In this document: positions 1 through 64,000 of the stretch, one piece after another
How the letters are laid out: every line of letters begins with the position of its first letter
How positions within the stretch are numbered: the stretch's first letter is position 1
Assembly (NCBI GenBank): GCA_028554755.1
Contig: JAPTOF010000036.1
Location: 1 to 64,000 of the forward strand
Direction of reading: 5' to 3'
DNA from: Cordia subcordata
Lineage: Eukaryota; Streptophyta; Magnoliopsida; Boraginales; Cordiaceae
Length of the DNA stretch: 64,000 nucleotides
Notes under the pieces: generated by a model
The model's database searches: none
What the model saw: the letters and a program-made list of their open reading frames with translations, nothing else
What the model was told of the DNA's origin: nothing
Translations under genes and position numbers: made by a program

Positions 1-129
1 AATCTAAATGAAGTGATTGTTGAACAAAATTTTGAAGAGAATATTAGGGATGCTAATGGGATGATTGATGCTGAAAGGAAAGACCCAAGGGAAGTTGCTC
101 CCTCGGGTTTTGAAGGTTCCCCTCCTTGA
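1..129 (+). pseudogene. LINE ORF1 C-terminal end (element A)
   Basis: Frame 1 reads a 42-residue acidic, low-complexity tail ending GFEGSPP and a TGA at 127-129. It matches the position and composition of the C-terminal tails of the other ORF1s in the window, which follow the zinc knuckle and end in short proline-rich stretches such as DAPPLPL or PNPTPI. No catalytic or binding motif falls in this piece. The assignment rests on what follows: the ORF1-only type of 3' UTR and poly(A) tail. Confidence 0.65.
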
Positions 130-136
130 TTTTGTG

Positions 137-161
137 ATTTTCTTTGATCTTTTTGGTTCTT
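137..161. repeat. Target-site duplication around the A'/ORF2 insert (other copy 4110-4134)
   Basis: The 25 bases at 137-161 are repeated exactly at 4110-4134. They flank one insertion consisting of the minus-strand ORF1-only LINE and the plus-strand ORF2 fragment. The duplicated sequence belongs to the 3' UTR of element A. The first seven bases (ATTTTCT) also occur at the matching place in intact ORF2, so the true duplication may be about 18 bp with 7 bp of microhomology. Confidence 0.85.
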
Positions 162-228
162 TTTTTTTTTTTTTTGCGGATTAAGTGAGTTTATTAAAAT
201 CGCAATTTGTAACATGTACAACCCAAAA

Positions 229-278
229 CCCCTCAAGCCAAAGATACAACAAGACAAAGAAAATCACGGCTTGAGGGG
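229..278 (-). other. 3' UTR stem-loop of ORF1-only LINE A'
   Basis: CCCCTCAAGCC at 229-239 pairs perfectly with GGCTTGAGGGG at 268-278 across a 28-base loop. The same structure, with different but still complementary arms, lies at the same place in A, D, F, J and M, and with one mismatch in E. Confidence 0.8.
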
Positions 279-429
279 CAAGTACAAAACATAAAAACAT
301 CAAGGAAAACATCCAAGCAACAAGAGGTAACAAAATCTCAAAGAGAACAAAATGCAACAACGAAATTGAAAGTGTTGCAAGGGCTGAAGTTTTTCTTTAT
401 TTCAGCACATCCAAAAACAGCAACCGAAG

Positions 430-2898
430 TCAAGTGTAAGGCTGGTCTTCATTTCCGAGTGGGTGAACAACCCTTGTGCCATCAATCTTTTCCCCTTCTT
501 CCTTATCCACATTGGTGGCTACGTGATTCAAGCAAGCTTCTTCTAAATTGACATCTTGATTGGCAGCAACATTGTCATCCTCTTTTTCAATAATCACTTC
601 ATTCTCTTTCTCATTCATGGCCAAGTTTTCCACTTCAATTGAAACATCATCATTTGCTTTAAGGGCTGCAAATCGATTTCCATCCAATTGGGCATTTGTT
701 GATGGGGCGAGCCATTAGATTTGATGACAACACTTGCAAATGGAGTAGGGTTCACATTTGTTTTTCCTCCACACTTTTTTTGATTTGGAATTCAGCCACT
801 CCTTCTCTTTCCTTTCAACTCTAGAGTGTTGTTGGGGAGCATTGACTTTAGATGCATTTGGGCAAGAAGAAAGGTTATGCCCAACAATTTTACATGAAGA
901 ACACACAACGGGCTTCCAAGCATATTCGACTTCAATCTTTTCCTAATCTCCATTCCTAAGTTTCACAAAAGTAAAGTCCGGGAGATTCTTTGAGAGATCC
1001 ATCTCCACACAAACTCGGGCAAATCCAATAAAGGTGCGGGATTCCGTCAGTTTGTCCATTTGAATGGGATTGCCAAGAGTGCTTGCCACATAACTAAGTC
1101 CTCTTCTAGTGATAAGGAACATGGGACATTATGAAGCTTAATCCAAAGTGGGACTTTCTCCCAACTAAAATGCATAAGCTGGGCAGTTGAATCCCATCTT
1201 CTAAGCAAAAGGGGGCGATGATTCACGTGCCACATTTGCTCAAGGACTTGCTCACAATAGTTTTCGTTTTCAAATTTGAACACAAAGAGCCCATTTTCAG
1301 TGGATTTAATTTCAACCTTTCCATATATTCTCCAATGGACATCAACCATTCTTCTAAGAAGGAAAAGGAGGTTTGTCAAGGAATTGACCAATAAGACAAT
1401 GCTTGTAATAATCGTCACCTTCAAGATACACATCCTCGGGAGGAATAGCCCCAATAAAACCATTTTCTTCATAAGGTTCAATGAAATTAAGCTTAGTAGA
1501 AAGGGGCAGATTACCTACAAATGTGGCTTGCCAATCCTTTGGGGAGTTCCATGCAAGTGGAGGAGGAGAGCTTGTATTTCCTAGCTCAAGAGATGGTTGA
1601 GGAAAAAGCCTTGGAATACCATGATTTAAATGTGGAGATGCATTCTCTTGGCTTGAATTAACTCGTGATAGAGAGGGTAACTCATCAAAAAATGCTTGTG
1701 CTTCTGCATTCTTGTTCGGAGAGCTAGTTCCTTCTTGGCCGAGTTCCTTGGAGCAAATATTTTTTGAGGAAGAGCTGCTGTTCGTCCATGCATTATGGGG
1801 CAAAAAAGGGGCTGAAAAATGATCTTTTGAGGTGGCAATTGGGCTGCTGAACATGGGTGACTTGGCAGCCAAATCAGCACTATTAGATGAGTTGGCCGGA
1901 AAGAGAGGAGAACCAGCAAAATCATGTGATTTTGGGGGGAATTCAGCAACATGATTTTTGAGATTTGAAATATGTTGAACTTTTGGGCTGGCCAAGGCTG
2001 AAAGGGGGGGCTTAGCTGTCGAATTTGGACTGATTTGACCAGGAAAAGGACTTTCATTTTCAGCAAAAGGAGCTGACCCATCAGGTGCAAAACATTGTCC
2101 AGCGGGTAAAGACCTCAATTCAGCTTTATCTCTACCAGCTTCATTTTGCAAATTTGAACCATACTCAGCTGATTTGAAGCTTCTCTCCAACGAGTTAATG
2201 AGCTTAAAATCAGATTTAGAAGCTGAAAATGTGTTCTCTACAATATAAGGATTTAGAAGAGTACCATTTCTCATGGGGGATTTTGGTGCTTCATGAAGTG
2301 AGCTGGTAAAGGCAGCCATGGAAGCATTCCTCTCAAGCTCCAAAAGTTGTGATTTAGCTCCTTTCTCATCACTTTTCCTTAGATTTTCCAAGGGCTGCAT
2401 TTCAAGATTAGCAAAGTCTTTATTAGAAGGAGAAGAGAGATTGGCAACCATTGACGAGCAAGAGAGGTATTTGACAAGTTGATCTTTAGATACATTGTAT
2501 TTCTCTTCCAAAAGCTTGCCCAAGTAAACCGAATATGTGCATTCCTTCTTAGCTCGTTCTATTTTCTCTTCCAAAGAGAGATACAAATAATCCTCATGAG
2601 TTTGTGGAGAAGGAGATGAAGGATTAAATCCCATATTCCTAGCTGATTCGCATGCTCTGGACCTTATGCTTGAGTTGGTTGAGTAACCTTCTTCTTCCAA
2701 GAAAGCTGAAGATGAGTGTTCAACCAAGGGAATTGAGCTTTTGGTCTTATCAGCAAAATTTCCTTCAATTTCAGCATGTTTTCCTTCAAAATCAGCAACA
2801 CCATGCGATATTTCTTCATAAGACTCCAAAAGCTTAGCTTTTATGGCTTTGATTCTAGCACTCTTACGAGAAGAAGTGTGATTCTTCTTCTTTGGCAT
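430..2898 (-). pseudogene. LINE ORF1 protein, DUF4283 + CCHC knuckle (A')
   Basis: ORF1 encodes the nucleic-acid-binding chaperone/coat protein of plant L1-type LINEs. The start is MPKKKNHTSSRKSARI at 2898, a basic N-terminus that looks like a nuclear-localisation or RNA-binding segment; the same start is seen in K. A reading frame of 514 residues (to 1354) covers a long Ser/Pro/Ala/Gln-rich, probably disordered region and enters the DUF4283 domain (EDVYLEGDDYYKHCLIGQF). The rest needs frameshifts near 1370, near 1120 and near 940-720. The zinc knuckle [14 protein letters not shown] (C-x2-C-x4-H-x4-C) is at 862-903. The acidic C-terminal tail ends at 430. There is no endonuclease or RT anywhere after it. 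Confidence 0.82.
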
Positions 2899-2926
2899 GA
2901 TTGAAGTTGAGTTATGAAGATGAATC

Positions 2927-4109
2927 TTCCATTGATTGCATTATGGACACATTGAAGACCTTTGCAACTTTATCCGGGCTGAACATTAACCCTTCCAAGA
3001 GTGACATTTTCTTTGGGGGAATTTCAAATGAAAACAAAGATGCCATTATTAGAAAAGTGGGTTTCCATGAGGGTGAACTTCCTATCCGGTATCTAGGCAT
3101 TCCACTTGTCTCTAGGAAGCTTAGAAAGTCGGATTGCTACCCACTCTTGGAGAAGATTAATGCACGACTTGATGCTTGGTGCTACCCACTATTGGGCTAA
3201 TGCTATCCTTCTTCCAAAAGGTCTCTTGGCAGCCATTGAATCAAAGTTTAAAGCTTTCCTTTGGAGAGGAACGGGCCCCAAAGTTGCATAGAAAGATCTT
3301 TGCTTGCCATTCAATGAAGGTGGTCTTGGCATTAGAAGAATTGAAGAAATCAACAAAGTCTTTATGCTCAAAATGTTCTGGAGGATGTATGCAATTAAAG
3401 AATCACTTTGGAGCCAATGGATTCATTGCAATTATATCAAGGATTCTTCCATTTGGATTATGCAAACATCTCAAGAAATTAGTTGGATCTTCAAAGCCAT
3501 CCTTGCGTGCCGTGGCGATACAAGAAATATTATAAAGCACAACATGGGGAATGATAGGAATGCACACTTTTGGATTGACAATTGGCATAATGATGGACCA
3601 CTCATGGAGCATTGGAGCAATATCTTCCCTACCCTATCCATCTATGCAAAGGTTAGTGATATTTATCTCAATGGTTCTTGGAGTTGGCCTTTGCAACTTT
3701 CCTCTATTGAAGCACCAAGCTTTACACTTGATGAGAATTCACATGATTCTTTTGCTTGGACTCTGTCCCCTAAAGGGGGGTTTTCTTTCAAACATACTTG
3801 GGAGCATATTAGAATTAAAGGTAATTACTTTAGTGGACATAACATCATTTGGCATAAAGGTCACAACCCAAGGCATGGTTTTATTGTTTGGCTTGCACAT
3901 CATGATCGCCTTAGCACAAGATTCAGAATTTCACATTGGAGGCTTAACATCAACACCACATGCATCTTTTGCTATATGGGATGCGAGACTAGAGATCATC
4001 TCTTTTTTGAATGTAGTTTTACTAGGCGTATTTGGAGATTTGGCTTATCGTTAACTCTTGTTCCGGAAAGCCTTATTTGTTGGGAAGAAATCTTCAACTA
4101 CATCACTCC
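2927..4109 (+). pseudogene. LINE ORF2 fragment (RT C-terminus to zf-RVT), inverted partner of A'
   Basis: Begins at SIDCIMDTL, just after where the FADD catalytic box would be, and continues through the RT thumb (GGISNENKDAII, LPIRYLGIPLVSRKLRKSDC), the EGGLGIRRIEEIN segment and the zf-RVT cysteine/histidine region (CIFCYMGCETRDHLFFECSF). A deletion near 3180 removes the AGRLLLIKS segment; a stop at 3288-3290 and frameshifts break it further. ORF2 stops abruptly at YITPF near 4109, where the second TSD copy begins. No poly(A) is present. Upstream endonuclease and RT core are absent. Its orientation is opposite to A', with which it shares one TSD pair. Confidence 0.8.
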
Positions 4110-4168
4110 ATTTTCTTTGATCTTTTTGGTTCTTGTCTTTCTTTGTTTTCATTTTTTTTGTCTTTCTT

Positions 4169-4220
4169 ACTCCCCAAGCCTAGTTATGTTTAGTTTTGTT
4201 GTATCCTTGACTTGGGGAGT
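4169..4220 (+). other. 3' UTR stem-loop of LINE A
   Basis: ACTCCCCAAG (4169-4178) pairs perfectly with CTTGGGGAGT (4211-4220). The arms differ from those of A' and D at several positions, always with matching changes in the partner arm. Confidence 0.75.
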
Positions 4221-4326
4221 ATGGATGGTTGTACACCAAATTTGCGTTTAATAAATTCTTACTTAATCCGCAAAAAAAAAAAAGGGAACTAATGTGGTTG
4301 ATGCTATCATTGCCAACAACTTTTTT

Positions 4327-4956
4327 CTTTTTTTTTTGTGAGGTAAGTAAGATTAAAATTACTGCAAATTTGTAATGATACATCCAAAACCCCTCAAATC
4401 ATAAAATACAAACAAAACTAACCAAATATAGATTTGAGGGGGACCCCTCAAATCATAAAATACAAACAAAACTAACCAAATATAGATTTGAGGGGCAAGT
4501 AATACAGCAAAAAAGGTCCAATGACAAAATGAAGAACAATAAAGTAAGATACATCCAAGGAAAACAAAGAAAAGAGATCAAGTCTCCCAACCCTTTGAAG
4601 TAGGCGCTTCAAGAGTAGTTGGAATACACGAGACTTCCTTTTGCCTTCCAAGCTCGTGTATTTGATTCAATCCATTCATTTCTTGATGTTCCTTCCCTTG
4701 TGAAAATGGCTCAACTTGAAAACTTTCCTTCTCATGGCTGCCTATTTCGTTTTCAATCTCATTTACATGGCTGCCCATTTTGCTTTCCTCCTCGTTTACC
4801 TTATCATTTGTGGTATTCACATTTTCATCAGTAAGGCAAATCTATTACATGTTGAAGATTCAATAGACAAATTTGCCGAGGGCTCCTTTGCTGGTTTGGA
4901 AGGAAGAATAACATTTGCAAAAGGAGTAGGGTTTATATCTTGCACCTTCTTCCACA
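4327..4956 (-). pseudogene. LINE M: ORF1 C-terminus + 3' UTR, minus strand
   Basis: A T-run at about 4328-4337 is the poly(A) tail of a minus-strand LINE, preceded in its own direction by CTTACTTACCTCAC. The 3' UTR contains a duplicated hairpin (separate entry). The coding part reads from near 4950 (KVQDINPTPFANVIL, the segment that follows the zinc knuckle in D and E) and, after a frameshift near 4820, an 80-residue acidic tail ending in TSKGWET at 4578. Stop and hairpin 3' UTR follow without ORF2, so it belongs to the ORF1-only class. The 5' part is cut where N abuts at 4957; no second half is seen in the window. Confidence 0.72.
4389..4496 (-). repeat. 54-bp tandem duplication of the LINE 3' UTR hairpin (M)
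   Basis: Bases 4389-4442 are repeated at 4443-4496. Each copy holds a complete stem (CCCCTCAAATC with GATTTGAGGGG), so this element has two consecutive hairpins instead of one. The duplicated segment begins and ends at the stem edges. Confidence 0.85.
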
Positions 4957-5648
4957 CTTTTTTTTTTGCGAGAAAAGTAAGAAATTTCATTCAAGAAAGA
5001 AACAAAATTACAAGAAAAAACTTATCAAAGGAGGATTTCTTCCATCCCGCACAATTTACAAATTTTCCTATTCATACTAGAAGTAGTGAAACGTTTTCCA
5101 ACAATGCATTTAAGTCTAACATGATTAAAGATGGATGAAAAGATTAGCATTCAAATTCCAAGGACCAGAAAGTGGTAGCTCTTGGTTGTTATGTGCTATC
5201 GAAAGATGATTGGAGGCCGAAAAGTTGCTGCAATGCATAGTAGAGGAGTCAATAAACTCAGGTGCAAGATTATTAACTGGTCCATGCACAATCTCAAGTC
5301 CATTGGGTAAAGATCGCTCGTCCTCTCCAAGCTCCTTTTCGACTGAGATCTTGTGTGTAAAAGAGTTGACTAATCTACTCAAATTCTCATGCCCATCTTG
5401 CAATGACTCAATGTCCTTTTCACTCACCAGCTCCATGGGAGGGAAAAGAAGCTTGAATAGGATTGGGTTTTGAACAAATTTTGCAATGGACTTTGTAATG
5501 AAAGCTTATCAAGCTCATTCTCGGAGAAATTTGTGCATGGATTTGAACATTTTCTTGAACAAGGAGTGGGGGGGGGGCGAGATCGAGATTTGTGAGCGAG
5601 GCTACATACCAATTCAGCCTTTGCTTTGTTTGAGCATCAAGGTGTTCC
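4957..5648 (-). pseudogene. LINE N: ORF1 N-terminus fused to ORF2 C-terminus (internal deletion), minus strand
   Basis: The T-run at 4957-4967 is the poly(A) tail of a minus-strand LINE with terminal motif CTTTTCTCGC. Bases 4968 to about 5145 match the extreme ORF2 C-terminus and 3' UTR of other copies. From about 5146 to 5648 the sequence is instead the N-terminal half of ORF1 of the two-ORF class (KAKAELVCSLAHKSRSRPPPTP, comparable with KAKAELVRSLSCKSRARSPPSP in B). All of DUF4283, the knuckle, the endonuclease and RT are missing. The junction falls at a sequence that in intact copies lies just after an AG, so a spliced or template-jumped RNA is possible. The 5' end is cut at 5648 where O begins. 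Confidence 0.65.
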
Positions 5649-6355
5649 TTTTTTTTTGAGAAGTAAGTAAGTATTTAATTAAAAGTGAAATGACAAAGAA
5701 AATTTACAAAGGTCCTAAACAAGAATTTCTTCAAGTTTCCATGATTTACAAATTTCTTTGTTTAAACTATTGGAAGTGAACTTTTTGCCAAAAATGCACT
5801 TGACTCAGACTTCATTATAAATGTTGGAGAAGATTTGGTCTTCGGTTTTTGCTTCCATGCAAAACACATGGCAATTCCTTTCGTTCCATATATGGTAGAT
5901 GGTAGTTCCCAAATAGTGTTTCATAATAGTTGCCTTCAAATGCTTCTCAAGCGAAAATGGAGTGATGAAGTCCACAATCTTTTCCCATTCAAACAACGGT
6001 TCTTTGACAAGCATGAGTTGTAATCCTATCTTCCAAATTCTTCTTGTGAAACTACATTCAAAGAAAAGGTGGTCTCTAGTCTCACAACCCAAGTTGCAAA
6101 AGGAGCAAGTAGGATTAATATTGATTCCCCAATGAAGAATTCTATATTTTGTGTTGAGCCTATCCAAGAAGGCAAGCCAGCAAATAAAAGCATGCCTAGG
6201 AGAATGACCTTTGAACCATACAATATTGTGCCATTTGACCTTATCTCCCTTGACTCTAATACACTCCCATGTGTGCTTAAAAGAGAAAACACCATTTGGG
6301 GATAAATTCCAGCAAAACGAATCAAATTTTTCTTCAACAAGATGGAAGCTAGGTG
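5649..6355 (-). pseudogene. LINE O: ORF2 C-terminal part, minus strand (continues at 23764)
   Basis: The poly(A) tail is the T-run at 5649-5657, with terminal motif CTTACTTACTTCTC. Reading leftward on the minus strand from 6355: SFHLVEEKFDSFCW, the SFKHTWE segment, then MDRLNTKYRILHWGININPTC at 6167 leading into the zf-RVT zinc region (CSFCNLGCETRDHLFFECSF) and the conserved C-terminus (HLKATIMKHYLGTTIYHIW). One frameshift lies near 6170. The ORF2 sequence stops at 6355 and resumes at 23764 with the same 15 bases duplicated, showing that D interrupted it. Confidence 0.8.
6341..6355. repeat. Target-site duplication of LINE D (other copy 23764-23778)
   Basis: GATGGAAGCTAGGTG occurs at 6341-6355, directly before the 5' end of D, and at 23764-23778, directly after the D poly(A) tail. 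The two copies lie 17.4 kb apart because D was later filled with other insertions. Joining them restores a continuous ORF2 reading in O (SFHL region). Confidence 0.85.
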
Positions 6356-6398
6356 GCTCTCATAAAATGGGAGCTAGGAGAATTTCTCTCTAGAAATT

Positions 6399-6417
6399 AT
6401 GCTCTCCCTTCTCTCTA
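6399..6417 (+). promoter_or_regulatory. Conserved pyrimidine-rich 5' UTR motif (D)
   Basis: ATGCTCTCCCTTCTCTCTA occurs here about 45 bp from the 5' end of D and, identically, in the 5' UTR of L on the minus strand (22614-22632). A similar stretch is at the 5' end of K (31979-32012). Its place near the 5' terminus of both LINE classes suggests an internal-promoter or transcription-start element; function is inferred. Confidence 0.55.
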
Positions 6418-6755
6418 GAGTTACTACACTCAATTTCCAAACTTTATCTTCTTAAATTCATCTTTCAACCATGCCTAAGAAGAAAATTCACACTTTCTTC
6501 CCGTAAAAGTGCTAGGATCAAGGCTATCAAGGAAAAACTTAAAGAATCCTATGAAGAAATCTCTCAAAATATTAATGAACAAGTAGGAAATGGGGCTGGA
6601 TTTTCTGAAACTTCACATGCCATGGCTGAACATTCATCTTCATCTTTAATGGAGGAAGAGGAGTTTTCAACCAACTCTTGCATGGATCTCAACCAACAAA
6701 GCAACATGGGATTTTCGGCCTCATCTTTTAAGCAAAATGAGCAATCAGCTGCGGC

Positions 6756-6772
6756 AAGTAAGCATTCATCTC
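6756..6772. repeat. Target-site duplication around the E-B composite (other copy 15354-15370)
   Basis: AAGTAAGCATTCATCTC is present at 6756-6772 and 15354-15370. The interval contains two LINE sequences in the same direction (E then B) but only this one duplicated target. Both copies lie in the ORF1 of D. Confidence 0.88.
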
Positions 6773-6999
6773 ATTTTGGCAAAGTTAACATTTATACTAA
6801 AGGGAAATTAAAGTGTTAAAATATGAAGATTTTTCTGTCACTTCTCTCTAAACTTCAGCCAACACGCCACCACACCACCGCCACTCAGCACCAGCAAACA
6901 TTCAACCTCCATTAAAAACCACCACACTCCATCACCACCAAATCTTTCTTCCACCATTTTACCTTTCCTCCACTCTTGCACCAAGTGTTACAAAATTCC

Positions 7000-9326
7000 A
7001 TGGGCAAAAAGAAACGATCCATTGCATCCAAAACTCGTAAGAGTGCAAGACTTGCTGCAAAATCTGAATTTTGCAATTATGAAGAAGAAGAAGATTACAC
7101 CTTGGATTCTATCATGGCGCGCAAAAATTCTTGTGACACCATTAACAAAGTCATGTCAAGCTCCAAGGAAAGGCTTTCTAGTACGGGTAAACTCTTCCCC
7201 TCCTAGCGTTCACGAGCTTGAAATAAACTTGATAATGCAAAACGTGAGCTGGTGCAAAGCTTAGCTCGTAAGAACATTTCAAAACCTAGAGCTTCTGGTT
7301 GTGGTAGTTCAGCAAGTTCGAGTTTTGGCTCAAAAAATTCGCTTGCAAGCAATGACTTCCTTCCATTTGAAGTGTGTGAAAAGCTTGATGATCCTTTGCT
7401 TCAAGAGCTTGAACACAAATCTACAATGGCTGTCCATACGCCATCTTCCTTTTGCCTCAATGATAATACTCCATCTTTAGGTATCACTTATTTCGAAGCA
7501 AAAATGGTGAATATGGTACTCAAAATGATCCTTGTGGCATGGAGAAGAATGTTTTTCCATCCTCTTTTGATAATCAGCCATTAAATATCCAAGGTTCAGC
7601 TCCAAAATTTCATTCGGATGGCTTGGCTTTGGAAGAAATGGCTAGTCAAACACTTCCTGGCAGTCCATGTTCTTTTTCAGTGGGTAATAACCATATGGCA
7701 GATTCCTTTTCAGCTCAAAAGTACACCTATCCAGCCTCTAAAGCTCAGATGTCGACAACTCACCACAAGGCATTAAATGGGAACGCTGCTGCCCCTTGGT
7801 CCAAGCCGAAGAATTACGTTGCTGCTGGGGAAAAGATTTATCCACCATATAACTCGGACCAGATGCATGATGAAGAAAATATCATTGGAAGTGATTTTGA
7901 TTCAAATTTCCCTCACTTGCTCGCCCGGTCATGCCCTACTTTTTTGAGTCAACCTTCCAAACATGACATGGCAGCCAAGTCAGAATCTAAAGCCAGGTCA
8001 GCCCCTTCTCATTTTTATTCCGACAGGAAATTACCTTCAGAAGGTCACTTTGCTCACCTCCAGCAAGTTAACCCCACACAAGCTCATGCAAATGAAAAGC
8101 CACAACAAGCTTCTTCTCAAGGTAAAAGGGCAAATGGGAACTTTGATAACCTTGTGCAGCCAAATCAAAATTCTTCTCTTCAGCAAGCATGGAAATCAAA
8201 TAAGGATTGGCAAGGCACTTTTGTTGATAATCTTTCTCACTCTACAAAGCTTGATTTTGTTGAACCTTTTATTGAGAATGATTTCATAGGAGCCATCCCA
8301 CCCGATGAAGTTTACCTTGAAGGTGATGTTTACTTCAAACATTGCCTTATAGGCCAATTCATTGGAAAACCCCCACCCTTCTTCCTTATTCGGAAAATGG
8401 TTGATGTCCATTGGAAATTGTTTGGTAGAGTTGAAATCAAATCTGCTGAAAATGGGCTATTTGTTTTTAAATTTGAAAATGAAAACTTTTGTGAGCTTGT
8501 TCTTGAACAAATGTGGCATGTAAATCACTGTCCCCTATTGCTTAGACGCTAGGATTCAAATGCTCAACTCATGCACTTTAGTTGGGAAAAAGTCCCTCTT
8601 TGGGTGAAACTCCATAATGTTCCTTGCTCCTTGATCACTAGAAGGGGTCTTAGTTATGTGGCTAGTACACTTGGCATTCCTATTCAAATGGACAAGTTAA
8701 CGGAATCCCGAACCTTCGTGGGATTTGCTCGTGTTTGCATTGAGATGGATCTCTCCAAGAGCCTTCCGGATTTTACATTTGTTAAACTCAGGAATGGAGA
8801 ATGGGCTGGGATTGAAGTGGAGTACGCATGGAAACCCGTGGTTTGTCCATCGTGCAAGATTGTTGGTCATAATCTTTCTTCTTGTCCAAATGCCACTCAA
8901 GTTAATGGTTCCCAACAAAATTCTCGCTTTGTTAAGAAAGAGGGTGACTGGAAAAATCCCAAGTCAAAGACAATATGGAGGAAAGTCAGGAATGTGAATC
9001 ATACACCATTTGCTAGTGTTGCCATCAAGTCAAAAGTTGTTAATGAAGCAAATGAGGAAAATGCCTCTCCGAGCTCCATGGAAGGAAATAGGTTTGCTGC
9101 CCTTAATACATATGAAAATGGTAATGAAGATGCTCCACATGAGGCTCGAGTTGATAAGGATAACTTGAACAAGAACTACATTGGAAATAAAGTTACTAAC
9201 TTTGATGCTGCTGATTTGGAGGATCAAATACTTGGTAATGCCAATGAAGTTCATTTGAATGTAGAACAATGGAACGTTGAGCAAGGAAATAGGGTGGGAT
9301 TTGAAGACCATGGACTCCGGAAATGA
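7000..9326 (+). pseudogene. LINE ORF1 protein, DUF4283 + CCHC knuckle (E)
   Basis: Start MGKKKRSIASKTRKSARL: a basic N-terminus, followed by a long Ser/Ala/Gln-rich linker with the RELVQSLARK motif seen in other ORF1s. A stop at 7204-7206 and frameshifts around 7210 and 7540 break the N-terminal half; from 7539 a 337-residue open frame enters DUF4283 (KDWQGTFVDNL... KHCLIGQFIGKPPPFFLIRKMVDVHW... FVFKFENENFCELVLEQMWHVNH). A TGG-to-TAG nonsense change (8550-8552) separates it from the second part (LMHFSWEKVPLWVKLHNVPCSL). The zinc knuckle [14 protein letters not shown] is at 8844-8885. An acidic tail ends at 9326. Role known for the family: RNA binding and RNP formation in retrotransposition. 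Confidence 0.83.
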
Positions 9327-9459
9327 AGTTGAAGCTTCTTCCCCGAGCAGCCACGAGCTCTTGTTTCTTGTCTTTCCTTGGTGTTCATTTTGTACTCTCT
9401 TTAAGATTGCTGTTACTTTGTTGTATGGTTTTTCCATGTTTCTTTTTGTTTTGATCTTG

Positions 9460-9508
9460 CCCCTCAAGCCGTGATTTGCTTATTTTGTTGTATCTTTGGC
9501 TAGAGGGG
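9460..9508 (+). other. 3' UTR stem-loop of LINE E
   Basis: CCCCTCAAGCC (9460-9470) pairs with GGCTAGAGGGG (9498-9508) except for one position. The arms match the A' version, including the one uncompensated base. Confidence 0.7.
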
Positions 9509-9568
9509 TATTGGGTTGTACTTACAAGTTGCGAAATGAAATACTTACTTAATCCGCAAAAAAAAAAA

Positions 9569-11692
9569 AAGAAGAAAGCTTCATCTCCAACTCGAACTAG
9601 CGCTCGGCTGCATGCAAAGAAGCATAACTTAGCTTCTTCTTCAAATGCTCAAGCTGATTCTTCTTCTCCACAAAAAGAGGTTGATTCGGCTTCTTCACCT
9701 CTTGCAAGTGGAGACGCCCACTCAACCTCTAGTTTGGTTTTGAAGGAAGTTTTTGAAGCTCTTGAGGCAGGTACTCCCTACAATGATCACGTTGAAAAGC
9801 AAAACAAAGCTAAGGCTGAATTGGTCCGAAGCTTATCTTGCAAATCTAGAGCTCGTTCTCCTCCTTCCCCTCGAACAAGCATGGATGTTGGCCCTTGCAC
9901 AAAACAATCTGAACTTGCGTTATCCAAGCTTCTTTTCCATTCTCCATGCCAAAGCTCTACATGCTCAAGCCTGAATAGCCCTATTGGACGTGGTCAGCTA
10001 GGCTACAATGGTGTTTTACAAGAGTTTGAAGCTTTGGTTGAAGGTAGAGGGGAGATGGAAGATAAGTTATTATCCGTTGGACAAAACCTTGAGGACGCTA
10101 TTACCCACGGGTTAAAACACCTCCCTCGTGAAATTGTTGGTAGCTTTTCAGGTCAACCCAACCAAACCTTGATAGCAAAAAAGGGATGTGACACTTTGCA
10201 TGCTGCACTTCAAATTTCAAAAACAGGCCCACGTGAAAATCAAGAGGAGTTCCTCCACTCCCAAGTCCATTAGCTGGTCAAAGTCGGCCATATCAGCCCC
10301 ACACTTTGAAGATGTGGCAGCCACGTTTGGGAAAAAATGCCACGCTGTCAAACAACAAAAGTCAGATTATTTCTTCCATGGGAGAACAACGTGAAGTGCC
10401 AATTTCCAAAGGCAAGGAACACTTCCAAGGTAACTATGCTCCTCAAATTTGTGATAAAGCAAGAAAGTTTTATTCTGGAAAATCAAATTAGCCTAATTAC
10501 AATGCCATTCCAAAAGCATATGAGCATGTTAAGCGACATCAAACACAAGCTTCCAGCCACTTTAATGCATGGAAGAAACCACTTAGGCTTAGATTTGAGC
10601 CTAGTCCAAAGGATCCTTCACCTGATTGGGGGGGTATCTTTGCTGAAAACTTGGATAAAACTCTCAAATTTGAGGAAGAGCATGTTGTTGAATTAGTAAA
10701 TGGTAATAGAGAAGTGGCTGATCCTCCAGAAAACTTGTACGAAGAAGGGATTAATTTTTGGAAGCATTGTCTTGTGGGACAATTCTTAGGAGCTCCCCCA
10801 CCCTTCTTTCTTATTAAAAATATGGTTGAGTTAGTTTGGAAGAAATTTGGCAAGGTTGAAATACATTCAAAAGGAAAGGGTCTCTTTATTTTCAGATTTG
10901 AAAAGAAGAATTTTGTCAAAAGATTCTCCAACAACTTTGGCATGTCAACCATAGGCGACTCTTGTTGAGGAAATGGGAACCAAATCTGAGTTTGTTAACT
11001 TATCATGCAAAAAAGTTCCCATTTGGGTGAAGCTTTGGGAGGTCCCAATGAGCCTCTACTCTAAAAGAGGACTTGGATATATTGCCTCTTTCATTGGAAA
11101 GCCAATCCAAATGGATGCCCTCACGGATTCAAGAAGAAATTTGGATTTTGCAAGAGTTTGTATTGAAGTTGATTTGGAAGAGAACCTTCCGGATGTGGTT
11201 TATCCAAAACTCAGCAATGGTTCAAAGGCTAAAGTTATGGTAGAATATGCTTGGAAACCATCTAAGTGCTCTCATTGCAAGATGGTTGGACATGTGGAGG
11301 AGCAATGCCCACTTAAGCCAAAAATTCAACCACTAAGGCCAATTGCAAATCAGGCCACTAAGACTCATTTTGAATGGCAAGCCGTGAGTAAGAAAGCCCC
11401 ATTGAAGTCAAGTAATGCTCCAAACAACTTCCAAGGTGAAGGTTCTTCTTCAAAGGAAAAGGCGACTTCTCCAAGCCATTCTTTAGTTAGGGTTCCTCTT
11501 GACCCCTCAAGCTCTAAAATTTCGCACTCCAATCACTTTGAGATACTTGGTCATGAGGGAGAAATTGGAGATGAAGATACAAGACTTCTTGACCAGAATA
11601 GTAAGGAGGAAGAATTGGGTAATTTTGGCACTCCAAATGCAAAAAGCAACCAGGTATCCGAGCCAAGTGCTCCTCCTTTACCTCCTCAATGA
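9569..11692 (+). pseudogene. LINE ORF1 protein (two-ORF class, element B)
   Basis: N-terminus KKKASSPTRTSARLHAKKH resembles MAKKKKGSSPSRHSARISAK of L and differs from the MPKKKNHTSSRKSARI start of the ORF1-only class. The first frame ends at 10273 (frameshift), passes through a poorly conserved linker, and re-enters DUF4283 at 10651 (NLYEEGINFWKHCLVGQFLGAPPPFFLIKNMVELVWKKFG). Another frameshift at about 10960 separates it from the last 239 residues, which are open from 10973 and include VPIWVKLWEVPMSLYSKRGLGYIASFIGKPIQMD. Knuckle CSHCKMVGHVEEQC is at 11267-11308. The end, SAPPLPPQ, is followed by a TGA that overlaps the ORF2 ATG. Confidence 0.83.
11689..11692 (+). promoter_or_regulatory. ATGA overlap of ORF1 stop and ORF2 start (B)
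   Basis: TGA at 11690-11692 ends ORF1, ATG at 11689-11691 starts ORF2 (MNFCSWNIRGLN). L has the same arrangement at 20447-20450. Such overlaps suggest translation of ORF2 by termination-reinitiation; this is inference. Confidence 0.75.
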
Positions 11693-14600
11693 ATTTTTGC
11701 TCATGGAATATTAGGGGGCTAAACTCCCCAAAGAAACAAAAGGAAGCTGCATTTTTATCAATAAACACCACTTGGACATCTTGTGTCTTTTGGAAAACAA
11801 AGTGGTTAGTGATAAAAATATCAAAGCTATTAGTACTCTTTTTAGAAAGTTGGTTTTTGGCTACTTTGATGATCTTACCAAGGGCGGATTTGGCTTTTTG
11901 GTAGAAAGGAATTAAAGCTACTTTGATTGACTCTTGTGTTAATGCTTTGCTCTTTCATTTTGATGATCACATTCATACGCCTTTCTTTGTTGCCTTCATT
12001 TATGGACACAATGAAGCTTCAAAAGAATTGAACTTTGGAGAAAACTTGAGCTTTGGTGTACTTGGTGTGAAGAAAGTGTGCTTTGTCTCTTGGGGATTTC
12101 AATGAGGTTTTGCAAAGTGGTGACAAATCAAATACTTATGCCACTCCAAAAAGTGCTGGTGCCTTTCAAAACTTTGTGGCAAAAGCAAAGTTGCAAGAGG
12201 TTAATACACATGGACCACGCTTCACTTGGTCAAATAAGAGCAATGATGAAAATTACTTGGCTAGCAAGCTTGATAGAGCCTTCATCAACGAATATTGGAT
12301 GCATCATTACCATCTCTCCTTTCTTTTGGTTGCTAGTCCCGGTGTTTCCGATCATTGCCCACTTATCATGCATACTTGTAAGTCTTGGAAATCCTCACCT
12401 AAACCCTTCAAGTTCTATAATGTGTGGACTTCTCATATGGATTTCCTTAAGCTTGTTGAAGAACATTGGTGTACACGGGTCTTTGGTACACCAATGTACA
12501 TCCTCTACCAAAGCAAAAGCATTAAAACTTGCTCTTAAATCTTTTGATAAAGAGCATTTTGCTGCCATTCCGTATGCCATCAAAAATCTTAGGGAAGAGC
12601 TTGAAATTGTTCAATACTCTATCCTTAATGGTCAGCAAAATTATTCTCTCATTGACATGGAGAAATCCATTTTGAGCAAATTGGAGGAGCTTGAAGGAAA
12701 GCAAAAAGCCATGCTTTTCCAGAAGTCAAGACTAAATTGGATCAAGGAAGCAGATGCCAATACAAAATTCTTCCATAATGTGGTTAAAGGAAGGAAGCTT
12801 AAAAACACCATCCATGCTATCAAGAATGAGAATGGTCACATTCTCCTTGAAGAAGATGAAGTGAAAGAGGAATTCATTGGCTATTTTAAGAAGCTTCTTG
12901 GTGTTGAATCCCCCTCAAGCATTAATGTCGATCTTTTGAAAAATATTATTGACAAGCAAATTGATCATGAAGTTGCTGCCACAATCATTGCTCCTATCAC
13001 CGATGATGAAATCAAGAATGCACTTTTCTCTCTCAACCCAAACAAAAGCCCGGGGCCGGATGGCTTCACATCCCATTTTTACAAGATTGCATGGGAGATT
13101 GTTGGGAAGGACGTCCTTGGAGCAATCAGATCCTTTTTTGATTCAAGCAAGCTTCTTAAAGAGGTAAATGCCACAATTATCACTCTTGTGCCTAAAAATC
13201 AAAATCCTTCTATGGTCAAGGACTATAGGCCAATTTCTTGCTGCAACACCATTTATAAATGCATCTCCAAGATCATTGCAAATAGGTTTAAGGGTTGCTT
13301 ACCTCATATTATTTCTTGAAACCAATCAGCATTCTTGAAAGGTAGACTCATCCATGAGAATATCCTCATTGCACATGACATCATGAGAGGCTATCAAAGA
13401 AGACATATTTCCACAAGATGTGCATTTAAAATTGATATTATGAAAGCTTTTGACTCCTTGAACTGGGTTTTCATTGAATGCACACTTCTTGCTTTTGGTT
13501 TCCCCAAAAAGTTTGTGGATTGGATCATGGCTTGTGTTAAAACTCCTAGCTTCACCATTGCCATTAATGGAGGTTTGGAAGGTTTCTTCTCTGCAAATGG
13601 CATTAGGCAAGGAGATCCTATCTCCCCTTATCTCTTTGTCCTTTGTATGGAGGTTCTTACATGCATGCTTAACAACTTGGCAAACAATCCGAGATTTCAA
13701 TTCCACCCAAAATGCGGAAGCATCAAGCTTAATCATCTTTGCTTTGTGGATGACCTCCTTATCTTTTGTAAAGGGGACATAAATTCTATTGATTGCATCA
13801 TGGATACTTTGAAGGCTTTTTCTACTTACTCCGGGCTGAATATTAGCAAGGCTAAGAGTGTTATCTTCCTTGGTGGAGTTCCAAATGAGGAGAAACGAGT
13901 GATCATGGATAGAATTGAGTTCCAAGAAGGTGAGCTACCAATCCGATATTTGGGCATCCCACTTGTTTCAAGAAAGCTAAGAAGGAGTGATTGCTGTACT
14001 CTCTTGGAAAAAATCAATCTAAAGCTTCACTCTTGGTGCAACAATTGGCTTTCCTTTGCTGGAAGACTTGTGCTTATCAAATCGGTCCTTACCCAAATTT
14101 GTGCTCATTGGGCAAACGCATTCCTTATGCCTAAAGGAGTTATGGCAGCCATTGAGACAAAATTCAAAGCCTATTTATGGATATGAACTGGTCCTAAGGT
14201 GGCTTGTAAGAACATTTGTCTTCCATTCAAGAAGGGAGGTCTTGGAGTCCGAAACATTAAGGAGGTTAACTTAACCTACATGCTGAAAGTCTTTTGGAGG
14301 ATGTATGCAATTAAAGAAACACTTTGGAGTCAATGGGTTCAAGCAAATTATATTAAAGACTCTTCTATTTGGAATGTACAAATACCCAAGGATGCAAGTT
14401 GGATTTTCAAAGCACTACTTGGCTGCCGACCTTTTGCAAGTCGATTCCTCAAGCACAAAGTTGGAAATGGAGCAAACACTTTCTTTTGGAGTGATAATTG
14501 GCACAAGGATGGTTCTCTCTTGGAGCATTGGACCAATGCCATTCCACATCCACATCTTCATGCTAAGGTATGTGAGATCTTCATTGAAGGTTCTTGGAAT

Positions 14601-15267
14601 TGGCCAATGCATCTTTCCCATGTTGATATTCCAGATTTTTGTCTTGATGAAAACACTATGGATAGAATCTCATGGAATCTCTCCCCAAGTGGTTGCTTTT
14701 CTTTCAAACACACTTGGGAAAGTATTCGAAGAAAAGGTTCTTATTTTGAAGGGTCAAATCTCATTTGGCACAAGAAGCATAATCAAAGCATAGCTTCATT
14801 GTTTGGCTTGCATTCCATGATCGTCTTAACACAAAATTCAGACTCTTGCATTGGGGGCTTCTCATTAATCCATCATGTATCTTTTGTAATTTGGGTTGTG
14901 AGACCAGAGAGCATCTCTTCTTTGAATGTTGTTTCACAAGGAGGATTTGGAGAAAGGGCTTGAAACTTACCCTTGTTCCGGAAAATCTGATTTGTTGGCA
15001 AGATATTACTGATTTTCTCACTCCTTTCGCCCTTGAAAAGCATTTGAAGGCCACAATTCTCAAGCATCTTCTTGGGGCAGCCATCTACCACATTTGGATT
15101 GAAAGGAATCAACGCATCTTCAAAAATCAAGCAAGAACCGAGAGTCCATCTTTGATACTCTCTTTAATGATGTTAGAGTAAAACTCTCAAGTGGTGGCAA
15201 AATTCAATCTTCTCCATTGAACAAAACATTATGTAAAATGTGGAGACTTGAAGATATCATTGTTTAG
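11689..15267 (+). pseudogene. LINE ORF2 polyprotein: endonuclease, reverse transcriptase, zf-RVT (B)
   Basis: Order of domains: apurinic-type endonuclease (start MNFCSWNIRGLN; LGDFNEVLQ near 12086; FTW; SKLDRAFIN; GVSDHCPLI near 12345, the catalytic Asp-His pair), then RT with SPGPDG (13047-13064), KDYRPISCCNTIYKCISK, KIDIMKAFDSLNW, GIRQGDP (13599-13619) and the catalytic box FVDD (13743-13754, Val in place of the Ala seen in L), then the thumb (LPIRYLGIPLVSRKLRRSDC) and zf-RVT (CIFCNLGCETREHLFFECCF, about 14878-14937), ending RLEDIIV at 15267. It is broken by frameshifts around 11760-12080, at 12530, by a stop at 13318-13320, by a stop at 14184-14186 and by frameshifts near 14780. Length is close to that of an intact plant LINE ORF2. 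Confidence 0.86.
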
Positions 15268-15355
15268 GTTGTCTTTTTTTCCTTCATTTTTTTTGTACAT
15301 GTACATTTTTTCTTGAAGTAATCCAAATTCCTTACTTACTCCGCAAAAAAAAAAA

Positions 15356-16808
15356 GTAAGCATTCATCTCCTCAAGCTCAAGTTTATTTTGAAGATTTGG
15401 ATAAGAAAATTGAAGAAGCTAGAAAAATTTGCCCCCCCTCAATTGGTTTGGGAAAATTCCTTGAGGAAAAATACAATATCTCCAAGAAGGAACTTGTGCA
15501 AAGTTTGTCCAGAAAAAGTCGTGAAAGATTAGTGCCAAAAGAAAATGATGATTTGCATTCTCATCTTCAAAATGTGGAGAACATTTCTCATGCTTCAAAA
15601 TCTGATTTCCATCATTCTAATATGAACGAAAATGAACTTCAAATCAGCAAAAACACTTGGCTTCTATTTGTGCTGAAATGCATCTTGCAAACGAGCTTGT
15701 CTCTTCTCCAACTCAAAATGCAATTTCTCATGGTCAAAACCATGCTATTTTGCTTGAAAATTTTGTTGCAAATGCCCAAAATTTCAGCCATGGAAGTTCT
15801 GGTACGATTGAAGAAGATGGAAAAGCAAACTGGTTAATACCCAATGGTTTCTCGGTTGGTAAGGTACATGACAAACCTGATTTTGCAGCTACTTTTTCAG
15901 GCCAAAAGGACCTCTTTTCTGCCTCCCCACACCATAAAATGACAGCACATCTCTCAAATTCCAATGTGGGAGGCCCACCACTCAATTTGAATCACACTTT
16001 TGATGCTAACCTAGAAGAATTTCCCCTTTGTGTATTCAGCCGAGTGGCAAATCTGCTGGTCCATGTGGCTTTGAACATGGAACATATGTGGCTGCCACAT
16101 CATTTAATGATGCCACTTCACCTATGCAAACAAATCAGCAAAGCTCTTCCCAGAATCAATACCAAAATGGCTCCTCTTTTGGCCAACAAAAGCGTTCAGC
16201 CTCTTCATCCATGTCAGCTCCTCCTTTTGACATGGCTGCCACTTATGACTCTTTAAAAAATACTTGTCATTCTCCACATGTTCCAAATGGAAATGACCTC
16301 CAGCAAGCTCCTCAGCGTTTAATCAACCAAAATCATGTCCTCTCCCATGGACATCTCCATGCAATTTCAATTGGTCAAGAGCATCATATTCAAGGAAATC
16401 ATTACACCTCAACTCCTCTCTTTTCTCAAGGAATTCATGAACCAAATGGAGGAAGTTTTTGTGACCAACTTCAGCAAAATACTTTTCTACATCCCAGCCA
16501 GCAAGCACATCATTTCAAGCTCCCCTTCAACACTCGGCATGGGCATCAAATTTGGATTGGAAGGACCATCTCGTAGGTAACCTCATGCATTCTCTTAAAC
16601 TTGATTTTCATGAGCCTCTTGTTGAAAATGGAAGAATAGGGGCTGCCCCACCAAGTGATGTCTTTGAAGAGGGTGATGGGCATTGGAAACATTGCCTCAT
16701 TGGCCAATTCTTAGATAGGCCTCCCCCATTTTTTCTCCTTAGGAAAATGGTTGATAATCATTGGAAAAAATTTGGCAAGGTGGAGATTAAATCGGCTGAG
16801 AATGGGTT
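15356..16808 (+). pseudogene. LINE D part 2: central ORF1
   Basis: Continues the D ORF1 after the E-B insert: PQAQVYFEDLDKKIEEARK, LGKFLEEKYNISKKELVQSLSRKS, then a Ser/His/Gln/Asn-rich linker that changes frame near 15650, 16030 and 16550, and finally the first half of DUF4283 (VGNLMHSLKLDFHEPLVENGRIGAAPPSD, KHCLIGQFLDRPPPFFLLRKMVDNHWKKFG). It is cut at AENG by L at 16808 and continues at 22661. Confidence 0.8.
16793..16808. repeat. Target-site duplication of LINE L (other copy 22661-22676)
   Basis: CGGCTGAGAATGGGTT is present at 16793-16808 and 22661-22676. Left copy is followed by the poly(T) of L, right copy is preceded by its 5' UTR. Removing L plus one copy restores the D ORF1 reading AENGF(F)VFKFEN. 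Confidence 0.9.
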
Positions 16809-16878
16809 TTTTTTTTCGCGAAGAAAGTGAGATTAAGATAAAAGGAAGTACGACACAAAAGAGGCCAAGGAGGCAGCC

Positions 16879-19800
16879 CTATACAAGAATATCTTCAAGC
16901 CTCCAAGATTTGCAAAGAGATTTGTTAATACAAGAGGAAGTAAATTTCCTTCCCATGGAACATTTTAGCCTAATATGATTTACAATGGACGAGAAAATAT
17001 GCTCTTCAGTTTTAAATACTTTGCTGAATTCTCTGTTGTTCCTTTCAATCCAAATGTGATAAATTGTGGCTCCACCAAGTGCTTCAAGATAGTTGCTTTG
17101 AGACTCTTTTCAAGAGCAAAGGGTGTAATGTATGCCAAGATATCATCCCAATTTGTCAAATTTGTGTGAACCATAGTGAGTTGAAGTCCCGCTTCCAGAT
17201 TCTTTTGGTGAAGCAACAATCAAAGAAAAGATGATTTCGAGTTTCACTTCCCATGTTGCAAAAGATACAAGTAGGATTGATATCATTCCCCCAAGAAAGT
17301 AATCTGAATTTTGTGTTGAGCCTATCCCAAGAAGCAAGCCAGCAAATGAAAGCATGTTTTGGGGTGTGTCCCTTGAACCAAACGAGATTGTGCCATTTTG
17401 CCTTTTCTTTTTTTGCTCTGAAATGCTCCCAAGTATGCTTGAAACTAAAAGTGCCGTTTGGGGAGAGATCCCAAATGTAAGAATCAGCATTTTCCTCATT
17501 AAGGAGAAAGGGGGGAAGATCGACATGCAAAAGATGAATAGGCCAACTCCAAGTGTGGTGATGAAAAACATCACTAACCTTTGCAAAGTAATGTGGTGAA
17601 GGGAAAATGGAGCTCCAATGGCTGTCAAGAATTCCCCTCGGATGCCATTTATCGTGCCAAAAAAGAGTGTTTTTCCCATCTCCCACGGAATGGGTGATAA
17701 GATTCCTTGCAATGTCACGGCATCTAATCAGCATTTTAAGAATCCAACTAGCATCTTTTGGAGTGGTGATGGTCCAGATTGATTTATTCTTGATATAATT
17801 CAAATGAACCCATTTGCTCCAAATTGATTCCCTCCATGAATACATTCTCCAAAAATCTTAAGAAGTGAGATGGTATTTAGGTCCTCAATTTTCCGAACAT
17901 TTAGCCCCCCCTCCTCAAATGGGAAACAAACATCCTTCCAAGCAATTTTTGCACCTGTGTCCCGCCATAAGAAAGCCTTGAATTTTGATTCAAGGGTTGA
18001 GATAATACCTTTTGGGAGTAAGAGAATTCCAGCCCAGTAGGAACAAATTTGGGTAAGGGTTGTTTTAATGAGAAGCAATCTACCCGCATATGAGAGCCAT
18101 TTCGTGGACCAATTATCAAGTTTACTAACAATTTTCTCCAAGAGAGGTGCAAAATCGGCTCTTCTAAGTTTTCTTGAAATGAGAGGATGCCCAAATACCG
18201 GATTGGAAGAGATCCTTCTTTGAAACCCACTTTAGAGAGGATGGCAAGTTTTTCATCATTTGGGACTCCTCCAAGAAATAAATCACTCTTAGTCTTTGCT
18301 GACTTTAAGTCCCGAAAGGGCATGAAACTTTTCAAGGATTTCCATGATGCATTCCACCGAACTCAAATTCCCCTTGCAAAAGATGAAAAGATCGTCGGCA
18401 AAGCAAAGATGATTAAGCTTCAATTTGGCGCACTTAGGGTGGAAGTCAAAGCCGCTATCATTTTCCAAATTGTTAAGCATACAAGTGAGGGCTTCCATAC
18501 ATAACACAAAAAGATAAGGAGAGAGGGGATCACCTTGTCTAACACCATTTGCTCCTTTGAAGAAGCCTTGAAAACTACCATTGATAGCAACAGTAAAGCA
18601 AGGAGAGGAGACAGATGCCATGATCCAAGCAACAAATTTTCCCGGAAATCCAAATGCCAAGAGAGCATTTTCAATAAAACTCCAACTAAGAGAGTCGAAA
18701 GCCTTCATGATGTCAATCTTGAGAGCACATCTAGGAGAAATATGGCTTCTTGAATATCCCCTCAGGACTTCATGTGCAACAAGAATATTTTCATTGATAA
18801 GTCTATCCTTGATAAAAGCAGATTGATTCCATGAAATAATCTTTGGAAGACATGCCTTGAGTCTATTTGCAAGTAATTTGGAAATGCACTTGTAGATGGT
18901 GTTGCAGCAAGAGATTGGCCTAAAATCTTTTACCATAGAAGGGTTTGAGACTTTTGGCACTAAGGCAATGTAAGTGGCATTTACCTCATTAAGGAGCTTT
19001 GTGGAGTCAAAGAAAGAGCTAATGGCTTCCAAAACATCATCTCCAACAATCCTCCATGCAGCCATATAAAAAAGAGATGTATAACCATCCGGCCCTGGGC
19101 TTTTGTTCGGATTGAGAGAGAAAAGAGTGTTCTTGATTTCCTCATGGGTAAAAGGTGCCACCAGCAAATTGATGCAATCCTCATCATTAGATTTCCCAAC
19201 GATAGCTTTGATGGAGTCAATATTTGCACAAGTCCGGAAAGGGGTACCAAGAAGGTTTTTGAAGAATGAAATGAATTCCTCCTTAATATCTTCATTTGAA
19301 GAAATAAGGGTACCATTCAGATCTTGGATAGCATGAATAGTGTTCTTCCTCTTCCTTCCCTGAATAGTGCTATGAAAAAACTTTGTGTTTGCATCACCAT
19401 CTTTAATCCAATTGAGCCGAGATTTCTGGTGCAGCATATGATTGAAAGTGGCCTCAAGAGCTTCAATTTTAGCCAAAATATCTTTCTCCATATCAAGAAT
19501 TCCATCATTGAGAAGACCATTCATCAAATCGGATTGCACATTACAAAGCATCTCCTTGAGTGCGTGAATCTTTTGAGGAATGCAAGAGAAGTGCTCTTTA
19601 TCAAACTTCCTTAAAGCAAACTTGAGGCGTTTTTGCTTTTGATACAAAATGAACATTGGAGTGCCAAAGACCCATGCACTCCAATGATCTTCCACAATAT
19701 GCAAGAATTGATCATATGAAACCCAAGCATTATAGAATTTGAAAGGCTTTGGAGAGGACGGATTGGGCTTACAAGTGTGAAGGATGAGCGGGCAATGATC

Positions 19801-20450
19801 AGAGATTCCCGGACTCCCAACCAAAGAAAAGAGTCCTCCATACAATTCATCCAACATTGATTCATCAAAGCTCTATCAATCTTGCTTGCATGGAGGTTGC
19901 CATTTGAGTTCCTATTTGTCCAAGTAAAATGTGGACCAATATGGTTGAATTCAAGGAGGCTTGCTTTATGGATACAATCCTTGAAGTCCCAAGCACTAGA
20001 GGGGATAGACAAAGTGGAAGATTTGTCCCCACTGTGAAGAACTTCATTGAAATCCCCAAGAATACAAAGAGGGTCATCTTTGCACCAAAACTCCATTTTT
20101 CAATATGCCAAAGTGATCTCCTTTTTGGGGGAATTTGACCATAAACAAAAATAACAAAAAAAGGATCAAGAGGTGGGCAAGCAAAATGCAAAGCATACCT
20201 TGATCAAAAGAATCAATAATAGTAGTCTTGAGATGGTTTTTCCAAAAGAGCCAAAGACGACCAGCAACATTTTCATCAACATGATTATCAAACCCCAAAC
20301 AACTAAAATAAGTGGCGATGCAATTTTCTTCTTGGCCGGTTTTTGTTTCCAAAACACAAACACAATCGAGGTTATGCTTGCCAATAAGCAACTTTATTTA
20401 CTTGCGTTTTTAGGGAATTAAGACCCTAACATTCCAAGAGCAAAAATCAT
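16879..20450 (-). pseudogene. LINE ORF2 polyprotein: endonuclease, RT, zf-RVT (L)
   Basis: ATG at 20450-20448 overlaps the ORF1 stop. The first codons need a frameshift to read FCSWNVRVLNSLK, a degenerate version of the endonuclease start, then DCVCVLETKTG (the catalytic Glu), LGDFNEVLHSGDK near 20040, FTWTNRN, SKIDRALMN and GISDHCPLI near 19800. A 522-residue open frame (19857-18289) carries the RT core: SPGPDGYTS, KDFRPISCCNTIYKCISK, KIDIMKAFDSLSW, GVRQGDPLSPYLF and the FADDLFIF catalytic box near 18390. Frameshifts near 18290, 18000, 17840 and 17180 separate the thumb and the zf-RVT region (CIFCNMGSETRNHLFFDCCF, with the third Cys changed to Ser). Ends RLEDILV at 16879-16881. Confidence 0.86.
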
Positions 20451-22524
20451 GAGGGTGGAAGAGGAAGGGGATCCTCTTGATGTGTGCTTTGAGCTAAGCT
20501 TGGTTCAGCAACGAATTCTCCTTCCTCGGGATATTTGGTGGAGCTTTGATCTCTCACTATCATCTTCAAGGACTTGAAATTTATTTTGATGTTGGGGCTT
20601 TTGAAATGATCCATTTGCATTTCTGATTTGTTTTGGAGAGCTTGGCCTAATGGGATCAGCCATCTTGCTTGAAGAATTTGTGTTGCTTGCTTTCTCAAAG
20701 TTTGGTGCATTTCTATCATTTGTTGAAGGTTTTTTCCCAATGACTTGCCAATCCTCTTGCTTCTTTTGCTTAGGTTTTGAAATCAATGGTTGATCATGAG
20801 AGTGTTGATCAGCCAGTTTCATGGGACATTTATCCACCATATGGCCCACCATTTTACAATGTGAGCATTTTGAAGGCTTCCAAGCATATTCAACCTCAAC
20901 TTGGGCTCGGAACCATCTCTAAGCTTAGGAAAACAGCATCCGAGACTTTCTTCCAAATTTACCTCAATGCAAACTCTTGCAAATTCAAGATTTCTTTTTG
21001 ATTCAGTCAAGGCATCCATTTGAATAGGCTTACCAATGAAGGAAGCAACATAGTTTAATCCTCTCTTTGACCAAAGACTCATTGGAATATTCCATAACTT
21101 AACCCATAATGGGACTTTGTTACAATTCAGATTAATGTACTCAAGATTTGGCTTCCATTTCCTTAGAAGCAAAGGCCTATGGTTCACATGCCATAGTTGT
21201 TGCAAAACCTTTTGACAATGTTCTTCTTTATCAAATTTGAAGACATACCAGCCCTTTCCCTTTATGATCGATGTCAACGTTGCCAAACCTTCTCCAAGCA
21301 AAGTCAACCATGTTTTTGATAAGAAAGTAAGGTGGTGGGGCGCCAATAAATTGGCCAACTAAACAATGGGTCCAAAGTTTGTCCCCTTCATCATATAAAT
21401 CATCCGAGGGGTCGACCACATCCCTAACCCATTGATGATTTTAACTTCCATTTCATCATCAAATTGAAGATTTGTGCTAATAAATTCAGCAAAGTCCTTT
21501 CCCCAATCAAGAGATGGTGTCTTAGAAGTAGGTTCAAACCTGATTTTTGGTGGCTTTTTCCAAGCATTTTGTTGTGCATTTTGTTGAACATTTTGATGTG
21601 AGGCTCTTTTATTTTCAAGTGCACTCTTCTCCTCCCAATCCTCATTTTTGAAATACGCATATGTTGGCTGAGTAGTGCAAACACGAGCTGCTTCTTCATT
21701 TGGAGGAGGGGGCTGAGTTGGTGTGCTTGCTGAAGTGTCCTTATAGAATGACATGGCAGCCATGTCATCTCGGTTGTGGACCCCTTTTTCCTTTGCTGAA
21801 AGTGAGCTATTAAGTGGAGGGAAATTTCCCTCAAAAGAGCCGAAATCTTGTGAAAGACAAAATGCACCAACCTTTGCTTTGGATCTTGGGAATGAGCTGT
21901 CAACTTTTGTGGAGTTTTGGCTGCAAAGAGGCTGTCAAAATCAGAAAAAGCATGCTCCTCTTTTCTCCCAGGGTTAATATCCAAAGCATGTTTGTTCTGA
22001 CCAGCGTGTAAAACCCCTTCTTCAACCTCTTCTTCCTTCAAGCCCGAAGCTTCTAAGTTGCTTGCATGAGTGTTTTCAGAACCCTTTTGAAACTTTGAGA
22101 GGACCCTAGGGCTAGAAGATGCTTGAAACTTAGTTGGTGAACCGAGATGCTTTTGTGAATAATCCTTAACCTCAAGATTTTCGTTTGAAGAGGAAATGGA
22201 GCCCTTGCTAGGGGGAGATAATGATCGAGCTTTCCTTGAAAGAGATTTCACGAGCTCAAGCTTTTCTTTGTCTTTCTCCATTTGTAGAGCTTTGAAAGTT
22301 TTCCCCGACTCAAAAGCAACAAAGGCTTCACGGAGTTCCTTGCTTGAGGTTGATGAAGCTTCTTCATTCTCGTTCTCAAGAGGAGAAATAAAAGACGCTG
22401 AATCAACCTCCTCAAGAATGACTTTTGTGTTTTTTCCCGAAGATGAACATTCCTTAGCTTGAATCTTTGCTGAGATACGTGCACTATGCCTTGATGGAGA
22501 TGATCCTTTCTTCTTCTTTGCCAT
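20447..22524 (-). pseudogene. LINE ORF1 protein (two-ORF class, element L)
   Basis: Start MAKKKKGSSPSRHSARISAKIQAKE at 22524, basic as in the other ORF1s. The first open frame (366 residues, to 21424) is a Ser/Glu/Lys-rich linker with KLELVKSLSRKARSLSPPS, but its last part is shifted; an overlapping frame (21763-21359) holds the proper continuation. DUF4283 follows in two frames (YDEGDKLWTHCLVGQFIGAPPPYFLIKNMVDFAWRRFG, then VLQQLWHVNHRPLLLRKWKPNLEYINLNCNKVPLWVKLWNIPMSLWSKRGL). The zinc knuckle ends GHMVDKC near 20810-20850. The tail ends DPLPLPPS with TGA at 20449-20447 inside the ORF2 start codon. Confidence 0.83.
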
Positions 22525-22660
22525 GGAAATTGCTTAGTAGAGAAGTAAGTAAGAAAGAGAAAGGATGAGACAGGTGGTGTATGTGGTTGAAGGAAGGCCG
22601 AGTGCAAAGTGTGTAGAGAGAAGGGAGAGCATTTCGGTTCAAGAGAGAGAAAGTTTTTTT

Positions 22661-23763
22661 CGGCTGAGAATGGGTTCTTTGTTTTTAAGTTTGAAAATGA
22701 TGAGTATTGCAATCAAGTTATGGAACAACTTTGGCACGTTAATCACCGGCCTCTCTTATTAAGAAAGTGGGATGCTAATGCACAAATGATAAACTTTGGA
22801 TGGGAAAAAGTGCCACTTTGGGTCAAACTTAGAAATGTTCCATGCTCACTTATCACTCAAAGAGGTCTTAGCTACATTGCAAGTACTATTGGCATACCAT
22901 TACAAATGGATAAGCTTACGGAATCACGTACCTTTGTTGGTTTTGCAAGAGTGTGTGTGGAAATGGATCTTTCAAAGTCTCTCCCTGATCACACCTATGT
23001 GAAATTAAGAAATGGGGATTGGGCCAAAATCGACATTGAATATGCATGGAAGCCTCTTGTTTGCCCTTCTTGCAAGATTGTTGGACACTCCATTTCTACG
23101 TGTCAAAATGGTCCACCAAAAAATGCTCCTAGGCAAGCACCTAAAGTGATTGAAAAGAAGAATGATAATTGGAAAATGGCAAAGATTAGAAGAGTGTGGA
23201 AGAAAGTTGAGAATTTTAATCCTACCCCATTCTCCAATGTGGTGGTTAATTTGGTTCAAGCTCCAAGTTTGGCAAAGAATCCAGCCCCTATTGTTGAAGA
23301 AAAGTTGGAAAATAATCGTTTTGCGGTCCTTAAAGCAAATGAAGGCACATCAAAAGTAAAGGATGATTTGATAAAGAGTGATGAAGAAAATGTCATGATC
23401 CAAGAAAATGACACAAATGTTGCTGATTTGGACGCCCAACAACATGAAAATCAAAATGAAGTGCAATTGATTGAAGATAACTTGAGTGTTGAGCAAGATA
23501 GATGGGAAGGGAATATTGGGAACACACTTGAAGGCTCTCGGACCAGACTTGAACATCCTAATCCTACCCCATTTGATGTGTTTCGAGACTTGATTGGATC
23601 TCTCTTTATTGTTTTTCTTCTTGGGATTTCCCTTTTGTTTTGATTTGCTTACCCTCAAACTTGTCTTGCTTTGTAATGTTGTATCATTTAGTTTGAGGGT
23701 TTGGATGGTGTTGTACTGAATTTTGCGCTTAATAAAAATCTTACTTAATCCGCAAAAAAAAAA
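22661..23763 (+). pseudogene. LINE D part 3: ORF1 C-terminal half, 3' UTR, poly(A) (unit 1)
   Basis: Open from 22609 through 23643. It begins inside DUF4283 (FVFKFENDEYCNQVMEQLWHVNHRPLLLRKWDANAQMINFGWEKVPLWVKLRNVPCSL), then SYIASTIGIPLQMDKLTESRTFVGFARVCVEMDLSKSLPDHTYVKLRNGDW and the knuckle CPSCKIVGHSISTC (23062-23103), and an Asn/Glu-rich tail. In units 2 and 3 an extra C before the end creates a stop right after NPTPI, probably the original end; unit 1 reads 24 residues further. The 3' UTR has a perfect 10-bp stem (23651-23660 with 23691-23700), terminal motif CTTACTTAATCCGC and poly(A) 23754-23763. There is no ORF2. Confidence 0.85.
23651..23700 (+). other. 3' UTR stem-loop of LINE D (unit 1)
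   Basis: ACCCTCAAAC (23651-23660) pairs perfectly with GTTTGAGGGT (23691-23700). Also present in units 2 and 3. Confidence 0.8.
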
Positions 23764-24663
23764 GATGGAAGCTAGGTGCATTGAATTAGAAGAGGTAAGG
23801 AGGCCAATTCCATCCATTTTGAGTGTAGATATCACTAACCTTTGTAAAGAGTGAAAGGGTGTAGAAATATGTTTTGCCAAGATAAACCAAGGTTGCCCTC
23901 CGGGTGCCAAGTGTCCAGCCAAAAATGAGTATCCTTGCCATTCCCAACAATATGTTTAATGCTTCCTCGTGCAATCTCACGGCATTTGAACAAACTTCTC
24001 ATAATCCAACTAAGATCCTTTTGGGATGGTGTATGTCCAAATGGAACCTTCTTTGATGTAGTTTTCATGAACCCAAGAGCTCCAAAGTGATTCTTTGAAT
24101 GCATACATTCTCCAAAAGATTTTAAGCATGAAGGTATCATTAATTTCCTGAAGTCTTCTAATTCCAAGACCCCCTTCTTCTTGTGTCAAACAAATATCTT
24201 TCCAAGCAACTTTAGCTCCAGTGTCTCTCCAAAGGAAGGCTTTAAAACTTTTTCTCAATAGTTGCAATGACCCCCTTAGGGATGAGAAAGACTCCAGCCC
24301 AATATGAACATATTTGGGTAAGAGTGGATTTAATGAGAAGTAATCTTCCAGCAAAAGATAACCATTTTGTTGTCCAATGCTCAATCTTCTTTGTGATCTT
24401 TTCCAAAAGAGGAAAGCAATCGGCCTTACTAAGTTTCCTCAATACAAGAAGGACTCCCAAGTAACGAAAAGGTAGATTACCTTCTTTGATCTCAAGTTTA
24501 TCCAGAATGTCCTTTTTCCTCTCCAAAGGGACCCCACCAAAGAACGCTTCACTCTTGTCTTTGCTGATTTTTAATCCCGAGAGAGAATGATAAGCACTAA
24601 GTGTATTCATAATGCATTCAAGAGAATTGATATCTCCTTTGCAAAAGATAAGGAGGTCATCCG
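23764..24663 (-). pseudogene. LINE O continued: ORF2 from catalytic ADD box to SFHL (unit 1)
   Basis: Minus-strand ORF2 resuming O after the insertion of D. From the right: ADDLLIFCKGDINSLECIMNTLSAYHSLSGLKISKDKSEAFFGGVPLERKKDIL, the thumb (LPFRYLGVLLVLRKLSKADC), AGRLLLIKSTLTQICSYWA, then EEGGLGIRRLQEIN and the segment ending NAPSFHL. Frameshifts at about 24250, 24010 and 23835. The right end breaks at 24663, inside the FADD motif, where the 3' UTR fragment F begins; the RT core upstream of the box resumes only at 28124 (P). Confidence 0.82.
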
Positions 24664-24755
24664 CAATCTCATCTTTGTACTTTGCTCTTTTGTATTTTGA
24701 GATCCCTCTTTTGTTTGCTTCATACCCTCCAAGTCTTGTCACCATTTTATTTGTT
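24664..24755 (+). mobile_element. LINE F: 5'-truncated ORF1-only 3' UTR, left part (unit 1)
   Basis: A plus-strand fragment with the left hairpin arm ACCCTCCAAGTC (24724-24735). It is interrupted at TTTTATTTGTT by G and resumes at 28031, where the right arm GACTTGGAGGGT (28049-28060) and a poly(A) tail (28115-28123) follow. The two arms are perfectly complementary over 12 bp although 3.3 kb apart, showing that G landed in the hairpin loop. F carries no ORF; it is a 3' UTR-only copy of about 180 bp. Confidence 0.75.
24745..24755. repeat. Target-site duplication of LINE G (other copy 28031-28040)
   Basis: TTTTATTTGTT at 24745-24755 and, one base shorter in unit 1, at 28031-28040; the full 11 bases are present in unit 2 (40444-40454 and 43736-43746) and unit 3 (56166-56176 and 59464-59474). 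Confidence 0.75.
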
Positions 24756-25035
24756 TTTTTTTTTGCGTGAAAAGTGAAAAGCACTATATTAATTACAAAA
24801 GAAGTACATGAGAGTCAAAAGAAGGGGAAGCTCAATCCAATATAGCCTCAATTCCCAATTCTTACAAATGATTTTGTTGATACAAGAAGAAGTGAAATGC
24901 TTCCCAATTGAACACTTAATTCGAACATGGTTGAAGATGGATGAAAAGATTTGCTCTTCCGTTTTTGCTCCTTTGCTAAATTGCCTATTGTTCCTTTCCA
25001 ACCAAATGAAATAAATTGTTGCTCTGAAGATATGC

Positions 25036-25052
25036 TTGATGAGTGTTGCTTT
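25036..25052. repeat. Target-site duplication of LINE H (other copy 25521-25537)
   Basis: TTGATGAGTGTTGCTTT is repeated exactly at 25036-25052 and 25521-25537. Units 2 (40736-40752, 41222-41238) and 3 (56458-56474, 56949-56965) keep the same pair. Confidence 0.9.
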
Positions 25053-25520
25053 TTTTTTTTGGATAAGTGAGAATTTTCATAAAATGTGTTAAATGTACAA
25101 GTACAAGATGGAGAAGGTACAAAAGAACCTATACAAAAATATTTTCTAATATCCAATCTTTGCATAATGATTTGTTCAAAGGTGAAGAAGGAAACTTTTT
25201 ACAATTTGAGAGTTTAACTCTAACATCATTAAAAATAGCATGGAAGATGAACTCCTCGGTTTTAGCTTTGTCTTTGAAGATGCGCTGATTCCTTTCAATC
25301 CAAATGTGGTACACGGCTGCACAAAAGAAATGTTTGATGATGGTTGCTTTCAAATGATTTTCAAGGGAAAAAGGAGTGAAATAAGTGATAATGTCTTCCC
25401 AAGAGATCAAGCTTTCCAGAATTTTGGTGAGAAGAAGACCCTTTCTCCAAATCCTTCGAGTGAAACTACATTCGAAAAAAAGATGGTCCCTCGTTTCACA
25501 ACCCATTCTACAAGAAATGT
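25053..25520 (-). pseudogene. LINE H: short 5'-truncated ORF2 C-terminus inside G (unit 1)
   Basis: A 468-bp insert. The poly(A) appears as T up to 25060; unit 3 shows the complete terminal motif (CTTATCCCGC). The coding part is the ORF2 C-terminus: CRMGCETRDHLFFECSFTRRIWRKGLLL, HLKATIIKHFFCAAVYHIWIERNQRIF, ending CKDWILENIFV near 25129. The open frame extends right into G by chance. It lies between exact 17-bp duplications, so it is an independent insertion. Confidence 0.88.
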
Positions 25521-26878
25521 TTGATGAGTGTTGCTTTGAGATTGCCTTCAAGAACATACGGAGTAAGGAAAGTGAAAATCTCACTCCATAAGATTGGTGG
25601 ATCTTTGATGCATGTTAACTCAAGTCCCTTTGCCATATTCTTCTTGTAAAGCTACAATGGAAGAAGAGATGGTCCCTTGTTTCACAAGCAAAGTTGCAAA
25701 AGATGCAATTTGAATTGATTTCAATACCCCAAGTAAGCATTCTGAATTTTGTTGTGAGCCTATCATGCATTGCAATCCAAGTGATAAAAGCATGCTTTGG
25801 TGTGTGGTTTTTAAACCAAATAACGCTGTGCCATTCAATCTTGCTTTTTCGCCTAAGCAAGTGCTCCCAAGTGTGCTTAAAAGAGAATTTCCCGTCATTT
25901 GAGGACTCCAAGAGTAAGAATCCATATTATTCTCAACAATGGCAGCATTTGGGATAGGAATATGCATAAGCTGAATTGGCCAATTCCAAGAGCCATTTGA
26001 GAAGATTTCTCGTACCTTTGCATGAAGAGGTGGATGGTTGAAGGTGCCATTCCAATGCTCAAGGAGAGAACCATTGTTATGCCATTGATCAAGCCAAAAG
26101 TGTGTGTTTCTTCCATCTCCAAGAATATGTGAGATATGACTCCTAATTGAAGCTCGGCAATTGAGAAGCTTCTTTAAGATCCAACTTGAGTCAATTGGGC
26201 ATGAAATTGTCCAGATTGACTCATTCTTAATGTAGTTTGAATGCACCCATTTGCTCCAAAGAGTGTCCCGAAATGCATACATTCTCCAAAAAACTTTTAT
26301 GAAGAAAGTATTGTTGATGTCCTCCAAAGACCTAATTCCCAATCCTCCTTCATCCAAAGGAACACAAACATTGCTCCATGCTATCTTTGCACCCGTATCT
26401 CTCCAAAGAAATGCACAAAACTTTGACTCAATTTCCTTGATAATGCCCTTCGGGAGTAGAAGTGAACTTGCCCAAAATGTAGAAATTTGTGTGAGTGTTG
26501 ACTTAATGAGCATAACTCTTCCAGCATATGAGAGACTTTGTGTAGTCCAATGCTCAATCCTTCCATTGATTTTATCCAAAAGTGGCCCACAATCTCCTTT
26601 GCGAAGCTTTCTAGTCACCAATGGAACCCCAAGGTATCTAATTGGAAGTAACCCTCTTTGAAACCAAGTTTTTCAAGGATAAGCTTCTTTTCATTTTGGG
26701 AAATGCCTCCAAGGAAAACATCACTTTTGCTGCAATTAACTTTGAGTCCCGAAAACTCATAGAATTTCTCTAATGTCTCCATGATACAAGCAATTGACTT
26801 CAAGTTGCCAAAAAATAAAGAGATCATCCGCAAAGCATATATGATTCAGCTTGAGTTTAGCACATTTTGGGTGGTAGC

Positions 26879-26925
26879 TGAATTTTGGGTGATGTTTTTT
26901 TGCGGATTGAATTTTGGGTGATGTT
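26879..26925 (-). mobile_element. Tail-only LINE insertion: 18-bp TSDs flanking 11 bp (unit 1)
   Basis: TGAATTTTGGGTGATGTT occurs at 26879-26896 and 26908-26925. Between them are 11 bases, TTTTTGCGGAT, whose complement is ATCCGCAAAAA: exactly the last bases and poly(A) of the LINE family here. It looks like a LINE insertion truncated to its terminal motif. Unit 3 has the same 11 bases (58325-58335); unit 2 has 8 (42599-42606). Confidence 0.75.
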
Positions 26926-28030
26926 CCAAGCCATTAAATAATGATGAGAGGACTTCCATGCATAAGACAAAAATATAAGGAGAGATGGGGTCACCTTGTC
27001 TTATGCCACTTGCTCCTTTAAAGTATCCTTCAAAACTTCCATTGATTGAAATGGTGAAGCTAGGAGTTGTGATACAAGCCATAATCCACTTAACAAAGGT
27101 GTCGGGAAAACCAAATGCATAAAGTGTAACTTTAATAAAGTCCCAACTAAGTGAGTCAAAAGCCTTCATGATATCAACTTTAAGGGCACATCTTGGTGAG
27201 AAATGAGTTCTACAATATCCTCTAAAAATATCATGTGCAACAAGAATGTTCTCATTAATAAGTCTTCCTTCAATGAATGCGGATTGGTTCCATGAAATGA
27301 TGGAAGGTAAGCAAACTTTCATCCTATTTACAAGGATTTTGGAAATGCACTTATAAATCGTGTTGCAACAAGAAATGGGTCTAAAGTCCTTTACCATGGT
27401 TGGATTTTGGACTTTAGGGACAAGAGCAATATAAGTGGCATTTACCTCCTTAAGCATCTTCCGAATTCAAAGAGTTGATGGCCTTGAGTACATCTTCTCC
27501 CACTTTGTTCCATGCATTTTTGTAAAAGAGTGAAGTGTATCCATCCGGCCCTGGGCTTTTGTTGGGGTTGAGAGAAAAAAGAGTACTCATAATTTCTTCC
27601 CGAGTGATAGGAGCAACCAAATCAGCCAAGTATTCCTCCTTGATGGTTTTGCCAAGAATGCTTTTGACGTTGTCTTCATTATCTTGGGTGCTTTTCGGAG
27701 TTCCAATTAACTTCATGAAAAAGGATATAAACTCTTCCTTAATGCCATCGTAAGAAGTAATAGTGTTCCCATCTTTATCCTTAATGGCATTGATAATGTT
27801 TTTCCTTCTTCTCCCTTTGACAACATTGTGAAAGAAATTTGAATTTGTGTCCCCATACTTGATCCATTGAAGCCTAGACTTTTGGTGGAGCATATGCCTT
27901 TGAATGCTGTCAAGTTCCTCAATTTTTCAAGAATATCTTTTCCTTGTTGAGAATTTCCTCACTGATAATCCCATTGAGAATGTCAACTTGCACTTCTTGG
28001 AGATTATCCTAGACTTTTGAGCATATCCCG

Positions 28031-28123
28031 TTTATTTGTTGTATCTTTGACTTGGAGGGTTATGAATGGTTTGTTCCAAAATTGTGATAGAATTAAATTT
28101 CTCACTTACCCAGCAAAAAAAAA
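28031..28123 (+). mobile_element. LINE F right part: hairpin arm, terminal motif, poly(A) (unit 1)
   Basis: Continues F after G: GTTGTATCTTTGACTTGGAGG, the right hairpin arm (28049-28060), the motif CTCACTTACCCAGC and poly(A) at 28115-28123. Unit 2 reads CTTACCCCGC at the same point, closer to the consensus. Confidence 0.75.
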
Positions 28124-28439
28124 TAATCTTGGAGATACACTTGTATATGGTGTTGCAACAAGAGATTGGCCTAAAATCTTTAACCATAGAGGGATTTGGG
28201 ATTTTAGGCACAAGTGCAATAATGGTGGAATTTACCTCCTTAAGAAGCTTGCTTGATTCAAAGAAGGAGCTGATTGCATTTGCAACATCTTCACCAACAA
28301 TATCCCAAGCAACCTTGTAGAAATGAGATGTAAAGCCATTCGCCCCGGACTTTTGTTGGGATTAAGAGAGAAAAGTGTTTCCTTGATTTCATGGTGAATA
28401 CTTCATGTGACATAAAGAAGGAAGAAGGTGAAAAGAGGC
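28124..28439 (-). pseudogene. LINE ORF2 fragment P: RT core, minus strand (probably part of O) (unit 1)
   Basis: On the minus strand: FSLNPNKSPG near 28350, then DIVGEDVANAISSFFESSKLLKEVNSTIIALVPKIPNPSMVKDFRPISCC and NTIYKC near 28150, with one frameshift at the SPG motif. It ends where F's poly(A) starts. It lies exactly upstream (in ORF2 order) of O, which begins at the ADD box; the missing piece corresponds to about 470 bp in B (13279-13746). The simplest reading is that F inserted into O with deletion of the target rather than duplication. The right end is cut by I. Confidence 0.7.
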
Positions 28440-29499
28440 TTTTTTTTCACGAGGAATGTGAGATTTGTATTAATGATGAATGTACAAAACATTTACAAAA
28501 TGTGGGGCTGATCTAAACAAGTATTTCTTCAATCCCCTACAATTTACAAATTTGCCTATTAGTGCTAGTGGAAGGGAAGTGTTTTCCACTAATACATTTT
28601 GACCGAACATGATTATAAATGGATGAGAATAATTGCTCCTTCGTTTTGACTCTGTGAAATTCACGGCAATTCCTTTCATTCCAAACAAAATAAATGGCAG
28701 CTTCCAAGAGATACTTTAGTATGGTAGCTTTGAGGTTCCCTTCAAGCGCATGAGGCGTAATGTATGCAATGATCTCTTCCCAATCAATCAAGGAATCTTG
28801 TATCATAAGGAGATGAAGACCCATTCGCCAAATTCTCCTAGTAAAACAACAATTGAAGAAAAGATGGTTTGCAAAAGATTCAAGTGGGATTGATCACAAT
28901 GCCCCAAGTTAACATTTTTAATTTTGTATTAAGGCGATCATGAATTACAAGCCAAGTAATAAATGCATGCCAAGGAGTGTGCCCTTTAAACCACACAATG
29001 TTGTGCCATCCAACTTTATTTTGCTTGGTTCGAATATTCTCCCAAGTATGTGCAAAGTTGAATTCTCCTTTGGAGAAAGATCCCAAGTGAAAGTATTCGG
29101 ATTTTCTTCCACAAGCTCAAGGTGTGGGGCATTAATGTGTAAGAGGTGGGAAGGCCAAGACCAATTGCCTTGAGTAGAAATGACTAACCTTTGCGTAAAA
29201 GGTTGGATTGTTAAAAGTGCTACTCCAATGGGTGCCAAGAATGCCTTCCATGTGACAATTATCGTGCCAAAAGTGTGTATACTTTCCATTGCCAAGGATA
29301 TGAGTGATATGAGACCTACAAAGTTTCAACATTTGAGAAGGCTTTTAAAGATCCAACTAGCATCATTTGAGGAGTTGCTGTCCAAATTGATCCATTGTAT
29401 GTAGTTTCCATGAATCCAATTACTCCAAAGAGTTTGTCGGCATGCATACATTCTCCAAAAGGTTTTTAGAAGATAAGTGTTATTAATATCTTCAATCTT
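28440..29499 (-). pseudogene. LINE I: ORF2 C-terminal half, minus strand, part 1 (unit 1)
   Basis: Poly(A) is the T-run at 28440-28447, terminal motif CATTCCTCGTG. From the right: IEDINNTYLLKTFWRMYACRQTLWSNWIHGNYI, SHITHILGNGKYTHFWHDNCHMEGILGTHW (29332), FSFAHTWENIR-type segment, HAFITWLVIHDRLNTKLKMLTWGIVINPT, then a deletion in the zinc region (the CxxC part is missing near 28880) and the C-terminus GLHLLMIQDSLIDWEEIIAYITPHALEGNLKATILKYLLEAAIYFVWNERN ending at 28537. It is interrupted at 29499 by J and continues at 31603. Confidence 0.8.
29484..29499. repeat. Target-site duplication of LINE J (other copy at 31603-31614, partial)
   Basis: TAATATCTTCAATCTT at 29484-29499. In unit 2 both copies are complete (45194-45209 and 47312-47327); in unit 1 the right copy has lost its first four bases into the A-run. 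Joining the flanks restores the ORF2 of I (RLKIEDINNTYLLK). Confidence 0.85.
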
Positions 29500-30145
29500 T
29501 CTCAGATAAGCTTGCTGCTTGTTCTCTTAATGGAGCTCGTTCTACTCCTCTTGTCAAGGAGAATATTAATCTAATTTCTCAAGATGGTAACGAGCAACCT
29601 GATCCTTCAAAATGTGCTATCTGGTCGTAAAAGCTTGAGCTTGAAGGAAAGAGAAGATCAGTCTTTGCACAATGGTCAAATGCATTACTTGGAGGTTCTT
29701 ACTGACACGGCTGCTACTTTTCCAGCAAATAGGAGTACTTTTGGCAGCCCTTGCAATCCACATTCGACACCTCATTGTACCAACTCTGAAGTGGGATGCA
29801 AAGACGTCCATCTTTAAATTCAAATCCTGAATTTTTCACCTCTGTCGTGAAGCTCTTTGACCGTCCAAATCAGTCTTCCATTTCTAACAAAATGGCCCAT
29901 GCTTAGCCGAATACTTCTCAACTTCAAAATGCATAAGTGGAAATTGATTCCTACTCACATGCCAACTTGGATTCCAGTCCAACCTTGTAGCCAAATCACT
30001 TTCCACCAAAACAAAACTCAATTTCGCAGCAAGCTGCAAACAAGTTATTCTTTCTACAATCTCGGCTGGAACAACTCCCCCACTTGAGAATGCACAAGGA
30101 GCTCTTTCAAGCTCATCTCAACGGCAAAATGCAGCAAAATATGAT

Positions 30146-31395
30146 TTGGATTTTTCTTCATTATCTCAAGCAAATGCTGGACATAAATCTCACAAACTGC
30201 CCACTCAACAAAATCAACAAGACCAGGCTTCTCATGATGAAAATCAAGGCCATTCTCAAGCTGAAATGCCACATCCAGCAGGGAATAATGATGAAAAATG
30301 GAAGCAAGTTTGTTTAGGTAAACTCCATAACTCTAGAAAACTTGAGTTTTATGGTCCTATTGTTGAAAATGGAGTCATTAGTGCAACCCTTCCTTGTGAT
30401 GTTTTCAAAGAAGGGGATGAACTCTGGAAAAATTGTTTGATTGGCCAATTCATTGGTAAACCCCCCGCCTTTCTTCCTTATTCGTAGAATGGTTGATATG
30501 CATTGGAAAATATTTGGTAAAGTTGACATTAGAACGGCTGAAAATGGGTTCTATGTGTTTAAGTTTGAGAATGATGATTTATATGAGCTCGTTATGGAAC
30601 AAATGTGGCACGTGAATCACCGCCCTCTCTTGCTTGGAAGATGGGATGCAAATGCTCAAATGATTAATTTTCGTTGGGACAAAGTTCCTCTATGGGTGAA
30701 ACTTAGAAACGTCCTATGCTCACTCATCACTAGGAGGGGATTAAGCCACATTGCTAGTACTTTGGGCATGCCACTACAAATGGACAAACTTACGAGTCAA
30801 GATCATTTGTAGGATTTTCTAGGGTATGTGTTGAAATGGATATTTCAAAAGAATTGCGGATCACACTTTTGTTAAACTTAGGAATGGAGATTGGACCAGA
30901 ATTGAGGTAAAGTATCCATGGAAGCCTCTTGTTTGTTCAAGGTGCAAAATTGCTGGTCATTCCCTTGCCATGTGTCCAAATGCAACCATTCAAAATGGCC
31001 TAAAAGTTTGTCCCTCAAGGTGAAAGAAAGAAAGTTGATGAATGGAGGGGTGTCAAAACAAAGAAAATATGGAAAAGAACACACAATGTGGATGCAACAC
31101 CTTTCTCAAGTGTAGTGCTCACTCCAAGCACCAATCAAGCTTCTATTTCGGAAATTAAGCCTTGGCCTCATCACAACAAATTCCCTTGGAAAATAACCGG
31201 TTTGCTACCCTTAATCCAATTGAAGAAGATATGAATGGAGTTGAAAATAGGCCTTTGGTTGAGAAGGACGAAGATGAAATGCCCGCCTACCACCTTGAAG
31301 AGAAAAATGAAGAACCTGTTAGAATGGAACAGTTTGAAGGAAGAAGTAATAAAGATCGGTTGAAGAATGTTGATGCTCCCCCACTTCCTCTTTGA
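30146..31395 (+). pseudogene. LINE ORF1 protein, DUF4283 + CCHC knuckle (J, unit 1)
   Basis: Frame from about 30146: Gln/His/Asn-rich linker, then DUF4283 (LGKLHNSRKLEFYGPIVENGVISATLPCDVFKEGDELWKNCLIGQFIGKPP). A frameshift at 30470-30485 leads to 30441-30812 (FFLIRRMVDMHWKIFGKVDIRTAENGFYVFKFENDDLYELVMEQMWHVNHRPLLLGRWDANAQM). A base missing at 30795 and one at 30856 break unit 1; unit 2 is intact there and reads on through the knuckle CSRCKIAGHSLAMC (30934-30975 in unit 1) to 46737. A further frameshift precedes the acidic tail (NNRFATLNPIEEDMNG... DAPPLPL). Same family role as the other ORF1s. Confidence 0.83.
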
Positions 31396-31490
31396 TCTCT
31401 TTTTGTTGTTTTTTTTTTATGATTTTGTTTATTGTTTTGTTGACTTTTGTGTTTTGCAGTTTTTTAACTCCTTAATTGTGATTTTTTCTT

Positions 31491-31542
31491 ACCCCTCAAA
31501 CCTCGTCTTGGTGTACAATGTTGCATCCTTGGTTTGAGGGGT
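31491..31542 (+). other. 3' UTR stem-loop of LINE J (unit 1)
   Basis: ACCCCTCAAACC (31491-31502) pairs perfectly over 12 bp with GGTTTGAGGGGT (31531-31542). Units 2 and 3 have lost one C from the left arm. Confidence 0.8.
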
Positions 31543-31602
31543 TTTGATTGGTTTGTACCATATTTGCGATTAATCTAAACTTTCTTAATACGCAAAAAAA
31601 AA

Positions 31603-31977
31603 ATCTTCAATCTTCCGGATTCCCAATCCACTTCATCAAAAGGAATACAAATGTCTTTCCAAGCAATTTTAGCTCGCATCCCTCCAAAGGAAAGCGCAAA
31701 ATTTGGATTCAATTGTTGCAATGATTCCTTTAGGTAGAAGAAGTGCACCAGCCCATTAAGCACAAATTTGCAAGAGGATAGACTTTATAAGAGTTAATCT
31801 ACCCGCATATGAGAGCCAATGAGTGGTCCAGTTTTCAAGCTTTCTTGTGATTTTCTCCATGAGTGGTAAGCAATTAGCCTTTCTAGCCTCCCTTGATACA
31901 AGGGGAACACCCAAATATCTAATAGGTAGGGTACCTTCTTTAAACTCCACTTGATTGAGGATAGCAAGATGATCAGT
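31603..31977 (-). pseudogene. LINE I part 2: ORF2 RT thumb region, minus strand (unit 1)
   Basis: Continues I upstream of the J insertion. From the right: NQVEFKEGTLPIRYLGVPLVSREARKANCLPLMEKITRKLENWTTHWLSYAGRLTLIKSILLQICA (31950-31756), then a frameshift and GLVHFFYLKESLQQLNPNFALSFGGMRAKIAWKDICIPFDEVDWESGRLKI. I ends here at about 31977 where the 5' end of K begins, so the RT core and endonuclease are missing or lie beyond K. Confidence 0.8.
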
Positions 31978-32597
31978 TTCTCTCTACCATGAAAACTCTC
32001 TCCTTTCTCTCTGAAGCTTTTGCAATCAGCACTTTTGCCTTCACCTCAACTTGACAACTTGCCTTCTTTTTTTTCATCTTTTAAATCATGCCCAAGAAGA
32101 AGAATCATACTTCATCTCGTAAAAGCACTAGAATCAAAGCAATCAAGCAAAAGCTTAAAGAAACCTATGAAGAACTTTCACCAATCTTTGCTGAAAATGA
32201 AGAAAATGGGGCTGAAATTTTCGAAATTCCTCACATGGCTGAACGTTCAACATCATCTTTCTTGGATGAAGAAGGTATCTCTACCAACTCAAGGGAAGAT
32301 GATACTTCTAGCAACTCAAGCCTTGAGTTCAAAATGGCTTATGATGCTTGCTGTAACATGGGTCTTTCACCCTCACAATCTCCATCCTCTAAATCTTTGG
32401 GTACTCCTCTTTGCTCGGGTTTGGTTGGGGAATATTCACAAGCTGAAAAGATAAACATATTGCATGATTCTCAAGCTCAGGATAGAGCAAATGGCACTAC
32501 TTCGTGTGAAGAACCCCAAGGTGAGCTACGAAATGCAACCATTATTAAGAGAGAGGATGAAATATCAGTCACAACACGTTTGGAAAATTCTTATCAC
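31978..32597 (+). pseudogene. LINE K: 5' UTR and ORF1 N-terminus (ORF1-only type) (unit 1)
   Basis: The 5' UTR starts with TCTCTCTACCATGAAAACTC and a pyrimidine-rich stretch like those of D and L. ORF1 starts at ATG 32088: MPKKKNHTSSRKSTRIKAIK, almost identical to the start of A', then KETYEELSPIFAENEENGAEIF, ERSTSSFLDEEGISTNSRED and a Ser-rich linker. The frame continues to about 32597 before changing into the LTR-type sequence. DUF4283 and all later parts are absent. The 3' side is not found in the window, so whether the LTR element inserted here or the array junction removed the rest cannot be decided. Assignment to the ORF1-only class is by N-terminal similarity. Confidence 0.75.
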
Positions 32598-33950
32598 CTG
32601 CTGGACACATTTCGGTATTTTGGGCATAACTTGGGCTCTGAAGTCCAAATAAGGTGATTCTTGAGGTTATGGAAATCTAATTCATAGATTACAAGTTTCC
32701 TTCTTTGAGCCCAGCCCAGATTTGCCTTTACCATGGTAAAAAATGTCGGTCAAAAGAGAGCATAAAAATTGATAGCAGTTTCCTAATCCTAGGGGGATTT
32801 GAAAAGGAATTCGATACCATTATAAATACCCACAATACACAACAGAAAAAAGGACTCGAACCAAAGAATTAACAGAAGATTAAATTGAAGGAAAAGTTGA
32901 GGAGCAGCTCTTGAAGAGAATTGAAGACAAGAACTTCATCAACCTATTTGTCTAGGAATAATGCGATGAGTTTTTGTTCTCAATCATTTTTCAGTTTTTG
33001 CTTTGAACTTAATTATGAACTAAATCCCCATGATTCAGGGTGATAGTTAGTAATTATTTTTTCATGTTTCATATTCTCTTGGGATTTTTTTGATTATTTG
33101 TATTTGTACTTTATTGCTATTAAATTCTTGGTTAATAATTATAATGCTTGTAGCTAATTTTTGTTAGTCAAGAATTTATATCTTTTACATATAGGAACCT
33201 TGTAGGTTCTTGGGGGTACGAATATAGATCAATTTTAATAGGACTAGAAATAATTACTTGTTTCATGATTGCGATAGATTATTCCACTGAGATAGTCTAT
33301 GCCCTTGTAGTCTCAATTAATTGTTTAAGCCTATTAGGTTAGTTAATTAAAGAACTTGAGTGATAATTTATGCCATTGAGATAAGTCATCCCTCAGGAGC
33401 TTTAGTTAATTAATTTAGGTGTATTAGAGCTTGTACCTAGTCCCTTGTACTTAATTAGAAATCCCGAGTTGACGAACATGAATAGGATAATTTCACGGCT
33501 ATCACCCCTGAATCACGATTCCCCTAAATTTAAGTCTCACAATTTTTTTGGTGGAATTTGCAATTATTTTTCTTTCAATTAATTTAATTTCTTTTCTTTT
33601 TTTCGATTCCGTTTAGTACAAAAATCGTTGCACTCGTAGGATTTACTTTAGTTCTCTTAAATTCTTAGTTTTAGTTTCTTTTAGTTATTTTTATTTATTT
33701 TAAATTCCTGACAGTAATCCCGATTCCCTGTGGTTCGACCCTCGAGTTGCATTCGTGTGATAAAGAGGATAAATTTTGTGATTTTGTCATGGCTTGATTT
33801 AATTATTATTATTTGGCCATACAACGACGTGGTTAATAACTAGTATAGATATTGTAACAATTTTGATAAAATTATTGCAAAAGGTTTTAATTTTATTCCA
33901 TAATTTGAAAACTGTGCGAGATAATACCTACAGCAATGGTTTTATTACTT
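32598..33950 (+). mobile_element. LTR-like non-coding region, plus orientation (unit 1)
   Basis: No ORF of note. A TATA-type box (TATAAATA, 32821-32828) lies about 230 bp from the left edge, followed by ~900 bp of T/A-rich sequence and the phrase CCCTGTGGTTCGACCCTCGA (33728-33747), which resembles the U5 region of plant Ty3/gypsy LTRs. This is consistent with a single LTR in plus orientation, but I find no second copy, TSD or primer binding site next to it. Borders are approximate. Confidence 0.4.
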
Positions 33951-34757
33951 GTTCAATTTCAATGTTGCAAGAAGCTAAAAATGTTGTAGTGTAAAACATG
34001 AAACATGTATAGGGAATGTGGAGAGGGATAGATAGGGACAAATAAAGACTGAGAGACACAACCTTGTTTCCATGTAGTTTGCAAATGCTAATGGTAATCC
34101 AATGATCTATTCTCTACTCCTTAATAGAAAGCACTAATACTAAAAAAAACTAAGAAGAAATTAGTAGTCTATACAATGCAAGTCTACATTGGCATTTAAA
34201 AAAAATAAGCAAGGATGTATGCAAAGGTATAGGATTGATGCACAAATGATGGAATGGAGCAAGAACAAGTAAGGAAGCAAAAATCTAACCTACTAAGAAT
34301 ACAAACAAATTATAAATTAAACTACTAAAAGACAAAGATAACGAAAGCATTCCAATCTCCTATATACAACGCAAGAATAATTAAAAGAAAACTAATCTAC
34401 TATATACAAGACCAAAAAGAAGTAAATACAAGAAAAACAAGAAATATATAAAAAAGTCTAGAGTGTCTCCTAATAGCGAGGATTTAATGCCTTTAGCAAG
34501 GCACCAATGTTAAAGCAATACATGTTTAAAGTTGCATGACAAAAATTATCGGATAATCATCAATGCACAGAATGTAGTAGGAAAAGAATCATGCCACATA
34601 AGATAAAGCAATGAATGAACAAGGAACTGCTTTTCAAAATCCTACCTTGAACTGGCAAAGACAAGTGTGTGTGCTCACATGTGGTAGGGATCATGCAACA
34701 ATGAGCAGGAACATGCCTCACTTGCTCACAAATTAGCCACCCAATGACCTTCTTCTC
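33951..34757. other. AT-rich non-coding stretch (unit 1)
   Basis: Contains no convincing ORF, RNA gene or repeat boundary. A-rich plus-strand sequence; probably internal or 3' sequence of the minus-strand LTR element that follows. The same sequence is in unit 2 at about 49675-50481. Confidence 0.5.
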
Positions 34758-36270
34758 TTAATCAGGGGTTAAGAAGACACCCTTCCCATGAATCGGTGAA
34801 AAGTCTAATGCATGCGACGTGGGAAGAATATTTCCTAATCCTAGATGAAAGTGTTCCATGCAAGAAGGCACAAATGTGAGCTCCAAAGTAGTAAGAGACT
34901 TAATAGATGGAGAGGAGGAATAATCAAACGAAGTGATATCAGTTGAAGGAGCTGAAGGAATGGATTTGGAGGAAGAGAAATTAGGATCAACAATGAGGTG
35001 CTCAAAGGAGGAATAAGAGTCATCCAAAAGTCTCTCAAATTCCTTCATTTCATCTTAAAATGTTACACCTAGAGGAAAAACTATGCTTTCTCCAATAGAT
35101 GGCTCCTAATCAACACTTGTTAAGAGCTCATCAAACTCCTTCAATTTATCACTAGCACTTAACCCAAAGTCCTACTCTATAACCTTCTGTAATAAGGTTG
35201 GTTCACCCATGGGTGGAAGGGCAAAATGGGACTCAACAGATTCCTCATTATGTAAACATGGATGCTTCAGGAGGTGTGCGCACTAAACTCCCTAAAAGTG
35301 GACTCAGAATGCAATTGAGTACTCAAAACATCAAGGTCATCCTCCAAATGTGTTTGAAAAGTGTGAAAAGAAGAAAAGGTAGGTTGAAATGACTCACGAG
35401 AAGCGTTGAAAGCACAGGAGGATAGGGTACCACTTCCTCTAATACATGCCCACAATCGTTATCAAGAACCAAAACATTATTAAGCTTATCTTCCTTCTCA
35501 CTACAAGATGTAAATTCTCCATCCACTTCTCTCTTTACCTCTTCCTCCCAAACATCATCTTTTTCATCACTATTTCCCTCATCTAAAGGTCTCACTCCCA
35601 TCCTTTGAACCCGGTCTAAAGCATCTCAACTCCCTCACTCACAGGTCGTTCATTCCCAACTTCTTTATTCAAGCACTTGACCATTCTAGAGAATCGTTCC
35701 TTCATCTCCTTTAGTCTCTCAAGGTTGGACTGAATTAGGAATTTGAGGCATTCAAACTTCTCATCTTTGTATGAGGAAGACATAAAAGAAAAGGGTTTAC
35801 CCGAATGGAAATGATAATCATTTTAAGCATCACTATTGAAAAACTCAGAAAAGAATAGGTAGAAAAATATGGTGGGAAGATGAACTCTCAAAACAAGGTG
35901 ATAGGTAGAATGAAGAGTTATCTTGACCCCAAGATAAAGGTGCATGATGTGGCTCCCTATAATCATGATAACTAGATGTAGATGCATGAATGGGCACAAG
36001 AATCAAAGTCATGGTCACAGCTTCCACACAAATTACAAAAATAATAATATGACTCCCTACAATCACGATAGCTAGATAGAGATGCATTAATGGATGCATG
36101 ACTATAGAGGTCATGACTTGCATTAACTCAATATTTGGGATTTCCATATGCGAGAGGGCAAATGTAGTATGATGCTCATAACTACCACATGGAACACAAG
36201 CATTAGAAGCATATACGGTGGGTGGGAAAGAGGATACAAGTGACCACTAAGAAGCATTAGATCTATCCAT
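34758..36270 (-). pseudogene. Degenerate gag-like ORF of a Ty3/gypsy-type element, minus strand (unit 1)
   Basis: Reading leftward from a possible start at 36270 (MDRSNAS, then a stop): a CVPCGSYEHHTTFA segment resembling a damaged zinc knuckle, then after frameshifts a proper knuckle CNLCGSCDHDFDSC (C-x2-C-x4-H-x4-C) at 35996-36037, YREPHHAPLSWGQDNSSFYL, KFLIQSNLERLKEMKERFSRMVKCLNKE (a helical segment near 35700), and two acidic blocks (MGVRPLDEGNSDEKDD... at 35601; MKEFERLLDDSYSSFEHL... at 35048-34758). Several stops lie between the blocks. Position 3' of a primer binding site supports gag. No protease, RT or integrase was found downstream. Confidence 0.55.
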
Positions 36271-36461
36271 ACTCAATTAGCACAAGTAAACCTTTTCTCA
36301 ATTCAATTTTTTTTTATTTTTTCAAATTTTTTTTATGTTTTTGAATTTTCAAATTTTTCATTTTTTTGAGGTTTTTCAAATAAGGGAAATCAAATAAAGA
36401 TAAGGCACACACAAGTAACTAATCACAAACACAAAAACACATAAAGAACCAATACCGTGCC

Positions 36462-36479
36462 TTCCTAGCAACGGTGCCA
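36462..36479 (-). other. Primer binding site, tRNA-Asp type, degenerate (unit 1)
   Basis: On the minus strand TGGCACCGTTGCTAGGAA. The usual tRNA-Asp-type site of plant Tat/Athila elements is TGGCGCCGTTGCCGGGGA, from which this differs at four positions. Preceded, as in those elements, by a short AGTTTT spacer after the LTR. Confidence 0.65.
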
Positions 36480-36485
36480 AAAACT

Positions 36486-37880
36486 TGATGTTATTTTAAC
36501 CCACAAGTGTACGGATCGTTCATGGTATAGCAGATTCAAGTGCGGGTATTGTCTCCACAGGGACTCTACTTAGTTCGGTCTTTACATGTTTAGTGTGCTA
36601 GGGAGTAGCTACGTAAGTGTGTTAAAGTATTTTTGGTCTTTTTGTTTGAAGGGGGCTCTAAAGTTAAACCTAAATCTAAACCTAAGTGAATGGAGAAACC
36701 ATAGGAACCAAATTAAGGAAATAAAGCACCACAAGGTGGAAAGGGATCTCAGGCGATTGTGTTGCAACTAAACTCAGGCAATGATAATGGTTTAGTCTAT
36801 ATATGGCTCGATTGCTCGCTTTAGTGTTGATTAACATCCTCCTCGACCTGTTCATATTGTTCAGACTGGATATTAGACTCTTAGAGCATTAACTAGTGCT
36901 AGTGGGTACCTTTTTACTATTGTTTCAGACTAGAGGTATACTCCCACTACACAAGTCACTGATTAAGTGTATTAGTCAACACACATAGTTACAAATAGGG
37001 CTCATGTCATTAGCATGGACAAAGGCTAAGGTGACACCACTACCAATAGCATGTAAGCACAAAAGAATACATGCAACTTCACTTACGCATTTTAACAAAC
37101 ACATAGACATGTTTGATTATCAATACATAGAAGTATTGATTCATGCCATTAATCAATGTAAAGAAGCATGTATTAATAGCTAAAGATATACACAAATCCT
37201 TATTCAAAGCCCTAATCTAATATACAACAACAAACACCAAAGATCTATCCTAATCTAGCAATATAGTTACAAGAAATAGAAAGAGAAACAAGAAGAACTC
37301 CCTTAATCTTGCTTCCAAATCTATACAAATCCTTGTTTGATGATTTAATCCTAGCTTGGTATAGGGTTTAGAAAGTGGTTTTGGGCGTTTATTGAAGTGG
37401 AAAAAGGCTTAAGGTTTATTAGGTTTGAAGAAAATAAAGTTCTTTCTTTGTAAATGAGTTGAAAAGAATGTTTTATTATTGTTGTCAAATGCTACCATCG
37501 ACCTAGCTCCGATCGACTTCTTGAGATAAGCGATCGACTGGATTAAGTGGCACCACAATTGACTACAACTCTTGTTCTCAGGACTGATGAGTCGACCGAT
37601 TATGCTCCTAGGTCAATCGGTTGGTTTCTTTTGCCTCCATTCTTCATTCTTTTCTTTCAGTCTTTATCTTTTAGCTCATTTCTCCCTCGTGTGCACTCGA
37701 ACCCTTCCAAAATTCTCCTAAAGCATGAGATATAGTACTTAGTGTAGCATTAATGCATCCAAATATATTATGTACAACTATTAACAATGAAGCATAAACT
37801 TTATACTAACTATACTCAATTATGCTCTAGAACACCTCTAAACGTGTATGGAAACACTATGTACAAACATGCACAAATGA
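36486..37880 (-). mobile_element. LTR-like region upstream of the PBS, minus orientation (unit 1)
   Basis: On the minus strand this ends next to the primer binding site with typical U5 phrasing (CCCTGTGGAGACAATACCCG, then GTACACTTGTGGGTT). A TATATAT box at 36798-36804 lies about 310 bp before the end. Near 37490-37630 there are several GTCGAC/CGATCG-type palindromes. The outer border is a guess; no matching second LTR in this orientation lies in the window. Confidence 0.5.
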
Positions 37881-37909
37881 CACACATCACACATTAGTCT
37901 CTAAGTAAG

Positions 37910-38248
37910 TCTCCCTAAAAGCCTCCAAATTCAATTGCTCGATGATCGTGTCAAGCACAACTCTATCTTCTAAGGGCAAGAAAGAATCACAGGTATCGTC
38001 ATCACTAGAAGCGACAAACTCAATGAAGAAATAATTCTTCTTGTCACATGCCGTATCCTTAGTGGTAGACTGAAACCCCTAACATTTGCCTTCAAATCAC
38101 AAATGTAAACTCAATGATTCTTGTCCTACAATGAAATCACTGCATCAGCAGTTGCCTCCCCAAAAGGACAAGTGTCATATTCCTAGTGTCATGACTTGAA
38201 TGCATGTCTAGAACAATAAAATCCATAGGGTAATAAAGCTCTCCAACT
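37910..38248 (-). pseudogene. Retroelement pol (protease-end) fragment, minus strand (unit 1)
   Basis: Minus-strand reading MDFIVLDMHSSHDTRNMTLVLLGR near 38220 resembles the conserved DFIVLDMEE...ILGRPF segment at the end of the aspartic protease in plant Athila/Tat elements. After frameshifts, LKANVRGFESTTKDTACDKKNYFFIEFVASSDDDTCDSFLPLEDRVV follows, open for 69 residues in unit 2 (53819-53610). It lies on the wrong side of the LTR to be downstream of the gag fragment, so it is from another element copy or from a rearranged one. It ends at the array junction. Confidence 0.45.
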
Positions 38249-38359
38249 TAAGAAAGAGAAAGGATGAGACAGGTGGTGTATGTGGTTGAAGGAAGGCCGA
38301 GTGCAAAGTGTGTAGAGAGAAGGGAGAGCATTTCGGTTCAAGAGAGAGAAAGTTTTTTT

Positions 38360-39466
38360 CGGCTGAGAATGGGTTCTTTGTTTTTAAGTTTGAAAATGAT
38401 GAGTATTGCAATCAAGTTATGGAACAACTTTGGCACATTAATCACCGGCCTCTCTTATTAAGAAAGTGGGATGCTAATGCACAAATGATAAACTTTGGAT
38501 GGGAAAAAGTGCCACTTTGGGTCAAACTTAGAAATGTTCCATGCTCACTTATCACTCAAAGAGGTCTTAGCTACATTGCAAGTACTATTGGCATACCATT
38601 ACAAATGGATAAGCTTACGGAATCACGTACCTTTGTTGGTTTTGCAAGAGTGTGTGTGGAAATGGATCTTTCAAAGTCTCTCCCTGATCACACCTATGTG
38701 AAATTAAGAAATGGGGATTGGGCCAAAATCGACATTGAATATGCATGGAAGCCTCTTGTTTGCCCTTCTTGCAAGATTGTTGGACACTCCATTTCTACGT
38801 GTCAAAATGGTCCACCAAAAAATGCTCCTAGGCAAGCACCTAAAGTGATTGAAAAGAAGAATGATAATTGGAAAATGGCAAAGATTAGAAGAGTGTGGAA
38901 GAAAGTTGAGAATTTTAATCCTACCCCATTCTCCAATGTGGTGGTTAATTTGGTTCAAGCTCCAAGTTTGGCAAAGAATCCAGCCCCTATTGTTGAAGAA
39001 AAGTTGGAAAATAATCGTTTGCGGTCCTTAAAGCAAATGAAGGCACATCAAAAGTAAAGGATGATTTGATAAAGAGTGATGAAGAAAATGTCATGATCCA
39101 AGAAAATGACACAAATGTTGCTGATTTGGACGCCCAACAACATGAAAATCAAAATGAAGTGCAATTGATTGAAGATAACTTGAGTGTTGAGCAAGATAGA
39201 TGGGAAGGGAATATTGGGAACACACTTGAAGGCTCTCGGACCAGACTTGAACATCCTAATCCTACCCCCATTTGATGTGTTTCGAGACTTGATTGGATCT
39301 CTCTTTATTGTTTTTCTTCTTGGGATTTCCCTTTTGTTTTGATTTGCTTACCCTCAAACTTGTCTTGCTTTGTAATGTTGTATCATTTAGTTTGAGGGTT
39401 TGGATGGTGTTGTACTGAATTTTGCGCTTAATAAAAATCTTACTTAATCCGCAAAAAAAAAAAAAA
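38360..39466 (+). pseudogene. LINE D part 3: ORF1 C-terminal half, 3' UTR, poly(A) (unit 2)
   Basis: Copy of 22661-23763. One T is missing near 39020, so the frame breaks after KLENNR and the tail reads in a new frame from 39066. ORF1 ends NPTPI at 39275. Poly(A) 39453-39466. Confidence 0.85.
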
Positions 39467-40366
39467 GATGGAAGCTAGGTGCATTGAATTGGAAGAGGTA
39501 AGGAGGCCAATTCCATCCATTTTGAGTGTAGATATCACTAACCTTTGTAAAGAGTGAAAGGGTGTAGAAATATGTTTTGCCAAGATAAACCAAGGTTGCC
39601 CTCCGGGTGCCAAGTGTCCAGCCAAAAATGAGTATCCTTGCCATTCCCAACAATATGTTTAATGCTTCCTCGTGCAATCTCACGGCATTTGAACAAACTT
39701 CTCATAATCCAACTAAGATCCTTTTGGGATGGTGTATGTCCAAATGGAACCTTCTTTGATGTAGTTTTCATGAACCCAAGAGCTCCAAAGTGATTCTTTG
39801 AATGCATACATTCTCCAAAAGATTTTAAGCATGAAGGTATCATTAATTTCCTGAAGTCTTCTAATTCCAAGACCCCCTTCTTCTTGTGTCAAACAAATAT
39901 CTTTCCAAGCAACTTTAGCTCAGTGTCTCTCCAAAGGAAGGCTTTAAAACTTTTTCTCAATAGTTGCAATGACCCTTAGGGATGAGAAAGACTCAGCCCA
40001 ATATGAACATATTTGGGTAAGAGTGGATTTAATGAGAAGTAATCTTCCAGCAAAAGATAACCATTTTGTTGTCCAATGCTCAATCTTCTTTGTGATCTTT
40101 TCCAAAAGAGGAAAGCAATCGGCCTTACTAAGTTTCCTCAATACAAGAAGGACTCCCAATTAAATAAAAGATAGATTACCTTCTTTGATCTCAAGTTTAT
40201 CCAGAATGTCCTTTTTCCTCTCCAAAGGGACCCCACCAAAGAACGCTTCACTCTTGTCTTTGCTGATTTTTAATCCCGAGAGAGAATGATAAGCACTAAG
40301 TGTATTCATAATGCATTCAAGAGAATTGATATCTCCTTTGCAAAAGATAAGGAGGTCATCCGCAAT
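39467..40366 (-). pseudogene. LINE O continued: ORF2 fragment (unit 2)
   Basis: Copy of 23764-24663 with extra damage: deletions near 39920 and 39975, and four substitutions in a short stretch (about 40160-40172) that destroy the PFRYLG motif. The breakpoint in the ADD box is the same as in unit 1. Confidence 0.8.
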
Positions 40367-40454
40367 CTCATCTTTGTACTTTGCTCTTTTGTATTTTGAG
40401 ATCCCTCTTTTGTTTGCTTCATACCCTCCAAGTCTTGTCACCATTTTATTTGTT
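40367..40454 (+). mobile_element. LINE F left part with hairpin arm (unit 2)
   Basis: Copy of 24664-24755; hairpin arm ACCCTCCAAGTC at 40423-40434; continues at 43736 with the other arm and poly(A) at 43821-43829. Confidence 0.75.
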
Positions 40455-43400
40455 TTTTTTTTTGCGTGAAAAGTGAAAAGCACTATATTAATTACAAAAG
40501 AAGTACATGAGAGTCAAAAGAAGGGGAAGCTCAATCCAATATAGCCTCAATTCCCCAATTCTTACAAATGATTTTGTTGATACAAGAAGAAGTGAAATGC
40601 TTCCCAATTGAACACTTAATTCGAACATGGTTGAAGATGGATGAAAAGATTTGCTCTTCCGTTTTTGCTCCTTTGCTAAATTGCCTATTGTTCCTTTCCA
40701 ACCAAATGAAATAAATTGTTGCTCTGAAGATATGCTTGATGAGTGTTGCTTTTTTTTTTTGGATAAGTGAGAATTTTCATAAAATGTGTTAAATGTACAA
40801 GTACAAGATGGAGAATGTTCAATAAGATCCTATACAAAAATATTTTCTAATATCCAATCTTTGCATAATGATTTGTTCAAAGGTGAAGAAGGAAACTTTT
40901 TACAATTTGAGAGTTTAACTCTAACATCATTAAAAATAGCATGGAAGATGAACTCCTCGGTTTTAGCTTTGTCTTTGAAGATGCGCTGATTCCTTTCAAT
41001 CCAAATGTGGTACACGGCTGCACAAAAGAAATGTTTGATGATGGTTGCTTTCAAATGATTTTCAAGGGAAAAAGGAGTGAAATAAGTGATAATGTCTTCC
41101 CAAGAGATCAAGCTTTCCAGAATTTTGGTGAGAAGAAGACCCTTTCTCCAAATCCTTCGAGTGAAACTACATTCGAAAAAAAGATGGTCCCTCGTTTCAC
41201 AACCCATTCTACAAGAAATGTTTGATGAGTGTTGCTTTGAGATTGCCTTCAAGAACATACGGAGTAAGGAAAGTGAAAATCTCACTCCATAAGATTGGTG
41301 GATCTTTGATGCATGTTAACTCAAGTCCCCTTTGCCATATTCTTCTTGTAAAGCTACAATGGAAGAAGAGATGGTCCCTTGTTTCACAAGCAAAGTTGCA
41401 AAAGATGCAATTTGAATTGATTTCAATACCCCAAGTAAGCATTCTGAATTTTGTTGTGAGCCTATCATGCATTGCAATCCAAGTGATAAAAGCATGCTTT
41501 GGTGTGTGGTTTTTAAACCAAATAACGCTGTGCCATTCAATCTTGCTTTTTCGCCTAAGCAAGTGCTCCCAAGTGTGCTTAAAAGAGAATTTCCCGTCAT
41601 TTGAGGACTCCAAGAGTAAGAATCCATATTATTCTCAACAATGGCAGCATTTGGGATAGGAATATGCATAAGCTGAATTGGCCAATTCCAAGAGCCATTT
41701 GAGAAGATTTCTCGTACCTTTGCATGAAGAGGTGGATGGTTGAAGGTGCCATTCCAATGCTCAAGGAGAGAACCATTGTTATGCCATTGATCAAGCCAAA
41801 AGTGTGTGTTTCTTCCATCTCCAAGAATATGTGAGATATGACTCCTAATTGAAGCTCGGCAATTGAGAAGCTTCTTTAAGATCCAACTTGAGTCAATTGG
41901 GCATGAAATTGTCCAGATTGACTCATTCTTAATGTAGTTTGAATGCACCCATTTGCTCCAAAGAGTGTCCCGAAATGCATACATTCTCCAAAAACTTTTA
42001 TGAAGAAAGTATTGTTGATGTCCTCCAAAGACCTAATTCCCAATCCTCCTTCATCCAAAGGAACACAAACATTGCTCCATGCTATCTTTGCACCCGTATC
42101 TCTCCAAAGAAATGCACAAAACTTTGACTCAATTTCCTTGATAATGCCCTTCGGGAGTAGAAGTGAACTTGCCCAAAATGTAGAAATTTGTGTGAGTGTT
42201 GACTTAATGAGCATAACTCTTCCAGCATATGAGAGACTTTGTGTAGTCCAATGCTCAATCCTTCCATTGATTTTATCCAAAAGTGGCCCACAATCTCCTT
42301 TGCGAAGCTTTCTAGTCACCAATGGAACCCCAAGGTATCTAATTGGAAGTAACCCCTCTTTGAAACCAAGTTTTTCAAGGATAAGCTTCTTTTCATTTTG
42401 GGAAATGCCTCCAAGGAAAACATCACTTTTGCTGCAATTAACTTTGAGTCCCGAAAACTCATAGAATTTCTCTAATGTCTCCATGATACAAGCAATTGAC
42501 TTCAAGTTGCCAAAAAATAAAGAGATCATCCGCAAAGCATATATGATTCAGCTTGAGTTTAGCACATTTTGGGTGGTAGCTGAATTTTGGGTGATGTTTT
42601 TTGGATTGAATTTTGGGTGATGTTCCAAGCCATTAAATAATGATGAGAGGACTTCCATGCATAAGACAAAAATATAAGGAGAGATGGGGTCACCTTGTCT
42701 TATGCCACTTGCTCCTTTAAAGTATCCTTCAAAACTTCCATTGATTGAAATGGTGAAGCTAGGAGTTGTGATACAAGCCATAATCCACTTAACAAAGGTG
42801 TCGGGAAAACCAAATGCATAAAGTGTAACTTTAATAAAGTCCCAACTAAGTGAGTCAAAAGCCTTCATGATATCAACTTTAAGGGCACATCTTGGTGAGA
42901 AATGAGTTCTACAATATCCTCTAAAAATATCATGTGCAACAAGAATGTTCTCATTAATAAGTCTTCCTTCAATGAATGCGGATTGGTTCCATGAAATGAT
43001 GGAAGGTAAGCAAACTTTCATCCTATTTACAAGGATTTTGGAAATGCACTTATAAATCGTGTTGCAACAAGAAATGGGTCTAAAGTCCTTTACCATGGTT
43101 GGATTTTGGACTTTAGGGACAAGAGCAATATAAGTGGCATTTACCTCCTTAAGCATCTTCCGAATTCAAAGAGTTGATGGCCTTGAGTACATCTTCTCCC
43201 ACTTTGTTCCATGCATTTTTGTAAAAGAGTGAAGTGTATCCATCCGGCCCTGGGCTTTTGTTGGGGTTGAGAGAAAAAAGAGTACTCATAATTTCTTCCC
43301 GAGTGATAGGAGCAACCAAATCAGCCAAGTATTCCTCCTTGATGGTTTTGCCAAGAATGCTTTTGACGTTGTCTTCATTATCTTGGGTGCTTTTCGGAGT

Positions 43401-43735
43401 TCCAATTAACTTCATGAAAAAGGATATAAACTCTTCCTTAATGCCATCGTAAGAAGTAATAGTGTTCCCATCTTTATCCTTAATGGCATTGATAATGTTT
43501 TTCCTTCTTCTCCCTTTGACAACATTGTGAAAGAAATTTGAATTTGTGTCCCCATACTTGATCCATTGAAGCCTAGACTTTTGGTGGAGCATATGCCTTT
43601 GAATGCTGTCAAGTTCCTCAATTTTTTCAAGAATATCTTTTTCCTTGTTGAGAATTTCCTCACTGATAATCCCATTGAGAATGTCAACTTGCACTTCTTG
43701 GAGATTATCCTAGACTTTTGGCGGAGCATATCCCG
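40455..43735 (-). pseudogene. LINE G: ORF2-derived element (unit 2), containing H at 40753-41221
   Basis: Copy of 24756-28030. Here the RT thumb is better preserved than in unit 1 (a 219-residue frame, 42535-41876, because the stretch LLPIRYLG is intact), but a lost A near 41993 breaks the WRMYAF region. The segment before RT is open for 181 residues (43694-43149). H keeps its 17-bp duplications. The tail-only insertion is reduced to 8 bases (42599-42606). Confidence 0.85.
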
Positions 43736-43829
43736 TTTTATTTGTTGTATCTTTGACTTGGAGGGTTATGAATGGTTTGTTCCAAATTTGTGATTGAATT
43801 AAATTTCTCACTTACCCCGCAAAAAAAAA
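43736..43829 (+). mobile_element. LINE F right part (unit 2)
   Basis: Copy of 28031-28123, with the complete 11-bp target copy and the terminal motif CTTACCCCGC. Confidence 0.75.
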
Positions 43830-44145
43830 TAATCTTGGAGATACACTTGTATATGGTGTTGCAACAAGAGATTGGCCTAAAATCTTTAACCATAGAGGGA
43901 TTTGGGATTTTAGGCACAAGTGCAATAATGGTGGAATTTACCTCCTTAAGAAGCTTGCTTGATTCAAAGAAGGAGCTGATTGCATTTGCAACATCTTCAC
44001 CAACAATATCCCAAGCAACCTTGTAGAAATGAGATGTAAAGCCATTCGCCCCGGACTTTTGTTGGGATTAAGAGAGAAAAGTGTTTCCTTGATTTCATGG
44101 TGAATACTTCATGTGACATAAAGAAGGAAGAAGGTGAAAAGAGGC
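43830..44145 (-). pseudogene. ORF2 fragment P (unit 2)
   Basis: Copy of 28124-28439: RT core from SLNPNKSPG to NTIYKC, no new features. Confidence 0.7.
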
Positions 44146-45209
44146 TTTTTTTTCACGAGGAATGTGAGATTTGTATTAATGATGAATGTACAAAACATTT
44201 ACAAAATGTGGGGCTGATCTAAACAAGTATTTCTTCAATCCCCTACAATTTACAAATTTGCCTATTAGTGCTAGTGGAAGGGAAGTGTTTTCCACTAATA
44301 CATTTTGACCGAACATGATTATAAATGGATGAGAATAATTGCTCCTTCGTTTTGACTCTGTGAAATTCACGGCAATTCCTTTCATTCCAAACAAAATAAA
44401 TGGCAGCTTCCAAGAGATACTTTAGTATGGTAGCTTTGAGGTTCCCTTCAAGCGCATGAGGCGTAATGTATGCAATGATCTCTTCCCAATCAATCAAGGA
44501 ATCTTGTATCATAAGGAGATGAAGACCCATTCGCCAAATTCTCCTAGTAAAACAACAATTGAAGAAAAGATGGTTTGCAAAGATTCAAGTGGGATTGATC
44601 ACAATGCCCCAAGTTAACATTTTTAATTTTGTATTAAGGCGATCATGAATTACAAGCCAAGTAATAAATGCATGCCAAGGAGTGTGCCCTTTAAACCACA
44701 CAATGTTGTGCCATCCAACTTTATTTTGCTTGGTTCGAATATTCTCCCAAGTATGTGCAAAGTTGAATTCTCCCTTTGGAGAAAGATCCCAAGTGAAAGT
44801 ATTCGGATTTTCTTCCACAAGCTCAAGGTGTGGGGCATTAATGTGTAAGAGGTGGGAAGGCCAAGACCAATTGCCTTCAGAGTAGAAATGACTAACCTTT
44901 GCGTAAAAGGTTGGATTGTTAAAAGTGCTACTCCAATGGGTGCCAAGAATGCCTTCCATGTGACAATTATCGTGCCAAAAGTGTGTATACTTTCCATTGC
45001 CAAGGATATGAGTGATATGAGACCTACAAAGTTTCAACATTTGAGAAGGCTTTTAAAGATCCAACTAGCATCATTTGAGGGAGTTGCTGTCCAAATTGAT
45101 CCATTTTTATGTAGTTTCCATGAATCCAATTACTCCAAAGAGTTTGTCGGCATGCATACATTCTCCAAAAGGTTTTTAGAAGATAAGTGTTATTAATATC
45201 TTCAATCTT
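44146..45209 (-). pseudogene. LINE I part 1: ORF2 C-terminal half (unit 2)
   Basis: Copy of 28440-29499. The frame 45040-44585 is longer here (151 residues, SHITHILGNG through LTWGIVINPT) because the FYSEGNW and PKGEF regions are intact. The gap in the zinc region is the same. Confidence 0.8.
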
Positions 45210-47311
45210 TCTCAGATAAGCTTGCTGCTTGTTCTCTTAATGGAGCTCGTTCTACTCCTCTTGTCAAGGAGAATATTAATCTAATTTCTCAAGATGGTAA
45301 CGAGCAACCTGATCCTTCAAAATGTGCTATCTGGTCGTAAAAGCTTGAGCTTGAAGGAAAGAGAAGATCAGTCTTTGCACAATGGTCAAATGCATTACTT
45401 GGAGGTTCTTACTGACACGGCTGCTACTTTTCCAGCAAATAGGAGTACTTTTGGCAGCCCTTGCAATCCACATTCGACACCTCATTGTACCAACTCTGAA
45501 GTGGGATGCAAAGACGTCCATCTTTAAATTCAAATCCTGAATTTTTTTCACCTCTGTCAGCGAAGCTCTTTGACCGTCAAATCAGTCTTCCATTTCTAAC
45601 AAAATGGCCCATGCTTAGCCGAATACTTCTCAACTTCAAAATGCATAAGTGGAAATTGATTCCTACTCACATGCCAACTTGGATTCCAGTCCAACCTTGT
45701 AGCCAAATCACTTTCCACCAAAACAAAACTCAATTTCGCAGCAAGCTGCAAACAAGTTATTCTTTCTACAATCTCGGCTGGAACAACTCCCCCACTTGAG
45801 AATGCACAAGGAGCTCTTTCAAGCTCATCTCAACGGCAAAATGCAGCAAAATATGATTTGGATTTTTCTTCATTATCTCAAGCAAATGCTGGACATAAAT
45901 CTCACAAACTGCCCACTCAACAAAATCAACAAGACCAGGCTTCTCATGATGAAAATCAAGGCCATTCCCAAGCTGAAATGCCACATCCAGCAGGGAATAA
46001 TGATGAAAAATGGAAGCAAGTTTGTTTAGGTAAACTCCATAACTCTAGAAAACTTGAGTTTTATGGTCCTATTGTTGAAAATGGAGTCATTAGTGCAACC
46101 CTTCCTTGTGATGTTTTCAAAGAAGGGGATGAACTCTGGAAAAATTGTTTGATTGGCCAATTCATTGGTAAACCCCCCGCCTTTCTTCCTTATTCGTAGA
46201 ATGGTTGATATGCATTGGAAAATATTTGGTAAAGTTGACATTAGAACGGCTGAAAATGGGTTCTATGTGTTTAAGTTTGAGAATGATGATTTATATGAGC
46301 TCGTTATGGAACAAATGTGGCACGTGAATCACCGCCCTCTCTTGCTTGGAAGATGGGATGCAAATGCTCAAATGATTAATTTTCGTTGGGACAAAGTTCC
46401 TCTATGGGTGAAACTTAGAAACGTCCTATGCTCACTCATCACTAGGAGGGGATTAAGCCACATTGCTAGTACTTTGGGCATGCCACTACAAATGGACAAA
46501 CTTACGGAGTCAAGATCATTTGTAGGATTTTCTAGGGTATGTGTTGAAATGGATATTTCAAAAGAATTGCCGGATCACACTTTTGTTAAACTTAGGAATG
46601 GAGATTGGACCAGAATTGAGGTAAAGTATCCATGGAAGCCTCTTGTTTGTTCAAGGTGCAAAATTGCTGGTCATTCCCTTGCCATGTGTCCAAATGCAAC
46701 CATTCAAAATGGCCTAAAAGTTTGTCCCTCAAGGTGAAAGAAAGAAAGTTGATGAATGGAGGGGTGTCAAAACAAAGAAAATATGGAAAAGAACACACAA
46801 TGTGGATGCAACACCTTTCTCAAGTGTAGTGCTCACTCCAAGCACCAATCAAGCTTCTATTTCGGAAATTAAGCCTTGGCCTCATCACAACAAATTCCCT
46901 TGGAAAATAACCGGTTTGCTACCCTTAATCCAATTGAAGAAGATATGAATGGAGTTGAAAATAGGCCTTTGGTTGAGAAGGACGAAGATGAAATGCCCGC
47001 CTACCACCTTGAAGAGAAAAATGAAGAACCTGTTAGAATGGAACAGTTTGAAGGAAGAAGTAATAAAGATCGGTTGAAGAATGTTGATGCTCCCCCACTT
47101 CCTCTTTGATCTCTTTTTGTTGTTTTTTTTTTATGATTTTGTTTATTGTTTTGTTGACTTTTGTGTTTTGCAGTTTTTTAACTCCTTAATTGTGATTTTT
47201 CTTACCCTCAAACCTCGTCTTGGTGTACAATGTTGCATTCTTGGTTTGAGGGGTTTTGATTGGTTTGTACCATATTTGCTATTAATCTAAACTTTCTTAT
47301 TACGCAAAAAA
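45210..47311 (+). mobile_element. LINE J, ORF1-only (unit 2)
   Basis: Copy of 29500-31602. ORF1 is open from 46153 to 46737 across the second half of DUF4283 and the knuckle (CSRCKIAGHSLAMC), the longest intact stretch of this element. ORF1 end at 47109, 3' UTR hairpin (left arm one C shorter), poly(A) to about 47311, and complete 16-bp duplications on both sides. Confidence 0.83.
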
Positions 47312-47692
47312 TAATATCTTCAATCTTCCGGATTCCCAATCCACTTCATCAAAAGGAATACAAATGTCTTTCCAAGCAATTTTAGCTCGCATCCCTCCAA
47401 AGGAAAGCGCAAAATTTGGATTCAATTGTTGCAATGATTCCTTTAGGTAGAAGAAGTGCACCAGCCCATTAAGCACAAATTTGCAAGAGGATAGACTTTA
47501 TAAGAGTTAATCTACCCGCATATGAGAGCCAATGAGTGGTCCAGTTTTCAAGCTTTCTTGTGATTTTCTCCATGAGTGGTAAGCAATTAGCCTTTCTAGC
47601 CTCCCTTGATACAAGGGGAACACCCAAATATCTAATAGGTAGGGTACCTTCTTTAAACTCCACTTGATTGAGGATAGCAAGATGATCAGTTA
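47312..47692 (-). pseudogene. LINE I part 2: ORF2 thumb region (unit 2)
   Basis: Copy of 31603-31977: VEFKEGTLPIRYLGVPLVSREARKANC and AGRLTLIKSILLQICA on the minus strand. Confidence 0.8.
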
Positions 47693-48312
47693 TCTCTCTA
47701 CCATGAAAACTCTCTCCTTTCTCTCTGAAGCTTTTGCAATCAGCACTTTTGCCTTCACCTCAACTTGACAACTTGCCTTCTTTTTTTTCATCTTTTAAAT
47801 CATGCCCAAGAAGAAGAATCATACTTCATCTCGTAAAAGCACTAGAATCAAAGCAATCAAGCAAAAGCTTAAAGAAACCTATGAAGAACTTTCACCAATC
47901 TTTGCTGAAAATGAAGAAAATGGGGCTGAAATTTTCGAAATTCCTCACATGGCTGAACGTTCAACATCATCTTTCTTGGATGAAGAAGGTATCTCTACCA
48001 ACTCAAGGGAAGATGATACTTCTAGCAACTCAAGCCTTGAGTTCAAAATGGCTTATGATGCTTGCTGTAACATGGGTCTTTCACCCTCACAATCTCCATC
48101 CTCTAAATCTTTGGGTACTCCTCTTTGCTCGGGTTTGGTTGGGGAATATTCACAAGCTGAAAAGATAAACATATTGCATGATTCTCAAGCTCAGGATAGA
48201 GCAAATGGCACTACTTCGTGTGAAGAACCCCAAGGTGAGCTACGAAATGCAACCATTATTAAGAGAGAGGATGAAATATCAGTCACAACACGTTTGGAAA
48301 ATTCTTATCACC
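47693..48312 (+). pseudogene. LINE K: 5' UTR and ORF1 N-terminus (unit 2)
   Basis: Copy of 31978-32597. ORF1 starts MPKKKNHTSSRKSTRI at 47802; the open frame runs to 48356 after passing into the LTR-type sequence. Confidence 0.75.
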
Positions 48313-49674
48313 TGCTGGACACATTTCGGTATTTTGGGCATAACTTGGGCTACTGAAGTCCAAATAAGGTGATTCTTGAGGTTATGGAAATCTAATTCAT
48401 AGATTACAAGTTTCCTTCTTTGAGCCCAGCCCAGATTTGCCTTTACCATGGTAAAAAATGTCGGTCAAAAGAGAGCATAAAAATTGATAGCAGTTTCCTA
48501 ATCCTAGGGGGATTTGAAAAGGAATTCGATACCATTATAAATACCCACAATACACAACAGAAAAAAGGACTCGAACCAAAGAATTAACAGAAGATTAAAT
48601 TGAAGGAAAAGTTGAGGAGCAGCTCTTGAAGAGAATTGAAGACAAGAACTTCATCAACCTATTTGTCTAGGAATAATGCGATGAGTTTTTTGTTCTCAAT
48701 CATTTTTCAGTTTTTGCTTTGAACTTAATTATGAACTAAATCCCCCATGATTCAGGGTGATAGTTAGTAATTATTTTTTTTCATGTTTCATATTCTCTTG
48801 GGATTTTTTTTTGATTATTTGTATTTGTACTTTATTGCTATTAAATTCTTGGTTAATAATTATAATGCTTGTAGCTAATTTTTGTTAGTCAAGAATTTAT
48901 ATCTTTTGCCATATAGGAACCTTGTAGGTTCTTGGGGGTACGAATATAGATCAATTTTAATAGGACTAGAAATAATTACTTGTTTCATGATTGCGATAGA
49001 TTATTCCACTGAGATAGTCTATGCCCTTGTAGTCTCAATTAATTGTTTAAGCCTATTAGGTTAGTTAATTAAAGAACTTGAGTGATAATTTATGCCATTG
49101 AGATAAGTCATCCCTCAGGAGCTTTAGTTAATTAATTTAGGTGTATTAGAGCTTGTACCCTAGTCCCTTGTACTTAATTAGAAATCCCAGAGTTGACGAA
49201 CATGAATAGGATAATTTCCTGGCTATCACCCTGAATCACGATTCCCCTAAATTTAAGTCTCACAATTTTTTTGGTGGAATTTGCAATTATTTTTCTTTCA
49301 ATTAATTTAATTTCTTTTCTTTTTTTCGATTCCGTTTAGTACAAAAATCGTTGCACTCGTAGGATTTACTTTAGTTCTCTTAAATTCTTAGTTTTAGTTT
49401 CTTTTAGTTATTTTTATTTATTTTAAATTCTGACAATAATCCCGATTCCTCGTGGTTCGACCCTCGAGTTGCATTCGTGTGATAAAGAGGATAAATTTTG
49501 TGATTTTGTCATGGCTTGATTTAATTATTATTATTTGGCCATACAACGACGTGGTTAATAACTAGTATAGATATTGTAACAATTTTGATAAAATTATTGC
49601 AAAAGGTTTTAATTTTATTCCATAATTTGAAAACTGTGCGAGATAATACCTACAGCAATGGTTTTATTACTTGT
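48313..49674 (+). mobile_element. LTR-like non-coding region, plus orientation (unit 2)
   Basis: Copy of 32598-33950 with TATAAATA at 48536-48543 and the GTGGTTCGACCCTCGA phrase near 49452-49467. Confidence 0.4.
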
Positions 49675-50481
49675 TCAATTTCAATGTTGCAAGAAGCTAA
49701 AAATGTTGTAGTGTAAAACATGAAACATGTATAGGGAATGTGGAGAGGGATAGATAGGGACAAATAAAGACTGGAGAGACACAACCTTGTTTCCATGTAG
49801 TTTGCAAATGCTAATGGTAATCCAATGATCTATTCTCTACTCCTTAATAGAAAGCACTAATACTAAAAAAAACTAAGAAGAAATTAGTAGTCTATACAAT
49901 GCAAGTCTACATTGGCATTTAAAAAAAATAAGCAAGGATGTATGCAAAGGTATAGGATTGATGCACAAATGATGGAATGGAGCAAGAACAAGTAAGGAAG
50001 CAAAAATCTAACCTACTAAGAATACAAACAAATTATAAATTAAACTACTAAAAGACAAAGATAACGAAAGCATTCCAATCTCCTATATACAACGCAAGAA
50101 TAATTAAAAGAAAACTAATCTACTATATACAAGACCAAAAAGAAGTAAATACAAGAAAAACAAGAAATATATAAAAAAGTCTAGAGTGTCTCCTAATAGC
50201 GCAGGATTTAATGCCTTTAGCAAGGCACCAATGTTAAAGCAATACATGTTTAAAGTTGCATGACAAAAATTATCGGATAATCATCAATGCACAGAATGTA
50301 GTAGGAAAAGAATCATGCCACATAAGATAAAGCAATGAATGAACAAGGAACTGCTTTTCAAAATCCTACCTTGAACTGGCAAAGACAAGTGTGTGTGCTC
50401 ACATGTGGTAGGGATCATGCAACAATGAGCAGGAACATGCCTCACTTGCTCACAAATTAGCCACCCAATGACCTTCTTCTC
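49675..50481. other. AT-rich non-coding stretch (unit 2)
   Basis: Copy of 33951-34757. Nothing recognisable. Confidence 0.5.
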
Positions 50482-51995
50482 TTAATCAGGGGTTAAGAAG
50501 ACACCCTTCCCATGAATCGGTGAAAAGTCTAATGCATGCGACGTGGGAAGAATATTTCCTAATCCTAGATGAAAGTGTTCCATGCAAGAAGGCACAAATG
50601 TGAGCTCCAAAGTAGTAAGAGACTTAATAGATGGAGAGGAGGAATAATCAAACGAAGTGATATCAGTTGAAGGAGCTGAAGGAATGGATTTGGAGGAAGA
50701 GAAATTAGGATCAACAATGAGGTGCTCAAAGGAGGAATAAGAGTCATCCAAAAGTCTCTCAAATTCCTTCATTTCATCTTAAAATGTTACACCTAGAGGA
50801 AAAACTATGCTTTCTCCAATAGATGGCTCCTAATCAACACTTGTTAAGAGCTCATCAAACTCCTTCAATTTATCACTAGCACTTAACCCAAAGTCCTACT
50901 CTATAACCTTCTGTAATAAGGTTGGTTCACCCATGGGTGGAAGGGCAAAATGGGACTCAACAGATTCCTCATTATGTAAACATGGATGCTTCAGGAGGTG
51001 TGCGCACTAAACTCCCTAAAAGTGGACTCAGAATGCAATTGAGTACTCAAAACATCAAGGTCATCCTCCAAATGTGTTTGAAAAGTGTGAAAAGAAGAAA
51101 AGGTAGGTTGAAATGACTCACTGAGAAGCGTTGAAAGCACAGGAGGATAGGGTACCACTTCCTCTAATACATGCCCACAATCGTTATCAAGAACCAAAAC
51201 ATTATTAAGCTTATCTTCCTTCTCACTACAAGATGTAAATTCTCCATCCACTTCTCTCTTTACCTCTTCCTCCCAAACATCATCTTTTTCATCACTATTT
51301 CCCTCATCTAAAGGTCTCACTCCCATCCTTTGAACCCGGTCTAAAGCATCTCAACTCCTCACTCACAGTCGTTCATTCCCAACTTCTTTATTCAAGCACT
51401 TGACCATTCTAGAGAATCGTTCCTTCATCTCCTTTAGTCTCTCAAGGTTGGACTGAATTAGGAATTTGAGGCATTCAAACTTCTCATCTTTGTATGAGGA
51501 AGACATAAAAGAAAAGGGTTTACCCGAATGGAAATGATAATCATTTTAAGCATCACTATTGAAAAACTCAGGAAAAGAATAGGTAGAAAAATATGGTGGG
51601 GAAGATGAACTCTCAAAACAAGGTGATAGGTAGAATGAAGAGTTATCTTGACCCCAAGATAAAGGTGCATGATGTGGCTCCCTATAATCATGATAACTAG
51701 ATGTAGATGCATGAATGGGCACAAGAATCAAAGTCATGGTCACAGCTTCCACACAGATTACAAAAATAATAATATGACTCCCTACAATCACGATAGCTAG
51801 ATAGAGATGCATTAATGGATGCATGACTATAGAGGTCATGACTTGCATTAACTCAATATTTGGGATTTCCATATGCGAGAGGGCAAATGTAGTATGATGC
51901 TCGCAACTACCACATGGAACACAAGCATTAGAAGCATATACGGTGGGTGGGAAAGAGGATACAAGTGACCACTAAGAAGCATTAGATCTATCCAT
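50482..51995 (-). pseudogene. Degenerate gag-like ORF (unit 2)
   Basis: Copy of 34758-36270. Two blocks are longer than in unit 1: 51326-50991 (111 residues, joining SFQPTFSSFHTFQTHLEDD to the acidic block) and 51872-51546 (108 residues, ending SFPEFFNSDA). The zinc knuckle is at 51721-51762, with a silent change in its third residue. Confidence 0.55.
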
Positions 51996-52184
51996 ACTCA
52001 ATTAGCACAAGTAAACCTTTTCTCAATTCAATTTTTTTTTATTTTTTCAAATTTTTTTATGTTTTGAATTTTCAAATTTTTCATTTTTTTGAGGTTTTTC
52101 AAATAAGGGAAATCAAATAAAGATAAGGCACACACAAGTAACTAATCACAAACACAAAAACACATAAAGAACCAATACCGTGCC

Positions 52185-52202
52185 TTCCTAGCAACGGTGC
52201 CA
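52185..52202 (-). other. Primer binding site, tRNA-Asp type, degenerate (unit 2)
   Basis: Identical to the unit 1 site at 36462-36479. Confidence 0.65.
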
Positions 52203-52208
52203 AAAACT

Positions 52209-53605
52209 TGATGTTATTTTAACCCACAAGTGTACGGATCGTTCATGGTATAGCAGATTCAAGTGCGGGTATTGTCTCCACAGGGACTCTACTTAGTTCG
52301 GTCTTTACATGTTTAGTGTGCTAGGAGTAGCTACGTAAGTGTGTTAAAGTATTTTTGGTCTTTTTGTTTGAAGGGGGCTCTAAAGTTAAACCTAAATCTA
52401 AACCTAAGTGAATGGAGAAACCATAGGAACCAAATTAAGGAAATAAAGCACCACAAGGTGGAAAGGGATCTCAGGCGATTGTGTTGCAACTAAACTCAGG
52501 CAATGATAATGGTTTAGTCTATATATGGCTCGATTGCTCGCTTTAGTGTTGATTAACATCCTCCTCGACCTGTTCATATTGTTCAGATGGATATTAGACT
52601 CTTAGAGCATTAACTAGTGCTAGTGGGTACCTTTTTACTATTGTTTGGACTAGAGGTATACTCCCACTACACAAGTCACTGATTAAGTGTATTAGTCAAC
52701 ACACATAGTTACAAATAGGGCTCATGTCATTAGCATGGACAAAGGCTAAGGTGACACCACTACCAATAGCATGTAAGCACAAAAGAATACATGCAACTTC
52801 ACTTACGCATTTTAACAAACACATAGACATGTTTGATTATCAATACATAGAAGTATTGATTCATGCCATTAATCAATGTAAAGAAGCATGTATTAATAGC
52901 TAAAGATATACACAAATCCTTATTCAAAGCCCTAATCTAATATACAACAACAAACACCAAAGATCTATCCTAATCTAGCAATATAGTTACAAGAAATAGA
53001 AAGAGAAACAAGAAGAACTCCCTTAATCTTGCTTCCAAATCTATACAAATCCTTGTTTGATGATTTAATCCTAGCTTGGTATAGGGTTTAGAAAGTGGTT
53101 TTGGGCGTTTATTGAAGTGGAAAAAGGCTTAAGGTTTATTAGGTTTGAAGAAAATAAAGTTCTTTCTTTGTAAATGAGTTGAAAAGAATGTTTTATTATT
53201 GTTGTCAAATGCTACCAGTCGACCTAGCCAGTCGACTGACTTCTTGAGATAACTGATCGACTGGATTAAGTGGCACCACAATTGACTACAACTCTTGTTC
53301 TCAGGACTGATGAGTCGACCGATTATGCTCCTAGGTCAATCGGTTGGTTTCTTTTGCCTCCATTCTTCATTCTTTTCTTTCAGTCTTTATCTTTTAGCTC
53401 ATTTCTCCCTCGTGTGCACTCGAACCCTTCCAAAATTCTCCTAAAGCATGAGATATAGTACTTAGTGTAGCATTAATGCATCCAAATATATTATGTACAA
53501 CTATTAACAATGAAGCATAAACTTTATACTAACTATACTCAATTATGCTCTAGAACACCTCTAAACGTGTATGGAAACACTATGTACAAACATGCACAAA
53601 TGACA
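52209..53605 (-). mobile_element. LTR-like region, minus orientation (unit 2)
   Basis: Copy of 36486-37880. The palindrome cluster at 53218-53275 reads CAGTCGAC/GTCGACTG repeats here where unit 1 has ATCGAC/CGATCGAC. Confidence 0.5.
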
Positions 53606-53972
53606 CACATCACACATTAGTCTCTAAGTAAGTCTCCCTAAAAGCCTCCAAATTCAATTGCTCGATGATCGTGTCAAGCACAACTCTATCTTCTAAGGGC
53701 AAGAAAGAATCACAGGTATCGTCATCACTAGAAGCGACAAACTCAATGAAGAAATAATTCTTCTTGTCACATGCCGTATCCTTAGTGGTAGACTCGAAAC
53801 CCCTAACATTTGCCTTCAAATCACAAATGTAAACTCAATGATTCTTGTCCTACAATGAAATCACTGCATCAGCAGTTGCCTCCCCAAAAGGACAAGTGTC
53901 ATATTCCTAGTGTCATGACTTGAATGCATGTCTAGAACAATAAAATCCATAGGGTAATAAAGCTCTCCAACT
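53606..53972 (-). pseudogene. Retroelement pol (protease-end) fragment (unit 2)
   Basis: Copy of 37910-38248; open for 69 residues (53819-53610) because one base lost in unit 1 is present. Ends at the second array junction, 53972/53973. Confidence 0.45.
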
Positions 53973-54083
53973 TAAGAAAGAGAAAGGATGAGACAGGTGG
54001 TGTATGTGGTTGAAGGAAGGCCGAGTGCAAAGTGTGTAGAGAGAAGGGAGAGCATTTCGGTTCAAGAGAGAGAAAGTTTTTTT

Positions 54084-55188
54084 CGGCTGAGAATGGGTTC
54101 TTTGTTTTTAAGTTTGAAAATGATGAGTATTGCAATCAAGTTATGGAACAACTTTGGCACATTAATCACCGGCCTCTCTTATTAAGAAAGTGGGATGCTA
54201 ATGCACAAATGATAAACTTTGGATGGGAAAAAGTGCCACTTTGGGTCAAACTTAGAAATGTTCCATGCTCACTTATCACTCAAAGAGGTCTTAGCTACAT
54301 TGCAAGTACTATTGGCATACCATTACAAATGGATAAGCTTACGGAATCACGTACCTTTGTTGGTTTTGCAAGAGTGTGTGTGGAAATGGATCTTTCAAAG
54401 TCTCTCCCTGATCACACCTATGTGAAATTAAGAAATGGGGATTGGGCCAAAATCGACATTGAATATGCATGGAAGCCTCTTGTTTGCCCTTCTTGCAAGA
54501 TTGTTGGACACTCCATTTCTACGTGTCAAAATGGTCCACCAAAAAATGCTCCTAGGCAAGCACCTAAAGTGATTGAAAAGAAGAATGATAATTGGAAAAT
54601 GGCAAAGATTAGAAGAGTGTGGAAGAAAGTTGAGAATTTTAATCCTACCCCATTCTCCAATGTGGTGGTTAATTTGGTTCAAGCTCCAAGTTTGGCAAAG
54701 AATCCAGCCCCTATTGTTGAAGAAAAGTTGGAAAATAATCGTTTTGCGGTCCTTAAAGCAAATGAAGGCACATCAAAAGTAAAGGATGATTTGATAAAGA
54801 GTGATGAAGAAAATGTCATGATCCAAGAAAATGACACAAATGTTGCTGATTTGGACGCCCAACAACATGAAAATCAAAATGAAGTGCAATTGATTGAAGA
54901 TAACTTGAGTGTTGAGCAAGATAGATGGGAAGGGAATATTGGGAACACACTTGAAGGCTCTCGGACCAGACTTGAACATCCTAATCCTACCCCCATTTGA
55001 TGTGTTTCGAGACTTGATTGGATCTCTCTTTATTGTTTTTCTTCTTGGGATTTCCCTTTTGTTTTGATTTGCTTACCCTCAAACTTGTCTTGCTTTGTAA
55101 TGTTGTATCATTTAGTTTGAGGGTTTGGATGGTGTTGTACTGAATTTTGCGCTTAATAAAAATCTTACTTAATCCGCAAAAAAAAAAA
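54084..55188 (+). pseudogene. LINE D part 3: ORF1 C-terminal half, 3' UTR, poly(A) (unit 3)
   Basis: Best-preserved copy: a single frame of 322 residues from 54032 to 55000 covering the second half of DUF4283, the knuckle CPSCKIVGHSISTC and the Glu/Asn-rich tail ending NPTPI. The first ~20 residues derive from L's 5' UTR and are not native. Hairpin 3' UTR and poly(A) 55178-55188. Confidence 0.87.
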
Positions 55189-56088
55189 GATGGAAGCTAG
55201 GTGCATTGAATTAGAAGAGGTAAGGAGGCCAATTCCATCCATTTTGAGTGTAGATATCACTAACCTTTGTAAAGAGTGAAAGGGTGTAGAAATATGTTTT
55301 GCCAAGATAAACCAAGGTTGCCCTCCGGGTGCCAAGTGTCCAGCCAAAAATGAGTATCCTTGCCATTCCCAACAATATGTTTAATGCTTCCTCGTGCAAT
55401 CTCACGGCATTTGAACAAACTTCTCATAATCCAACTAAGATCCTTTTGGGATGGTGTATGTCCAAATGGAACCTTCTTTGATGTAGTTTTCATGAACCCA
55501 AGAGCTCCAAAGTGATTCTTTGAATGCATACATTCTCCAAAAGATTTTAAGCATGAAGGTATCATTAATTTCCTGAAGTCTTCTAATTCCAAGACCCCCT
55601 TCTTCTTGTGTCAAACAAATATCTTTCCAAGCAACTTTAGCTCCAGTGTCTCTCCAAAGGAAGGCTTTAAAACTTTTTCTCAATAGTTGCAATGACCCTT
55701 AGGGATGAGAAAGACTCAGCCCAATATGAACATATTTGGGTAAGAGTGGATTTAATGAGAAGTAATCTTCCAGCAAAAGATAACCATTTTGTTGTCCAAT
55801 GCTCAATCTTCTTTGTGATCTTTTCCAAAAGAGGAAAGCAATCGGCCTTACTAAGTTTCCTCAATACAAGAAGGACTCCCAAGTAACGAAAAGGTAGATT
55901 ACCTTCTTTGATCTCAAGTTTATCCAGAATGTCCTTTTTCCTCTCCAAAGGGACCCCACCAAAGAACGCTTCACTCTTGTCTTTGCTGATTTTTAATCCC
56001 GAGAGAGAATGATAAGCACTAAGTGTATTCATAATGCATTCAAGAGAATTGATATCTCCTTTGCAAAAGATAAGGAGGTCATCCGCAA
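55189..56088 (-). pseudogene. LINE O continued: ORF2 fragment (unit 3)
   Basis: Copy of 23764-24663; intact over 121 residues from MNTLSAYHSLSGLKIS to the AGRLLLIKS region (56032-55667), then shifted by the same small deletions as unit 2. Confidence 0.8.
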
Positions 56089-56176
56089 TCTCATCTTTGT
56101 ACTTTGCTCTTTTGTATTTTGAGATCCCTCTTTGTTTGCTTCATACCCTCCAAGTCTTGTCACCATTTTATTTGTT
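56089..56176 (+). mobile_element. LINE F left part with hairpin arm (unit 3)
   Basis: Copy of 24664-24755; arm ACCCTCCAAGTC at 56144-56155; continues at 59464. Confidence 0.75.
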
Positions 56177-59100
56177 TTTTTTTTTGCGTGAAAAGTGAAA
56201 AGCACTATATTAATTACAAAAGAAGTACATGAGAGTCAAAAGAAGGGGAAGCTCAATCCAATATAGCCTCAATTCCCCAATTCTTACAAATGATTTTGTT
56301 GATACAAGAAGAAGTGAAATGCTTCCCAATTGAACACTTAATTCGAACATGGTTGAAGATGGATGAAAAGATTTGCTCTTCCGTTTTTGCTCCTTTGCTA
56401 AATTGCCTATTGTTCCTTTCCAACCAAATGAAATAAATTGTTGCTCTGAAGATATGCTTGATGAGTGTTGCTTTTTTTTTTTTGCGGGATAAGTGAGAAT
56501 TTTCATAAAAATGTGTTAAATGTACAAGTACAAGATGGAGAAGGTACAAAAAGAACCTATACAAAAATATTTTCTAATATCCAATCTTTGCATAATGATT
56601 TGTTCAAAGGTGAAGAAGGAAACTTTTTACAATTTGAGAGTTTAACTCTAACATCATTAAAAATAGCATGGAAGATGAACTCCTCGGTTTTAGCTTTGTC
56701 TTTGAAGATGCGCTGATTCCTTTCAATCCAAATGTGGTACACGGCTGCACAAAAGAAATGTTTGATGATGGTTGCTTTCAAATGATTTTCAAGGGAAAAA
56801 GGAGTGAAATAAGTGATAATGTCTTCCCAAGAGATCAAGCTTTCCAGAATTTTGGTGAGAAGAAGACCCTTTCTCCAAATCCTTCGAGTGAAACTACATT
56901 CGAAAAAAAGATGGTCCCTCGTTTCACAACCCATTCTACAAGAAATGTTTGATGAGTGTTGCTTTGAGATTGCCTTCAAGAACATACGGAGTAAGGAAAG
57001 TGAAAATCTCACTCCATAAGATTGGTGGATCTTTGATGCATGTTAACTCAAGTCCCTTTGCCATATTCTTCTTGTAAAGCTACAATGGAAGAAGAGATGG
57101 TCCCTTGTTTCACAAGCAAAGTTGCAAAAGATGCAATTTGAATTGATTTCAATACCCCAAGTAAGCATTCTGAATTTTGTTGTGAGCCTATCATGCATTG
57201 CAATCCAAGTGATAAAAGCATGCTTTGGTGTGTGGTTTTTAAACCAAATAACGCTGTGCCATTCAATCTTGCTTTTTCGCCTAAGCAAGTGCTCCCAAGT
57301 GTGCTTAAAAGAGAATTTCCCGTCATTTGAGGACTCCAAGAGTAAGAATCCATATTATTCTCAACAATGGCAGCATTTGGGATAGGAATATGCATAAGCT
57401 GAATTGGCCAATTCCAAGAGCCATTTGAGAAGATTTCTCGTACCTTTGCATGAAGAGGTGGATGGTTGAAGGTGCCATTCCAATGCTCAAGGAGAGAACC
57501 ATTGTTATGCCATTGATCAAGCCAAAAGTGTGTGTTTCTTCCATCTCCAAGAATATGTGAGATATGACTCCTAATTGAAGCTCGGCAATTGAGAAGCTTC
57601 TTTAAGATCCAACTTGAGTCAATTGGGCATGAAATTGTCCAGATTGACTCATTCTTAATGTAGTTTGAATGCACCCATTTGCTCCAAAGAGTGTCCCGAA
57701 ATGCATACATTCTCCAAAAAACTTTTATGAAGAAAGTATTGTTGATGTCCTCCAAAGACCTAATTCCCAATCCTCCTTCATCCAAAGGAACACAAACATT
57801 GCTCCATGCTATCTTTGCACCCGTATCTCTCCAAAGAAATGCACAAAACTTTGACTCAATTTCCTTGATAATGCCCTTCGGGAGTAGAAGTGAACTTGCC
57901 CAAAATGTAGAAATTTGTGTGAGTGTTGACTTAATGAGCATAACTCTTCCAGCATATGAGAGACTTTGTGTAGTCCAATGCTCAATCCTTCCATTGATTT
58001 TATCCAAAAGTGGCCCACAATCTCCTTTGCGAAGCTTTCTAGTCACCAATGGAACCCCAAGGTATCTAATTGGAAGTAACCCTCTTTGAAACCAAGTTTT
58101 TTAAGGATAAGCTTCTTTTCATTTTGGGAAATGCCTCCAAGGAAAACATCACTTTTGCTGCAATTAACTTTGAGTCCCAAAAACTCATAGAATTTCTCTA
58201 ATGTCTCCATGATACAAGCAATTGACTTCAAGTTGCCAAAAAATAAAGAGATCATCCGCAAAGCATATATGATTCAGCTTGAGTTTAGCACATTTTGGGT
58301 GGTAGCTGAATTTTGGGTGATGTTTTTTTGCGGATTGAATTTTGGGTGATGTTCCAAGCCATTAAATAATGATGAGAGGACTTCCATGCATAAGACAAAA
58401 ATATAAGGAGAGATGGGGTCACCTTGTCTTATGCCACTTGCTCCTTTAAAGTATCCTTCAAAACTTCCATTGATTGAAATGGTGAAGCTAGGAGTTGTGA
58501 TACAAGCCATAATCCACTTAACAAAGGTGTCGGGAAAACCAAATGCATAAAGTGTAACTTTAATAAAGTCCCAACTAAGTGAGTCAAAAGCCTTCATGAT
58601 ATCAACTTTAAGGGCACATCTTGGTGAGAAATGAGTTCTACAATATCCTCTAAAAATATCATGTGCAACAAGAATGTTCTCATTAATAAGTCTTCCTTCA
58701 ATGAATGCGGATTGGTTCCATGAAATGATGGAAGGTAAGCAAACTTTCATCCTATTTACAAGGATTTTGGAAATGCACTTATAAATCGTGTTGCAACAAG
58801 AAATGGGTCTAAAGTCCTTTACCATGGTTGGATTTTGGACTTTAGGGACAAGAGCAATATAAGTGGCATTTACCTCCTTAAGCATCTTCCCGAATTCAAA
58901 GAGTTGATGGCCTTGAGTACATCTTCTCCCACTTTGTTCCATGCATTTTTGTAAAAGAGTGAAGTGTATCCATCCGGCCCTGGGCTTTTGTTGGGGTTGA
59001 GAGAAAAAAGAGTACTCATAATTTCTTCCCGAGTGATAGGAGCAACCAAATCAGCCAAGTATTCCTCCTTGATGGTTTTGCCAAGAATGCTTTTGACGTT

Positions 59101-59463
59101 GTCTTCATTATCTTGGGTGCTTTTCGGAGTTCCAATTAACTTCATGAAAAAGGATATAAACTCTTCCTTAATGCCATCGTAAGAAGTAATAGTGTTCCCA
59201 TCTTTATCCTTAATGGCATTGATAATGTTTTTCCTTCTTCTCCCTTTGACAACATTGTGAAAGAAATTTGAATTTGTGTCCCCATACTTGATCCATTGAA
59301 GCCTAGACTTTTGGTGGAGCATATGCCTTTGAATGCTGTCAAGTTCCTCAATTTTTCAAGAATATCTTTTCCTTGTTGAGAATTTCCTCACTGATAATCC
59401 CATTGAGAATGTCAACTTGCACTTCTTGGAGATTATCCTAGACTTTTGGCGGAGCATATCCCG
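56177..59463 (-). pseudogene. LINE G: ORF2-derived element (unit 3), containing H at 56475-56948
   Basis: Copy of 24756-28030. RT core frame 58942-58274 (222 residues) and thumb/zf-RVT frame 58049-57048 (333 residues). H shows its full terminal motif (CTTATCCCGC before the A-run). The tail-only insertion is at 58325-58335. Confidence 0.85.
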
Positions 59464-59557
59464 TTTTATTTGTTGTATCTTTGACTTGGAGGGTTATGAA
59501 TGGTTTGTTCCAAATTTGTGATTGAATTAAATTTCTCACTTACCACGCAAAAAAAAA
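59464..59557 (+). mobile_element. LINE F right part (unit 3)
   Basis: Copy of 28031-28123 with right hairpin arm and poly(A) 59549-59557; terminal motif reads CTTACCACGC. Confidence 0.75.
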
Positions 59558-59873
59558 TAATCTTGGAGATACACTTGTATATGGTGTTGCAACAAGAGAT
59601 TGGCCTAAAATCTTTAACCATAGAGGGATTTGGGATTTTAGGCACAAGTGCAATAATGGTGGAATTTACCTCCTTAAGAAGCTTGCTTGATTCAAAGAAG
59701 GAGCTGATTGCATTTGCAACATCTTCACCAACAATATCCCAAGCAACCTTGTAGAAATGAGATGTAAAGCCATTCGCCCCGGACTTTTGTTGGGATTAAG
59801 AGAGAAAAGTGTTTCCTTGATTTCATGGTGAATACTTCATGTGACATAAAGAAGGAAGAAGGTGAAAAGAGGC
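59558..59873 (-). pseudogene. ORF2 fragment P (unit 3)
   Basis: Copy of 28124-28439, no new features. Confidence 0.7.
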
Positions 59874-60936
59874 TTTTTTTTCACGAGGAATGTGAGATTT
59901 GTATTAATGATGAATGTACAAAACATTTACAAAATGTGGGGCTGATCTAAACAAGTATTTCTTCAATCCCCTACAATTTACAAATTTGCCTATTAGTGCT
60001 AGTGGAAGGGAAGTGTTTTCCACTAATACATTTTGACCGAACATGATTATAAATGGATGAGAATAATTGCTCCTTCGTTTTGACTCTGTGAAATTCACGG
60101 CAATTCCTTTCATTCCAAACAAAATAAATGGCAGCTTCCAAGAGATACTTTAGTATGGTAGCTTTGAGGTTCCCTTCAAGCGCATGAGGCGTAATGTATG
60201 CAATGATCTCTTCCCAATCAATCAAGGAATCTTGTATCATAAGGAGATGAAGACCCATTCGCCAAATTCTCCTAGTAAAACAACAATTGAAGAAAAGATG
60301 GTTTGCAAAAGATTCAAGTGGGATTGATCACAATGCCCCAAGTTAACATTTTTAATTTTGTATTAAGGCGATCATGAATTACAAGCCAAGTAATAAATGC
60401 ATGCCAAGGAGTGTGCCCTTTAAACCACACAATGTTGTGCCATCCAACTTTATTTTGCTTGGTTCGAATATTCTCCCAAGTATGTGCAAAGTTGAATTCT
60501 CCCTTTGGAGAAAGATCCCAAGTGAAAGTATTCGGATTTTCTTCCACAAGCTCAAGGTGTGGGGCATTAATGTGTAAGAGGTGGGAAGGCCAAGACCAAT
60601 TGCCTTGAGTAGAAATGACTAACCTTTGCGTAAAAGGTTGGATTGTTAAAAGTGCTACTCCAATGGGTGCCAAGAATGCCTTCCATGTGACAATTATCGT
60701 GCCAAAAGTGTGTATACTTTCCATTGCCAAGGATATGAGTGATATGAGACCTACAAAGTTTCAACATTTGAGAAGGCTTTTAAAGATCCAACTAGCATCA
60801 TTTGAGGGAGTTGCTGTCCAAATTGATCCATTTTTATGTAGTTTCCATGAATCCAATTACTCCAAAGAGTTTGTCGGCATGCATACATTCTCCAAAAGGT
60901 TTTTAGAAGATAAGTGTTATTAATATCTTCAATCTT
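59874..60936 (-). pseudogene. LINE I part 1: ORF2 C-terminal half (unit 3)
   Basis: Copy of 28440-29499; the main frame is 60730-60314 (138 residues). J target copy at 60921-60936. Confidence 0.8.
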
Positions 60937-63037
60937 TCTCAGATAAGCTTGCTGCTTGTTCTCTTAATGGAGCTCGTTCTACTCCTCTTGTCAAGGAGAA
61001 TATTAATCTAATTTCTCAAGATGGTAACGAGCAACCTGATCCTTCAAAATGTGCTATCTGGTCGTAAAAGCTTGAGCTTGAAGGAAAGAGAAGATCAGTC
61101 TTTGCACAATGGTCAAATGCATTACTTGGAGGTTCTTACTGACACGGCTGCTACTTTTCCAGCAAATAGGAGTACTTTTGGCAGCCCTTGCAATCCACAT
61201 TCGACACCTCATTGTACCAACTCTGAAGTGGGATGCAAAGACGTCCATCTTTAAATTCAAATCCTGAATTTTTTTCACCTCTGTCGTGAAGCTCTTTGAC
61301 CGTCCAAATCAGTCTTCCATTTCTAACAAAATGGCCCATGCTTAGCCGAATACTTCTCAACTTCAAAATGCATAAGTGGAAATTGATTCCTACTCACATG
61401 CCAACTTGGATTCCAGTCCAACCTTGTAGCCAAATCACTTTCCACCAAAACAAAACTCAATTTCGGCAGCAAGCTGCAAACAAGTTATTCTTTCTACAAT
61501 CTCGGCTGGAACAACTCCCCCACTTGAGAATGCACAAGGAGCTCTTTCAAGCTCATCTCAACGGCAAAATGCAGCAAAATATGATTTGGATTTTTCTTCA
61601 TTATCTCAAGCAAATGCTGGACATAAATCTCACAAACTGCCCACTCAACAAAATCAACAAGACCAGGCTTCTCATGATGAAAATCAAGGCCATTCCCAAG
61701 CTGAAATGCCACATCCAGCAGGGAATAATGATGAAAAATGGAAGCAAGTTTGTTTAGGTAAACTCCATAACTCTAGAAAACTTGAGTTTTATGGTCCTAT
61801 TGTTGAAAATGGAGTCATTAGTGCAACCCTTCCTTGTGATGTTTTCAAAGAAGGGGATGAACTCTGGAAAAATTGTTTGATTGGCCAATTCATTGGTAAA
61901 CCCCCCGCCTTTCTTCCTTATTCGTAGAATGGTTGATATGCATTGGAAAATATTTGGTAAAGTTGACATTAGAACGGCTGAAAATGGGTTCTATGTGTTT
62001 AAGTTTGAGAATGATGATTTATATGAGCTCGTTATGGAACAAATGTGGCACGTGAATCACCGCCCTCTCTTGCTTGGAAGATGGGATGCAAATGCTCAAA
62101 TGATTAATTTTCGTTGGGACAAAGTTCCTCTATGGGTGAAACTTAGAAACGCCCTATGCTCACTCATCACTAGGAGGATTAAGCCACATTGCTAGTACTT
62201 TGGGCATGCCACTACAAATGGACAAACTTACGAGTCAAGATCATTTGTAGGATTTTCTAGGGTATGTGTTGAAATGGATATTTCAAAAGAATTGCCGGAT
62301 CACACTTTTGTTAAACTTAGGAATGGAGATTGGACCAGAATTGAGGTAAAGTATCCATGGAAGCCTCTTGTTTGTTCAAGGTGCAAAATTGCTGGTCATT
62401 CCCTTGCCATGTGTCCAAATGCAACCATTCAAAATGGCCTAAAAGTTTGTCCCTCAAGGTGAAAGAAAGAAAGTTGATGAATGGAGGGGTGTCAAAACAA
62501 AGAAAATATGGAAAAGAACACACAATGTGGATGCAACACCTTTCTCAAGTGTAGTGCTCACTCCAAGCACCAATCAAGCTTCTATTTCGGAAATTAAGCC
62601 TTCGGCCTCATCACAACAAATTCCCTTGGAAAATAACCGGTTTGCTACCCTTAATCCAATTGAAGAAGATATGAATGGAGTTGAAAATAGGCCTTTGGTT
62701 GAGAAGGACGAAGATGAAATGCCCGCCTACCACCTTGAAGAGAAAAATGAAGAACCTGTTAGAATGGAACAGTTTGAAGGAAGAAGTAATAAAGATCGGT
62801 TGAAGAATGTTGATGCTCCCCCACTTCCTCTTTGATCTCTTTTTGTTGTTTTTTTTTTATGATTTTGTTTATTGTTTTGTTGACTTTTGTGTTTTGCAGT
62901 TTTTTAACTCCTTAATTGTGATTTTTCTTACCCTCAAACCTCGTCTTGGTGTACAATGTTGCATCCTTGGTTTGAGGGGTTTTGATTGGTTTGTACCATA
63001 TTTGCGATTAATCTAAACTTTCTTAATACGCAAAAAA
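60937..63037 (+). mobile_element. LINE J, ORF1-only (unit 3)
   Basis: Copy of 29500-31602. A 2-base loss near 62178 (GGAGGATT for GGAGGGGATT) and a missing G near 62230 break ORF1 in DUF4283; knuckle frame 62274-62462, acidic tail 62527-62835, then the hairpin 3' UTR and a short A-run at about 63032-63038. Confidence 0.83.
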
Positions 63038-63408
63038 ATCTTCAATCTTCCGGATTCCCAATCCACTTCATCAAAAGGAATACAAATGTCTTTCCAAGCA
63101 ATTTTAGCTCGCATCCCTCCAAAGGAAAGCGCAAAATTTGGATTCAATTGTTGCAATGATTCCTTTAGGTAGAAGAAGTGCACCAGCCCATTAAGCACAA
63201 ATTTGCAAGAGGATAGACTTTATAAGAGTTAATCTACCCGCATATGAGAGCCAATGAGTGGTCCAGTTTTCAAGCTTTCTTGTGATTTTCTCCATGAGTG
63301 GTAAGCAATTAGCCTTTCTAGCCTCCCTTGATACAAGGGGAACACCCAAATATCTAATAGGTAGGGTACCTTCTTTAAACTCCACTTGATTGAGGATAGC
63401 AAGATGAT
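63038..63408 (-). pseudogene. LINE I part 2: ORF2 thumb region (unit 3)
   Basis: Copy of 31603-31977; the frame reads through from the K 5' UTR into VEFKEGTLPIRYLG by chance. Confidence 0.8.
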
Positions 63409-64000
63409 CAGTTTCTCTCTCTACCATGAAAACTCTCTCCTTTCTCTCTGAAGCTTTTGCAATCAGCACTTTTGCCTTCACCTCAACTTGACAACTTGCC
63501 TTCTTTTTTTTCATCTTTTAAATCATGCCCAAGAAGAAGAATCATACTTCATCTCGTAAAAGCACTAGAATCAAAGCAATCAAGCAAAAGCTTAAAGAAA
63601 CCTATGAAGAACTTTCACCAATCTTTGCTGAAAATGAAGAAAATGGGGCTGAAATTTTCGAAATTCCTCACATGGCTGAACGTTCAACATCATCTTTCTT
63701 GGATGAAGAAGGTATCTCTACCAACTCAAGGGAAGATGATACTTCTAGCAACTCAAGCCTTGAGTTCAAAATGGCTTATGATGCTTGCTGTAACATGGGT
63801 CTTTCACCCTCACAATCTCCATCCTCTAAATCTTTGGGTACTCCTCTTTGCTCGGGTTTGGTTGGGAATATTCACAAGCTGAAAAGATAAACATATTGCA
63901 TGATTCTCAAGCTCAGGATAGAGCAAATGGCACTACTTCGTGTGAAGAACCCCAAGGTGAGCTACGAAATGCAACCATTATTAAGAGAGAGGATGAAATA
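63409..64000 (+). pseudogene. LINE K: 5' UTR and ORF1 N-terminus (unit 3, cut by window end)
   Basis: Copy of 31978-32597. ORF1 starts at 63525; a missing G near 63866 shifts the frame to end at 63890. The window stops before the LTR boundary. Confidence 0.75.

Follow-up and report, generated by a model that had tools for sequence, protein, structure and literature searches.

The window, the whole 64,000-nucleotide stretch of Cordia subcordata contig JAPTOF010000036.1 analysed here, is a nested pile of plant L1-type LINEs that fall into two classes (Table 1). In class I, ORF1 is followed by a short 3' UTR, in which a hairpin of up to 12 bp is conserved, and by poly(A); its members are A0, A', D, E, J and M, with K and G as partial copies. 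Class II elements have ORF2 followed by a short 3' UTR that carries no hairpin, and comprise B, L and five further 3' ends. A 15.7-kb tandem repeat occupies the window from 22.5 kb on, so that further copies of J, K and D there do not count as independent insertions, those of J (at +15.7 and +31.4 kb) being segmental. Between 1 and 32.1 kb, 14 of the 18 A/T tracts of length at least 8 are LINE 3' ends, seven of them class I and seven class II. ORF1 lies immediately upstream in 6/7 of the ends with a class I tail match, the seventh being G, which is tail only and has an unpaired left stem, and the C-terminus of ORF2 lies upstream in 7/7 of the remaining ends.

Table 1 Positions of class I and class II elements in the window.
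Element	Feature	Position	Strand	Remarks
A0 (class I)	ORF1 end (stop 127-129) and 3' UTR start	1..161	+	host of A'
A'	insert	162..4109	-	25-nt TSD 137-161 / 4110-4134
A0	remaining 3' UTR with hairpin	4135..4271	+	stems 4169-4180 / 4209-4220; poly(A) 4272-4283
M (class I)	ORF1 C-terminus and 3' UTR	4338..4957	-	hairpin tandemly duplicated; poly(A) 4328-4337
N	ORF2 C-terminus and hairpin-less 3' UTR	5658..6355	-	target of D
D piece 1	5' UTR and ORF1 start	6356..6772	+	TSD AGATGGAAGCTAGGTG, 6340-6355 / 23763-23778
B (ORF1+ORF2)	5' UTR and first ORF1 codons, broken by E	6773..7012	+	boundary inferred
E (class I)		7013..9557	+	5' boundary inferred, exact base uncertain; poly(A) 9558-9570
B	ORF1 (DUF4283), ORF2 (EN, RT, zf-RVT homology), short 3' UTR	9571..15344	+	no hairpin; poly(A) 15345-15355
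D piece 2	ORF1 middle	15371..16806	+	preceding break is B, following break is L
L (ORF1+ORF2)		16807..22659	-	includes poly(A) 16807-16816; TSD TCGGCTGAGAATGGG, 16792-16806 / 22660-22674
D piece 3	DUF4283, CCHC knuckle, stop, 3' UTR hairpin	22675..23753	+	stems 23650-23661 / 23690-23701; poly(A) 23754-23763
G	class I tail fragment	28010..28114	+	model score 38 bits
J (class I)	5'-truncated	29500..31593	+	TSD ATCTTCAATCTT, 29488-29499 / 31603-31614
K	class I-type 5' UTR and ORF1 N-terminus	31976..32657	+	boundaries by eye

D, which is split over three pieces, entered an antisense class II ORF2 (N), whose homology continues past the right TSD of D from 23779, and was itself the target of both B (TSD GTAAGCATTCATCTC) and L. 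E lies near the start of B's ORF1, has one internal stop in its own ORF1 and ends in a hairpin 3' UTR. An earlier sequence-only reading had E begin at 6773, which did not hold: the sequence from 6773 to ~7012 is read as belonging to B (its 5' UTR and beginning), and genomic E copies share a different 5' end, so that the E of the window is 5'-truncated near its start codon. Its proposal that A', D, E and J run from ORF1 through a stop codon and 3' UTR to poly(A) with no ORF2 was borne out and extends to A0 and M, and domains and homology confirm that B and L carry ORF1 plus ORF2. The same structure had been thought probable for A, M and K; M has it, "A" proved to be two things of which the A0 part has it, and K has no 3' end within the window. 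TSDs were confirmed at 25 nt for A', 16 for D, 15 for B, 15 for L and 12 for J.

By domains and by sequence comparison alike, the ORF1s of the two classes are homologous. In the domain search DUF4283 scored above cut-off in one piece of B, RVT_1 in B and L, and zf-RVT in L; Exo_endo_phos was matched in B below cut-off. The zf-CCHC_4 domain was matched, below cut-off, only in the class I pieces D and E, to which the knuckle region of L and B is homologous. With a DUF4283/CCHC ORF1, an ORF2 of endonuclease, RT and zf-RVT, poly(A) and target-site duplications, B and L are LINEs of the plant L1 type. Class I elements are not SINEs in the sense of short elements lacking a coding ORF, since E copies measure ~2.6 kb and hold a 776-codon ORF if intact. 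The classes also have related 3' termini, with CTTACTTAATCCGC in 3/7 class I ends and CTTACTTACTCCGC in B, and a 5' UTR block, ATGCTCTCCCTTCTCTCTA, common to D (class I) and L (class II). The N-terminal type formerly ascribed to the ORF1-only copies as their own is the MPKKK..SSRKSAR type, and this does not apply to E, which has MGKKKRSIASKTRKSARL. A protein search with the A' N-terminus returned 0 matches, and a search of viral contigs and genome contigs for relatives found none.

The A' insert and the 3' hairpin

The direct part of A' (176-2919) consists of a class I ORF1, hairpin 3' UTR and poly(A), while 2920-4109 is an inverted ORF2 segment running from RT to zf-RVT, with only 68.5% identity to B and 66-70% to L, the window's ORF2s. 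The chimera contains an ATTTTC microhomology, for which the 3' junction alone was used in the alignment. Within a single 25-nt duplication, A' joins the cDNA of an ORF1-only element to an inverted ORF2 segment, in the pattern expected from twin priming on a second RNA. The candidate "A" (2920-4271), a two-ORF element with a class I 3' UTR, was rejected because the flanks of the A' insert reveal two elements: 2920-4109 is the inverted ORF2 end of A', and 4135-4271 is 3' UTR of A0, which also includes 1-161.

The hairpin occupies a fixed place in six class I tails, where 68/72 cells are paired over 12 positions, the loop is 27-30 nt and the distance to poly(A) is 48-52 nt. Compensatory changes are present in 6/12 pairs, a number equalled in 3 of 10,000 column shuffles; a third covariation measure, the number of pair types, was equalled by 9102 of 10,000 shuffles. 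The hairpin was not found in the seven class II 3' UTRs of the window or in eight genomic class II 3' UTRs, and Rfam returned 0 matches at gathering score. An origin of class I tails by premature polyadenylation was considered and rejected, given that B's ORF2 seems to begin right at the end of ORF1 and hairpin model R1 has no match there.

Copies across the genome

In the 472-Mb host genome the best-scoring candidates were scored (40 of 444, 40 of 260 and 122 of 5288, and 150 of 6936 for ORF2). ORF1 stands directly before D-type tails in 39/40 (31 by coordinates and 8 by sequence, with one tail only), and in most of the 31 coordinate-paired copies the spacing from ORF1 match to tail is 64 or 3 nt. 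It clearly adjoins 29/40 E-type tails, the other 11 being truncated or unclear, and of further class I ORF1s picked for diversity 18/20 adjoin a tail and 2/20 have none within the sequence inspected. None of these readable cases showed an intervening ORF2. As a weak test, the best 150 of 6936 ORF2 matches were compared with 80 tails, and no match ended in the 1500 nt preceding a tail. Among the best-scoring candidates, then, the lack of ORF2 behaves as a family trait rather than chance truncation, and ORF1 copies fall into many subfamilies. Moreover, E and A' (the closest pair) have in common the junction from ORF1 end to UTR (alignment score 58 versus a maximum of 28 in 200 shuffles), which, together with the fixed place of the hairpin, counts against unrelated independent deletions. 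The expectation that ORF1-only copies form a single ORF1 clade fared less clearly: in ORF1 trees rooted with distant outgroups class I is one branch in 40% of bootstrap trees and in 21% with two outgroups.

The E family provides evidence of recent movement. Nine copies have TSDs of 13-19 nt and represent eight independent insertions on several contigs. Nine copies compared with one another are 97.5-98.6% alike, in a set that omits L031, a segmental duplicate of window sequence, and L037, whose flanks match those of L034. ORF1 is open over 776 codons in L046 and L047 and across 773 of 776 in L044. Several of the nine with TSDs have ~10-25 nt of other sequence between the duplication and the shared 5' end, and L034 and L037 lack part of the 5' block. 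The comparison of singleton with shared changes within the family was not significant (p = 0.20). Between subfamilies, with dS near saturation, ORF1 dN/dS is 0.07-0.19 for five window pairs and 0.07-0.28 for L046 against 12 copies, below 1 as had been anticipated; ratios between class I and class II ORF1 are low too (0.16-0.35 where finite). Own TSDs, poly(A) and genome copies support the earlier view that the ORF1-only copies were mobile as units and are not chance deletions.

Both classes are clustered. On 16 contigs of known length, each at least 7.5 Mb long (C7 excluded), 79/80 ORF1 matches and 108/111 ORF2 matches lie inside one 1-Mb stretch per contig, and within these shared islands stop-free frames of up to 1205 codons run through the ORF2 match. 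Clustering in about one 1-Mb island per contig resembles that of centromeric LINEs, and the islands are putative centromeres.

Discussion

With ORF1 as their only gene, class I elements have nonetheless multiplied recently as independent units, and the enzyme that copies them is therefore very probably that of their two-gene relatives. We favor, with a probability of about 0.83, the reading of class I as non-autonomous LINEs whose sole coding capacity is for ORF1p and which are copied with ORF2p in trans, most likely from class II. At the level of sequence, this reading builds on the documented structure of class I, its insertion as units with TSDs and poly(A), the recent activity of E, the low dN/dS between subfamilies, the diversity of the ORF1-only lineage and the A' chimera; the chimera and the shared islands agree with a supply of ORF2p from a related L1. 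Class I RNA would begin in a 5' UTR akin to the class II one and be translated into ORF1p, which may package the RNA, and ORF2p, with class II of the same islands as the most likely donor, would carry out target-primed reverse transcription in trans. The hairpin may be the signal that lets an ORF2-less RNA capture ORF2p or ORF1p, although it is not obviously one read by class II ORF2p, since class II 3' UTRs lack it.

An alternative hypothesis is that class I elements are by-products rather than a lasting lineage, namely deletion derivatives of a hairpin-tailed two-ORF family that persists elsewhere in the genome and supplies ORF2p. The homology of class I and class II ORF1 does make an ancestor with ORF2 likely, and the genome scoring covers best-scoring candidates only, but the absence of ORF2 before the tail in 39/40 D-type, 29/40 E-type and 18/20 further cases, the distance of the best ORF2 matches from the 80 tails (weak as that test is) and the junction shared by E and A' render this hypothesis unlikely. 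Host genes domesticated from a LINE ORF1 would be another conceivable source: class I copies would then be their processed retrocopies, mobilized by class II enzymes, and the purifying selection would be that on the host genes. Low dN/dS and the poly(A)/TSD structure would fit this as well. However, the copies have in common a LINE-type 5' UTR block and a LINE-type 3' terminus before poly(A), the hairpin keeps its place, and there are many subfamilies with a recent burst in one; a host source gene would be expected outside the islands, which hold 79/80 ORF1 matches on the 16 contigs, and we regard such an origin as quite improbable. Less probable still, to the point of being barely credible, is the view that the ORF1-only appearance arose artificially, through 5' truncation, internal recombination or misassembly of nested repeats: the region is indeed nested and tandemly repeated, but eight independent insertions on several contigs have a common 5' block and matching TSDs, and the 64- or 3-nt spacing recurs in most coordinate-paired D copies.

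Borrowing of ORF2p by ORF1-only LINEs would not be without parallel, as such LINEs are already known in mammals (HAL1) and flies (HeT-A). HeT-A of Drosophila is a LINE-type element of the Jockey clade that makes a Gag/ORF1 protein but no reverse transcriptase, relies on the enzyme of another element and extends telomeres in head-to-tail arrays, whereas class I inserts as nested copies with TSDs. HAL1 (half-L1) is described as derived from an L1-type LINE, encoding only ORF1p and non-autonomous (PMC5753468), with L1 as the likely supplier of its machinery (PMC4161310). Class I likewise encodes an ORF1p homologous to that of L1-type LINEs and has no ORF2 in the best-scoring copies. However, ORF1 proteins are divided into types I and II, that of mammalian L1 being the coiled-coil type (PMC4120745), whereas class I ORF1 is of the plant L1 DUF4283/CCHC type; class I also differs in its 3' hairpin, missing from the ORF2-bearing relatives seen here, in its diverged subfamilies side by side and in its island clustering. 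Because its ORF1 carries DUF4283 and has plant proteins as its named database relatives, class I is HAL1-like but not HAL1: it does not descend from mammalian L1, and host and ORF1 type suggest an independent origin. The HAL1-like system of the sequence-only reading therefore stands as an analogy of working, not as membership in the HAL1 family.

Among plant LINEs, Celine of poplar is reported as a nested, centromeric two-ORF element with DUF4283 in ORF1 and EN and RT in ORF2, of which copies with broken ORFs are termed nonautonomous; the available portions of that account mention no ORF1-only family (PMC11288735). Class II resembles Celine in domains and nesting and, if the islands are centromeres, in location. 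Nanica of banana (PMC8423783) and a centromeric LINE1 of yellowhorn (PMC8647845) are likewise concentrated in the centromeric region, and the term "ORF1" was not found in the main text of either account. Conserved 3' stem-loops with compensatory changes near the 3' end are described for plant L1s and SINEs, including the maize and sorghum lineage in ME1, where conservation covers the final 45 nt, which LINE and SINE have in common (PMC3747384). In contrast, the class I hairpin stops 48-52 nt short of poly(A), has a loop of 27-30 nt and is missing from the presumed donors. Literature searches aimed at the point found no ORF1-only LINE family of plants.

More tentatively, a LINE may have split here into two side-by-side types of replicon, one bearing ORF2 and the other a long-lived, diversified ORF1-only type whose hairpin would serve as a trans-capture signal in place of cis preference, and this split system would feed the putative centromere islands; we consider this possible but somewhat doubtful. 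A recent, diverse and coding-competent plant case would show the ORF1-only route arising again on a different ORF1 type. It would also offer a system for telling apart what ORF1p, ORF2p, cis preference and 3' recognition each contribute, and the hairpin with its compensatory changes, seen only in ORF2-less elements, provides a concrete signal to test. Should the islands prove to be centromeres, a large share of a plant's centromeric LINEs could be parasites of the remainder.

Results

The window lies at the beginning of a 405-kb contig, in an assembly of 472 Mb and 62 contigs, and its features are placed in the table. Within the LINE pile-up, ORF1 carries DUF4283 (Pfam), with a CCHC knuckle below cut-off in D and E, and its named database relatives are plant proteins, giving the window a plant-like content; ORF2 carries RVT_1 and zf-RVT above the Pfam cut-off, together with a sub-threshold endonuclease match. 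The tandem 15.7-kb unit holds part of D, J, K and non-LINE DNA, and because of this repeat, from 22.5 kb on, element counts take unique elements only. More copies of D's end are present on the same contig at 70.8 kb and on contig C10.

Positions of features in the window and of one group of ORF2 matches elsewhere in the assembly
Feature	Position	Strand	Remarks
Nested, piled-up L1-type LINEs	1 to ~32 kb		
25-nt duplication, left copy	137-161		
A' insert	162-4109	minus	
25-nt duplication, right copy	4110-4134		
3' hairpin of M, duplicated head to tail	4338-4530		stems paired in both copies
15.7-kb unit	22550-64000		~2.7 tandem copies, mostly 99-100% identity
Micro-insertion	26879-26923	minus	13 nt (ATCCGC and seven A), flanked on both sides by the 16-nt target-site duplication (TSD) tgaattttgggtgatg, read by eye
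Interruption of K	32658-38248		non-LINE sequence, possibly an LTR retroelement
Four equal-score ORF2 matches	G000:C34:14700765-14712228		~3.6 kb apart

The 3' ends were found via all A/T tracts of at least 8 nt in the window, and of 18 such tracts in 1-32.1 kb, 14 are LINE 3' ends and 4 are T runs inside UTRs. Seven of the 14 (A0, A', D, E, J, M and G) match the class I tail, a hairpin 3' UTR with poly(A). A covariance model trained on five of them (A0, A', E, J, M) recovers at 38 bits or more all seven class I ends and six segmental copies of J, D and G, while other window 3' ends score at most 23 bits or are not listed. The end of an ORF1 lies directly upstream in six of the seven; in G just a piece of the tail is present, with its left stem unpaired. 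Directly upstream of each of the seven other ends (B, L, F, N, O, P, Q) lies an ORF2 C-terminus, and a 6/6 versus 7/7 split would arise by chance once in 1716 (calculated by hand). The sequence-only reading that ORF1-only elements stand alongside two-ORF (class II) relatives is confirmed. The two classes are related in the final 14 nt ahead of poly(A): three of seven class I ends read CTTACTTAATCCGC and the rest differ from it by one to a few changes; the class II element B reads CTTACTTACTCCGC. The 5' UTRs of D (class I) and L (class II) also have ATGCTCTCCCTTCTCTCTA in common. The micro-insertion, read by eye, is taken as an extreme 5' truncation in which just the 3' terminus of the template is visible.

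The hairpin of A0, A', D, E, J and M pairs over up to 12 bp around a loop of 27-30 nt containing a conserved UGUUGUAUC-like stretch, and ends 48-52 nt before poly(A). With stems aligned by hand (the automatic aligner displaced D by a single base), 68 of 72 cells are paired, a value matched in 1 of 10,000 column shuffles, and six of 12 stem pairs show two-sided changes, matched in 3 of 10,000; on a third covariation measure, which counts pair types, 9102 of 10,000 shuffles equalled the observed value. Folding z-scores against 100 mononucleotide shuffles range from -1.30 (D) to -5.16 (M) in class I, versus -1.05 to 1.68 in the shorter class II stretches.

Class I copies elsewhere in the genome were also examined for an ORF2 ahead of the tail. 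A DNA query of E's ORF1 end plus 3' UTR gave 444 candidates, of which the best 40 were scored and 39 retrieved with ~3.3 kb upstream. Nineteen (L031-L048 and the window copy) align to E from ORF1 into the UTR, L031 being a segmental copy of the window; in ten more (L049-L054, L056, L058, L059, L069) the spacing of ORF1 is close to that in E, in two (L066, L067) a different class I tail stands between ORF1 and the tail, and the remaining nine are truncated or ambiguous. In none of the 39 does a sense ORF2 match reach to within 600 nt of poly(A); the closest ones stop 641-764 nt away, precede truncated copies and are read as target DNA. Among the best 40 of 260 candidates for the last 110 nt of D, some of them segmental copies of D, ORF1 lies directly upstream in 31 by coordinates and in eight by sequence, leaving one with the tail only. 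Among these best-scoring candidates, ORF1 directly precedes 39/40 D-type tails and clearly does so in 29/40 E-type tails, as expected if most copies run from ORF1 into the tail.

Twenty further ORF1s, 58-82% like D and hand-picked from 122 scored, were traced downstream: 18 lead into a hairpin tail, L088 and L093 have no tail in the stretch, and ORF2 was seen before the tail in none; at L080, ORF2 starts beyond poly(A), in the target. Sixteen other class I tails in retrieved stretches likewise have no upstream ORF2 match, with ORF1 matches at varying distances in seven and no match in nine (some with little upstream sequence). As a weak test, the 1500 nt upstream of each of 80 tails contain the end of none of the best 150 of 6936 ORF2 candidates. 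An ORF2 between ORF1 and tail, an outcome that would have spoken against an ORF1-only class, was seen in none of the scored copies that could be read. Eight genomic ORF2 ends lead into a 3' UTR of ~61-68 nt, seven by open frame and L104, whose frame is broken, by eye; the tail model finds three weak matches there (L100, L102, L105; 20-24 bits), and a 71-bit match at L101 on the strand opposite to the ORF2 end.

Nine E-family copies are flanked by TSDs of 13-19 nt and carry a common 5' block, GAGTTTTTCTCTCTCTAG... in most of them, whose start is missing from L034 and L037. As L034 and L037 also have common flanks, the nine represent eight independent insertions. In full-length copies L036, L040, L042, L046 and L047, ~10-25 nt of other sequence separates the TSD from the 5' block, perhaps nucleotides added at the 5' junction. 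Nine long copies of the family, taken for comparison, are 97.5-98.6% identical to one another; L046 and L047 have a 776-codon ORF1 with no stop or gap, and L044 is open across 773 codons. Of 218 single-base codon differences, 197 are private and near neutral (0.80 of opportunity) and 21 are shared (0.43 of opportunity), a difference that is not significant.

Across DUF4283 and the knuckle, window class I ORF1s are 64-82% identical in amino acids. The expectation of dN/dS below 1 held, at 0.07-0.19 for the five class I window pairs with finite dS (D-E is saturated), 0.16-0.35 for class I versus class II where finite, and 0.07-0.28 when intact L046 is compared with 12 copies from other subfamilies, these ratios being rough because dS is high in every comparison; pN is far below pS throughout. 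Class I ORF1s may be monophyletic: the class I/class II split is fully supported in an unrooted tree, where P0001, a protein from an ENA contig, groups with class I, but distant outgroups did not fix the root. E and A' have their ORF1-end-to-UTR junction in common (score 58 versus a maximum of 28 in 200 shuffles), and more distant class I pairs give weaker matches from T-rich UTRs. The ORF1-only state therefore probably predates the E/A' split (dS ~1.4).

Nearly all scored LINE matches on large contigs lie in genomic islands. On the 16 contigs for which a length of at least 7.5 Mb was available, 79 of 80 ORF1 matches (122 scored in all) fall in one 1-Mb stretch per contig, mid-contig or near the contig end, as do 108 of 111 ORF2 matches and 51 of 54 tails (12 contigs). 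On C1, C12, C23, C34, C45, C60, C61 and others, both classes lie almost wholly in a single ~1-Mb island per contig. In position these centromere-like, putatively centromeric islands match the placement of centromeric LINEs in poplar (PMC11288735), banana (PMC8423783) and yellowhorn (PMC8647845). The four ORF2 matches on C34 may come from a unit with a LINE that is repeated in tandem.

Discussion

The best reading of class I is a HAL1-like lineage of ORF1-only LINEs that would be moved by the ORF2 protein (ORF2p) of class II LINEs. The stretch named A looked like an element in which a class I 3' UTR follows an ORF2; that reading is rejected because the 25-nt duplication delimits a single minus-strand insert, A', hosted by another ORF1-only element, A0. 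Along the insert, poly(A), a class I 3' UTR and an ORF1, all directly oriented, are followed by 1.2 kb of inverted ORF2, which meets the duplication with a shared ATTTTC. This structure is the expected product of twin priming with the second primer annealed to another RNA, and a recent mammalian survey treats LINE-1 joined to antisense parts of other RNAs as possible twin priming (PMC13174262). A single event therefore probably copied two RNAs, one with ORF1 only and one carrying ORF2. At 68.5% identity to B and 66-70% to L, the ORF2 segment is not assignable to the family of either.

The likeness to HAL1, the mammalian ORF1-only L1 relative, lies in the way of working; host and ORF1 type differ, so class I is HAL1-like and not HAL1. 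No plant family described as an ORF1-only LINE was found in the open-licence literature searched, judged mostly from listings. The hairpin may serve capture of ORF2p or the ORF1 protein, RNA export or 3' processing. Unexpectedly, it is present in the dependants and absent from their presumed class II donors.
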